Positions 1 through 64,000 of a stretch of 64,000 bases of DNA are shown in pieces. Origin of the DNA: Lineus longissimus (taxonomy: Eukaryota > Nemertea > Pilidiophora > Heteronemertea > Lineidae); NCBI RefSeq assembly GCF_910592395.1, contig NC_088308.1, forward strand, positions 248,001-312,000. The letters are read 5' to 3'. The notes below the pieces were generated by a model. The model saw only the letters and a list, made by a program, of their open reading frames with translations. It was not told where the DNA came from and searched no databases. Numbering within the stretch: the first letter of the stretch is position 1; every line of letters starts with the position of its first letter. The translations under genes were made by a program, and so were the position numbers.

Positions 1-1
1 A

Positions 2-49
2 CCCATGTTGGACATGATGAAACAAATCGAGGAGAAGACAGAGAATTAA
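2..49 (+). CDS. C-terminal codons of an unidentified gene (partial)
   Basis: Frame 2 is open from the window edge to a TAA at 47-49 and encodes about 15 residues ending MMKQIEEKTEN. The composition (charged, helical) looks coding. About 920 bp downstream there is an AATAAA at 971-976, which fits a long 3' UTR. The rest of the gene lies outside the window, so the product cannot be named. Frame 1 is also open, to a TAG at 82-84, so the reading frame is a judgement based on composition. Confidence 0.4.
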   Translation, partial: PMLDMMKQIEEKTEN

Positions 50-970
50 AGTGGCATGAAACTGCATCAGAGAGGATTGCATAGGACATCACATTGGAGT
101 TCTCGTCATCCACTTAATAAAATCATATTTGTATTTCACTGCATGGGGATGTGCTAATGGCACAGATATGGCCAACTCAACTACTGTTCAGCAAATTTAC
201 TAGTCAGTTAACTATTATTGACCAATCAGCCATGCTCCCTCTTTGGCTGAAATTACTCTGTTGTAATCCTTTAAGAACCTTTATGAAATATGATTGTGTT
301 TTGAGGTCAACGGGCATTGTACATGTTATGATGTTATGTATGGCAATGTACAGGTGACCTACCATGGCCATTGTGTCTGTGTCAATATTTGAGAGCGGTA
401 TGTCAGTTACATTGTAGATACATCAGAAAGTCCATCTGAATCAAGTGATTCCAACATTTTGTTGTGATAATAAGAGATTAATGTTCATGAACTTTTTGAT
501 TTGCCCAAAGCAGAAATTGTGATAAAACTGGCAAATTCCTGCTAACTTGAGATGCAAATAATAGTCTTCCTGGTAGTTGTCTTTTCTCATTTTGATTGTT
601 TACACTTGCCACAAAGATGACATCAATTTGATGTCATCGTCACACATTGTCGATTCTTTACAATTGTGTCTAGTCCGTCATCTAGCTATTAAACTGGTGT
701 GTCGCCATGACGATGTTTGTCAATAGCTGTCTTTGCATTTCATAGGTTCTTTGACCTTCAGATATTACTATGGTTGCGGCCAGACGTGGTTGGTGCTGAA
801 ATCTTACTGTCGAAACCGCATCAGTATGCTGTATTTATAACAGCTGTCATTTCTCATCTTTTATACCAATTGCTGCCTTAACCATTTCTGATTTATCCTA
901 AAGGGATGAGTTTAATTTGTATATGATTATCCACTGCTGTTAATAATCTTCATTGTCATGTCTCTGGAGA

Positions 971-976
971 AATAAA
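971..976 (+). terminator. poly(A) signal AATAAA of the left-edge gene
   Basis: This canonical hexamer is followed by T-rich sequence and lies after a roughly 920-bp region without long ORFs. It faces the poly(A) signal of GGCX (minus strand, 1459-1464), so the two genes converge with about 480 bp between them. Confidence 0.45.
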
Positions 977-1458
977 ACCAAATCATTCAATTGATTCTAG
1001 TTTTTTGTCTTTGTTCATACGGCAGACGACCAAGAATCCTGATGGTTTGTTCTTTTCATCAAGGACACTGCACTAAGCCGTCACTAACACTGCCACAGGA
1101 TATTTGTGCTTCCTTGTTTTCCATCAACTCCTGATACAAGCGTTCTGTCTTGAAACAGAATGTTTGGACTAAAGGTTGTATCTTCATTTCTATAGAACTA
1201 ATACGAGCTTAAAGGGTAATGGACCATTCTCAGTTGTTATAGAACTCTGAACGCAAACTTCATGTTGGATACACTCAGGCGTCCCTTGCCACCTGTGATT
1301 AATCCATCCTTTGAAAGACAAATAGCCAGGTTTCCTTGTACCTTTGCCAGGGTAAGTGTGACTGGCCATTTGAACCTGAGAATGGCCATTGTTCGAAAGG
1401 AGTTTCCTCCAGACATTCGCCACAAATGAAACAAACTTGAATTAAACAATATACTGAT

Positions 1459-1464
1459 TTTTAT
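1459..1464 (-). terminator. candidate poly(A) signal of the carboxylase gene
   Basis: TTTATT on the plus strand is AATAAA on the minus strand, about 815 bp beyond the carboxylase stop codon at 2278. I found no other hexamer between the stop and this site. Confidence 0.5.
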
Positions 1465-2277
1465 TCCATAGAACATACGTAGTCCACTTTGAGTGACAAC
1501 AATTCATGATAAATACATCTTTAAAATAGAATCTTACAATGTATGGCATTATGGTGAGATTTTCAAATAACTCAAATACCGATACATACTGAATTCAAAT
1601 TCCAACTGAACAATGCTGTTTTGTATCCTGACTGATATACAACCACTGAGATGTGTCTGCACCTCGTTGGACACAATGCACACGAACCAACTGACAAGAT
1701 CTCAACAGTCATGTGAAAACAGGCAACTGACTGAGAGGAAGAACAGTGAACTTGATGATCATGGAGACCCACCAAATCGCTGGTACATACAAGCAAGTCT
1801 TTATCAAGTCTTGATACCAGTGAGTTTAATATCAAATTTTGATTGTTTGCGCTGACCAGAAAAAGTTTTATAAGTACAACAATAACGACACATCACAACA
1901 TCTCGTAAATGTAAACACTGTTGCGAATGTGTCAAAAAGAACTGAGTTTTAAGCGTAGCTGTTCCCACGATGGAAGTGATCTACCTGCTCCTTCCTGTTC
2001 TTTCAACAAAACACCTCAGAATGACTTCACAGTCATCCCACACGGTCACACCTAAAGCTTGGCCATCCGAGGAGCTTAATCTGATTTTGGGCGTATCCTT
2101 CTTTAATTAGGCTAGGACTAAGGTTATCCAACATTACCCATAGATAGTCATAGATATTCCGTGGTGTTCGATTGATTTCCATTACTGGTAACCCAATTGG
2201 TCTCTCGAGGACAAGTCAGATACCAGAATACTTGATGAACGATAGACGATAGTGCCTATCTAAAGCATTACTCTTTG

Positions 2278-5200
2278 TTACAAATCCTCCCTCGATGGCA
2301 GCTCTAATATCGTCTCCACTGCCTCCACTCCAAGCCAATATTGAAAGTTGTCTTTCATTCCGTCAAGATTTGTTGACACGTTCGTTGCCATGATGATTTC
2401 AACCATTGGCTCACCTGAGTAGATGGAGGTCAAGGCCACGTGTGATAATACAAGCCTGAATATAAGAGGTCAAAATTATGCAACAGGAAACTAAAAATAT
2501 AAATGTTATAATGGCCCTGGAAGTGCTGCTCAAAAGTGGATCAGGTCAGGACAACGACACAAGCAGCGTAGATGGAGATCATCTTGATGCCAGATGACAG
2601 AAACAAACATTTCAAACTTACAAAACCCCCTTCTCCAGTTGATCCAGCTAAGGAGGTGAAACTCAAACAAACCACCTGTGAGAATTTCACTTTGACACTT
2701 TCAGCTTTTAGGAAGTCTTCTCCATTTGCCACTTTCATCAAGCAAGAATGGGGGACGTCTGCCTGGGTATCGTCCAATCAGAGGCCTTGTAAGCACCATG
2801 GCTTATGCTTAATGAGCCGAACCAGCATGGTAGCTGTCTTCTGATTGGCCAATGCCTGACTAAAAGCCTCCAATCATTACATGAGGAAAGTGCCGAATGA
2901 TCTACAGACTCCACCTGGTGGTACTCACGAGTGGTGAACTCCAACAAGGAAGTTGACGAGACGATATCGGAACATCTGAAATGCTGTAATACTTTTTCTC
3001 TGCCTCTTATACTCAAGACGCTCCTGATACTTCTGATAGAACGGGTAGAGTTGGTCGTTCAATAAGGTGGCATCTGCAACACACCAAACAATTGACATCA
3101 GAAAACTAGCTATTCAATCTGGAAAGCAGAACGGTAGCTCTACTGAGGCAAGGGGTTCAAAAACAGTAGGCTGTTTGTTGTCTCCTACCTTGGGAAGTAG
3201 ATCCCATAGCAATGGACACTGTTGGTGGACGGATTATACTTCTCACACTGCTGAAAGGGGAGTGGATTTAAGCTGCTCACTGCCGGCGCCTCCCTGACGT
3301 AAGAGGCTTTCAAAAGACTCCCCGGGCCTCCTACTCCAGGTGTGGTACAACCTACTACGCTGACCAGTGTAACAAGCACAATATGGTATGCACAGTCACT
3401 TACAATGATATTGCACATGATCCATAACTCACCTGTCAATTCCTTGGTGCCGTTCTCAGTCGATGCATTCACCTTACTCTCAAATTCAATGAACTTCTTC
3501 TCAAACTTCTGATGGGTTGTGTTGACATAGACGTACATGTAACAGGAGGGAGTTGTGGACACAGTGTGGACGTTATGGAACTGGCCTGCAGGAAGCTGAA
3601 TTAGAGAGAAGGAAGGTGATTATAGTGGGACTGTCTGGTGGAGTTCCAATAGCATGCACCCTATAACTCAGCCTATCAGGTGTATAACCATAGAAACACT
3701 TCATCAAGCAAACTAAGAAGGAGGTTGATGTAACTGTCCACTAACCTTAGTCTCATCCCCTTCTTTCAGTGTGATATTCTTTGTCTTTTTCTTGTCTTGT
3801 AAAACCTCAACGACGACCTCACCCTTCAGCACGCTCAGACTTGTATTTCCAAAGTCGTCTTGGACGTAGTTCTCGAGCATCAAACCTGAGGATAAAGACC
3901 AGTAACAGTAGAGTATACAACCCAACACAGAGAATGATTAGAACCTCCAGTGCTACAGAGGTTTCTCAGGTTGGCTCTTTGGGAAGAGCTGCCCTTAAAG
4001 TCGTTACTCTTACAAGAGGGGGCTACGTGCCCCATGCTCCACTGAAGAGGTTCGCCCAAATCCATTATACCATTTGACGAAGGTAATACAGCCTTTTCCG
4101 GCACTCAAAATGTGACATTCACCCAAGGCAATGGTGGCAGGTTTGTTGACACTGTTAGTCTCGCTAATAGAGAGACCATGTTATTTTATGAGATTTGACA
4201 TGTTTACAATCCTGTTAAACATTGCAATAACTCAATCAATACAAACAAAGAATGACAACGTACCAGGGAAGTCTGCCACGAACACAATATCAGTGTCATT
4301 CGACGTCTTTGATAGTTCTTTTGATATCAAGCGTAGCTTTTCCCTCCAGTCTGAAAGTGACGTCAAGAGTGGGAAGAGCCATCTTGTCTCCTCGAGAGGG
4401 TGCCACTCCGCTGATAGGATATCAACTCTTGGATCAAACATCCTGAAAATGGAATGGTAGAGTTGACTTACACGCTCCTCCTCATCCCAAGGTGGCCTAA
4501 GTTTTTCAACGGTTTGTTTTCGTAGAAATTTTAACGTCATCTGGAGCAACCATCAACCTTCAAATCAGTCACATGACTTCTGCAAGTTCATGTTTCGTGT
4601 AGATGTTATTTTGATCCAAAGTTTCATTCAATCCAAACTAGCCGAAGTGGAGGAATGAGTGAAGGAAGAGGGAGATGACAAACTCTACCTTTGTTGGAAT
4701 CTTTTGTTCATCGACTTCCACACATCGATGTACAGTTCAATGTTGGTGAGGTTGTAATCTCGGAGCCGTTCCTGTACACACACACCATATTGCTTGACCA
4801 TGTCAGCATGAGAGGTCCAGCGGTCACGACGGTAAATCCATGCCTGAAATCATATTTGTAATACTAATTCCTAAATACAGTTCTTGAATGAGCTGTCTTT
4901 GACTATTTTGACCTCAGGGCCTACATGTATTAGGTTGAGAGCTAAGCATCAGATTGGAAAAGACTTAAGTTAATGTGAAGTCTTTTTCATATTGTTATGG
5001 TCAAAGGTACTTTGTTGAACTCAGGAATGTGACCAGATCACATGTCCCAAGAGATAGTGGTGTTACACATTAGGAGAGACCTAACCAATGCTCTTTCACA
5101 GTGTCAATAAAGCCGGTCAACTGTGACACTGGCTGCCCAGGTCTGTGTAACATTACTATTTGTGATCACACTATTACAGTTAAGTGACAACAGGTCAGCC

Positions 5201-8200
5201 AAGTACCTTAGGCCAGATCTGTCTGAAAAACACTTTATGGGGAAATGTGCATCCTCGAGGGAAACATATGATTGCTGTTGGCCATAACTGTCACATCCTA
5301 TTTGAGCCACTAAATGATTGACAGGTTCTATCAAAAGTGTTACTTAATCATTCATGTAGCTCATACAGCAAGGTACTATTGACTTTGTTGTTGTAGTGTG
5401 AAAAAGGATCAGGTTATCGCCCTTTGACAATCAACTAATAACTATTGACTCAATTTTATCATGTCAATATTAACCATATCTGCCATTCATTGATTGCTTC
5501 GGCAACAGACTATCAACTGAAATGAGACTTGAGCCTTTTGTGGTGACGCAGTGCTTGTTATGATAGATCAGCGAAACTGTGTCCACACGCAGTGTAACGG
5601 CACATTAGTATTCTTCATAGTGACGGCTACATTCATCATGTACATCAGTCATACCAGAGGTAAACAGAAGCTTATCGCATTAAAAACGCTACTCCCAAAG
5701 CTAACTGGGCATGTCATCACACGATACTGGCGCTAGCTCGATACTGGCGCTAGCTCGATACTGGCGCTAGCTCTGGCAATAATATGCTCTTCGTGATTTG
5801 ATAACGAACATTTAAATCACAGGAGAATCATCAAATTCAGGCGGACTCTTCATTGCAATGATTGGAATCTGTCGTCTGCAGGTTTCAGCCCTGTTGTGAA
5901 TATGAGTGGAGAAAGACTTATTCATCCTAACTCGAATCTGGAAATGTCATCTGCAGTGTTCAAGGTGAATATGGCCGATGAGACATCTGATCAAGCAAGC
6001 CCTCCTGCTGTTGAAACGGTGGAGGTTAAAACACCTCAGAGATTTGAACTGTCGCTGCCAATCACTAAGCCTGGGATCAATGATGAGGGACATGTGGACA
6101 CTGACGCGGCTGATCTACAGTCAGATGACACTGACAAACCTGGAAGTGATTCAGTGTGTTCTAAAGTAAAGGTGATATGTTCTGTGGAAGATGTTACTGA
6201 CTTTATCAGGAAAGCGTCACCAGAAATGGGAATAGAATTGTCGGGCAGCATCAAGTCAAAGTTTCTGCAGATTTTGTATGAAGATGACGTCACATCTTTG
6301 AGAGAGATATACGGAAATCTCTCGCACCAACATCAAGTTATGTTTCATAGGATGATATTGCAAGGCAATGAGGTGAATGTGTCTTCAAAGGATTGCGACT
6401 ACGTATCTGTCCTACTGAAACAGACCAACTTCAAACTGGCACCGATGTCGGCAGCTTTGTTTGGCTCAAAAGATGTTGTTGAGTTTTACTATGAGAAGTT
6501 TGCTTGCGAGATCTTAGATATTATGGAAAACGGTCATAACCTGATCAATGCGTTAGTTCTCGGCTGCCACATGAAACAACGACCAGAGGAAGTCTACTTG
6601 GAAATGTACACTAACATTTTCAAGTTCTATCAAGATGGGATACGCAGAAAAACACTTTTGTATTTCCAAAGCGGTGAAGGATTACGACCGGTGGAGCTCG
6701 CCACGAAACTTAAACAGTATAAACTCGTGAAGGAAATACTCGACACAGAGCATGTGTACAAGGTGGCAATCATGGAGTATGGACCTCATTTACATATCAC
6801 ATACGACATTTCGGAATATTTTACATCAGGAACTCGCCAGGACAAGTCGCCCCTGAATGACATAGTCAACATTCGTGATGACACTCTGCCTGTCTTGCGG
6901 AACAGCGGACTGCTCCAAGAACCAGTCATTCGGGCGTTTATGAGGTCGATCATTCACAAGAATCGTATCATAGTTGTGCTGTGGATGGCTTTGCGCTTGA
7001 CTCTTGTGGCGTTTGCAATGACACAATCAGCCAGATCAAGCAGTCTATTCCTCGACATCAACTACATCTTACTGACCAAGGACTCACACAAGGTGGCATT
7101 GGATTCTTTGATAAGTAACAATATCTCCAGAACAGCAGATATGAATACCTCTATCTACCAACGTTGGGGGAATGCATCTTTCAATGGTTCGTTAGACAGT
7201 GTTCTCTGCTATCTTTCAACCCTCCTTAAAGACAGACAATCAACTTACCCTAAAAGCACTTTAGGTGATGATCTACTCCTCTCCCTTTGTATCTTCTCGT
7301 TCTTGTATGATGTCATCGAGATGATTGTAGTGTTGGTGAAACGTTTAATGTCAAGACGGAGGGGAGGAACGCCCTCTTTTGGTGAGGAGTCTGGAAGCTT
7401 TGTGGTTAGTAGTCTCTTCTACCGGATCACGTTCTTCATGATGACACTCTCCTACATCATGTTCTTCTGGATTGGATTATTCTTTGTACCAATGGCACAG
7501 GCAAACTTCAACATGGCTCACTCCTTTGCCATCGTTGCATCCACAGCTTATGCGTTGTACAAGATCCTGACCATCTGGTCTCTGCTATACTTCATCCAGC
7601 TCTTCCCAGGATTAGGCATATTCGTGATTGGCTTCCAGAGGATGATGCTGGCCCTGATGCATTTCATCCTCATCTTCGCCTTAATCTTCATCTCGTTTGC
7701 ACTGACCTTCGGCGGAATCTTAAGCCTGGACTGTAACATGCCCCAATTCGCAGACTTTTGGTCGAGTTTGTATTCGTGTGTTCTCTTGATGCTGAATATG
7801 ATTGACCTGAGAACATTTGATGTTCAGATTCAAAGCATCGTCTTTATCCTCCATTTTGTGTTTATAATGATAGTCACCGTTCTGATCATTAACTTCCTGA
7901 TTGCGCTCATGTCCAACAGGTACGCCGAGATGACGGCATATAGTGATATCATCCACAAGCTGTGTTGTCTGGACGTGGCGCTGACAGCAGCCAGCCGAGT
8001 CAACACCATCTGTCCTTGGTACCGGAGGAAACGTAATGAGAAGATGGTCGTCACCAGACCAAGGCCAGATACACACAAATAATCATGACACTCACAAGGC
8101 AATCCAGAGTGACCAGGGACACTAATAGGTAGACTAAAGTGACCAGAGTTTCTAATACAGGACATGGCTTGCTAATCTTGAACATAATGAAAGGCTTAAG

Positions 8201-11200
8201 TCCTCTGCAAGGGGAGTAGCTTAGGCCTGTGAGGGAGAGCTAATTAGCTGAGGTGAACGAATAAAGTAGGAATCTCACCTCAGGATTCAGGAAGCCAACC
8301 TCACCAGTCTCTTTGTTCTTGTATGACACCCTTGTATGCTGTGTCCGCCAGCTATGAACCATCATGTCCCACGAGTAGCCATAGAGACCATTGGTCCAGT
8401 TGTTGTAGCCCTAAAGTAGAAAACATTATGTAACTCTTTCCCTTATATCCCCACAACCAGGAAATACCAACGCTCTGTGCAGATTCTCAACACTGCTGCC
8501 ATCTGTGAATTCTAAACTAATCTACTTACAGTAACCCCTGGGCCCAGTTGTTGACTTGAGACTCGGGGTTCATGTCATCTCCCGCTGTACAGGGCCAAGA
8601 ATCCTTGTCATTTCATGTCAAGGTTACAACCGTCCCGAGTTGGTAGAAAGATGGCGCTAATAGTAGAATTGTACAAACCTTTGTGATAGAATGTGAATAC
8701 GGTAGAATACACTGTGTTGTGACGTAGACGATGATGAGAGCTGACATGAAGCTGTGGTACATCTTGGGATGACTATGGACCAGGACATCGCTGCCAACCT
8801 TGTCTTGGCTGCTACTAGTCTGGTGCTAGCAAGAGAACGATAGAAAGTAAGAGGCAGCACAGAAGCTAACATACCATTGTCGGCAGCATTCTCTACTGGT
8901 TTATATCACTGCAAATTCATGTCAAGCAAACAACGACCCAGATTCTGCACGGACATTGCTAAAAATAGATATTGTTACCTTTTCTTCTGGTTTGATTTCC
9001 TCCTTTGAATACAAGCAATGTGGATTCCTCTGCGGTTCTCCGTCGAGTGGCGTGAATATGCGCAGCCATGTTGGAGCTTTCCTCATGACGCGAGCTGGCC
9101 AATCAGTGTCAGAGAAGATGGGCATTGTGGCGAGCATGGTGTATGGAAACATGCCTGGAAAAAGGGAGAGAAACCCAAGGTCAAATACAACGTAGGGGGG
9201 GGGGGGGGACATACCATTCAGGGGGTGATGCTTGAGAAAAAGAGAGAAGTCGCCTTCTGGATTTAAAATCAATTTCCAGCAAACATTTTTTTATTTCTCC
9301 GCCTCAATGCCCACTCATAGAGGATGTGTGTATGACTGACAGCCATGATGACTTGAATATAGAGTGAGGAAAGGTTTCCCAATCTCACCAATGGAAAACA
9401 TCCTCGAGTTCATCAAATGGAACGAGCCACCGAAGAGGAAAGCTAGTTTCCTCGTCTTGCTGAAGTAGAGGAGGAAGCCTGTGAAGAGGTCGATGGTGAG
9501 GCCACCGAGATGCACCACAAATAGATCAGTGTTTTCTTTCCCTATGAGTGACCTGAAAAGATAAACAAGAAAATGTTATTTTACAACAGTAAACATCTCT
9601 CATAAGGTAAGTCCCTGATGATAAACAACAAGTGATTTGAAAACACCCCTTGAACTTGGAGACAGTGATGACAGAAGAGAGGCCCCACACAGCATACTGC
9701 TTTCCTTCTCTCCAACAAAATCCAATACAGCTGACTTTACAGATAGGAAGATCACTTTTCCAATAATGCCAGTCTAAGCTTGCTTGTTCTCCGCACAGAA
9801 CAAATTTGCCATCGGGTAAGACTATCTTCTACAAATCCTCCATGTTCCCTTGGCCTCTGACTCAACCTCGATGTAAGATTGTGTTTAGGGTTGTCCCTTT
9901 AAGAGGACTGGTATTTAGGGTTGTCCCTTTAAGAGGACTGGTATTTACTAGTATACGCCCTCTAACAGGTTGTACGCTGGCTGCTTGAACGAACACTAAC
10001 TTGGTATTTAACAGTACATTGTTACTGTTCATTGGTGTTAGTTTGCTATGATTAGGCCTATATATAGTGGTAATAGTACTCGTGTTATGTAAGACTACCT
10101 AAGACCTTAGGTCATCCAGTGTTCTGGCTGAAGTTCTTAAAGCCTCAGATGTGTTCCTACTCCAAGAGAACAATAGAAATAATTTCAGATTTACAGATAT
10201 TACTATGGCTTTTTAGATTTTTATGTAACTTAATCTTTTCTCCAATAAATGGCTCCAAGTTCCCCATAGCAATGTTAACAAGTTCCCCATAGCAATGTGA
10301 AAAAGATATCAAAAGAGATTAAATGTTCATCCGTGTCATTCCAACATATCCTTTGGCAATTCGACTTTGTTCTTGTTTTCAATAGTGGCTATCGATCTTG
10401 AAAAGGGAAGGGAATAGGCTTGGTCTCCCAGTTCAATGGGTTGGTTTAGGACTTGCTTTGATTATCATGAAAGAACTGCTGGAGCATGTTACAGCCTCTG
10501 AACAACGTGACCCACTCTGATAGACCAGATCAACATGTGTTTATTGCAGACTTACCTAAACGGCATAAATACCCAGTGCTCAGATAGACTGTGCATCGAG
10601 TAGCCAGTCACCCAGTCAAAGTCCAACTTCTTCAAGCCAGCAATGAAATAGACAATGAAAATCTGAAAAAGACACCACACATTTTTGTCAGAAAAAAAAA
10701 GGAATAACCACGAGGGCAAGTCCTGCGTTCTTCGAATTCGCTCAAGGCACAAAAAGTTGAAAACAAAAGTGCACAGTCCCACATTTCATATTCAGAGACT
10801 TTGGTAGACAATCTGCGAAATATGGCATATGGTGTACACCAACCGTGTAAAAATACAAACTTGATAATGGTTAAAAAGTTAACTCAGAACTTTGAATAAC
10901 AATATCATTTGGATCCAAATGTCAATACTCACTTGGAATCTAAGTAGACCATAGTTCCACGATGGCACATGGGAATTTCTCAACTTTGGCCAAATAAGTC
11001 CATCAATCGACCTGAAAGACGAAAAAATGTGGTGATGAATATTGAAGAAGTGAGATTACACACCCCCAAACAACATCCTGCCTAAACTAATCTGGGATGG
11101 TAAATCATAATTCTTTATTCGATAAAGTTACAAACCATCAGGTTTCCTTGCGGTTAAGTAGGTGGAAGGACTATTCAAGTTTCTAATGGTTGATTGTCAA

Positions 11201-14200
11201 CGTTAGACTGTCAGATAATTACCATGATCTGTTGGCATCAATCAACAGCAGCTGGAGACTGATGAGACCATAGAGATAGGAATGGTTGTTCCACGACACC
11301 TTGTCCAGCAGGAAGATGTACCAGTAGATTGTCATATAGACAAGGCAGCTCAACTTGTACAGGAAGCCAAACATGATGCCAAGGGCACCTGCAATTAGAA
11401 CCAAACTTGCACCTACAGCAGACACCTCTGTTTGCAGGTCAACCTCTACAGGAAGCCAAACATGATGCCAAGGGCACCTGCAATTAGAACCAAACTTGCA
11501 CCTACAGCAGACACCTCTGTTTGCAGGTCAACCTCTACAGGAGGCCAAACATGATGCCAAGGGCACCTGCAATTAGAACCAAACTTGCACCTACAGCGGA
11601 CACCTCTGTTTGCAGGTCAACCTCTACAGGAAGCCAAACATGATGCCAAGGGCACCTGCAATTAGAACCAAACTTGCACCTACAGCGGACACCTCTGTCT
11701 ACAGGAAGCCAAACATGATGCCAAGGGCACCTGCAATTAGAACCAAACTTGCACCTACAGCAGACACCTCTGTTTGCAGGTCAACCTCTACAGGAAGCCA
11801 AACATGATGCCAAGGGCACCTGCAATTAGAACCACACTTGCACCTACAGCGGACACCTCTGTTTGCAGGTCAACCTCTACAGGAGGCCAAACATGATGCC
11901 AAGGGCACCTGCAATTAGAACCAAACTTGTACCTACAGCGGACACCTCTGTTTGCAGGTCAACCTCTACAGGAGGCCAAACATGATGCCAAGGGCACCTG
12001 CAATTAGAACCAAACTTGCACCTACAGCAGACACCTCTGTTTGCAGGTCAACCTCTACAGGAGGCCAAACATGATGCCAAGGGCACCTGCAATTAGAACC
12101 AAACTTGTACCTACAGCGGACACCTCTGTTTGCAGGTCAACCTCTACAGGAGGCCAAACATGATGCCAAGGGCACCTGCAATTAGAACCAAACTTGCACC
12201 TACAGCAGACACCTCTGTTTGCAGGTCAACCTCTACAGGAGGCCAAACATGATGCCAAGGGCACCTGCAATTAGAACCAAACTTGCACCTACAGTGGACA
12301 CCTCTGTTTGCAGGTCAACCTCTACAGGAGGCCAAACATGATGCCAAGGGCACCTGCAATTAGAACCAAACTTGCACCTACAGCGGACACCTCTGTTTGC
12401 AGGTCAACCTCTACAGGAGGCCAAACATGATGCCAAGGGCACCTGCAATTAGAACCAAACTTGCACCTACAGCGGACACCTCTGTTTGCAGGTCAACCTC
12501 TACAGGAAGCCAAACATGATGCCAAGGGCACCTGCAATTAGAACCAAACTTGCACCTACAGTGGACACCTCTGTTTGCAGGTCAACCTCTGCAGGAAGCC
12601 AAACATGATGCCAAGGGCACCTGCAATTAGAACCAAACTTGCACCTACAGTGGACACCTCTGTTTGCAGGTCAACCTCTACAGGAAGCAAAACATGATGC
12701 CAAGGGCACCTGCAATTAGAACCAAACTTGCACCTGCAGCAGACACCTCTGTTTGCAGGTCAACCTCTCAACGACAGTGGTTTATCTCCCAAATTTATGT
12801 CATTTTTACACAATTTGTAAGGAGTAATGGTTCACATTACACTCGCTTTGTTGAATGTCACCTCTTCTTGCGAAAATGATGATATCACTTTATTAAGATC
12901 AGACAGTGAACCAGTTTGCTATTGTAGGTTACGTGTCCTCCACAAATTCAAATATCCTTCCAAGGCCATTTTTTGCAAGCTGTCCTGTTCCTTCAACAAT
13001 CAACCTAGTCTATTTTACAAGAAGATGGCACTGGACTCAACAAAGCCAAAATGGTTGTGAGAAGTTTCTGTATTATCTGGTTTGATCTTAGAGTTAGTTA
13101 CCTGTCACAGACCTTCAATAAGACATGCTAATTAACAAGCTCCAAGCCTTAACGGGTTGACAGGTGTTGGTGTTGGTGTTTTTTATAAAGGTCAATTAGC
13201 AATTCCCACAAGCAAGCCAGCAGCACATTACCCAACCGTGATTTCCTGTTTCCATGGAAATAGACTATTTCGCCGCGAGTTGAGGACAACTAACATGCTG
13301 CTGATTACCTATAATTCATTTATAAGTGGAGCAGAGAATAGGCAACTGGTTTCAGGAAAGACAAATGAGCTTAGCAGTAGAACTAAGAGTATTGAAGACA
13401 CTATATAAAAACATGCTAGTCTAAAAGAGGAGAAACATCGCTGATACTTTGGTACCAGCCAGGATCAATAAAGACTAGAGTTTATCAAGTCTTGGTACCA
13501 GTGAATGAAGGGACTCTCAGTTGTTTTATTTTCGTGATTTGGAAGGCAAAACTTGCTAAAATGCACATGGACATAATAAAGAGAGGGTCTTACCTGCAAG
13601 AAGAGCGAGGTACGCCACAAACATCCATGGAAGAGGCAGCGGGCGCAGGAAGTCAAAGAGAGGAAACTGACACTCGTCAGTCGAACCCCATCGTCGCTCA
13701 GCATGAGGAAAGCCACGCTCTGTGAACACATCAATCACCATCAATAAACCTGCAATATAAAGGTGATTTATAAAACCAACTCTTTGGTGAGAACATCAAA
13801 TGTTGGCCCACATCACTGATATGACGGTTTCCAACAAGGAGACAGATTCAGACCACAATGCTGTTCAATGCCTGTTGATACAGTAGCACACAGAGTGCTA
13901 GGTCACCCTTGGGACAGACAAAAGCTGTCCTCAATAGGGACGTCAAATCCCTATTAAAACAAAATTAGTGTTCTTAACTGAGAGGGTGGTCGGCTTTTAC
14001 AGAGGTGTCCACTGGGAGATACCAAGAGAAAACCACCCAGCCTGTCCCATTCCCTATCAAAGTGACCACTACATGGTTTGTGTGTAGTGTTTTGAATTAG
14101 GCAAATCAAACAAAAACTCAGAAATACTATAACTTTTAAATGAAAGAAACAAACTCACCAAATGCAACTCGAAGTGCTGCAAGATTCGATGGATGCCTTG

Positions 14201-14327
14201 GTGCATGTAGCCATTGATTCAATGACAACCAGCTTTGAAAGTCTGAGAAGTCAAATCCAAACACACTTCTCATCCTTCCTTTCTCCGTCACGATGTGTCC
14301 ACGTTTATCATCTCCACCTGTTGCCAT
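2278..14327 (-). CDS. GGCX: vitamin K-dependent gamma-glutamyl carboxylase, 15 coding exons
   Basis: This enzyme of the ER membrane converts Glu to gamma-carboxy-Glu in secreted proteins, using reduced vitamin K, O2 and CO2. Exons: 14159-14327, 13594-13749, 11223-11388, 10933-11011, 10556-10662, 9389-9552, 8979-9154, 8679-8819, 8279-8410, 4689-4843, 4264-4442, 3746-3885, 3433-3595, 2929-3073 and 2278-2455. All junctions are GT-AG, and the lengths total 2250 nt (749 aa plus stop; human has 758 aa). Family landmarks are present: [13 protein letters not shown] with the catalytic-region His (about residue 144), [12 protein letters not shown] with the active-site Lys pair (201-202), EGYSM-like and [17 protein letters not shown] blocks, and FDPRVDI. 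Cys83 and Cys452 correspond to the disulfide pair known in the human enzyme. An in-frame TAG lies upstream of the chosen ATG. The last exon (from residue 691) is poorly conserved and is the least certain part. Confidence 0.94.
5726..5772. repeat. 18-bp direct repeat, about 2.6 copies
   Basis: The motif GATACTGGCGCTAGCTC is repeated in tandem about 130 bp before the nested channel gene. The GCGCTAGC core is close to palindromic. It could be regulatory or a small chance expansion. Confidence 0.6.
5902..8082 (+). CDS. TRP-family cation channel-like protein, intronless, nested in a GGCX intron
   Basis: This 726-aa membrane protein lies wholly in the GGCX intron between exons 10 and 9, on the opposite strand. 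The frame is open from a GTG at 5896, but the first ATG (5902) is the likely start. The N-terminal half (about 1-350) is soluble and may hold degenerate ankyrin-like helices. Hydrophobic segments follow near residues 354-376, 456-480, 508-531, 543-568, 573-607 and 643-675, a six-helix channel layout. The pore loop lies near 616-640 ([20 protein letters not shown]), and the last helix ends in [17 protein letters not shown], which resembles the TRP S6 end. N-glycosylation sequons sit in the S1-S2 loop. The subfamily (TRPC, TRPA, TRPV or a divergent invertebrate branch) is not resolved. The single long exon suggests a retroposed origin. Confidence 0.85.
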   Translation: MSGERLIHPNSNLEMSSAVFKVNMADETSDQASPPAVETVEVKTPQRFELSLPITKPGINDEGHVDTDAADLQSDDTDKPGSDSVCSKVKVICSVEDVTDFIRKASPEMGIELSGSIKSKFLQILYEDDVTSLREIYGNLSHQHQVMFHRMILQGNEVNVSSKDCDYVSVLLKQTNFKLAPMSAALFGSKDVVEFYYEKFACEILDIMENGHNLINALVLGCHMKQRPEEVYLEMYTNIFKFYQDGIRRKTLLYFQSGEGLRPVELATKLKQYKLVKEILDTEHVYKVAIMEYGPHLHITYDISEYFTSGTRQDKSPLNDIVNIRDDTLPVLRNSGLLQEPVIRAFMRSIIHKNRIIVVLWMALRLTLVAFAMTQSARSSSLFLDINYILLTKDSHKVALDSLISNNISRTADMNTSIYQRWGNASFNGSLDSVLCYLSTLLKDRQSTYPKSTLGDDLLLSLCIFSFLYDVIEMIVVLVKRLMSRRRGGTPSFGEESGSFVVSSLFYRITFFMMTLSYIMFFWIGLFFVPMAQANFNMAHSFAIVASTAYALYKILTIWSLLYFIQLFPGLGIFVIGFQRMMLALMHFILIFALIFISFALTFGGILSLDCNMPQFADFWSSLYSCVLLMLNMIDLRTFDVQIQSIVFILHFVFIMIVTVLIINFLIALMSNRYAEMTAYSDIIHKLCCLDVALTAASRVNTICPWYRRKRNEKMVVTRPRPDTHK
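8260..8265 (+). terminator. poly(A) signal of the nested channel gene
   Basis: AATAAA lies 178 bp after the channel stop codon and only 13 bp before the 3' boundary of GGCX exon 9 (8279-8410). Cleavage 10-30 nt downstream would fall at or inside that exon on the other strand. Confidence 0.55.
9873..9948. repeat. 31-bp tandem duplication
   Basis: The segment TTTAGGGTTGTCCCTTTAAG plus GACTGGTA occurs twice in direct succession inside the GGCX intron before exon 6. The duplication looks recent because the copies are identical. Confidence 0.7.
11361..12768. repeat. 89-bp minisatellite derived from the start of GGCX exon 3, about 16 copies
   Basis: The period is 89 bp (unit starts at 11361, 11450, 11539 and 11628), with one copy shortened by 14 bp. 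Read on the minus strand, every unit contains ATTGCAG followed by the first 28 nt of GGCX exon 3, and the unit nearest the gene is the real exon boundary. The array therefore duplicates the authentic 3' splice site many times within the preceding intron. Copies differ mostly at a few sites (AGGAAG/AGGAGG, CAGCGG/CAGCAG). Confidence 0.92.
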
Positions 14328-14392
14328 GTCGTCTGTTGCCGAGGTACTCTCACCGACAGTTGCTGTTGCTCTGATGAGCTACATCAACGTGA
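14328..14392 (-). promoter_or_regulatory. 5' UTR of GGCX with upstream splice acceptor and start-stop uORF
   Basis: On the minus strand a T-rich tract and CAG (14393-14395) form a splice acceptor just before the coding exon, so a separate 5' UTR exon probably lies upstream. Inside this leader, 14379-14384 reads ATGTAG, a start codon followed directly by a stop and in frame with the main ATG. Confidence 0.5.
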
Positions 14393-15402
14393 CTGCAAGA
14401 CAATAAGATGCATTAGGAGACTACCACTCCCTGAAATACACTGGCTGGCTTGAAGTGGCTTCAGCTTTCAAATGTTTCACTTGAAATGCCAGATGGAATG
14501 TTAGCTTTGGTTTAGTTCAGATACTGTCATCTGAGAAGTTCCCAATTAGAAGGGTATATCTAGTTTATCCAATATGAATGCAATACATGATCCTCATGCA
14601 CTGCAACACAAGTACATGAGTACCTTGAATAAACTGCACATTAACTGGTGATAAGCAGATCATACTGTACATTAACTGGTGATAAGCAGATCATATGTGT
14701 ACTGTTTTGCATTGGACCTTTGCTATTTTGATTGATGTTTGGAGAGGATTCGTCGGCCTCATCTCACGAACTACAGGTTAATTCCAGGGTCAGGAGTCGG
14801 GAGTATCAGTGTGTGCAAGGGGAGGAGCATTCAACTGACCATGGTATTCGAGGATGCATGTGATGAAGATTGATATAATAGGCCTCGTGTCACTAGTGTC
14901 ATTTATCAATACTCGAGCCCGGTTAGTTGGAAAGCACGTTAGCTTCAAACACCATGTTGACATGTTGTTACATACATGTTTGACACGATGTAGGCCTGCA
15001 TAGCATGAACGATTATGATGTTGATGACTCAGTAATTGACATATATAGCTTCCGTCTTTTGACCAACTTTTGATTCTTAGCCTAGCCTCATATCTAAGAC
15101 TTTATCTTACATTGTCTGGTTCTCAATCTGTAACCACCTACTTGTTCCGGTCCCTTGTTCCAATAGTTTCTGATTGTCAACAGCACAAAGATTGGAATAA
15201 AATACGGTCCTAAAATACGAATAATCAGATAATATAAACTGGAAATACTGTAAAATCGAAAAAGAAAGTCGTGCTTGGCTGCGCGAACGAAGTACGGTCG
15301 TTATAGCTTCTGATTGGACAATCTCACTACTGTAAAACGGTTAGGGGCCGTTTTTTGTATTGCGATGCCTCCTGTATTACATTACAGCATGTTCATGTAG
15401 TT
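14393..15402. other. non-genic stretch upstream of GGCX
   Basis: I see no coding region. A 31-bp direct duplication (ATTAACTGGTGATAAGCAGA) lies at about 14639-14694. The GGCX promoter is expected somewhere here, but I cannot point to a core element. Confidence 0.5.
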
Positions 15403-15522
15403 GGGAGCACCGGGGGGATTCGAACCAGCGCAAAAAGAAAAACCAGTTGGGGCAGCGCCTCAGACCACTGAGCTACCGAAGTACAGGTTGAACAGAGAGA
15501 GCGGTAGCCGGTAGATATTCAG
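15403..15522 (-). mobile_element. tRNA-derived SINE copy 1
   Basis: The minus strand carries an A-box-like TAGCTCAGTGG (15465-15475) and a B box GGTTCGAATCC (15417-15427), spaced as in tRNA promoters. There are no pairing acceptor arms, so it is not a functional tRNA gene. About 20 bp upstream on the minus strand is a 24-bp motif (15497-15520) that is also present in copy 2 and in the 31-41 kb satellite. Confidence 0.75.
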
Positions 15523-15971
15523 CGCGGGGGTGGGCGACTCTGCTTGGGTCTTTTAGGTCTTTTTTGGTAGGGATCCCATGATTACGGCCAGTAGCTCCGG
15601 GCGAAAGATGTACACCTCATATAATAAATCATCAAGAACGTTAAAGAACCTTTTTCTGTTAATCGATATCGTCATCGGATCTAAACCACCGCGCTTGAAG
15701 TCACCTTCTGAGGAAGAAATTATCAAACAGTTACCGGAATTATCGAGACTCTACTGTCCCAGACACATGAGATGTCTGTGGTACACAATTTGTACATGGT
15801 ACATGAGCTGTTTCAGGTACAGCCCGGGGGGAGTGCATGAGCCTAATGGCCAGTAGGGTCATGATTATGTCCTAGGTACCTTATGAGCTAGATCTAGTAG
15901 ACTCCTTGAGTTGTCCAGCAGGATATTTGGGCCTGTCTTCAATGGTTCATTCAAGACAGCAAGAACCAGGT
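15523..15971. other. non-genic stretch between SINE copy 1 and the minisatellite
   Basis: An open frame of 92 codons (15578-15856) has no recognisable domain and no splice context. I consider this stretch non-coding. Confidence 0.4.
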
Positions 15972-16860
15972 GCATGTGAGGTTGTCTCTTCGGCCAGGGG
16001 ATGACTGTCTTCAAGAGTGCCTTGAGACACCATCGCTATACATTGCAGGCGCTGGTGTTGTCCCCAGTGCATGTGAGGTTGTCTCTTCGGCCAGGGGATG
16101 ACTGTCTTCAAGAGTGCCTTGAGACACCATCGCTATACATTGCAGGCGCTGGTGTTGTCCCCAGTGCATGTGAGGTTGTCTCTTCGGCCAGGGGCTGACT
16201 GTCTTCAAGAGTGCCTTGAGACACCATCACTATACATTGCAGGCGCTGGTGTTGTCCCCATGTGAGGTTGTCTCTTTGGCCAGGGGCTGACTGTCTTCAA
16301 GAGTGCCTTGAGACACCATCGCTATACATTGCAGGCGCTGGTGTTGTCCCCAGTGCATGTGAGGTTGTCTCTTCGGCTAGGGGTGACTGTCTTCAAGAGT
16401 GCCTTGAGACACCATCGCTATACATTGCAGGCACTGGTGTTGTCCCCATGCGAGGTTGTCTCTTCGGCCAGGGGGTGACTGTCTTCAAGAGTGCCTTGAG
16501 ACACCATCGCTATACATTGCAGGCGCTGGTGTTGTCCCCAGTGCATGCGAGGTTGTCTCTTCGGCCAGGGGATGACTGTCTTCAAGAGTGCCTTGAGACT
16601 GTGACACCATATACATTGCAGGCGCTGGTGTTGTCCCCAGTGCATGTGAGGTTGTCTCTTCGGCTAGGGGGTGACTGTCTTCAAGAGTGCCTTGAGACTG
16701 TGACACCATATACATTGCAGGCGCTGGTGTTGTCCCCAGTGCATGCGAGGTTGTCTCTATTGCAAGGTGGAACATGTCTTGAAGAGAGCATCGTGACAGC
16801 AGCGCTATCCATTACAGGCACTGGTGTGGTCCCCAGTGGATGTGAGGCTGTTTCTGCATG
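15972..16860. repeat. 97-bp minisatellite, about 9 copies
   Basis: The unit contains GTGAGGTTGTCTCTTCGGCC and GACTGTCTTCAAGAGTGCC, with starts at 15972, 16069 and 16166. Some copies have small deletions or an extra CTGTGA. Ninety-seven is not a multiple of three, and the 200-codon open frame across it depends on the indels, so it is not treated as a gene. Confidence 0.9.
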
Positions 16861-16980
16861 CTGAGTTTGTGACCGTCTTCAACAGCGTGCATTCGGCTCG
16901 GGTAAAATGGCCCAGCTTACAAACACAGCCATCTAGCGGATGCGGAAAGAACTACAGCGTGACACATTTTATTTCTCAAG

Positions 16981-17100
16981 GATTCCCCGTTGGGATTCGA
17001 ACCAGCGCAAAAAGTAAAAACCAATCAGGTCGGCGCCTCAGACCACTGGGCTACGGAAGTACGACTGGAATGTGGAGAGCGGTAGCCGGTACATATTCAG
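16981..17100 (-). mobile_element. tRNA-derived SINE copy 2
   Basis: B box GGTTCGAATCC at 16993-17003 and A-box-like TAGCCCAGTGG at 17043-17053 (minus strand). It is clearly homologous to the copy at 15403 and has the same orientation. The shared 24-bp motif is at 17075-17098. Confidence 0.75.
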
Positions 17101-17615
17101 CACTCCAAATCCTAGGGTCCTCTTTATTTTACATATGGAGAATAGGTCCTTGTGGCAATTTAGTTATAAGCAACAGCGCAAGACATACTTCACGGGGTGT
17201 TTAGGTACTAAGCTATCTTTAAAAGCCGTGATTGTATCTTTGATAAAAACAAGACAAAACAGTTTTCCTCTGTCAAGTAATATTGTCTAAGACCTAGCTG
17301 TACTTTTATTCTAATAAGCAGGCAGTTGATTCGTTTTTTAATTAACAATTCCACCTGAGAATTCTAATACCTTCTGCTGATGGTTACGCTGCACTTTATT
17401 CTGAAACAACTGTGCAGATGGTGATGTGCAGGGGTTTCTTGCATCTTCATACAACACACTCGAAGACTTGTCAATATAAAACTGTGGAGGACCATATAAA
17501 CGACGTGTTGCCTGATGACTTTTGTAGAGGAGGCTTGGTCAAACAATGTAAAACCAGCATCGTTTTGACGAGATGATGAATGATGACGAAACACCTCGAT
17601 ATACTTCGTCGCTTC
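17101..17615. other. non-genic stretch downstream of the PAN-module locus
   Basis: No supported gene. A second minus-strand AATAAA (TTTATT at 17396-17401) could be an alternative poly(A) site for the module locus. Confidence 0.4.
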
Positions 17616-17621
17616 TTTATT
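17616..17621 (-). terminator. poly(A) signal of the PAN-module locus
   Basis: Minus-strand AATAAA about 80 nt beyond the TAA at 17702. It supports 17702-17802 as the last exon of the locus. Confidence 0.55.
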
Positions 17622-17701
17622 ATGAATGAATCAGACTGCATGAATTATTACAGAAGTGGATGCCTGAAATAAAGGCAATATACATGTATAGTAAGTCATT
17701 T

Positions 17702-17802
17702 TTAGGCAGGATTGCCATCCCTAGGTGTGTAGATAATTCCTTCTGTTGTGGTCCGATTTTCACCAAGCAACCGTTGACACTGACAGATCGAAATATCTTT
17801 TC
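17702..17802 (-). CDS. candidate terminal exon of the PAN-module locus
   Basis: A good acceptor (TTCTTTCCAG) precedes an exon that begins GA. If spliced after linker 18123-18155 (which ends in T), the junction forms TGA and the exon is non-coding. If spliced directly after domain A12 (which ends in G), it adds 32 residues, including C-Q-C, and ends at TAA 17702-17704. Which form is used cannot be decided from the sequence. Confidence 0.5.
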
Positions 17803-20800
17803 CTGGAAAGAAGATTGATGAGTGTGTAGACATAGCTTTGCAGAGGAAGTTGATCCGTGGTAACATTCAGTACACATGAAACTAGCTACTATCAATAAAC
17901 TCTGAGGTGTCAGCTAATCATTGCGGCAAAAGATGTACAAATTGAGTACATTAATTCATAGGAAAATAAATCTTTTTTTCTGTCATGGCAGAAAATAAAC
18001 AGTGTGTGTTCGTGCGGGGGGGGGGATCCTTTTCTTTAAATACTAAATTATGACAAGCAGTCTTTCTGCATGCGATGGCTATTTTATAAATGCTGATACA
18101 TTGCGTAAAAAGACCTACTTACAGCGGCCGGAGAGGTGAGTGCTTGTTGCCAAACCTGAACAATAGAGACAAATATATATCAATGTATATATCGATGCAG
18201 GTTACCAGATTTGAAAAGTACTAAGATGTCGACGTGACTTGCTCTAGAATCAAAGGCGAACAAATAAAGTAAGGAACATTTCACAAAATGGTTCGTGTCA
18301 GTTATCCAACTCTATTTTCAGAGTAATATTAAGTTATCGGAAGTGATATCATCATTGGACGACTTTACATCTTATGACCATTGCTTGTGAGTTATTAGAA
18401 ATCTTTTAGGAGAGGCTTTGAACTCCCAAGTCGTTATCTTACCTGTACACGGTGGCTTTTTACAAGGTTTGAATGTCTTGTCGTAAGGTTTAGCATCAGC
18501 CTTATCACTCTTTGTTTTGCACAGGGAAATACTGCAATGTTTTGTCTTCTTGAAGAAGTAGGCTCCTGAACAAAGTGTGGTGTGGGCACAAGCTTCTTTG
18601 CAATCATCGTCAGTTTTCACAGTCTTGTGGAATATTGATTCCTTGCCACGAGCTAAATAGAGAACGAGATTGACCGTTTGAGTAAATGCAAGAAAGTGTA
18701 CAAGGAGTGTCTTTTTGTGAAATAGAGTAAGTAACTTTGACCACCACCCAGCCTTCTCCATGTCTCATGTGGACACGGGATTGGTAGACATAACCAATTG
18801 ACCAGTGTGAATTATAAAACGAATTATGACGAGGTGATAATTTCAACATATCTGTTGAAGGGTTGTATTGGACGTCTGTCGTCTGAAAACTTACTCTTGC
18901 ACTTATGCATTCGACCTGCAATAAGAAGAGGAATAATTAGTTATTTGCCTATTCATTCTTTGATTCAATCATTCTTTCCATCCTTCCTAGAATACCGGTT
19001 CTCACCTTGATAAATGGATAACAGTGAAAAGATACGAAATGAAATAACAAAACGAGCCAAAGATTCGGGCGAGATATGATGACTCTCATGACTGTTTAGT
19101 GGCTGCCTTACCAGCAAGTCGATGATTATTATCTACATATACATGTAATCACTGTCTCAGTTTAGCGCAGTTCACGGCAAAGGACCATAGGCCTATGCCC
19201 GCGTGTCGGGGGGGGGGGGGGGACTGTAGTCTCCTAGCTTCGCTGTTAGTAGCCGTCGCTAAATCTTCACATGCTGAGTTTACTGGCTCTCCCAAGATTT
19301 ACTACCATTGACTCCGATGTGAATAATGTGTGCGCTCTCATTCGAGATTGAGTAACCAATGCAGTGTAACAGAGCGCTGCTATGTCGTTTTCTAGGACGA
19401 AACATTGTGTGTTCACCATCACATCTGGTACCTATGATGTCATTTTGAAATGGGAACCTAGGTCTGCAAATCACAAAGCCTGTCTGTAATCACCTCTTGG
19501 GAGGCGCCCAACTTTTCTCTATTACGATCAAACATCAAGGACGAGTGCATGACAAAATGGCTTACTTCTGACTCCACACAATGTATATTCCGTGTGCGAA
19601 AGCTTCGCCATACTGTTGGACTGCCCAAGAGAACTGCATACCAGGTAACAGGCTCCGTTCATCATTACCCATTTGAAACACGTTCCTCCTCCTAGTTTCT
19701 TGCACTCTGCTGCACAGGCGGAGTTTTTCGTGATTGTCTTCGAGTAGAGAACGGATAAAAAGAAGTGTTGGGGACCTGAAGGAGAACCACAAGAACATCA
19801 ATGATATAAACATGGAATCCACTGTGGAATCCACTGTGGAATCCACTGTGGAATCCAGTGTGGAATCCACTGTGGAATCCACTGTGGCATCCACTGTGGC
19901 ATCCACTGTGGCATCCACTGTGGCATCCACTGTGGCATCCACTGTGGCATCCACTGTGGCATCCACTGTGGCATCCACTGTGGCATCCACTGTGGCATCC
20001 ACTGTGGCATCCACTGTGGCATCCACTGTGGCATCCACTGTGGCATCCACTGTGGCATCCACTGTTAACTGATGTGATCAACTTTGTGGGGAAGCTACGC
20101 TCGGCTAAAGGGACTGGTCTTTTTTACCGAATTACCAGAAAAAGCGGATTGTTTTATTAGAAAAACCTTACACCAAAATATCTGCGGATTGTAGCCACTC
20201 TTTTTCTTTTTCTTCCCTTCTACGGCCTTTCCTGAAATAAAGGTATCTGTGTTACGAAAATCTAATGAAGCAGTTTTGATATAACGTACGAATGGGGAAA
20301 TACATGGTTCTATCTCAACGCTAGGTTGATATGGGTAAACATCAATTTAGTGAATGTCCAAAAGGTGCCATGCAGGCCCCACCTGTCGGTTTTGGTGGAA
20401 CCATCCCATGCCTATCTCAAAGGTTTTGTGGCAGATAATACCTTCGAATCAATGACCAAGAAATGAAATTTCTCATAAGAAGTGTTCAATGCTTGCAGTT
20501 GCTATTAACTATATTGAATTTACCATGGCATGGCTTGTGACTGCACTGTTTGAATGCTTTGTCAGCCGGTTTGGGCATCGCCTTTCCCTTCTCCTGGCAG
20601 ACCTTCATAGTACAGAGCTTGTGTGTGGTGAGGTAATATATTCCAGAACAGGCCGATGTCTGAGAACACGTGGACTTGCATTCATCGAGAGCAATCTTCT
20701 TCTTGTTATACACGTGTTCAGTACCTAGATTTAGAAAGATATCAGTTTGTATAGAATTCGACCACGATCTTAGGTTGGGTGGAAACACTGTTGAATCTAC

Positions 20801-23800
20801 GATTCCGCAACCATCGCATGCAGGTTGCCCCCCAACTTAGCAGACCGTATTATAGCTGGCGGTGGGGTTAATCTTAACTCATTGAGAACGGCGAGCCACT
20901 ACATACCCACATTGGCTTCTTTGCTAATATCCGAGTTAATTGTAAACATCTCTGATAGAAGAATTGACTTGAGCAGGTCCTTGTGTTGATCATGAAGGAG
21001 ATTTGCAAAGCAGGGGAAGAACAAAGTCTCCACTGGATCATTAAAAATGAATTTACCCCTCTCAAGAACCCAACTTTACTGTTATGTCGATTTCGTTCTT
21101 GGCAAACGAAGTAGAACAAGAAGGTGTACCATGTGCACTTACCCTTACCACTGCAAACCACATTTCCTGGTAAAGAAAAACGATACACATTCGTACTGAA
21201 TTGAAATTCTGCGTGATAAATTCTACTCTACACGACGATGATATAATTGTCATAAAATCAGATAGGATTAAAATGGTTTTATCCTGTGGTATTCTTGTTG
21301 TGACCTTTTCCCGAAAAAAAAAACCCGATTCAAGTTGATGGAACACTCTCGGTGAACTACAGACAACAAGTATCTGGTTTATCTTATCTTTCCATCATAG
21401 CAGGAAAGTGAAACAGTCTGAACAGACTCACCTAGACCAAGTATTGATGGAACATAAGGGAGTTGAGAGCTGCACCGTCACATCACAAAATAAATCTTGA
21501 GAAACATTCGCATGGTGGAAAACCATCACTTAACTACTCACTGGTACAAAATGTAAACTGCTTCTCTGACATTGTCTTCATTCCGACCAGTTTGGAGCTT
21601 TTTGGGACGGTAAGATGACACAACCCGTCCATCATTGTCCAAGTGCTGCAATGCCCTTTAACACAAAGAGCCTTACAAGCTGATGCAGTGATTGTCTTCT
21701 TAGACTCCAACACACTAAACCAGAAGCTCATTGCACCTATTCAAGAGAGAGGAAGCATATGAGATATGTCACGGTGAATATATTGATTTACTTTCTCCTA
21801 TGATTCACACTGCTTTGTGCAAGTCCCTGTTGGCTAGATGTCACATTTAACATTTTGTCTCACAAAGCTAAATCTCAGGTAAAATCGTGAGTAGACTCCA
21901 CGAGAGCAATTATTTATATGATGAGTACTTTACTTACAGTTAAGTGGTTTGGCCTTTTTCTGAGCTTTTTTCTTCTCTGGCTTTTTCACATTCTTCTTTC
22001 GGGCCTTTTTTTCATCTCTTGGGTGGCCTAAAATAAGATGAATTCATTGATTTAGTATCATTACTTAAACCCCAACACATTATTACTAACATTCCAACAC
22101 TTAAAGGCATATATTTGGCTTGCTCTGGCGTATATGAGTAAAATGCAACACAGATCAACTAAATTAATCCTGTGATTGACCTATATTCATTGACGATGTA
22201 TAATTGCCTTTTAAGTGTTTACCTTGACATGGCTTGTGACTGCATGGCTTGAAAGTCTTATCAGCTGGCTTGGCAACATCCTTACTCCCCTTCTTCTGGC
22301 AAACTCTAATGGTACAAAGCTTCTGCTTGGTAAGGTAGTACATTCCGCTGCAGGTAGCTGTGTTGGAACACGCGGTCTTGCAATGATGGACATTTTTCAT
22401 CTTCTTATGATAGACCTTTTCCAGTCCTTTATTGAAGAATAGTAATGGGTAGTTTGGAAATTAGTAGCAGTTTTTCAATACTCTTTGACTACTAATTGAT
22501 AAATTAGTCAACTAAGAGTCACCGACCAAAGACTGAATTCTCTTCATTGCTGTCTGCCAATATTTGGTATAGCAGTGTATCGTTGTCAACATCGATATGA
22601 GCTTCTTGCTCCTTTGCAAATATGGGAATTTCTATCAGGCTCAGTAGCAACAACCGTAGCCATTTCTATCAGGCTCAGTAGCAACAATCGTAGCCATTTC
22701 TATCAGGCTCAGTAGCAACAATCGTAGCCATTTCTATCAGGCTCAGTAGCAACAATCGTAGCCATTTCTATCAGGCTCAGTAGCAACAACCGTAGCCATT
22801 TCTATCAGGCTCAGTAGCAACAATCGTAGCCATTTCTATCAGGCTCAGTAGCAACAACCGTAGCCATTTCTATCAGGCTCAGTAGCAACAATCGTAGCCA
22901 TTTCTATCAGGCTCAGTAGCAACAACCGTAGCCATTTCTATCAGGCTCAGTAGCAACAATCGTAGCCATTTCTATCAGGCTCAGTAGCAACAATCGTAGC
23001 CATTTCTATCAGGCTCAGTAGCAACAATCGTAGCCATTTCTATCAGGCTCAGTAGCAACAATCGTAGCCATTTCTATCAGGCTCAGTAGCAAAAATCGTA
23101 GCCATTTCTATCAGGCTCAGTAGCAACAATCGTAGCCATTTCTATCAGGCTCAGTAGCAACAATCGTAGCCATTTCTATCAGGCTCAGTAGCAACAATCG
23201 TAGCCATTTCTATCAGGCTCAGTAGCAACAATCGTAGCCATTTCTATCAGGCTCAGTAGCAACAATCGTAGCCATTTCTATCAGGCTCAGTAGCAACAAT
23301 CGTAGCCATTTCTATCAGGCTCAGTAGCAACAATCGTAGCCATTTCTATCAGGCTCAGTAGCAACAACCGTAGCCATTTCTATCAGGCTCAGTAGCAACA
23401 ATCGTAGCCATTTCTATCAGGCTCAGTAGCAACAATCGTAGCCATTTCTATCAGGCTCAGTAGCAACAATCGTAGCCATTTCTATCAGGCTCAGTAGCAA
23501 CAATCGTAGCCATTTCTATCAGGCTCAGTAGCAACAATCGTAGCAGCTTACAACTGCACGAAGGTTGTGTATGACCCAATCGACCATTTTTAAGGTTATA
23601 AGACATAGCCGACATCATGACAAAGTTCGGGGCGACGTAAGTTGAAGTAATGGCAGATTCTACTTGTAGGAGTTACTTCTTTTTTATGCATACACCGCCC
23701 ATCGGGTTGTATTTATTGAAGAAATGTAAGTAATGTTGAACACACATACCTGCGCATGCTAACATTTTTCCTAAAAAAAGGAATATTGTGAAAGATGATT

Positions 23801-23804
23801 TCAT
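17702..23804 (-). CDS. secreted PAN-module protein, downstream transcription unit
   Basis: Model: signal-peptide exon 23750-23804, A10 22223-22426, linker 21938-22027, B10 21542-21736, micro-exon 21143-21166, A11 20524-20724, linker 20172-20231, B11 19566-19775, micro-exon 18895-18915, A12 18443-18652, linker 18123-18155, terminal exon 17702-17802. All junctions are GT-AG and phase 1. The product would be a secreted protein of about 434 aa ending at a TGA formed across the last junction, or longer if the last linker is skipped. The first exon encodes MKSSFTIFLFLGKMLACA, a credible signal peptide, and a TATA box lies about 60 nt upstream. Domains A and B are Cys-rich and PAN/apple-like, with unknown ligand. 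The alternative is that these exons are the 3' part of one large gene starting at 54055. Confidence 0.6.
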
Positions 23805-26800
23805 GCTGTGTGAAGAGCGTGTTTCAGGCTTGGAGAGCTATTGAACGGGAAAACTATATAGACTTATAAAGTAGCACTATCTTCCCTTCGCGAATACTGT
23901 TAAGCACTAAATTTTTTTCAACGCTATTTTTCTGATACGTGGAAAATTTTATAAAAAAGAAAAAAATCTCGATTTTAATTTTTTGGGCAATGATGAAGTC
24001 TCTTTCAGTTTCGGAGGCCACCCTTCCGAATAGTATGATTTCAGTTGTCAACTGATTACTAAGTAATTCATAAACCTACTTGTTTTTAGGGTATTTTAAT
24101 TGGTTAATTCTTTTCTGCTCTATCCTTGTAGTACATGTACCTGATAATGAAGCATAGCGAGGCAACTATCTTTAGTTCTTACCTTTGCAAAATGTGAAGA
24201 GTTTCTTTGTCATTGTCTTCATGCCATTCAACTTGGAGCGATGCTTTGAAACGGTAAGATGACAAAGGTTCGCCATCATTGTCCATCTAAAGCAACGATC
24301 TTTGGAACAGAGAGTCTTGCAATGTGCACTGGTAGTTGTTTTCTTGGATTCAAGCAGATTGAGCATATGAGTCAGCCTACCTTTAAAACAAACAAAACAT
24401 TTCACCCTTCTCACACTGTTAGATGGAACCATAGTCCTTCGGTAGGGCGTTTCGGTTTATCTTTACTCAAATGAATGTAGTGAGAACTTTTGTCACTAAT
24501 TTTTTTCCATCTCTTCAAATTCTCCCTTTTTCTATCAGATTGTTTCTGCAAAGATGTGTTCTTTTAGACCGAGTGAAACGTATTTTCTAACGTCGGCACA
24601 TCCTAATATCGAGGAAATTAACCTCGTTCTCGGCCATCTGCACCATTCTGCACAAGAACGAGGTTGATTTAAAATGGTGATTTGAGTATGATAAAAATAA
24701 CTCACAATTGAGTCTGCTATTCTGCTTGCCACGTCCACCTTTCCTTGTTCCTCTCTTCGCTTGACCTGCGTCGCAAAAGAAAAACATGTTTTGTAGTGGC
24801 GCCACTTATTGCTTGCGAAACAAGTTGAATGCAATATGAGCGATAGAAGATTAGTTTCCCTGGGTCTGATCAGTCTCAAAGAAAAAATAATAATTTGTAG
24901 TACTTCGCTGCAATAGTTGGTCTCAGCCTGCCCCTGCTCTCGCGTCCAGCATCAGTTTAATGTCATAGATGACCAAAGTCAAGAATGAAATAGATTTGAT
25001 GATTTGCGGAGTGAATGATTGGGTCTTACTGACCAAGCTTGGGCCATCTGGACGACCAAACTTTGGTCTATTGATGGTGATTTATTGTTCGACAACCGCC
25101 GCGTTAACTTTTAAAAAAAGCCGCAACATTTTGGATCATTTCCAGCCTTACCTTGACATGGCTTGTGACTGCATGGCTTGAAAGTCTTATCAGCTGGCTT
25201 GGCAACATCCTTACTCCCCCTCTTCTGGCAAACTCTAATGGTACAAAGCTTCTGCTTGGTAAGGTAGTACACTCCGCTGCAGGTAGCTGTTTTGGAACAT
25301 GCGGTCTTGCAATGATGGACATTTTTCATCTTCTTATGATAGACCTTTTCAGTACCTGAGTTTGGAGTGATTGACACCAGCCAAAATGTTTATTAGTGTA
25401 TTTACAGCTACTACAAGACAAGTTTTATTAGATTATAAACTCCACGTGGAAAATACCTTACACTCTAACACTTTCTTGCATTTGATCTTACTGGTCAATA
25501 TGAATGTGCACGTTTAGTTTGAACTACCAGGACGTATAAAAAACACTACAAGAAAGTTCTCCAAATCTCACATCAAAAGTGGCTCTTGATAAAGAATCGT
25601 ACTCACCATGGCAGCGTTTCTTTCCTATCAAGTAGAATTGTAGAAATATCAATACTCTGAGACTTAATATGAGTTTCATTCAGAAACATATCGCGGTATT
25701 GATTGCCCTGTCGAGTGCTTCGCAAAGTCCATTCACTACCAAATCGTCATGTAATCGCAATATCAAAAGTACATATCAAAAATATTCTATCTCTTACTGT
25801 TCAGTGATCTGTAGGTAATGTTTTTTTCTTGATACGCTGAGTAGAATGGTTTGACGTCTTTTTACTTGAAGTTCGACTCTGGAGAACGCACACAAATATT
25901 ACACTTGTTTCAAGGATATAAAGTTGTCAAATAGTCGTCATTGCATTTCCTTCTTACCCGAGCAGAACGTGAATTGTTTCTTCGTCATTGACTTCATACC
26001 GACCAATTTTGACCGTTTCGGAACCGATAGATGACAGAGGCCAGCCATCATGGTCCATTTGCTGCAATGGCCCGTTGTACACAGAGCTTGGCATGCTGCC
26101 GCTGTAGTAGTCTTCTTCGATTCCAACACATGGTACTTCTTACCGGCCTGATGACCTGTGAAAATAAGAAAGCATTCTTTTAGCTTTGATTGGTAATGAA
26201 GCAAAGATTTCAAGATGAAACGGTTGGTCATAAGGGCGTTCTCCTCATTATTTTGTCTTATAGTCACTTGACTATTTAGTGTTTAGTAAAATCAATCTAT
26301 GGAAAAAGTCGCAACCTGATCCAATTTCATCTCGACGTTTATTGTACCTTTGACTATGGAGAACTCGTACTGAAGGTCGGACAAAAGTGACAAAATGATA
26401 TATCAACAATACTCACAACGCGTGAGACCACCTTTCCTTTTGGCCAATCCGCCTTTTTTTCTTGCTCGTCCCGCAGCTTTACCTGTGTCACAAAAGGAAA
26501 ATGTGTTATCATTAGCATATTCGGCCTTCAACTTGATATACCGTGATCCCTGCATGTAATGTTAATTTGTGCAAGTGCAAAAACTGCTTGTGGTTGAACC
26601 TTTTAGTGCACATCTAAGGCAATGATTGTTTGTGCCAGGCTAACCTGTGTTGATTAAAAGGAACAGACTTGGGTCCCAACGACCAGACTTGGCACAGCCA
26701 GACTTTTGTCTAGATATAACGATTGTCTTGAAAGGTGCTGCAATTGGAAAAAAGCCTACATCATTGTGGCTGATCTGCATCTTTACCTTGACATGGCTTG

Positions 26801-29800
26801 TGACTGCATGGCTTGAAAGTCTTATCAGCTGGCTTGGCAACATCCTTACTCCTCTTCTTCTGGCAAACTCTGATGGTGCAAAGCTTCTGCTTGGTAAGGT
26901 AGTACATTCCGCTGCAGGTAGCTGTGTTGGAACATGCGGTCTTGCAATGATGGACATTTTTCATCTTCTTATGATAGACCTTTTCAGTACCTGAGTTTGG
27001 AGTGATTGACACCAGTCAAAATGTTTATTCGTGTATTTACAGCTACTACTAGACAAGTTTTATTAGATTATAAACTCCACGTGGAAAGTACCTTACACTC
27101 TATCACTTTCTTGCATTTGATCTTACTGGTCAATATGAATGTGCACGTTTAGTTTGAACTACCAGGACGTATAAAAAACACTACAAGAAAGTTCTCCAAA
27201 TCTCACATCAAAAGTGGCTCTTAATTAAGAATCGTACTCACCATGGCAGCGTTTCTTTCCTATCAAGTAGAATTGTAGAAAGATCAATACTCTGAGACTT
27301 ACTATGAGTTTCATTCAGAAACATATCGCGGTATTGATTGCCCTGTCGAGTGCTTCGCAAAGTCCATTCACTACCAAATCGTCATGTAATCGCAATATCA
27401 AAAGTACATATCAAAAATATTCTATCTCTTACTGTTCAGTGATCTGTAGGTAATGTTTTTTTTCTTGATACGCTGAGTAGAATGGTTTGACGTCTTTTTA
27501 CTTGAAGTTCGACTCTGGAGAACGCACACAAATATTACACTTGTTTCAAGAATATAAAGTTGTCAAATAGTCGTCATTGCATTTCCTTCTTACCCGAGCA
27601 GAACGTGAATTGTTTCTTCGTCATTGACTTCATACCGACCAATTTTGACCGTTTCGGAACCGATAGATGACAGAGGCCAGCCATCATGGTCCATTTGCTG
27701 CAATGGCCCGTTGTACACAGAGCTTGGCATGCTGCCGCTGTAGTCGTCTTCTTCGATTCCAACACATGGTACTTTTTACCGGCCTGATGACCTGTGAAAA
27801 TAAGAAAGCATTCTTTTAGCTTTGATTGGTAATGAAGCAAAGATTTCAAGATGAAACGGTTGGTCATAAGGGCGTTATCTTCTCATTATTTTGTCTTATA
27901 GTCACTTGACTATTTAGTGTTTAGTAAAATCAATCTATGGAAAATGTTCGCAACCTGATCCAATTTCATCTCGACGTTTATTGTACCTTTGACTATGGAG
28001 AACTCTTACTGAAAGTCGGACAAAAGTGACAAAATGATATATCAACAATACTCACAATGCGTGAGACCACCTTTCCTTCTGGCCGATCCGCCTTTTTTTC
28101 TTGCTCGTCCCGCAGCTTTACCTGTGTCACAAAAGGAAAATGTGTTATCATTAGCATATTCGGCCTTCAACTTGATATACCGTGTTCCCTGTATGTAATG
28201 TTATTTGTGCAAGTGCAAAAACTGCTTGTGGTTGAACCTTTTAGTGCATATCTAAGGCAATGATTGTTTGTGCCAGGCTATCCTGTGTTGATTAAAAGGA
28301 ACAGACTTGGGTCCCAACGACCAGGCTTGTCACAGCAAGACTTTTGTCTAGATAGAACGATTGTCTTGAAAGGTGTTGCCCTTGGAAAAAAAGCCTATAT
28401 CATTGTGGCTGATCTGCATCTTTACCTTGACATGGCTTGTGACTGCATGGCTTGAAAGTCTTATCAGCTGGCTTGGCAACATCCTTACTCCCCCTCTTCT
28501 GGCAAACTCTGATGGTGCAAAGCTTCTGCTTGGTAAGGTAGTACACTCCGCTGCAGGTAGCTGTTTTGGAACATGCGGTCTTGCAATGATGGACATTTTT
28601 CATCTTCTTATGATAGACCTTTTCAGTACCTGAGTTTGGAGTGATTGACACCAGCCAAAATGTTTATTAGTGTATTTACAGCTACTACAAGACAAGTTTT
28701 ATTAGATTATAAACTCCACGTGGAAAATACCTTACACTCTAACACTTTCTTGCATTTGATCTTACTGGTCAATATGAATGTGCACGTTTAGTTTGAACTA
28801 CCAGGACGTATAAAAAACACTACAAGAAAGTTCTCCAAATCTCACATCAAAAGTGGCTCTTGATAAAGAATCGTACTCACCATGGCAGCGTTTCTTTCCT
28901 ATCAAGTAGAATTGTAGAAATATCAATACTCTGAGACTTAATATGAGTTTCATTCAGAAACATATCGCGGTATTGATTGCCCTGTCGAGTGCTTCTCAAA
29001 GTCCATTCACTACCAAATCGTCATGTAATCGCAATATCAAAATTTCATATAAAAAATATTCTATCTCTTACTGTTCAGTGATCTGTAGGTAATGTTTTTT
29101 TTCTTGATACGCTGAGTAGAATGGTTTGACGTCTTTTTACTTGAAGTTCGACTCTGGAGAACGCACACAAATATTACACTTGTTTCAAGGATATAAAGTT
29201 GTCAAATAGTCGTCATTGCATTTCCTTCTTACCCGAGCAGAACGTGAATTGTTTCTTCGTCATTGACTTCATACCGACCAATTTTGACCGTTTCGGAACC
29301 GATAGATGACAGAGGCCAGCCATCATGGTCCATCTGCTGCAATGGCCCGTCGTACACAGAGCTTGGCATGCTGCCGCTGTAGTCGTCTTCTTCGATTCCA
29401 ACACATGGTACTTCTTACCGGCCTGATGACCTGTGAAAATAAGAAAGCATTCTTTTAGCTTTGATTGGTAATGAAGCAAAGATTTCAAGATGAAACTGTT
29501 GGTCATAAGGGCGTTATCTTCTATTATTTTGTCTTGTAGTCACTTGACTATTTAGTGTTTAGTAAAGTCAATCTATGGAAAAAGTTCTCAACCTGATCCA
29601 ATTTCATCTCGACGTTTATTGAACCTTTGACTATGGAGAACTCGTACTGAAGGTCGGACAAAAGTGACAAAATGATATATCAACAATACTCACAACGCGT
29701 GAGACCACCTTTCCTTTTGGCCAATCCGCCTTTTTTTCTTGCTCGTCCCGCAGCTTTACCTGTGTCACAAAAGGAAAATGTGTTATCATTAGCAGATTCT

Positions 29801-32800
29801 GCCTTCAACTTGACATACCGTGTTCCCTGCATGTAATTTTATTTGTGCAAGTGCAAAAACTGCTTGTGGTTGAACCTTTTAGTGCACATCTAAGGCAATG
29901 ATTGTTTGTGCCAGGCTAACCTGTGTTGATTAAAAGGAACAGACTTGGGTCCCAACGACCAGACTTGTCACAGCCAGACTTTAGTCTAGATATAACGATT
30001 GTCTTGAAAGGTGCTGCCATTGGAAAAAAAGCCTACATCATTGTGGCTGATCTGCATCTTTACCTTGACATGGCTTGTGACTGCATGGCTTGAAAGTCTT
30101 ATCAGTTGGCTTGGCAACATCCTTACTCCCCTTCTTCTGGCAAACTCTGATGGTGCAAAGTTTCTGCTTGGTAAGGTAGTACATTCCGCTGCAGGTAGCT
30201 GTGTTGGAACATGCGGTCCTGCAGTCATCAACCTTGGACATCATCTTGTGGTACACATTTTCAGTACCTGAGTTTAGAGTGATTGACACCAGTCAAAATG
30301 TATTAGTGTATTTACAGCTACTATCGTATTTATATACCTCAGTGATATAAAAGATTATCTTTACAGTTGAATTTACTTTGAATGGCCTTTTTAAAAGTTT
30401 TTAAAAATCGAGGTCAGCAGGGTCAGAGTCAATCTGTGAATTGTTTTGAAAGATTTTGGGCATGCAGGGTCAAAAGAAATAGTTGTTGGCGCCGATGATG
30501 TTAACAATATGACCAATTTCCGCCCCACCCGTGAGATTTGTTCTCGTCACGTCATGAGCACATTGAACTGCTAGTGAACCGTGCTCGCAGTGAATATGTA
30601 CTGGCTACCGCTCTCTCCATCATCACCGACGATATGTGCCGGTGCCGGTGTAATGTTTTTGAGTGTTTCTGTTTTTGAGTGTTTCCCCTCATTGTTTGGG
30701 AACGCTCAAAAATAGATTGACAAGTTTTTCTGTGTATCCCCCCTATTGAAAAGTCGTGGTCTCTCTAGCTGCCTATTGTTTGGAAACACTGACACATGGG
30801 AAACAACCACAGATGTTACACCGGTCGTGCGGAGACGCACGCCACTGCCGTACCGGTACCTGAGAAAACTTGCCGTTTTAGGCAGATTTGCGATGATTGA
30901 AACAATACATCTACCTCATAGTTCATGTATTCTCATCTAACAAACCCAGTGGAGACAGAGCCTGAACTAACATGCAGCGATCGGGAAAACTTATACCAAC
31001 TTACACCAATTGTATACAGATAGCGCTCGAGCGTGTGACTACTGACTATTGGAGTTGAATGGCGTTAGAAGTACCAACAGTAAATGTACATCAACGACCG
31101 GCGTACCCCTTTAACCATCCAGGCACCAGTGGTTTTCAATATCCTCCGCCTCTCAATATGATGAAGGAGTATAAAAAGCCTCAAGCTCAGGACACCCTTT
31201 GACTAATTCTGATTGAAAAAGTCACCAGTGTCCGACACTAATACTTTTTTGCCCCAATGTATCCTCGAAAATACAAGATGCCGATTCGAACCATCCTCGG
31301 TAGTACTCGAACGCCCGGAATCAGTATGTGCTGCAGTTTGAAAAGGTTGGGTGCGGGGTATGATAGTGATAATAATGAAAATTTTGACATCTGCACATGG
31401 ATAATTAGATAACAAGATGAGAAAGAAGAAAAAAAAAGAAAAAAAAAGTGCGCCAGATTCACCGGGGGTCGAACCCGTGACCAGCCGCTCCACAGTCAAA
31501 CACATTTAGCTCTGAACCGTCAGGCTTTCGTTTTGAAATGGAGATTTTATCCGCCTCTTATATGCTGTATGCAAACGAGCGCGCCGTAATTGTGACAAGG
31601 TCGCGCAGGTGGCAGAGTGATTTGCCCAAATAGTTCCAAGTAATCGTATATTTCCATAGCTGTACAGATTTTTCTCAACATATCGTATTTATATACCTCA
31701 GTGATATAAAAGATTATCTTTACAGTTGATTTTACGTTTGAATGGCCTTTTTTCAAAGTTTTTAAAAATCGAGGTCAGCGGGGTCAGAGTCAATCTGTGA
31801 ATTGTTTTGAAAGATTTTGGGCAGGGTCAAAAGAAATAGTTGTTGGCGCCGATGATGTTAACAATATGACCAATTTCCGCCCCACCCGTGAGATTTGTTC
31901 TCGTCACGTCATGAGCACATTGAACTGCTAGTGAACCGTGCTCGCAGTGAATATGTACTGGCTACCGCTCTCTCCATCATCACCGACGATATGTGCCGGT
32001 GCCGGTCGTGCGGAGACGCACGCCACTGCCGTACCGGTACCTGAGAAAACTTGCCGTTTTAGGCAGATTTGCGATGATTGAAACAATACATCTACCTCAT
32101 AGTTCATGTATTCTCATCTAACAAACCCAGTGGAGACAGAGCCTGAACTAACATGCAGCGATCGGGAAAACTTATACACGCACCAATTGTATACAGATAG
32201 CGCTCGAGCGTGTGACTACTGACTATTGGAGTTGATTGGCGTTAGAAGTAGGAACTAGATATAATTGGACCAATATGTCAACGACCGGCGTACCCCTTTA
32301 ACCATCCAGGCACCAGTGGTTTTCGATATCCTCCGCCTCTCGATATGACGAAGGAGTATAAAAAGCCTCAAGCTCGATCAGGACACCCTATGACTAATTC
32401 TGATTGAAAAAGTCACCAGTGTCCGACACTAATACTTTTTTGCCCCAATGTATCCTCGAAAATACAAGATGCCGATTCGAACCATCCTCGGTAGTACTCG
32501 AACGCCCGGAATCAGTATGTGCTGCAGTTTGAAAAGGTTGGGTGCGGGGTATGATAGTGATAATAATGAAAATTTTGACATCTGCACATGGATAATTAGA
32601 TAACAAGATGAAAAAGAAGAAAAAAAAAAGAAAAAAAAAAGTGCGCCAGATTCACCGGGGGTCGAACCCGTGACCAGCCGCTCCACAGTCAAACACATTT
32701 AGCGCTGAACCGTCAGGCTTTCGTTTTGAAATGGAGATTTTATCCGCCTCTTATATGCTGTATGCAAACGAGCGCGCCGTAATTGTGACAAGGTCGCGCA

Positions 32801-35800
32801 GGTGGCAGAGTGATTTGCCCAAATAGTTCCAAGTAATCGTATATTTCCATAGTTGTACAGATTTTTCTCAACATATCGTATTTATATACCTCAGTGATAT
32901 AAAAGATTATCTTTACAGTTGATTTTACGTTTGAATGGCCTTTTTTTAAAGTTTTTAAAAATCGAGGTCAGCAGGGTCAGAGTCAATCTGTGAATTGTTT
33001 TGAAAGATTTTGGGCAGGGTCAAAAGAAATAGTTGTTGGCGCCGATGATGTTAACAATATGACCAATTTCCGCCCCACCCGTGAGATTTGTTCTCGTCAC
33101 GTCATGAGCACATTGAACTGCTAGTGAACCGTAATCGCAGTGAATATGTACTGGCTACCGCTCTCTCCATCATCACCGACGATATGTGCCGGTGCCGGTG
33201 TAATGTTTTTGAGTGTTTCTGTTTTTGAGTGTTTCCCCTCATTGTTTGGGAACGCTCAAAAATAGATTGACAAGTTTTTCTGTGTATCCCCCCTATTGAA
33301 AAGTCGTGGTCTCTCTAGCTGCCTATTGTTTGGAAACACTGACACATGGGAAACAACCACAGATGTTACACCGGTCGTGCGGAGACGCACGCCACTGCCG
33401 TACCGGTACCTGAGAAAACTTGCCGTTTTAGGCAGATTTGCGATGATTGAAACAATACATCTACCTCATAGTTCATGTATTCTCATCTAACAAACCCAGT
33501 GGAGACAGAGCCTGAACTAACATGCAGCGATCGGGAAAACTTATACACGCACCAATTGTATACAGATAGCGCTCGAGCGTGTGACTACTGACTATTGGAG
33601 TTGATTGGCGTTAGAAGTAGGAACTAGATATAATTGGACCAATATGTCAACGACCGACGTACCCCTTTAACCATCCAGGCACCAGTGGTTTTCGATATCC
33701 TCCGCCTCTCGATATGACGAAGGAGTATAAAAAGCCTCAAGCTCGATCAGGACACCCTATGACTAATTCTGATTGAAAAAGTCACCAGTGTCCGACACTA
33801 ATACTTTTTTGCCCCAATGTATCCTCGAAAATACAAGATGCCGATTCGAACCATCCTCGGTAGTACTCGAACGCCCGGAATCAGTATGTGCTGCAGTTTG
33901 AAAAGGTTGGGTGCGGGGTATGATAGTGATAATAATGAAAATTTTGACATCTGCACATGGATAATTAGATAACAAGATGAAAAAGAAGAAAAAAAAAGAA
34001 AAAATAAGTGCGCCAGATTCACCGGGGGTCGAACCCGTGACCAGCCGCTCCACAGTCAAACACATTTAGCGCTGAACCGTCAGGCTTTCGTTTTGAAATG
34101 GAGATTTTATCCGCCTCTTATATGCTGTATGCAAACGAGCGCGCCGTAATTGTGACAAGGTCGCGCAGGTGGCAGAGTGATTTGCCCAAATAGTTCCAAG
34201 TAATCGTATATTTCCATAGTTGTACAGATTTTTCTCAACATATCGTATTTATATACCTCAGTGATATAAAAGATTATCTTTACAGTTGATTTTACGTTTG
34301 AATGGCCTTTTTTCAAAGTTTTTAAAAATCGAGGTCAGCAGGGTCAGAGTCAATCTGTGAATTGTTTTGAAAGATTTTGGGCAGGGTCAAAAGAAATAGT
34401 TGTTGGCGCCGATGATGTTAACAATATGACCAATTTCCGCCCCACCCGTGAGATTTGTTCTCGTCACGTCATGAGCACATTGAACTGCTAGTGAACCGTA
34501 ATCGCAGTGAATATGTACTGGCTACCGCTCTCTCCATCATCACCGACGATATGTGCCGGTGCCGGTGTAATGTTTTTGAGTGTTTCTGTTTTTGAGTGTT
34601 TCCCCTCATTGTTTGGGAACGCTCAAAAATAGATTGACAAGTTTTTCTGTGTATCCCCCCTATTGAAAAGTCGTGGTCTCTCTAGCTGCCTATTGTTTGG
34701 AAACACTGACACATGGGAAACAACCACAGATGTTACACCGGTCGTGCGGAGACGCACGCCACTGCCGTACCGGTACCTGAGAAAACTTGCCGTTTTAGGC
34801 AGATTTGCGATGATTGAAACAATACATCTACCTCATAGTTCATGTATTCTCATCTAACAAACCCAGTGGAGACAGAGCCTGAACTAACATGCAGCGATCG
34901 GGAAAACTTATACCAACTTACACCAATTGTATACAGATAGCGCTCGAGCGTGTGACTACTGACTATTGGAGTTGAATGGCGTTAGAAGTACCAACAGTAA
35001 ATGTACATCAACGACCGGCGTACCCCTTTAACCATCCAGGCACCAGTGGTTTTCAATATCCTCCGCCTCTCAATATGATGAAGGAGTATAAAAAGCCTCA
35101 AGCTCAGGACACCCTTTGACTAATTCTGATTGAAAAAGTCACCAGTGTCCGACACTAATACTTTTTTGCCCCAATGTATCCTCGAAAATACAAGATGCCG
35201 ATTCGAACCATCCTCGGTAGTACTCGAACGCCCGGAATCAGTATGTGCTGCAGTTTGAAAAGGTTGGGTGCGGGGTATGATAGTGATAATAATGAAAATT
35301 TTGACATCTGCACATGGATAATTAGATAACAAGATGAAAAAGAAGAAAAAAAAAAGAAAAAATAAGTGCGCCAGATTCACCGGGGGTCGAACCCGTGACC
35401 AGCCGCTCCACAGTCAAACACATTTAGCTCTGAACCGTCAGGCTTTCGTTTTGAAATGGAGATTTTATCCGCCTCTTATATGCTGTATGCAAACGAGCGC
35501 GCCGTAATTGTGACAAGGTCGCGCAGGTGGCAGAGTGATTTGCCCAAATAGTTCCAAGTAATCGTATATTTCCATAGTTGTACAGATTTTTCTCAACATA
35601 TCGTATTTATATACCTCAGTGATATAAAAGATTATCTTTACAGTTGATTTTACGTTTGAATGGCCTTTTTTCAAAGTTTTTAAAAATCGAGGTCAGCAGG
35701 GTCAGAGTCAATCTGTGAATTGTTTTGAAAGATTTTGGGCAGGGTCAAAAGAAATAGTTGTTGGCGCCGATGATGTTAACAATATGACCAATTTCCGCCC

Positions 35801-38800
35801 CACCCGTGAGATTTGTTCTCGTCACGTCATGAGCACATTGAACTGCTAGTGAACCGTAATCGCAGTGAATATGTACTGGCTACCGCTCTCTCCATCATCA
35901 CCGACGATATGTGCCGGTGCCGGTGTAATGTTTTTGAGTGTTTCTGTTTTTGAGTGTTTCCCCTCATTGTTTGGGAACGCTCAAAAATAGATTGACAAGT
36001 TTTTCTGTGTATCCCCCCTATTGAAAAGTCGTGGTCTCTCTAGCTGCCTATTGTTTGGAAACACTGACACATGGGAAACAACCACAGATGTTACACCGGT
36101 CGTGCGGAGACGCACGCCACTGCCGTACCGGTACCTGAGAAAACTTGCCGTTTTAGGCAGATTTGCGATGATTGAAACAATACATCTACCTCATAGTTCA
36201 TGTATTCTCATCTAACAAACCCAGTGGAGACAGAGCCTGAACTAACATGCAGCGATCGGGAAAACTTATACACGCACCAATTGTATACAGATAGCGCTCG
36301 AGCGTGTGACTACTGACTATTGGAGTTGATTGGCGTTAGAAGTAGGAACTAGATATAATTGGACCAATATGTCAACGACCGACGTACCCCTTTAACCATC
36401 CAGGCACCAGTGGTTTTCGATATCCTCCGCCTCTCGATATGACGAAGGAGTATAAAAAGCCTCAAGCTCGATCAGGACACCCTATGACTAATTCTGATTG
36501 AAAAAGTCACCAGTGTCCGACACTAATACTTTTTTGCCCCAATGTATCCTCGAAAATACAAGATGCCGATTTGAACCATCCTCGGTAGTACTCGAACGCC
36601 CGGAATCAGTATGTGCTGCAGTTTGAAAAGGTTGGGTGCGGGGTATGATAGTGATAATAATGAAAATTTGGACATCTGCACATGGATAATTAGATAACAA
36701 GATGAAAAAGAAGAAAAAAAAAAGAAAAAATAAGTGCGCCAGATTCACCGGGGGTCGAACCCGTGACCAGCCGCTCCACAGTCAAACACATTTAGCGCTG
36801 AACCGTCAGGCTTTCGTTTTGAAATGGAGATTTTATCCGCCTCTTATATGCTGTATGCAAACGAGCGCGCCGTAATTGTGACAAGGTCGCGCAGGTGGCA
36901 GAGTGATTTGCCCAAATAGTTCCAAGTAATCGTATATTTCCATAGTTGTACAGATTTTTCTCAACATATCGTATTTATATACCTCAGTGATATAAAAGAT
37001 TATCTTTACAGTTGATTTTACGTTTGAATGGCCTTTTTTTAAAGTTTTTAAAAATCGAGGTCAGCAGGGTCAGAGTCAATCTGTGAATTGTTTTGAAAGA
37101 TTTTGGGCAGGGTCAAAAGAAATAGTTGTTGGCGCCGATGATGTTAACAATATGACCAATTTCCGCCCCACCCGTGAGATTTGTTCTCGTCACGTCATGA
37201 GCACATTGAACTGCTAGTGAACCGTAATCGCAGTGAATATGTACTGGCTACCGCTCTCTCCATCATCACCGACGATATGTGCCGGTGCCGGTGTAATGTT
37301 TTTGAGTGTTTCTGTTTTTGAGTGTTTCCCCTCATTGTTTGGGAACGCTCAAAAATAGATTGACAAGTTTTTCTGTGTATCCCCCCTATTGAAAAGTCGT
37401 GGTCTCTCTAGCTGCCTATTGTTTGGAAACACTGACACATGGGAAACAACCACAGATGTTACACCGGTCGTGCGGAGACGCACGCCACTGCCGTACCGGT
37501 ACCTGAGAAAACTTGCCGTTTTAGGCAGATTTGCGATGATTGAAACAATACATCTACCTCATAGTTCATGTATTCTCATCTAACAAACCCAGTGGAGACA
37601 GAGCCTGAACTAACATGCAGCGATCGGGAAAACTTATACCAACTTACACCAATTGTATACAGATAGCGCTCGAGTGTGTGACTACTGACTATTGGAGTTG
37701 AATGGCGTTAGAAGTACCAACAGTAAATGTACATCAACGACCGGCGTACCCCTTTAACCATCCAGGCACCAGTGGTTTTCAATATCCTCCGCCTCTCAAT
37801 ATGATGAAGGAGTATAAAAAGCCTCAAGCTCAGGACACCCTTTGACTAATTCTGATTGAAAAAGTCACCAGTGTCCGACACTAATACTTTTTTGCCCCAA
37901 TGTATCCTCGAAAATACAAGATGCCGATTCGAACCATCCTCGGTAGTACTCGAACGCCCGGAATCAGTATGTGCTGCAGTTTGAAAAGGTTGGGTGCGGG
38001 GTATGATAGTGATAATAATGAAAATTTTGACATCTGCACATGGATAATTAGATAACAAGATGAAAAAGAAGAAAAAAAAAAGAAAAAAAAAGTGCGCCAG
38101 ATTCACCGGGGGTCGAACCCGTGACCAGCCGCTCCACAGTCAAATACATTTAGCGCTGAACCGTCAGGCTTTCGTTTTGAAATGGAGATTTTATCCGCCT
38201 CTTATATGCTGTATGCAAACGAGCGCGCCGTAATTGTGACAAGGTCGCGCAGGTGGCAGAGTGATTTGCCCAAATAGTTCCAAGTAATCGTATATTTCCA
38301 TAGTTGTACAGATTTTTCTCAACATATCGTATTTATATACCTCAGTGATATAAAAGATTATCTTTACAGTTGATTTTACGTTTGAATGGCCTTTTTTCAA
38401 AGTTTTTAAAAATCGAGGTCAGCAGGGTCAGAGTCAATCTGTGAATTGTTTTGAAAGATTTTGGGCAGGGTCAAAAGAAATAGTTGTTGGCGCCGATGAT
38501 GTTAACAATATGACCAATTTCCGCCCCACCCGTGAGATTTGTTCTCGTCACGTCATGAGCACATTGAACTGCTAGTGAACCGTAATCGCAGTGAATATGT
38601 ACTGGCTACCGCTCTCTCCATCATCACCGACGATATGTGCCGGTGCCGGTGTAATGTTTTTGAGTGTTTCTGTTTTTGAGTGTTTCCCCTCATTGTTTGG
38701 GAACGCTCAAAAATAGATTGACAAGTTTTTCTGTGTATCCCCCCTATTGAAAAGTCGTGGTCTCTCTAGCTGCCTATTGTTTGGAAACACTGACACATGG

Positions 38801-41800
38801 GAAACAACCACAGATGTTACACCGGTCGTGCGGAGACGCACGCCACTGCCGTACCGGTACCTGAGAAAACTTGCCGTTTTAGGCAGATTTGCGATGATTG
38901 AAACAATACATCTACCTCATAGTTCATGTATTCTCATCTAACAAACCCAGTGGAGACAGAGCCTGAACTAACATGCAGCGATCGGGAAAACTTATACCAA
39001 CTTACACCAATTGTATACAGATAGCGCTCGAGCGTGTGACTACTGACTATTGGAGTTGAATGGCGTTAGAAGTACCAACAGTAAATGTACATCAACGACC
39101 GGCGTACCCCTTTAACCATCCAGGCACCAGTGGTTTTCAATATCCTCCGCCTCTCAATATGATGAAGGAGTATAAAAAGCCTCAAGCTCAGGACACCCTT
39201 TGACTAATTCTGATTGAAAAAGTCACCAGTGTCCGACACTAATACTTTTTTGCCCCAATGTATCCTCGAAAATACAAGATGCCGATTCGAACCATCCTCG
39301 GTAGTACTCGAACGCCCGGAATCAGTATGTGCTGCAGTTTGAAAAGGTTGGGTGCGGGGTATGATAGTGATAATAATGAAAATTTTGACATCTGCACATG
39401 GATAATTAGATAACAAGATGAAAAAGAAGAAAAAAAAAAGAAAAAAAAAGTGCGCCAGATTCACCGGGGGTCGAACCCGTGACCAGCCGCTCCACAGTCA
39501 AACACATTTAGCTCTGAACCGTCAGGCTTTCGTTTTGAAATGGAGATTTTATCCGCCTCTTATATGCTGTATGCAAACGAGCGCGCCGTAATTGTGACAA
39601 GGTCGCGCAGGTGGCAGAGTGATTTGCCCAAATAGTTCCAAGTAATCGTATATTTCCATAGTTGTACAGATTTTTCTCAACATATCGTATTTATATACCT
39701 CAGTGATATAAAAGATTATCTTTACAGTTGATTTTACGTTTGAATGGCCTTTTTTCAAAGTTTTTAAAAATCGAGGTCAGCAGGGTCAGAGTCAATCTGT
39801 GAATTGTTTTGAAAGATTTTGGGCAGGGTCAAAAGAAATAGTTGTTGGCGCCGATGATGTTAACAATATGACCAATTTCCGCCCCACCCGTGAGATTTGT
39901 TCTCGTCACGTCATGAGCACATTGAACTGCTAGTGAACCGTAATCGCAGTGAATATGTACTGGCTACCGCTCTCTCCATCATCACCGACGATATGTGCCG
40001 GTGCCGGTGTAATGTTTTTGAGTGTTTCTGTTTTTGAGTGTTTCCCCTCATTGTTTGGGAACGCTCAAAAATAGATTGACAAGTTTTTCTGTGTATCCCC
40101 CCTATTGAAAAGTCGTGGTCTCTCTAGCTGCCTATTGTTTGGAAACACTGACACATGGGAAACAACCACAGATGTTACACCGGTCGTGCGGAGACGCACG
40201 CCACTGCCGTACCGGTACCTGAGAAAACTTGCCGTTTTAGGCAGATTTGCGATGATTGAAACAATACATCTACCTCATAGTTCATGTATTCTCATCTAAC
40301 AAACCCAGTGGAGACAGAGCCTGAACTAACATGCAGCGATCGGGAAAACTTATACCAACTTACACCAATTGTATACAGATAGCGCTCGAGCGTGTGACTA
40401 CTGACTATTGGAGTTGAATGGCGTTAGAAGTACCAACAGTAAATGTACATCAACGACCGGCGTACCCCTTTAACCATCCAGGCACCAGTGGTTTTCAATA
40501 TCCTCCGCCTCTCAATATGATGAAGGAGTATAAAAAGCCTCAAGCTCAGGACACCCTTTGACTAATTCTGATTGAAAAAGTCACCAGTGTCCGACACTAA
40601 TACTTTTTTGCCCCAATGTATCCTCGAAAATACAAGATGCCGATTCGAACCATCCTCGGTAGTACTCGAACGCCCGGAATCAGTATGTGCTGCAGTTTGA
40701 AAAGGTTGGGTGCGGGGTATGATAGTGATAATAATGAAAATTTTGACATCTGCACATGGATAATTAGATAACAAGATGAAAAAGAAGAAAAAAAAAAGAA
40801 AAAAAAAAGTGCGCCAGATTCACCGGGGGTCGAACCCGTGACCAGCCGCTCCACAGTCAAACACATTTAGCGCTGAACCGTCAGGCTTTCGTTTTGAAAT
40901 GGAGATTTTATCCGCCTCTTATATGCTGTATGCAAACGAGCGCGCCGTAATTGTGACAAGGTCGCGCAGGTGGCAGAGTGATTTGCCCAAATAGTTCCAA
41001 GTAATCGTATATTTCCATAGTTGTACAGATTTTTCTCAACATATCGTATTTATATACCTCAGTGATATAAAAGATTATCTTTACAGTTGATTTTACGTTT
41101 GAATGGCCTTTTTTTAAAGTTTTTAAAAATCGAGGTCAGCAGGGTCAGAGTCAATCTGTGAATTGTTTTGAAAGATTTTGGGCAGGGTCAAAAGAAATAG
41201 TTGTTGGCGCCGATGATGTTAACAATATGGCCAATTTCCGCCCCACCCGTGAGATTTGTTCTCGTCACGTCATGAGCACATTGAACTGCTATAGACAAGT
41301 TCTATTAGATTATAAACTCCACGTGGAAAGTACCTTATACTCTATCACTTTCTTGCATTTGATCTTACTGGTCAATATGAATGTGCACGTTTAGTTTGAA
41401 CTACCAGGACGTATAAAAAACACTACAAGAAAGTTCTCCAAATCTCACATCAAAGGTGGCTCTTAATTAAGAATCGTACTCACCATGGCAGCGTTTCTTT
41501 CCTATCAAGTAGAATTGTAGAAAGATCAATACTCTGAGACTTACTATGAGTTTCATTCAGAAACATATCGCGGTATTGATTGCCCTGTCGAGTGCTTCGC
41601 AAAGTCCATTCACTACCAAATCGTCATGTAATCGTAATATCAAAAGTTCATATCAAAAATATTCTATCTCTTACTGTTCAGTGATCTGTAGGTAATGTTT
41701 TTTTTCTTGATACGCTGAGTAGAATGGTAGGACGTCTTTTTACTTAAAGTTCGACTCTGGAGAACGCACACAAATATTACATTTGTTTCAAGGATATAAA

Positions 41801-44800
41801 GTTGTCAAATAGTCGTCATTGCATTTCCTTCTTACCCGAGCAGAACGTGAATTGTTTCTTCGTCATTGACTTCATACCGACCAATTTTGACCGTTTCGGA
41901 ACCGATAGATGACAGAGGCCCGCCATCATGGTCCATTTGCTGCAATGGCCCGTTGTACACAGAGCTTGGCATGCTGCCGCTGTAGTAGTCTTCTTCGATT
42001 CCAACACATGGTACTTTTTACCGGCCTGATGACCTGTGAAAATAAGAAAGCATTCTTATAGCTTTGATAGGGTAATGAAGCAAAGATTTCAAGATGAAAC
42101 GGTTGGTCATAAGGGCGTTATCTTCTATTATTTTGTCTTGTAGTCACTTGACTATTTAGTGTTTAGTAAAGTCAATCTATGGAAAAAGTTCTCAACCTGA
42201 TCCAATTTCATCTCGACGTTTATTGAACCTTTGACTAAGGAGAACTCGTACTGAAGGTCGGACAAAAGTGACAAAATGATATATCAACAATACTCACAAT
42301 GCGTGAGACCACCTTTCCTTTTGGCCAATCCGCCTTTTTTTCTTGCTCGTCCCGCAGCTTTACCTGTGTCACAAAAGGAAAATGTGTTATCATTAGCAGA
42401 TTCTGCCTTCAACTTGACATACCGTGTTCCCTGTATGTAATTTTATTTGTGCAAGTGCAAAAACTGCTTGTGGTTGAACCTTTTAGTGCACATCTAAGGC
42501 AATGATTGTTTGTGCCAGGCTAACCTGTGTTGATTAAAAGGAACAGACTTGGGTCCCAACGACCAGACTTGTCACAGCCAGACTTTAGTCTAGATATAAC
42601 GATTGTCTTGAAAGGTGTTGCCCTTGGAAAAAAAGCCTACATCATTGTGGCTGATCTGCATCTTTACCTTGACATGGCTTGTGACTGCATGGCTTGAAAG
42701 TCTTATCAGTTGGCTTGGCAACATCCTTACTCCCCTTCTTCTGGCAAACTCTAATGGTGCAAAGTTTCTTGGCTTTGATGTAGTACACTCCGGAGCATTT
42801 CGGGGTCTTCCAGCATGCAAATTTGCAATCTTTATCATTAGGAATGGTCTTGTGAAACACACGCTCCTTGCCTTAATCAAGAAAACACGAAGTTCTTTCA
42901 TCACAGGGAGAAAGTATTTTGAAACTCACTTATTTCTTACCCAAATGACTTCCTCAGTGTACTGACTGTTTAATGCATTCAAAACTTCATCCCGACAGCA
43001 ACCAACATGTGGGTTTCCATGCAAAATGCACATCACTGACATGTCAGACAACATGCATCATTGATGACGTAACTACGATATGATTTGACTTGTGACTCCT
43101 AGCTGCGTTTTCACAATATGTGTGGTAGAGTTTCCTATTCTGTCATCTCAGATTTTTTCCTTTGTTTTGTATGGATGAAAAGGACCTCAAGATTCATCTG
43201 AGGAAGGTACAAAAAGATGAGGCTAATGAGGTCATCCATTCATTGTTTAATGTTTCATTCGTGCAGATTGTTGCCTCAAAAAGGCTCCTCCTTCCCGGAG
43301 CCTAAAAAGCTATCTGTTGGCTTGTTTTCAAACAGATTAACTTTTATTGCATTAAGGTTTACTTACCACGACAGTGGGCTATATGTCCTAAAATACAGAA
43401 TTAAACCGTTTTGACATGGTATATTTGTATTAAACATTACATTATACATAAACATTATTCGAAGTTTCATTTCGCTTCCAATCAATGAAAATTGGCAAAC
43501 CATAAAGAAAATGAACGACTTTTGCGGGAACTTACGTAGGTTCTAGTATTTCACAACCAACCGAAATTGTAGGTTTTCTCTTACGACTGGGATTGATGAT
43601 TTGAAATGCACTACACAGTATCTAATTTTATAAACTGTTCTGTTTTTTTAATGACCCTCCCCACCTACACCCACACTCTTAAGATAGTGCTTGTGGTACA
43701 ATAAAACCTCTTACCTTTGCAAAATATGAACTGCTTGCTGGTCATTGTCTTCATGCCGATCATCTTTGAAGAACGTAGGACGCTGATATGACAGAGGCCG
43801 GCCATCATGGTCCACCTAATGCAATGGCCCTTGATGCACAAAGCTTTGCAGGCCGGGGTCGTCGTTGTCTTCGTCGATTCCAACACCTTCATATACTTGC
43901 TGACATGACCTTTTGAAAAAAGCAGGGTTTCAGTCTTGTGCAACTTCGTTGTGGACTTAAGCTGGGCCAGTGCACGTTTAGATTATGTTTTATTAATGAC
44001 GAGTCCATGAAAACACGAACAGGTCTCTTGCATTGATATTAGGGTCATGTCAACCATGTGAGATTATCTGGAACCTCTCCGAGCATCTGTCACCTCGCCA
44101 CCAACTACCTCTCCGAGCATCTGTCACCTCTCCGAGCATCTGTCACCTCTCCGAGCATCTGTCACCTCTCCGAGTAACTGTCACCTCTCCGAGCAATGGC
44201 CAACTACCTCTCCGAGCATCTGTCACCTCTCCGAGCAATGGCCAACTACCTCTCCGAGCAAATTCAGCCTCGGACTGTAACCAAAGTCGTCATGTTGGCC
44301 GTTCATTCAACTTGTTGCTTCCTCAATGTGGCAATTAAGGCTATGTCAGGACAACCAAGGAGCCGTGATCAGACTCTCGAACTGATGTTGCATTTCGGGC
44401 TTCAGTGTTTGAGTGTTCTCCACGTACGCGCAACCGTGGCATCAGGGATGCAACCTAAACGTAGCTCTTTGGGTGGTTTTCAGTTTGAGGCTTGATTTGA
44501 GAGGTGAGGTGGTTGGCCTTGCCTCGGAGATGTGGGGGATGCTCCGCAGGGTAATGTCTAGAGTTGTAAAATACATCTACAGTGAACATCGTGATAGACG
44601 CTGTCATTCCATCTTGATTGCTCGAGAAGTATAGGTATGATATGGTTTCGGGCACCAGAGGATGATGCCAGGGTCTGGGTTCAGGATCATTGCAATAAAG
44701 AACCATGATGACAGATATGATAAAGGAACGGATAGTGGAACCCCGGTAACAAGTGACAAAAATATTTGGACTTAGTAATTTTTTTCATCCTTCAGAGTTG

Positions 44801-47800
44801 AATTTTTTCATAAGTTCGAAATTCTGAAAGTTTTCAAAGTCAACATATTTTTGGTGCTGATGATTGATGTTTCTTCATTTTGAGCAGAAAAAAATCAAGT
44901 GAAAAAAATATTTGGACTCAAAATTTTTTTTCATTCGAGACCGGTGGTCACGTTACCGGGGTTGTCGCCGACCGGGGTTCCACTGTATTATGGTCAGCGT
45001 GTACTAACAATTGAGCCGCCTGAAATCCTTGGGCATCTTTGACTTTGACTTCTTGGCAGATTTCTTCGTTGGTGCTTTAGCCCTGCCTATGAAAATGAAG
45101 TTGAAAATTATGGAATTGTATGAGGAAAAACAAAAAAGGGCAAAACTCCAATTTGCTTAATCAGGCAGCTGTGGTTAACAGTTGGGTATCTCAGCATCAT
45201 AGGATATCCCTACTGAAAAAGACCCCCTACGGTTCTCAGAGCAGCCTGCTGTAACTTGGAAGTTCATCCCAATGGATAATGAATGGTCTCTGAGAGTCTG
45301 GAGCTACCATGGGTTTAAGAGAGCCCGTCATTAAAACGGCTAGTTTCTCAAAATGAGCTGTCACTGCATTTCATACCAGTTATGCCAGACTCGTGAGGAA
45401 ATGCGTCCAGACAATATGATGATTCAGTTGCTTTCCTACCTTGGCATGGCTTGTGACTGCAGGGCTTGAAAGTCTTATCCGCTGGCTTTGCAACAGTCTT
45501 ACTGCCCTTCTTCTGGCAAATTCTGATGGTACACACCTTCTTGGCTCTCAGATAGTACAGCCCAGAGCAGGTCGGCGTCTTTAAGCATGCCTTCTTACAA
45601 TCCTGCCACTTTGGCAAAGACTTGTGATAAACGCTCTCGGTGCCTGCGCAAAATAATAAAAAAACAGACAATAACAGTTTGTTTTGTTCGGGTCGACACA
45701 CGAACGCGGGAAGAGGCAAGTGACTGTCTTACAGATAATGAGTCGGCATTAAAAACAAAATGTTTCCGAAGTTTCGCACTTCGACGTGGACTGACTGTTG
45801 TAAATCAATCTCAATTACGTCGAAATACGATAGGCCCAAGAGATATATTGCTAAGCGTAATGTGAACCAATATTTGTAACTAAGAGATAATGATATAGAA
45901 GTCGCCCTGCGACAAATCTTGTTAAAAGAACGGGTGTCTGGATGAAGACTGCCTCCTTTCTGACCTCTCCCTTCAACCAATGAGTACTTTTCTTATTTGT
46001 TTTTGTGTCGTTCGCATGAACTACTCATTCAGGTAACTCTCATTCTAGGTTTTAAAAACATTGACAACCAGGACTGTTTCAAATGAGTTCTGACAACATG
46101 GCTTCTTGAAGTGATCTTTTGCTTTGACGCCAGAGACTCGAACACCAAGTAAAAGTGTGATGGAAGTCGAACTACTGTCGACAATCTAGTCCTTTTTAAA
46201 AGGGATTACGACTCTATCTAAATGCACGTTTTTGTCAAACGCTCGGTTCCGAAAATGTGTCTGCGAATACAGCTTACCTCCTTTACACCCCCTCATGCTT
46301 CCTGCCAGATGAAAAAAAATCATATTCAGAATAATCTTGTTATTGATATTATCACTTCAGTTATTGCCAACACACTAATGAGATATTAGATAAGTGAATG
46401 GTGCATGTTCTATACCTGCTGTCCGTACTCTTGTTTCGATATCTTCTATAATCTCGGTGTGGCTACTTTAAGTGGCACATTGCTTTTGTATCACTGATGG
46501 GTGTCAAATACCATTACTGCCCTCAATGTCTCTGGCATGCAATACATACATTGATATATTTCGCAAAAAAGGACACTGTCTATTAATTCTTACCAAAACA
46601 GAAAGTAAATGCTTTCTTGCTCATGGCGTGCATGCCCTTTACGTGGGCATGTTTTGATTTCGCTGGAACTGTCAAGTGACACAGTCCGGCGATCATCGTC
46701 CATCTCCAGCAATGTTTCTTATCTGTGCACCTGGCCTGACACGCTGCGCTGGTCGTGGTCTTTGATGATTCGAGTATGTGAAACCCTCTGGTAAAACCTA
46801 TTAAGTAATATCACAATACTTGCACGATATCCTATTATTAGAAAATTGACATTCAGATCGAAAATGTATGCTCATTTCTACGTGATGATATAGAATATAT
46901 GTTTCCAGCACCTGAAATGAGAGATGATATCGATACACCAGTTCCCTCTGGTTGTAAAGTTGATTGTCAAGACCGTTTCTATAGACAAGATTGAGCAAAC
47001 TTACATGTTGCTGGTTTCTTCCCTTTTAAACCTGTAAGAAAGTTTTGTTTTTGTCAGTTGCTCGGTATAACTTAGTTTTACAAATCTGGCTTCAGTCAAT
47101 AGTCAGACTTGAAGAGAACCAACCACTATCAAAAGACATTGTCCACGTAATATACAACCTCTTGCGTTCAGGTGTCAGTCTAGGCATGTTATGAGTGGGT
47201 GAAGCGTCGTTCATGTTATGAGTGGGTGAAGCGTCGTTCATGTTATGAGTGGGTGAAGCGTCGGTCATGTTATGAGTGGGTGAAGCGTCGGTCATGTTAT
47301 GAGTGGGTGAAGCGTCGGTCATGTTATGAGTGGGTGAAGCGTCGGTCATGTTATGAGTGGGTGAAGCGTCGGTCATGTTATGAGTGGGTGAAGCGTCGGT
47401 CATGTTATGAGTGGGTGAAGCGTCGGTCATGTTATGAGTGGGTGAAGCGAAGGACGTTCTTGCTTTCTTAAGAAGGGAATGACTCCTTCCCTGTTTAACG
47501 AGGCAAATGAAAGCTTGCTTACCACTGCAAGTCTTGTAACCACACAACTTGAAGGATTTATCGTGTGGGGTTGTTGGAGTCCAGTGGTCATCGTTCTCCC
47601 TACAGAGTAGTAAGCTACAATGCTTCCCAGCATTGATGTAAATCATCGACACACAGAGTGCTGTTTTGGCACAGGCCAACTCGCATTCAGCTTCGCTTTT
47701 GACTTTCTTCTCGTAAACGCTTTTTTTACTCTTTTCTGTTAAGAAATAATGCACGCAATGATATTATCTTAAACGCTGCATATGCTTTAACAAACATGGG

Positions 47801-50800
47801 AATGTGTTATTTTGGTATCACGCTAAGGGTAACTAAGACTACCAAAATATTCGCCGTTTTTACCACCAGTTCATCAAAGTCTTTGTGTGCCTTAACCTTG
47901 CCTTAATGGCCAGTACACCCATGGTCAGTATATGGCCGACACAGGTCCGTTTTCTAAAAAGATGGACCCATTTCTTCGTTTAATCTGCATATCTATACTG
48001 CCTTGTTTGTATAGTAGCAACGAATGGCTCGGACGATTTCAACTGTATGGATTCAGTTATGCTGATCGACATATTGGCAGAGAACAGGCTCCCTGCTTTT
48101 GTTCTAGGTTGGAGAAGTGGTCCAACAATACCATTATCATACCTCTATATCACAGCGTCAGTTTAATTCTTTACTTACTTTTGTATTCGCATTTATGGAC
48201 ATTACCTGAAAAACGGATGCACAGATTGTTACTGAAATACGAATGTTGACCAGTAAGCATCAGAGAACTTAACACCGACCTGAAGCAACATCTTGGTTTA
48301 ATTGTAATCATTGCATATCTCTGTGTTATTTTCTTTTCAAACAACACTCCTACGGCACCCATGTGTCATCACATAAACTCGTGATTGAAGTTTGCTAAAA
48401 AATGACTTGATTGACGGATTAAAAGCAATCGTTCTGGTTCTTTAGAGTCTCCATTTTCGCGACACATTGGTCACGAGGACTGCATGTTTGACTCATGAGA
48501 CTCATGCTACAGAAAATTATTAATACATCCATACCCTGCCAGTGGATAGGGGTCGCTGCGTTTAGGAATTAGGTTACTTACGCTTTTTTGGTCTGCAGTA
48601 ACTAAAATGAAGTTCGTCCACCAATTTAAAACCTTTAAGTGTTTTCGCCCTTGTTGAAACAATCATCGTGCATTCTTTGTTGACCATGGTCCACGAATAG
48701 CACTGTACGTGTGTGCAGGCTCTCTGGCACGCTTTGGGTGTTTTTTTTGCCGATTTATGCAAAACGTATCCCCTAGTTTCGTAACCTGTTGTGAGTAAAG
48801 CAGTAAACGTATGACATATATCATCAATTGTCTGGCGGAGAGGACAGTAATGCTGTGACCAGCTAACCTAACCCTACATGAAGTCAACTTTTTGACCCAT
48901 CGCGTTTAAAGAGACTCCTGTTTGTGATGCAGAGGAATGAAAACAAAAGCAGTATGATCATGGCAGTGTAAATATGGTGCCTTGTACAGCATTTTAAATG
49001 GTATTTGAATCTTCTGTTATGTTGCTACACATGGGTTTATAATAATGTTCCACAGGTCAATATGTCATTGCATTGGGATGCCTGGCTGCTACATGCAGCG
49101 GCAGTGTTATACTTGTCGCACAGAAAAAAACCAGGTATACTTTCGCGAACGGCGCCAGCTTTTAAGGAAATAATGTTCGCTTACAAAAACTTTAGATGCT
49201 CAATCAACAAACTTAATCTTTTATGAAGCAACTGATCAATGTACAAGTTCATCGTAGAAAATCATTCTGGTCTGACTTACATCTCACTTTTCCAGTAACA
49301 GAATTCTTCATCCAACCTAACGTATGAAATCAAGAAGAAAATATGCACGGTTAGATAAACGCTGAAAGTTTTGAGTACTGGTAACCGCCATAACTAAATA
49401 TGACTGATAGAATCAGACGATTATAGCTCTTTTAGTGTTTTTCAAAATGTTATTGTCGATTTCTTCAAATGGACGATCTCAACTACTCTCATAAAAAAAC
49501 CTGTGCGTGGATAATTGGCTCTTCACAAATAAGTACAAAATTTCAAAAGAGAAATGTTTTTACCGTGACAAGGCTTGTGACTACAAGGTTGAAACTTCTT
49601 GTCGGACGGTACACCATCATTCTTATGCGCATGCGCCCTAAGCTGGCATAAGCGTAGAGTACAAAGCTTGCTTGCATGCAAGTAGTACATCCCGGAGCAG
49701 TATGCAGAGTCTTTACACGCGTCCTGACAGTCATCAGCACTCGGCATGGTCTTGTGATACACACTTTCCTTGCCTATAATGAAAAAATAATTGTCGAAAT
49801 AGGTAGTCACGTCATTCTAAATCCCGGTGGTGAAATCTGGCATGACTGTTGCCAAGAATGAATATCGGCTAGTCTTATTTGATTCTTAATTCTGCTGATA
49901 CATAGATTATAAAAACTCAAAATAGATACTGTCTGGCTGGAACTAACACAGAGTACAGAATATCTGCCGAAGATGTCATCCCTATGATCAATACACATGG
50001 CACATGGATTGTGCAAAAATCAACCAATATCTGGGTAACTAGAGTGTCCGCTTCGGAGTCCCGGTGTAGAAGTTTAAAATGTCCTGGGATAGAATGTCCG
50101 GGAAACAATGGATTCTATTATGCGCTTTAATCTCTGAGCTATTGGCGGTCATGGCCTCTATAGAACCAGATAGCGGAATACAATAGGGCCGGACACTTTT
50201 TCCAGGGGGACATTTTCTTCTTTTACACCGACACTCCTCATCCGACACTTCTTCAATGATTATAACAACGCTGGCTGCTCAAGAGTGGTATGGAAGCAAT
50301 GATATATCAGCAACACGATCCCGTCTCCATCTTAAACCAGTTATCTCACTGTGTCTTGATCGTGTACTCGTTTCGAGCAAGGTTTGGCAAAATAAGTTGT
50401 ATCTTTATGTTCAACTCGTCAGCTTAGTTCTGATGCTTTTAAGGCGTCGATGTTGACAAAATCTTTCATCGGTCCTCTTGTTAATCTGATACTTACCGAT
50501 TGACCAGGAACAGTAGATGTTTCCTGTCGGGAAATAAGGGTGAAATAAGTTCCTTTTGGATCATCAGACAGAATTTAAGTGCCGATTATAGTTCCAAATT
50601 GAAATTTAGGAGCGTTTGTTTTACAAGTGCGCCTCTGTGTTCTGTCTCGTCAAAGATTTACAGACCAGCCGATTAGATATGACTTTCGTCAAGCAGTTGT
50701 TCAGGGACGTTTGGTTGGGCGTTTCTTCTCCTAACCCTTCCCAAGCCGCTGTTGCTAGGGTTCTTCTGGCTCTAAGTGAGACTTAATACATTGAATGTAC

Positions 50801-53800
50801 ATCAGTGACACGTTAAAGTGCTTTCTCAGCAGCACTTACCTCTACAGTAAGAATACTGTTTGTTAGACATGGTCTTCATGCCTTTGAGCTTGGACTTCTT
50901 ATTCGTGTTCAAATGGCAGAGTCCACGCATCATGGTCCAGCTGCGGCAATGGTGCTCTTTAGTACACATCGCCTGGCAGGAGGCACTGGTCACGTGCTTT
51001 GCCGATTCATACACATTGAACCATGCACTACCTTTAAAAGGAAAAACAAGCAGAAGTCTCGAATTGATGGGATTTCGTATCCGCTACTTGGAACCAATTA
51101 CTATTTATGAAGAAGGTGCCAGGACAACTAGTCGAAGCATCACGAATAGACACAAATTAAAGTGACATCCAGCCTGATTTTAAGCATTTCCATTGTTGGG
51201 CGCACCTAGAGGTTTGTCAAAATTCTCCATCTAAAATGACAAGCAGTGAATAGGTGACGATGGTGAATAGGTGATGATGTGTCATACACTTGGCCACTGG
51301 ATTTTAAAACTAGCTGATGATGCCACGGTACCATTGACAAACATCACCTTGTCAGTATACTTACAACCAAGCGAAGCGTCATGCGGCGTTCCTAGACGAG
51401 AGGAAAAGCATCAAAGCGTCAGAAATACAGTTGTACTACTACCATAAGAGGCTACTTAAATAAGTGCATGCCCAAGAGAAAATCAAAATCAATGGATTAT
51501 TGCCATAAATCGCTTTGACCTTCCATCAACCACTTTACGTACACATACGATACTCCGGTGTGGACGTGTTGCACTTGACCTAAGAGGTAAGAAGCAGCTG
51601 TGGTATAGTGGCTCGCGGTGGAATAGTGACTAGAGGTCAAGAAGTCCCTTGTTCGATCCCAAATGTGGGCGTAAGACTCTTGGCAGGTACCTTCATTGGA
51701 CTTGCCCAGCTCCACCCAGGTGCATAACCGATATCCGTCAGAAGTGCTTAGGTTGTAGCGCTGGTTGAGCAGTTCATATAACGTCTACTGAAAGGTTTCA
51801 GTGTAGGCCGGTGTTAAAGTGTTAAGTCGAATCATAACTTATATATCGAAGTTGATATCTCCCTATAAAACAACAACTGTTCTTACCAGTACACGGTTTA
51901 TGGCTGCAGGGTAGGAAGGTGCCGTCCGCTGGTTTGGCCACCGAGTGGTCAGTCTTGAACTTACACAACCTCAGGCTACACAGTTTATGGACTTGGATGT
52001 AGTAAGCTGCGACGCAGTACTTGGTTTTGGAACAAGCTTCCTCGCAGTCTTCGATAGCATGGACAGTCTTGTGAAATTTCGTCTCAAGTCCAGTTTCTGT
52101 AAAATGCGAATTGGAATGAGTCATATCAAAAATCTCATCTGGCCCTCCTTAATAATTATTAATCATTTAAAGTCCGCCAATGTTAGACCGAGTACGATGA
52201 ATAGAAACACCTCAATGTATGGAAGATGATCTTACTTTTAGCATCATGTTATGTAACTCAAATAGTCAAAAAATGAACTGTATGTTCTTTTGCAGCGCTT
52301 TATATTGTGTCCATTAATTCACAGTCATTCATTCGTTTGTTATACGGTTTGAAAAACTCACTTGCGTTACATCTGTACATGTGGTAAGCTCTTCTTGCTG
52401 CAAAGACAAAGATTTACATAATACTGGACAACAAGAAAAGAGGGAGGTAGCGCCAGCTCTTGGAACACATTGGGCAGGGGATTTAACTAGCCAGGTGGAT
52501 TATACCATTGCTTGCCACCATTGAACGGAAAGTAACACGGTACTCATAGAAGATGGACATTCTTCATTCTATATACCAACAAGGTTATTTAGCAAAAACT
52601 CACCAGAGCACCAGAGCTGATAAATATTTAAAAAATCTAACTATATAAAAGTATGCGTAAGATGTCATTTCATCTCATACTTACAGTAACGAGGCTTGCA
52701 AAGTACCGTTCCTTTCATTTGCTTCAACTCTGGCGATGTTGTGTGGCAACGAGCAGTGATGAAACACGTATTGTCCATCAGTGTCCATCTGGTACACTTG
52801 TGTTTGTACTTCACTTTCCCTAGCTTCATGCACAAGGCCTTGCATCCCGTGTTAGTCTTTATCTTGTGGGACTCTAGGACGTTCAACCCTTTCTTGTAAC
52901 CTTGTTATGAAGCGAACAAAATGTTGGTTTGTGGTAAAGATCTACATTCAAAGCCGATATATAGGAAAATTTAGCATTTCCGCACGGTGAGGAATCATCC
53001 CGTATGATTCAGGGATGGATTGATGAGGCATACATGGCTGGCTGGCGCAAGCAATGGCATTAGATCTTGCAATTAATAGTTTGTTATCCTCTCCTTTTCT
53101 AAGATCAGTTTCACATCGGTATTCTCGAAACCATTTTCACAACCCTGGATGTTTGAATAAACGTGGAGGTGTCATTAAGCATATCTTGCGCTGGCGTTTA
53201 ACATTGAAAATGGGTAGAGTTTTATTGTTACAGTGTGCTCTCACCAACATGACCATGTCATCATTCGTATCATTCTATATCTTAGTATTATAACCACTTC
53301 ACGTGGCAGTGTCAGAATCCTGATATTACGCTGCCACTTACATTTCATTTTGTAGCCGGCATCGGCATCCTGCGGCCCTGAGAATGAAATGAAAGCCATC
53401 ATTAGTATGAAGAGACAATTGGGGATATTTCTCGTCAAACAACAGGCAGAACAGTTTGTTCATTTCTATCTATCGACTTTTTTTAGAAAGAACGTTTAAA
53501 GACACACTTTTATGTTCTTGTTAATTTGGGTTAAATATGATGACGACATGTACGAACAGGGTGTGGTTGTTCAAAAGAAGATAACTCTAACGGGATCGTT
53601 AAGTTTTAACGGGCGTTATCTCTTCCAGTTGAGCCCATTAGACTAAAAGCCGAGTTGTAGTTACTGCCAAGTTAACTAACTTGTTTTGAACAACCAAACC
53701 CTGATCGTCAACATGTTGCTGTTTTGTTATATACATGTGTAGTTCCATCTCTTCTATGATATTCATCCTCCGACGAAAGAGGAAGACGATTAAGAATAGA

Positions 53801-54055
53801 AGTTACATGCATCTTCAATGTTATTCCATTGTGAGGAGTAACTTATAACTAAGGTTTAAGCAAGTTGGCGTTTTTGCCAGCTTTTTTATACACTGGATAC
53901 ATGTACGTTATCGACCTCGTGTCACCAGCAACGCAGCTCGACGACTGTTGAAAAACTGGCTTGTGAGGAGAGCAATTGAAATTACCGGGCGTTATGTACT
54001 TACAATATAAAAGGAGCAGGGCCGCAACTATTCCTAAATGTACAATCTTCGTCAT
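17702..54055 (-). CDS. large PAN-module gene, maximal model (50 coding exons)
   Basis: Joining all listed A, B, micro and linker exons from the ATG at 54055 down to linker 18123-18155 keeps one frame. With the TGA formed at the last junction it gives 5916 nt, about 1,971 aa. The predicted protein is a signal peptide, then B-A domain pairs (12 of each) with linkers. A pattern: C-x3-C-x5-C-x11-C-x4-C-x18-C-x4-C; B pattern: split C, then C-x3-C-x4-C-x9-C-x23-C. Both resemble PAN/apple folds that bind proteins or sugars outside cells; the actual ligand is unknown. Internal signal-peptide starts (23804, 25679 and its copies) make it possible that this span is several tandem genes. The exons are well supported; single-transcript connectivity is not. 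Confidence 0.45.
18123..18155 (-). CDS. linker exon after A12
   Basis: 33 nt, phase 1-1, encoding GLATSTHLSGR. It ends in T like all other linkers but is not Lys-rich. It is followed by the terminal exon rather than a B domain. Confidence 0.6.
18443..18652 (-). CDS. PAN-like domain A12 exon
   Basis: 210 nt, phase 1-1. It carries seven Cys in the A pattern (DCKEAC, LCSGAYFF, HCSISLC, PCKKPPC). The acceptor CTATTTAG gives a first codon completed as ACT. Confidence 0.82.
18895..18915 (-). CDS. micro-exon before A12
   Basis: 21 nt encoding SRMHKCK with one Cys. The strong pyrimidine-rich acceptor would read in frame as LIIPLLIAG but is closed by an upstream TAA with no ATG, so it looks like a decayed signal peptide. 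Confidence 0.65.
19566..19775 (-). CDS. PAN-like domain B11 exon (divergent)
   Basis: 210 nt, phase 1-1. It keeps the B-type CFKWVMMNGAC core and the final TLC but has seven Cys including the split one, not six. The donor is A|GTAAGC. Confidence 0.72.
19812..20065. repeat. 12-bp minisatellite, about 21 copies
   Basis: Units of GTGGAATCCACT change to GTGGCATCCACT partway along the array. It lies in the intron between linker 20172-20231 and B11. Each unit contains CCACTGTGG across its border, close to an inverted repeat. Multiple overlapping open frames arise only because the unit length is a multiple of three. Confidence 0.95.
20172..20231 (-). CDS. Lys-rich linker exon before B11
   Basis: 60 nt, phase 1-1, encoding GKAVEGKKKKKSGYNPQIFW. 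It ends in T, so the next B exon starts with a split Cys codon. Confidence 0.7.
20524..20724 (-). CDS. PAN-like domain A11 exon
   Basis: 201 nt, phase 1-1. Seven Cys in the A pattern (ECKSTC, CSGIYYL, LCTMKVC, QCSHKPC). Shortened by one residue in the C5-C6 loop. Confidence 0.86.
21143..21166 (-). CDS. micro-exon before A11 with two possible donors
   Basis: Encodes RNVVCS (18 nt, 21149-21166, donor GTAAGG) or RNVVCSGK (24 nt, donor GTAAGT). Both keep phase 1 and carry one Cys. The donors are 6 nt apart. Confidence 0.6.
21542..21736 (-). CDS. PAN-like domain B10 exon
   Basis: 195 nt, phase 1-1. B pattern with VLESKK, CKALC, HCSTWTMM and FTFC. Six Cys including the split first one. The donor is A|GTGAGT, and read-through reaches TAG after three codons. 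Confidence 0.84.
21938..22027 (-). CDS. longest Lys-rich linker exon, before B10
   Basis: 90 nt, phase 1-1. About 30 residues, 12 of them Lys in the pairs or triplets KKARKK, VKK, EKKK and QKK. Ends in T. Confidence 0.75.
22223..22426 (-). CDS. PAN-like domain A10 exon
   Basis: 204 nt, phase 1-1. Near-identical over most of its length to A7-A9 (KKMKNVHHCKTAC, CSGMYYL, LCTIRVC, PCSHKPC) but starts GLEKVYHK instead of GTEKVYHK. Confidence 0.87.
22629..23545. repeat. 34-bp minisatellite, about 27 copies
   Basis: Unit built on CATTTCTATCAGGCTCAGTA followed by GCAACAATCGTAGC, with a C/T variant (AACCGT/AATCGT). It lies in the intron after the signal-peptide exon at 23750. The copies are perfect direct repeats with no spacers. 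Confidence 0.95.
23750..23804 (-). CDS. signal-peptide exon (also usable as a micro-exon)
   Basis: ATG at 23804 opens MKSSFTIFLFLGKMLACA, a Lys followed by a hydrophobic run, with donor GTATGT in phase 1. The same DNA contains a strong acceptor (CCTTTTTTTAG), which would make a 21-nt micro-exon 23750-23770 encoding GKMLACA with one Cys. The upstream TATA box favours use as a first exon. Confidence 0.68.
23863..23870 (-). promoter_or_regulatory. TATA box for the downstream PAN-module unit
   Basis: Minus strand reads TTTATAAG, with a second TATATAG at 23854-23860. The ATG at 23804 is about 60 nt away, leaving room for a start site near 23835 and a leader of about 30 nt. Confidence 0.5.
24183..24380 (-). 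CDS. PAN-like domain B9 exon
   Basis: 198 nt, phase 1-1. Six Cys including the split one (LLESKKTTT, HCKTLC, RCFRWTMM, LCHLTV, FTFC). The donor is G|GTAAGA; unspliced read-through stops after about three codons. Confidence 0.85.
24706..24765 (-). CDS. basic linker exon before B9
   Basis: 60 nt, phase 1-1, encoding GQAKRGTRKGGRGKQNSRLN. Homologous in position and style to the 66-nt linkers of the duplicated segments. Confidence 0.74.
25152..25355 (-). CDS. PAN-like domain A9 exon
   Basis: 204 nt, phase 1-1, starting GTEKVYHKKM. First of the near-identical 1.64-kb copies. Seven Cys. Confidence 0.88.
25607..25679 (-). CDS. signal-peptide exon / KKRCH micro-exon, copy 1
   Basis: ATG at 25679 opens MKLILSLRVLIFLQFYLIG followed by KKRCH, phase-1 donor GTGAGT. 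The final 18 nt (25607-25624), after an internal TAG acceptor, would serve as a micro-exon with one Cys. No TATA box is evident upstream. Confidence 0.6.
25958..26155 (-). CDS. PAN-like domain B8 exon
   Basis: 198 nt, phase 1-1. VLESKKTTTAAACQALC, HCSKWTMM and QFTFC. No poly(A) signal occurs between its donor and the next exon, so it is unlikely to be terminal. Confidence 0.87.
26417..26482 (-). CDS. basic linker exon before B8
   Basis: 66 nt, phase 1-1. Begins GKAAGRARKKGG and continues LAKRKGGLTR, with two dibasic sites. Ends in T. Confidence 0.76.
26787..26990 (-). CDS. PAN-like domain A8 exon
   Basis: 204 nt, phase 1-1. Differs from A9 mainly in SNTATCSGMYY versus SKTATCSGVYY and in CQKKRS. 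Confidence 0.88.
27242..27314 (-). CDS. signal-peptide exon / KKRCH micro-exon, copy 2
   Basis: Same arrangement as copy 1, beginning MKLIVSL. Micro-exon portion 27242-27259. Confidence 0.58.
27594..27791 (-). CDS. PAN-like domain B7 exon
   Basis: 198 nt. Protein identical or nearly identical to B8. Confidence 0.87.
28056..28121 (-). CDS. basic linker exon before B7
   Basis: 66 nt, a variant of the 26417 linker with GGSARRKGGLTH in its second half. Confidence 0.76.
28426..28629 (-). CDS. PAN-like domain A7 exon
   Basis: 204 nt. Protein matches A9 (SKTATCSGVYY, CQKRGSK), which suggests gene conversion or the order of duplication. Confidence 0.88.
28881..28953 (-). CDS. signal-peptide exon / KKRCH micro-exon, copy 3
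   Basis: Begins MKLILSL as in copy 1. Micro-exon portion 28881-28898. Confidence 0.58.
29233..29430 (-). CDS. PAN-like domain B6 exon
   Basis: 198 nt. Same as B8 except HCSRWTMM in place of HCSKWTMM. Confidence 0.87.
29694..29759 (-). CDS. basic linker exon before B6
   Basis: 66 nt, same sequence class as the 26417 linker (GGLAKRKGGLTR). Confidence 0.76.
30064..30267 (-). CDS. PAN-like domain A6 exon
   Basis: 204 nt. Its first part is distinct (GTENVYHKMMSKVDDCRTAC), then it becomes A8-like. Lies just left of the satellite array. Confidence 0.87.
30324..41291. repeat. satellite array, eight units of about 1.36 kb plus a partial ninth
   Basis: Unit starts: 30324, 31683, 32876, 34243, 35601, 36969, 38327, 39685 and 41044 (partial). 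Lengths are about 1358 bp for one subtype and 1367-1368 for the other; the second unit has a deletion (1193 bp). The subtypes differ near the CTTATACCAACTTACACC versus CTTATACACGCACC segment. The array interrupts an intron whose uninterrupted versions exist in the sister copies, with CTA shared at both junctions. Each unit holds one tRNA-like segment on the minus strand and a TATAAAAAG box on the plus strand. No protein function is supported. Confidence 0.93.
31449..31523 (-). mobile_element. tRNA-like (SINE head) segment, one per satellite unit
   Basis: The minus strand has a B box GGGTTCGACCCCCGG with a four-pair T-arm and a D-arm-like GACGGTTCAGAGC, followed by a T-rich tract that could end RNA polymerase III transcription. 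The acceptor arms do not pair well, so it is a tRNA relic rather than a tRNA gene. Equivalent segments occur in the other seven units. Confidence 0.55.
41484..41556 (-). CDS. signal-peptide exon / KKRCH micro-exon, copy 4
   Basis: Same as the copies at 25607-28881, separated from its A domain (A6) by the satellite array. Begins MKLIVSL. Micro-exon portion 41484-41501. Confidence 0.58.
41836..42033 (-). CDS. PAN-like domain B5 exon
   Basis: 198 nt, protein matches B7/B8. Continues the duplicated segment to the right of the satellite. Confidence 0.87.
42298..42363 (-). CDS. basic linker exon before B5
   Basis: 66 nt, GKAAGRARKKGG class ending GGLTH. Ends in T. Confidence 0.76.
42668..42871 (-). 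CDS. PAN-like domain A5 exon (mosaic)
   Basis: 204 nt, phase 1-1. The first half is unlike the duplicated copies (FHKTIPNDKDCKFACWKTPKC, YYIKAKK), the second half matches them (CQKKGSKDVAKP, PCSHKPC). The switch suggests recombination or conversion inside the exon. Confidence 0.86.
43367..43387 (-). CDS. micro-exon before A5
   Basis: 21 nt, GHIAHCR, one Cys. An in-frame TAA just upstream excludes use as a signal-peptide start. Acceptor TGTATTTTAG, donor GTAAGT. Confidence 0.62.
43715..43909 (-). CDS. PAN-like domain B4 exon
   Basis: 195 nt, phase 1-1. KVLESTKTTTTPACKALC, HCIRWTMM and FIFC. Six Cys including the split one. Confidence 0.86.
44072..44265. repeat. 18-bp minisatellite (CTCTCCGAGCATCTGTCAC family)
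   Basis: Irregular tandem copies, some with the extension CAATGGCCAACTAC. Lies in the intron between linker 45009-45086 and B4. Confidence 0.8.
44734..44988. mobile_element. non-autonomous DNA transposon (MITE-like)
   Basis: Ends are inverted: AGTGGAACCCCGGT at the left and ACCGGGGTTCCACT at the right (14 bp perfect), with a further inverted pair AACCCCGGTAAC/GTTACCGGGGTT. The interior has two near-copies of AAAATATTTGGACT. About 255 bp, no ORF. Confidence 0.65.
45009..45086 (-). CDS. Lys-rich linker exon before B4
   Basis: 78 nt, phase 1-1. 26 residues with PTKKSAKKSKSKMPK in the middle. Donor GTTAGT. Ends in T. Confidence 0.72.
45440..45643 (-). CDS. PAN-like domain A4 exon
   Basis: 204 nt, phase 1-1. 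GTESVYHKSLPKWQDCKKAC, CSGLYYL, VCTIRIC, PCSHKPC. Seven Cys. Confidence 0.87.
46278..46301 (-). CDS. micro-exon before A4
   Basis: 24 nt, GSMRGCKG, one Cys. An in-frame ATG upstream would add MIFFHLA, a weak signal-peptide candidate. Confidence 0.6.
46594..46797 (-). CDS. PAN-like domain B3 exon
   Basis: 204 nt, phase 1-1. Begins with split Cys then FTRGFHILESSKTTT; core HCWRWTMIAGLCHLTV; ends FTFC. Confidence 0.84.
47005..47031 (-). CDS. linker exon before B3
   Basis: 27 nt, GLKGKKPAT, ends in T. Good acceptor (TTTCTTACAG) and donor (GTAAGT). Confidence 0.66.
47188..47448. repeat. 27-bp minisatellite, about 9.5 copies
   Basis: Unit CATGTTATGAGTGGGTGAAG plus CGTCGGT, in the intron just after A3. 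On the minus strand it stays in frame with A3 if the intron is retained and would add a nine-residue repeat ASPTHNMTD. Confidence 0.95.
47523..47735 (-). CDS. PAN-like domain A3 exon
   Basis: 213 nt, phase 1-1. Divergent (AECELACAKTALC, HCSLLLC, CGYKTC) but keeps seven Cys. The frame continues through the donor into the 27-bp array. Confidence 0.83.
48179..48205 (-). CDS. micro-exon before A3
   Basis: 27 nt, GNVHKCEYK, one Cys. Acceptor CGTTTTTCAG. Confidence 0.62.
48582..48785 (-). CDS. PAN-like domain B2 exon
   Basis: 204 nt, phase 1-1. ACQRAC, QCYSWTMVNKEC and HFSYC. Six Cys including the split one. Donor C|GTAAGT. Confidence 0.83.
49281..49316 (-). CDS. linker exon before B2
   Basis: 36 nt, GWMKNSVTGKVR, ends in T. 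The acceptor is only weakly pyrimidine-rich. Confidence 0.6.
49564..49773 (-). CDS. PAN-like domain A2 exon
   Basis: 210 nt, phase 1-1. GKESVYHKTMPSADDCQDAC, CSGMYYL, LCTLRLC and PCSHKPC. The C5-C6 loop is longer and His-rich (RAHAHKNDG). Confidence 0.86.
50497..50523 (-). CDS. micro-exon before A2
   Basis: 27 nt, GNIYCSWSI, one Cys. Donor GTAAGT. Confidence 0.6.
50840..51031 (-). CDS. PAN-like domain B1 exon
   Basis: 192 nt, phase 1-1. SCQAMC, HCRSWTMMRGLCHLNT and YSYC. Six Cys including the split one. Confidence 0.84.
51365..51391 (-). CDS. linker exon before B1
   Basis: 27 nt, GTPHDASLG, ends in T. Not Lys-rich. Confidence 0.6.
51887..52096 (-). CDS. PAN-like domain A1 exon
   Basis: 210 nt, phase 1-1. 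DCEEACSKTKYC, LCSLRLC and PCSHKPC. Seven Cys. Confidence 0.85.
52362..52397 (-). CDS. micro-exon before A1
   Basis: 36 nt, SRRAYHMYRCNA, one Cys. Acceptor TTTGTCTTTGCAG, donor GTGAGT. Confidence 0.64.
52685..52900 (-). CDS. PAN-like domain B0 exon
   Basis: 216 nt, phase 1-1. Most 5' domain. NVLESHKIKT, GCKALC, KCTRWTLMDNTC. It has eight Cys with the split one, two more than other B exons, and an insertion KLGKVKYKH. Confidence 0.82.
53342..53377 (-). CDS. second exon of the large PAN-module gene
   Basis: 36 nt, phase 1-1, WPQDADAGYKMK, ends in T like the linkers. Signal-peptide cleavage probably falls within or just before this segment (ADAG). Confidence 0.68.
54004..54055 (-). CDS. signal-peptide first exon of the PAN-module locus
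   Basis: ATG at 54055 in ACCATGA context encodes MTKIVHLGIVAALLLLY, a clear signal peptide, then donor T|GTAAGT in phase 1, matching the next exon. Confidence 0.75.
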
Positions 54056-54110
54056 GGTGGGTTCCTCACAACTCCCAACCAAGAAAGTGGCGTCCGACGA
54101 CGCAGTAGCT

Positions 54111-54120
54111 TTTTAAATAA
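54111..54120 (-). promoter_or_regulatory. TATA-like element upstream of the first exon
   Basis: Minus strand TTATTTAAAA about 60 nt before the ATG, the same spacing as at the 23804 start. Confidence 0.4.
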
Positions 54121-56480
54121 TGCTGCTCTTCGGTTTAGTGTAATGCAGTAATGGACCATGAGTTTTTGATGGCATCACCCTAGGCTAGGATCTTGCATTC
54201 GACCTTTATTGTCCATTAAGATATTGACAAATAAAGTTTGTTTGTTCCTGAAACAGCAATTTTCTACTTGGTTTAAATTGCCTTAATGGACGAAAAGCTG
54301 ATTGCAAGAAGTTTATTTTAAAGTGATACTTCTGCAGTCCAGTTCCCATCCAGAATGGCAGAGGGTAGTTATCTAAATTACAACGCTAAAACATTCTGCT
54401 GATGAGTGTTACTGTCGAGGTTGACAGAGCTGCAATATTTTGCCCAAACAACTACTGTCCCGGGCCGTCACCTAATTATCTTATGGTTTAATAACAACTG
54501 AACATCGTTGATTTAAAATCTGATTTAAATTTCTTAAGGGACAACTTTACTGAGATATTCTAAATCTTCTTCAAAGCATACTGTTCCATTAAGATGCAAA
54601 ACCAAATTTTCTTTTCAAATGGTATTCTCGGATCTCTTGTCAAAAGTAGTTGTTCTATCCTCCTGGCCACAATACATATTCAGTTGATATTTGCGCTCTG
54701 AAAGCCAAACAGATAAGCAACAAGATAATTGCAATGTCCTTAAAAGTCAGCAAATCGCCTGACTTTGAGCTGGCTTCACTTGGTCAGGTCACAAAGTTGA
54801 CATCGCCTCAGGATTGAGCCATTCTAAGGAAAGTCACAAACCCATTACCCATCTCTCCATAGATAACGACGTCAATGGTTATCATGAAAGCCTTTTAAAA
54901 TCATGAATGATATTGATAAGAAGCAGGTATTCTGGTATATTCCTGGTACACATTAGTTATTCTTGGATGGGTAAGTCTGGCCTCTGGGCTTGTACACAAA
55001 CTGTGTGGCTTTGACAGACCCTGGAATAATTTATCTCATGTTATTGGCCTTCCATTGGTTAGCCTTCTTTGCAGCAGCGTAACTGCGTCGTTACGTGACA
55101 GTCAACGCAGGTTGTACTGTATCACCTGCATATCGAAAGTGGTTTGAGAGACCGGCCGGTGGCGCCCCAGTTTCTAAAGGTTTTGTCATTGTGGCGTTTT
55201 GAAGAACTAGTTGTGTGTGATGTGTACGGGTTTCTTCATCGACACATGTTATTATTATTAAAGAGAATATTGCGATGTTCCATATTTTTTGCGATCAATC
55301 TTCTGATTCGAGGCCATTGACCTGGAGGTCAACATAGGTGGCCATTTTGATGGCTTAGTTCTGGAGATTTAATATCCTTGGTTTATATTCTTGGCCACTC
55401 GGCACAAAACAGCCGTGATGGGGTCCACTTTCGGTCACAAAGCCTCGGAAGGATATGTATCTGGCTTATTGAGGTGTGGTCGAAAATCACCTTCACAAAG
55501 TGTATGTTCCAGCTCTTTTGTCCCTAGTTGGGCAATTTTGGAGCGGTTTGCCGAACCTGGTGTGTCAAAGGTGACACCTCTTACCATCACAGAACACATT
55601 AGATGCATTTAGAGTATAGAGTCCTTCCCTCGGTCTCTACCAACAGACAATATGATATCAAGTTGGAACATTCCATGCACCAGGCGTCCGGGTTCTAGTC
55701 AGGTCTTATCGCGGGCTGGGGGAGCCACCGTCATGGTTTGTATCGGTGGTTAAGTATGGCTCTCCAGTCTCAGGATTTTTCTCAGTTGCTTCCTCAGTTT
55801 GTAGCAAAGGGAATAAATGACCTTGCTTGTTTCACATGCAGTTAGAAACATAACGAGTAGAGAAAAACCCAGAGACTGAAAATCCATACTAAGCCACCAA
55901 CCAAACCGCTTTCATTCTACTTGTCATTTCATCACATTCTCAGCATATAATTCAGTTCTCAACTTCATATCATCATACCGCGTCAAAGATGCTGTTTTTC
56001 TTCCATCTTATTGATGAAAAATGACTTTTCTGAGGGTACCTCGTATGTCCTTGACTAGTCGGCTCTCCTTCATCTTCTCACCAACGACGGGAATCTCATG
56101 CGTCCGTGGCGTCTTGGAGCCCATGACCTAGTGTGACGTCGTAGCAGGCTGTGTTCACGTCGGATCTTACAGGGTGATATAGCTTTTCGCCATTTCGCCA
56201 TCAGTGGTGCTCGTTTGATAGTTGGGTTTTTTGTGCTTTTAATGACTATTTGTGATCCGATTTGGAGACCAATGGATACATGAGGAGTAACTTGAGAGTA
56301 AGTCCAAATTTTTTTTACTTGTTTTTTTCCCTGCTCAATGAAAGTGAATTGCAGTTTATTAGTTTTCAACAGATAGTAACTGCCTGTACAAAAGTTTTCA
56401 TATGGATTCTCATGATAGCCACTGTCATCAAGAGAGAGCTTTGCGCCGAGGTGTTAATTGCCGGGTAATTGGAGACGCGA
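54121..56480. other. non-genic stretch
   Basis: Short open frames only (the longest is 99 codons, 56070-56369 minus), without domains or splice context. I see no supported gene. Confidence 0.5.
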
Positions 56481-56569
56481 TCTCGACCGATTACGGCAAT
56501 CAGTCCCTTTGGTCGGGTTAGAGGGGTGATTTGGTCATTGGGACCAACCAATCCAGTGGTCGTGGTCTG

Positions 56570-56688
56570 GGTACCGGGGTGGTCGTGTTACCGGGGGCCT
56601 TGTTATGGTAATTAGAGAGGAGACCATTCGGGACCGGCGATTCTTGGTCGTCATAGCGGGGTGGTCGCCGACCGGGGGTCCACTGTAC
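56570..56688. mobile_element. remnant of the same DNA transposon family as at 44734
   Basis: Shares GTGTTACCGGGG-like and GGTCGCCGACCGGGGGTCCACTGTA blocks with the right end of the 44.7-kb element. The left end is not identified. Confidence 0.45.
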
Positions 56689-56689
56689 T

Positions 56690-58870
56690 TTGATAATCAA
56701 TACTGTTGTGGAATATCCATTATGGAGTTGCAGCGAACTTAGCAATGCCACTGTAAATTGGCTGTTTGAGAAAGATAACAGTTCTATCTGGAGAGACGTG
56801 TAAACGCTCAAAAAAAGGAACTAAAAACGGATCAAACTGCGTACACATTTGTGCTGTAGGTGAGATATTTGTACATCTTGCATCGACATCCCAAGAACAG
56901 AATTACAAGAACAGATTATAAACCATGGAGATAAAATAGATCTTTTGGCATCTTTGCAAGACTTATTTCAACACAGTAGGATTACATGCAAAAACATTAA
57001 CGGTATCGGCAACTTCTCAAGATTCCTCCATGGCATCATCTGTTGTTGCCAGCAGCAAGTTCAGAAAAATAGGCACCCACACAATGTCGAATTGATGCGC
57101 TCTGACTGATCCGTGGATGAATCGGCGTGTGTAATCTATCAGTAATGGGTTGGTTCTTTTATGGGTTTATCTCGGTAAACGATCAGGACAGATCCCATCT
57201 TGGGGATTACACTCTGACAGGGAGAAGTCCCCTGGTTATCACTGGCAGAGGAGGTTCGGTTTTCTTGGTATTTGAGCTGTCATTAACTTAACTCTCGATT
57301 CTTCGGAAGGATCATGCGCTTTCACCATTACACAGGGAATAGTTACCCTCCCAAATAGTGGAAATTGTTGCGCTCACAAAAACACATAAACAAAATACGA
57401 TGACAATGAATAACTCTTTCTCCATCCTAGTCTATTAGAAATCACCGATCAGCGAATGGATAATCAGGTTGTGCCCCGTATCCTAGCTCAACAGATATTT
57501 AAGCTTCACATGTAGGCACACTTTATTTGATCCCACCTCAGATCTATTTTGTCAATTAGATCTGCCGAAAACGAGGACAATTGACGATTCGTCTTTGATA
57601 ATGGAGACATAAAGGAACCTTGCGAGAAGGGAGGGTTTACAGAGGCCGGTCAAAGAAGTAATTAACTTGGTATCGCCACAGGTTCAAAAGGGGAAGGATA
57701 TGGCTTAGGTATTGAGTTCATTAAGAAGGCTCGGGATCTACTTGATAAACCTCTGACAGCTAATGATGAGCTAATCTGTAGAAAAAGAGCTTCGATTGCT
57801 CTAAGCGAGATGACCTAACCGTCTTCACGAAAAGTGAGAGAAGAACAATATGTTTTCATCTTTGTATCGTTAACGCCGTTATCGAGTTAAGGTTCATATC
57901 CGGTGTAGGTATCTTCCGCCATACTATGTTCACTCTCACTTTACAATACCACCATGAATATGCAATGCATGTTCCAGTAAGAGTCGCCTATCAATGCTGC
58001 ACAAGGTAGAATTCCGAACTACAACGAAATAATATCCGTTTAGCACAAACATATCAGCGGATGCCATGAATAAGTTCTTTGTGATCAGACACAACGAAAG
58101 CAATTTCCATTTATTTTCCCGGAGCATCCTTCATTTGCTGGGAGGGTAATTCTATCTCTGAAGTAAATGTATAAAGTGACTTTGGTGCGTCTTCTTTCCA
58201 AAAGTAGTTTGACACGAGAAAGTCATTGATGTGACAGCTAATCTGCTGATCTCATAGGCGCTAAGAGATTGCGACACCAATTTCTACATTCTACACAGTT
58301 TTTGTTCCAATCAGTCTTGAGACCTGTTTGACAAGTTAATCGCATTTTTTGGGTTCACTATGTTCGACCTCGTGTCAGTGACATCCAGGACAAACGAGCA
58401 CAGATTAATAGTCAACAGCAGCTGACCTTATGGGGACAACAATGCCGATCTGTCGGCTCAATGTACGGGGAGTGATGGAACGCTTTAAGACGACATGTTG
58501 TTTAGGGAAGTTTGAGAGAGAAAGAACATGTTACCAAATTCGGTAAGATAACGTTGAAGATTAAGAATTTGAAATGGTCCATTCTGGACCAGACAAACAA
58601 CTCCAAAATGAGATTACCTTGGCTTCCTTCAGAATGCTCGTTCGGCATCTGACCTTCCTTACGTCCACGTCAAACGTCTTCCTCGCTCTCTTATCTTATT
58701 GGTTTTTCTATTGATTATCTGTCAACATTATAAAAGAGCAACCCCACGCGTAATCATTGTCTCGTCAAGGGTAACAACAGACATGGGAATCGGCATTCAA
58801 CTCGAATTGTACCACCTTTAGTAAGAGTAGTCTTTCATATCGATGTGGCATTTATGGTAGATGACATGGG
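56690..58870. other. non-genic stretch
   Basis: No coding region recognised. It probably holds 3' flanking DNA of the first GPCR gene. Confidence 0.5.
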
Positions 58871-58871
58871 T

Positions 58872-58877
58872 TTTATT
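58872..58877 (-). terminator. poly(A) signal of GPCR 1
   Basis: Minus-strand AATAAA about 60 nt after the GPCR stop codon at 58937. Confidence 0.5.
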
Positions 58878-58936
58878 TTTCTAAATTATTTTCTGATTCT
58901 TCGTTAAGATCGGTTAATTTTCAAGGCATGTCAGGT

Positions 58937-59944
58937 CTACGATGAAAACTTACATTGAAGGATGTTCAAGAAATCCAGACGGAACCGCCGACCACATACA
59001 CAGTAGAGGAAAAAGTTAATAGCATAGTTTGCCGTACTAATAAACGTAGCAACTGTGTGTGAAAAGAACCTTAATTTTAGTTGATAAGCATTCAAATCGC
59101 CTTGAAACAGGGGTAGAATTCTCCAAACTGTGGTTTGCACCATGTAAGGGAACGATAGCGCAAGAAAAATGAGTGTCACGGCTACAACCATTTTCATCAC
59201 CATCATGGCGTCATTCGTTTGTGTTGTTTGTGACGTCATCATTACTTTATTGACCTTTCTGTTTTGCAATTCGTATGAAATTGTTACGTTGAATGATAGA
59301 ATGAGTAGGAATGGTATGAAGATCCATACAACCGTTTGTCCGGTCTCATACCCTGCTTTTACATTAGAAGGCATGTCAATGATACAATACCATACATCGG
59401 CTGCCCCTGGTTTCTTTCCAGATAGTCCTGCTGGCAGGGACCAAGCAGCACAGACAAGAGAAAGAACCAGAAGGTAACACTTCGCTGCCTGGGATGTGCA
59501 CCAAAGAACTGCTTTTAGTGGAAATACAACTGCAACAAACCTTGTAAAGGTTATCACAACTATTATCCAGTTTGACATGTTAACGGCGAAGTACGCCTCA
59601 AATGTGAAACAGCCACAGAATATGTCCCCGAACACTCCAATCAAAATTTGCATTGCATCTCCAAAATATATGCCAATTGCGATCAAGTTCAATGTATCAA
59701 ATATTGCTAGAGTTTTGAGAAAGAAACAATTAGGATTGTTCCTGTAACACGGTTTGGACAATATGATCAGGACCAGCATATTATTGAAACACCCCAATAC
59801 GACCAAGGTTGGACTTAAGACTCCATTGATGATTCGTATAATAGTATCCAGTACAGGATAGCTTTCTTGATTGGGAATTTCCGGGCCTACTTTTGTAAAG
59901 TTATCTCGAAAAAGAGGAGAAAAGGGCGAAGAAGAAGATTCCAT
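58937..59944 (-). CDS. rhodopsin-like GPCR, paralogue 1 (peptide-receptor type)
   Basis: 335 aa, intronless. Seven hydrophobic helices: helix 1 LVVLGCFNNMLVLIILSK, helix 3 ending ITFTRFVAVVFPLKA, helix 6 FPYMVQTTVWRILP, helix 7 NYAINFFLYCVCGRRFR. The DRY motif is replaced by TRF and NPxxY by NYAIN-FFLYC, features of divergent invertebrate neuropeptide-receptor-like expansions. The frame is open from an ATG at 60019, but the ATG at 59944 (MESSSS) aligns with the start of the neighbouring paralogue (MESPSQ) and is preferred. The ligand cannot be predicted. Confidence 0.86.
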   Translation of the reverse strand: MESSSSPFSPLFRDNFTKVGPEIPNQESYPVLDTIIRIINGVLSPTLVVLGCFNNMLVLIILSKPCYRNNPNCFFLKTLAIFDTLNLIAIGIYFGDAMQILIGVFGDIFCGCFTFEAYFAVNMSNWIIVVITFTRFVAVVFPLKAVLWCTSQAAKCYLLVLSLVCAAWSLPAGLSGKKPGAADVWYCIIDMPSNVKAGYETGQTVVWIFIPFLLILSFNVTISYELQNRKVNKVMMTSQTTQTNDAMMVMKMVVAVTLIFLALSFPYMVQTTVWRILPLFQGDLNAYQLKLRFFSHTVATFISTANYAINFFLYCVCGRRFRLDFLNILQCKFSS

Positions 59945-60344
59945 GTTAATGTGTTTGTCAGGCAGACATCGAGTCCATGCAGATCGTTGATAGACATCGC
60001 CTTGGTGAACATAAAACAACTAAAATAGCTCTGCTTAGAGATGTTATTTTCATTTCGTACGGATTGATAGTAACTGAATCTTTTATAATCGATGATATAT
60101 TTTGCTCGTTATGACTACCCGGTATTTTGATTTTACAGCGTGATGGCAAATATAGTTCTGAAGCATACAGTGATGAATTCGATTTCTCATGTTATTATTT
60201 TGAAGGATCTCCAAGAAATCCTTGCGAAGTCGCTGACAAGAGGACGTTGTTTGCAACGCCATTACTATTGGGTTTTCCTTTCCATATTTTGTATGGAAGA
60301 GATATGGTCAAATTCCCTTTTACATGTTGTACGAACCGTTCACC
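59945..60344. other. spacer between the two GPCR genes
   Basis: About 400 bp between the start of GPCR 1 and the stop of GPCR 2. It should contain the 3' UTR of GPCR 2 and the promoter of GPCR 1; no clear element is visible. Confidence 0.4.
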
Positions 60345-61325
60345 TCATGAGGACCACTTACACAGAAAGGTGTTCAGAACATCCTGTCGAAACCGCCGAC
60401 AACATACACAATAAAGAAAAAGGTTAATGGCATAATTAGTGGCACTGATGAACGTGACAACTGTATATGAAAATAGCCTAAGGTTTGCTTGATAGTAACT
60501 CAGCTCTCCGAACAGGGGTAGAATTCTCCAAACGGTGATCTGTAGCATGAAGGGGAAGGTCAGCATGAGGAAAATTAATGTCACTGCTATAACCATTGTC
60601 ATAACCATCATGTCGTCCTTGTTCTGTATGAGTTGAGAGGACATGATCTTTCTAGTGGATGTTTCTTTTCGTAATTTGTATGAGATAGACAAGTTGAGCG
60701 ATGTTATGAGTAAGAACGGTATAACTATTGTCGCCAGGCTTTGTCCAGTCTCGTACACTGCAGCATTAGGCATGTCAATTAAACAGTACCAAACGTTCAG
60801 CGTCCCTGGCGGTGGTGCCTTTGCGTATATGCCCGCGGGCAGGGACCAAGCAGCACATGCAATGGAGAGACCAAGAAGGTAACACTTCGCTGCCTGGGGC
60901 GTGCACCAGAGAACAGCTTTTAGTGGAAACACAACTGCAACAAACCTTGTAAAGGTAATCACAACTATTATCCAGTTTGACATGTTAACGGAGAAGGACA
61001 TCTCGAATATGAGAATGCCACAGAACATACTTCCAAATAACTTGATTAAGACCTTCATGATGTCTCCAAAAAATACACCAATCGATATTAAATTCAAGGT
61101 ATCAAATACCGCCAGACACGTAAGAAAGAAGCAGCTAGCGTTGTTCCTGTAACGCGGCTTGGACAGTATTATCAGAACCAACAGATTGTTGAAACACCCG
61201 AATGCCACTAAACATGGATTGAGAAAATCGTTGATGATTCGGATAAAGTCATCAAGTGCAGGATATGCCTCTTGGTTTATATGTACATAAGCTGTGGAGA
61301 GGTTACCTTGTGAAGGAGACTCCAT
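60345..61325 (-). CDS. rhodopsin-like GPCR, paralogue 2 (peptide-receptor type)
   Basis: 326 aa, intronless, same strand as paralogue 1. Shares IILSKPRYRNN, NMSNWIIVVITFTRFVAVV, ECL/ICL spacing and the NYAINLFLYCVCCRRFR tail. Two genes in direct tandem point to a local duplication. The third intracellular loop is the main divergent part. Confidence 0.87.
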   Translation of the reverse strand: MESPSQGNLSTAYVHINQEAYPALDDFIRIINDFLNPCLVAFGCFNNLLVLIILSKPRYRNNASCFFLTCLAVFDTLNLISIGVFFGDIMKVLIKLFGSMFCGILIFEMSFSVNMSNWIIVVITFTRFVAVVFPLKAVLWCTPQAAKCYLLGLSIACAAWSLPAGIYAKAPPPGTLNVWYCLIDMPNAAVYETGQSLATIVIPFLLITSLNLSISYKLRKETSTRKIMSSQLIQNKDDMMVMTMVIAVTLIFLMLTFPFMLQITVWRILPLFGELSYYQANLRLFSYTVVTFISATNYAINLFLYCVCCRRFRQDVLNTFLCKWSS

Positions 61326-62325
61326 TTTAATCTATTCAATGTTTGGTAAAAGGATGCCGCACATCAGACTTTGAATCAGCTGCACCACCACCAGTCAGAT
61401 TTTCCTGTTAGCAACTTAACTGTAGTGGAGAAGTCTCTTTGATGATGTGGTGTTATAACCAGTTGGGAATGTTAACATCTGTCTACTTTGATTTGTGAAA
61501 GTTCGTTCTCGAATACTACTTACGGAAAGTGGCCCCGGAGAGGGACCATTTTTGATTGGTGAACGGTTCGCCCTAAGTCTTCCATTCAGATGACACCATA
61601 CCAATCTTCATATCTTCTGCCTCACCGGCCATTGCATAGCCATACTCTCCGGAGTAAGTTGCCTTAAGATGTGTTGGTACTCACTTCAACCCGTCTATAA
61701 CGCTGGTTTTGTCATTCCCTAATACCTTCACACGCCTCAATAGAGCTAAGTTCAATCTCGTTGAAAGCTACAGTGCGAAATACACCGTCGCAACAACCAT
61801 GACAACAGCAAGCCTTACTAAAATAACTTGTTAGTGCATTTCCTAGGAGTTTACGAGGTATCTATATTCGGCATTCGATAACTCCATTAAAGAACAGTAT
61901 TGAGGCAGGTTAAAAATACCTTATTAAATCTGATATACTAATTTATTCCACTCCTTGCAGTTAGTTTTCCTTTTCGATGCCTTTAGCCCATTAAGCTTAG
62001 CAGGTCTGTTAAGTATTCTTCATGTCAGTTTCTTAATCACCTCTCACGTCTTGCCAAGTACAGTTTAATCAGGTTCATTTAGAAAGATTAGTCCGTCCCC
62101 TCTCGCTCATTTCATATAGTTAACTACACATCGTCTTAGATCGTTCAATCAAGCCACGCGTAGAGCCAACAGATCAGCTCTGTTGTCCCCATCAGGTGAG
62201 CGGCAGTCGAGCATTAATCAATAGTACTTCGTCCCAGATGTCAGCAACACAACGTTTAACTTGGCGAACGCAAATTGAAATGGGATCATTTTGTCAAGAA
62301 CAGGTCTCATGGGTGATTAAGAACA
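61326..62325. other. non-genic stretch upstream of GPCR 2
   Basis: No gene recognised. It probably includes the promoter of GPCR 2. Confidence 0.45.
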
Positions 62326-64000
62326 TTAAAGCTGGCCAGCACGGGACCGGGTTACTTTCGAATGGTCTTAGCGAGGTCGAACTGCCAGATTAGCAAGGTG
62401 GTTGTGCTGGCCAACACGGGACCGCGTTACTTTCGAATGGTCTTAGCGAGGTCGAACTGCCAGATTAGCAAGGTGGTTGTGCTGGCCAGCACGGGACCGG
62501 GTTACTTTCGAATGGTCTTAGCGAGGTCGAACTGCCAGATTAGCAAGGTGGTTGTGCTGGCCAGCACGGGACCGGGTTACTTTCGAATGGTCTCAGCGAG
62601 GTCGAACTGCCAGATTAGCAAGGTGGTTGTGCTGGCCAGCACGGGACCGGGTTACTTTCGAATGGTCTTAGCGAGGTCGAACTGCCAGATTAGCAAGGTG
62701 GTTGTGCTGGCCAGCACGGGACCGGGTTACTTTCGAATGGTCTTAGCGAGGTCGAACTGCCAGATTAGCAAGGTGGTTGTGCTGGCCAGCACGGGACCGG
62801 GTTACTTTCGAATGGTCTTAGCGAGGTCGAACTGCCAGATTAGCAAGGTGGTTGTGCTGGCCAGCACGGGACCGGGTTACTTTCGAATGGTCTTAGCGAG
62901 GTCGAACTGCCAGATTAGCAAGGTGGCTGTGCTGGCCAGCACGGGACCGGGTTACTTTCGAATGGTCTTAGCGAGGTCGAACTGCCAGATTAGCAAGGTG
63001 GTTGTGCTGGCCAGCACGGGACCGGGTTACTTTCGAATGGTCTTAGCGAGGTCGAACTGCCAGATTAGCAAGGTGGTTGTGCTGGCCAGCACGGGACCGG
63101 GTTACTTTCGAATGGTCTTAGCGAGGTCGAACTGCCAGATTAGCAAGGTGGTTGTGCTGGCCAGCACGGGACCGGGTTACTTTCGAATGGTCTCAGCGAG
63201 GTCGAACTGCCAGATTAGCAAGGTGGCTGTGCTGGCCAGCACGGGACCGGGTTACTTTCGAATGGTCTCAGCGAGGTCGAACTGCCAGATTAGCAAGGTG
63301 GCTGTGCTGGCCAGCACGGGACCGGGTTACTTTCGAATGGTCTCAGCGAGGTCGAACTGCCAGATTAGCAAGGTGGCTGTGCTGGCCAGCACGGGACCGG
63401 GTTACTTTCGAATGGTCTTAGCGAGGTCGAACTGCCAGATTAGCAAGGTGGTTGTGCTGGCCAGCACGGGACCGGGTTACTTTCGAATGGTCTCAGCGAG
63501 GTCGAACTGCCAGATTAGCAAGGTGGCTGTGCTGGCCAGCACGGGACCGGGTTACTTTCGAATGGTCTCAGCGAGGTCGAACTTCCAGATTAGCAAGGTG
63601 GTTGTGCTGGCCAGCACGGGACCGGGTTACTTTCGAATGGTCTCAGCGAGGTCGAACTGCCAGATTAGCAAGGTGGCTGTGCTGGCCAACACGGGACCGG
63701 GTTACTTTCGAATGGTCTCAGCGAGGTCGAACTGCCAGATTAGCAAGGTGGCTGTGCTGGCCAGCACGGGACCGGGTTACTTTCGAATGGTCTCAGCGAG
63801 GTCGAACTGCCAGATTAGCAAGGTGGTTGTGCTGGCCAGCACGGGACCGGGTTACTTTCGAATGGTCTTAGCGAGGTCGAACTGCCAGATTAGCAAGGTG
63901 GTTGTGCTGGCCAGCACGGGACCGGGTTACTTTCGAATGGTCTCAGCGAGGTCGAACTGCCAGATCAGCAAGGTGGTTGTGCTGGCCAGCACGGGACCGG
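62326..64000. repeat. 75-bp minisatellite running off the window end, at least 22 copies
   Basis: Unit contains GCTGGCCAGCACGGGACCGG and GTTACTTTCGAATGGTCT, with very few differences. Because 75 is 25 codons, one frame stays open across copies with CTCAG and stops in copies with CTTAG. That is why 89- and 139-codon open frames appear; they are not genes. Confidence 0.96.

Follow-up and report, generated by a model that had tools for sequence, protein, structure and literature searches.

Plasma prekallikrein and factor XI, in which four apple domains precede a protease, carry their PAN/apple domains in tandem, as does the locus described here. A second point of comparison is saratin, which we take to be a leech PAN protein that binds collagen. 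Toxoplasma P104 likewise holds many PAN domains; the study describing it (PMC3261864) gives the spacing CX3CX5CX11C for the PAN/apple domains of P104 and TgMIC4 and reports that cell adhesion by the N-terminal part of P104, which has two such domains, occurs through the glycosaminoglycan chondroitin sulphate. PAN domains have also been suggested as mediators of protein or carbohydrate contacts (PMC9249922).

The window analysed here is a 64,000-nucleotide stretch of the Lineus longissimus assembly GCF_910592395.1 (contig NC_088308.1, positions 248,001 to 312,000 of the forward strand), and coordinates below count from its first base. A first-pass annotation of this DNA had described a 36-kb locus of about 50 exons in which a B exon, a micro-exon, an A exon, and a linker recurred twelve times in unbroken order, with GT-AG junctions and phase 1-1 exons. 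Joining 50 exons from 54055 to 17702 bore out this order and covered exactly that extent, with the correction that the gene lies on the minus strand. The joined frame stays open throughout its 5,997 nt of coding sequence (stop included), for a predicted protein of 1,998 residues. The twelve B exons and twelve A exons follow one another in strict alternation. Each B-to-A interval was assigned a micro-exon of 18 to 36 nt with one cysteine (12/12 modules), and a linker exon was placed between A and the next B at 11/11 positions, with a comparable exon ahead of B1. All 49 introns are GT-AG. Every one of the 48 internal exons has a length divisible by three and is in phase 1-1; the end exons, at 52 nt (first) and 101 nt (last), are not multiples of three, as expected. 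Judged from these exons, the locus looks able to act as one large gene with a predicted secreted product of twelve disulphide-rich pairs of PAN-type or near-PAN domains. Its features, in order of transcription, are as follows.

54004-54055, minus: exon 1, start codon and signal-peptide-like MTKIVHLGIVAALLLLY, donor in phase 1
53342-53377, minus: exon L0, N-terminal stretch ahead of B1, final T
52685-52900, minus: B1 exon, PAN-like
52362-52397, minus: micro-exon 1, placement less certain
51887-52096, minus: A1 exon, PAN
51365-51391, minus: linker 1, not basic, less certain
50840-51031, minus: B2 exon, PAN-like
50497-50523, minus: micro-exon 2
49564-49773, minus: A2 exon, PAN, above Pfam cut-off
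49281-49316, minus: linker 2
48582-48785, minus: B3 exon, PAN-like
48179-48205, minus: micro-exon 3
47523-47735, minus: A3 exon, PAN
47005-47031, minus: linker 3
46594-46797, minus: B4 exon, PAN-like
46278-46301, minus: micro-exon 4
45440-45643, minus: A4 exon, PAN
45009-45086, minus: linker 4, basic, splice score modest
43715-43909, minus: B5 exon, PAN-like
43367-43387, minus: micro-exon 5
42668-42871, minus: A5 exon, PAN; final ~80 nt equal A6, first ~100 nt differ
42298-42363, minus: linker 5, basic
41836-42033, minus: B6 exon, PAN-like
41484-41501, minus: micro-exon 6
30322-41291, no strand: tandem repeat of ~1,358 bp, ~8 copies, in the micro-exon 6/A6 intron
30064-30267, minus: A6 exon, PAN
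29694-29759, minus: linker 6, basic
29233-29430, minus: B7 exon, PAN-like
28881-28898, minus: micro-exon 7
28426-28629, minus: A7 exon, PAN
28056-28121, minus: linker 7, basic
27594-27791, minus: B8 exon, PAN-like
27242-27259, minus: micro-exon 8
26787-26990, minus: A8 exon, PAN
26417-26482, minus: linker 8, basic
25958-26155, minus: B9 exon, PAN-like
25607-25624, minus: micro-exon 9
25152-25355, minus: A9 exon, PAN
24706-24765, minus: linker 9, basic
24183-24380, minus: B10 exon, PAN-like
23750-23770, minus: micro-exon 10
22223-22426, minus: A10 exon, PAN
21938-22027, minus: linker 10, basic
21542-21736, minus: B11 exon, PAN-like
21143-21166, minus: micro-exon 11
20524-20724, minus: A11 exon, PAN
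20172-20246, minus: linker 11, basic
19566-19775, minus: B12 exon, PAN-like
18895-18915, minus: micro-exon 12
18443-18652, minus: A12 exon, PAN
18123-18155, minus: possible alternative exon, linker-12-like, final T, outside the 50-exon model
17702-17802, minus: last exon, stop codon and one N-glycosylation sequon
17616-17621, minus: AATAAA polyadenylation-like signal

The placement of the short exons was compared with chance by applying splice scores, trained on the 24 domain exons only, to dinucleotide-shuffled copies of the introns that separate domain exons (22 of 23, all but the 11.5-kb one). The best micro-exon-like score of the real sequence was reached in no more than 2 of 100 shuffles in 11/11 introns from B to A, and the best linker-like score in no more than 1 of 100 in 9 of the 11 introns from A to B, with the remaining two at 5 and 7 of 100; the length, one-cysteine, and final-T conditions behind these counts were derived from the same data, and the tests are not all independent, since modules 6 to 9 are near-copies of one another. 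The weakest placements are micro-exon 1, linker 1, and linker 4. For micro-exon 1, the best candidate in the intron is not the one in the model; this rival scores 9.7 versus 8.7, but would leave an intron of 48 nt.

Comparison among the domain exons points to selection on the encoded protein. Mismatch between exons by codon position was 0.30, 0.25, and 0.49 for A and 0.37, 0.34, and 0.56 for B. Each domain type offers 66 pairs, of which 29 were usable for A, with a median dN/dS of 0.21, and 21 for B, with a median of 0.17; every usable pair lay below 1. The 37 A and 45 B pairs excluded were saturated, zero, or undefined, and A7 and A8, for example, had a dS of 0 and a dN of 0.025. Purifying selection at a median of about 0.2 supports the view that the exons are coding.

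The A exon is the more readily recognized of the two domain types. Seven cysteines are invariant in A exons, or eight when the micro-exon cysteine is counted, and the second to fifth are spaced CX3CX5CX11C in all 12, a pattern that arose in 38 of 20,000 residue-shuffled versions of A5. The Pfam family PAN_1 (PF00024) matched 11/12 A exons at E ≤ 0.1; against its curated cut-off of 21.4 bits, A2 lies above (22.1) and A1, A4, A5, A7, and A12 lie below. Residues 1 to 977 of the model, taken as a whole, scored 29.8 bits against the same cut-off, and no family besides PAN_1 rose above its cut-off in this part of the protein, the rest having been scanned as single domains only. Other Pfam families match A weakly, such as KIAA0319_N in 7/12 exons. 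Among solved structures, the A profile found saratin first (PDB 2k13, E value of only 0.0044), with weaker rows that include microneme proteins; with the micro-exon added, the saratin E value was 0.012, and no clear gain in score resulted. The structure model of the A5 exon (pLDDT of 86) has three strands and one helix. Foldseek and VIA-align searches with one A and one B exon model, both made without the N-terminal piece, gave no PAN entry among the best 50 of each and listed generic alpha/beta folds.

B exons diverge from this pattern. The CX3CX5CX11C core occurs in 0/12, and 10/12 show CX3CX4-5CX9C instead. Six cysteines are invariant in B, including one encoded by a codon split between exons (9 distinct sequences among the 12 aligned). 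PAN_1 matched 2/12 B exons at E ≤ 1, with a best E value of 0.00059, and its scores for B2 and B4 (19.2 and 13.7 bits) fall under the 21.4-bit cut-off. A search of solved structures with the B profile placed the PAN domain of microneme protein 5 first (E = 0.0005), the other rows being weak and unrelated, and direct comparison of the A and B profiles was weak (probability, 4.3%; E = 0.0095). Because the cysteine spacing and the PAN_1 and solved-structure matches differ in this way, our call from the two profiles is that A is a PAN domain and B a diverged, PAN-like domain. Profile comparison with the PAN/apple families, proposed as a check in the first-pass annotation, thus matched PAN_1 in 11/12 A exons, with A2 the one shown above the cut-off, and left B mostly undetected. 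The broader claim that the locus encodes PAN-type domains is supported. Each module, with two domain exons and a micro-exon, resolves to two domains of this type.

The split codon lies at the border between linker and B. The final base is T in all 11 linkers and in the exon before B1, and all B exons begin with GT, so that the first B cysteine is assembled across the splice junction as a TGT codon at 12/12 junctions. The micro-exon cysteine sits 16 to 20 residues ahead of the next A cysteine, and together with the C-terminal cysteine of A it is invariant (9 distinct sequences among the 12 aligned), which makes the two a candidate outer first/sixth pair. Counted by module, cysteines number 14 in 10/12 and 15 in 2/12. 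The simplest reading is that the split-codon and micro-exon cysteines would be the first cysteines of the B and A PAN domains, giving a six-cysteine PAN-like B whose first codon for cysteine is divided over the linker/B junction and an eight-cysteine PAN domain A to which the micro-exon would supply the first. The disulphides predicted on this basis would join the first B cysteine to the sixth, the second to the fifth, and the third to the fourth, and A would have these three pairs and one more. A separate functional role for the micro-exon was considered and set aside on cysteine count and position, in favor of its providing the first cysteine of A.

The predicted chain is long and strongly basic. 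Lysine and arginine together number 420 against 97 aspartate and glutamate residues (net charge, +323), lysine alone makes up 17% (337/1,998), and the protein has 172 cysteines and a single N-glycosylation sequon. Calculated from residue 19 onward, its pI would be 9.9 and its mass 221 kDa. A simple hydropathy scan gave 1.57 at the hydrophobic N terminus and a second, moderate peak of 1.35 at residue 451, in A3. An earlier suggestion that the locus might encode a very large, possibly secreted protein agrees with the size and with the secretion-like start of the model. The accompanying description of the linkers as lysine rich stands for linkers 4 to 11, with net charges of +5 to +11, but not for linkers 1 to 3, which are short, not clearly lysine rich, and have net charges of −1, +3, and +3.

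The basic chain, the contacts attributed to PAN domains, and the adhesion of P104 together lead us, by analogy, to favor a glycan binder in mucus or matrix. We give about even credence to the proposal that one gene encodes a secreted, multivalent, polycationic protein of ~221 kDa with twelve PAN modules that would bind polyanionic glycans. Basic PAN surfaces and basic spacers would hold such glycans, which could be an acidic mucus polysaccharide or matrix glycosaminoglycans, and avidity would rise with module number. Against this, the high lysine content could serve other ends.

One alternative is processing. In a polyprotein precursor, proteases would cut the basic linkers and free a dozen small secreted proteins of two PAN domains each, an arrangement with which the near-constant cysteine count per module would agree. 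A [KR]R pair is present in linkers 4 to 9, or 6 of the 11 between-module linkers, but 5 of the 11 lack one, and comparable basic pairs occur inside the domains, so that no clear cut site is marked. Furin-type processing of all linkers is unsupported, as the motif R-x-[KR]-R was found in 0/11. We regard release of separate two-domain proteins as unlikely.

The lysine content could also reflect a structural component of the cuticle, a lining, or the extracellular matrix, cross-linked through lysine and with no specific glycan ligand. Repeated modules and 17% lysine would suit such a material; disulphide-rich domains, however, suggest defined folds over purely structural filler, and we consider this role quite improbable.

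Exon symmetry raises a further alternative, a splice-generated repertoire that would diversify the protein by the inclusion or omission of domains or modules. Phase 1-1 in 48/48 internal exons is consistent with this, and the first-pass annotation had proposed that any exon could be skipped. The reading frame is indeed kept, but single skips usually harm the product. Loss of B alone creates a junction stop codon in 9/12 cases, loss of a linker alone turns the first B cysteine into glycine in 11/12, loss of a micro-exon removes one cysteine (with a stop in 1/12), and loss of A alone would strand one unpaired micro-exon cysteine. Paired skips depend on which exons are joined. Skipping A with its linker replaces the B cysteine by glycine or serine in 11/11 cases and skipping B with its micro-exon gives a stop in 3/12, while linker plus B gives a stop in 0/12 and micro-exon plus A in 1/11. 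Removal of a whole module (B, micro-exon, A, and linker) retains the cysteine in 11/11, and four-exon losses in the other three registers give a stop in 1, 1, and 0 of 11.

These junction outcomes, with their stops and lost cysteines, led us to reject free single-exon skipping; they indicate that the clean units of loss are domains, as exon pairs, and modules, not single exons. Judged at the junctions, domain-wise or module-wise variation would be possible and free exon-wise variation unlikely. The sequence at 18155-18123 scores well as an exon, and when it is spliced to the last exon, an immediate stop follows, so it may provide a shorter, alternative C terminus (GLATSTHLSGR) or be the relic of a further module. 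That one plausible alternative C-terminal exon and the mostly clean skips of domain pairs and whole modules speak for a splice repertoire, but lone-exon skips of B, linker, or micro-exon are usually damaging, and because modules 6 to 9 are nearly identical, choice among them would add little. A locus built to diversify its product by splicing is, in our judgment, decidedly improbable. The split cysteine offers a clear, testable case in which symmetric exons do not imply freely skippable exons.

Duplication of modules within the locus is recent. Modules 6 to 9 are near-copies, with A6 ~10% different, and for this reason the twelve modules are not independent. Three units at 25.1 to 30.3 kb are ~97% identical, and a fourth matching stretch lies at 41.3 to 42.8 kb. 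Of 200 nt compared between A5 and A6, the last 80 are identical, whereas the first 100 agree at only 10 to 13 of 20 positions per block. Such a pattern suggests that recombination broke within the exon, leaving a chimeric A exon, and module number may have been recently altered by unequal recombination. The near-identical modules and the chimeric A exon make the locus suited to following the evolution of module number.

The ~1,358-bp array between micro-exon 6 and A6 contains no match to an A or B domain, the array having been compared within the window. Further tandem arrays occur at 62331-64000 (~75 bp), 22628-23544 (~34 bp), 15966-16882 (~97 bp), 11345-12768 (~89 bp), 47185-47449 (~27 bp), and 19813-20065 (~12 bp). 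Other open frames in the window include two on the minus strand, at 58940-60019 and 60348-61331 (360 and 328 residues), that match rhodopsin-type 7tm_1 receptors and, at 74.6% identity over 929 bp, form a tandem receptor pair. On the plus strand, a 761-residue frame at 5797-8079 has a weak Ion_trans match under the Pfam cut-off and is possibly a piece of a channel gene.

Across the genome, an A query gave at least 13 matches, 12 in the window and one on contig 5, and a B query gave at least 11, all in the window, where 12 B exons are present. The contig-5 match, at about 14.13 Mb, belongs to an incomplete duplicate of the gene's 3' end (window 17512-19144) in pieces 92 to 97% identical. The A12-like exon of this copy differs by a six-base insertion, seven replacement changes, and two silent ones. 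Its exons (90.5 to 97.0% identity) show no more conservation than its introns (93.0 to 97.2%). The copy retains an open A exon and intact splice dinucleotides. We infer a drifting fragment from this pattern of identity. A stretch of ~170 bp at 50063-50229 is also found twice near the contig-5 copy at 79 to 85% identity and is probably a dispersed repeat. Although the drifting look of this 3'-end copy fits a decaying or unexpressed array with open exons as leftovers, 50 exons joined without a stop, GT-AG at 49/49 introns, and dN/dS of about 0.2 make that account of the main locus very improbable.

In the protein database searched, no homologue was found at E ≤ 1 (1 and 124 candidates) or E ≤ 0.1 (3,382 candidates), and Rfam gave no match at gathering scores. 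No description of the gene was found among the literature matches listed, and in papers on nemertean toxins and mucus, the sole match to "PAN" or "apple" as whole words was an apple-snail reference. If expressed and spliced as modelled, the gene would encode a PAN protein that is both very long and very basic, with no homologue in the database searched. A fuller proposal, which we hold only tentatively, is a lineage-restricted giant polycationic PAN concatemer that might serve as a cationic cross-linker of the acidic mucus of the worm. Its module number would have been changing recently through recombination, and the splice-assembled first cysteine of each B domain would restrict clean gain or loss to whole domains or modules, as opposed to single exons.

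Compared with known systems, the A exons share with the PAN/apple superfamily the leading Pfam match, the core spacing, and the strand/helix model. They differ from it in an extra cysteine pair, and B differs in its other spacing and in lying mostly below Pfam detection. Saratin, the best structural match to A, is a chain of 103 residues, compared with 24 domains in the worm model. Unlike prekallikrein and factor XI, with their protease, the first 977 residues here show PAN_1 alone above cut-off. P104 has ten PAN/apple domains versus 24 here, and the available part of its description (PMC3261864) does not mention alternating types with basic linkers; no descent from either protein to the other is claimed. 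The PAN domain type is thus known, and what appears unusual in this sequence is the long, regular build together with its splicing constraints.
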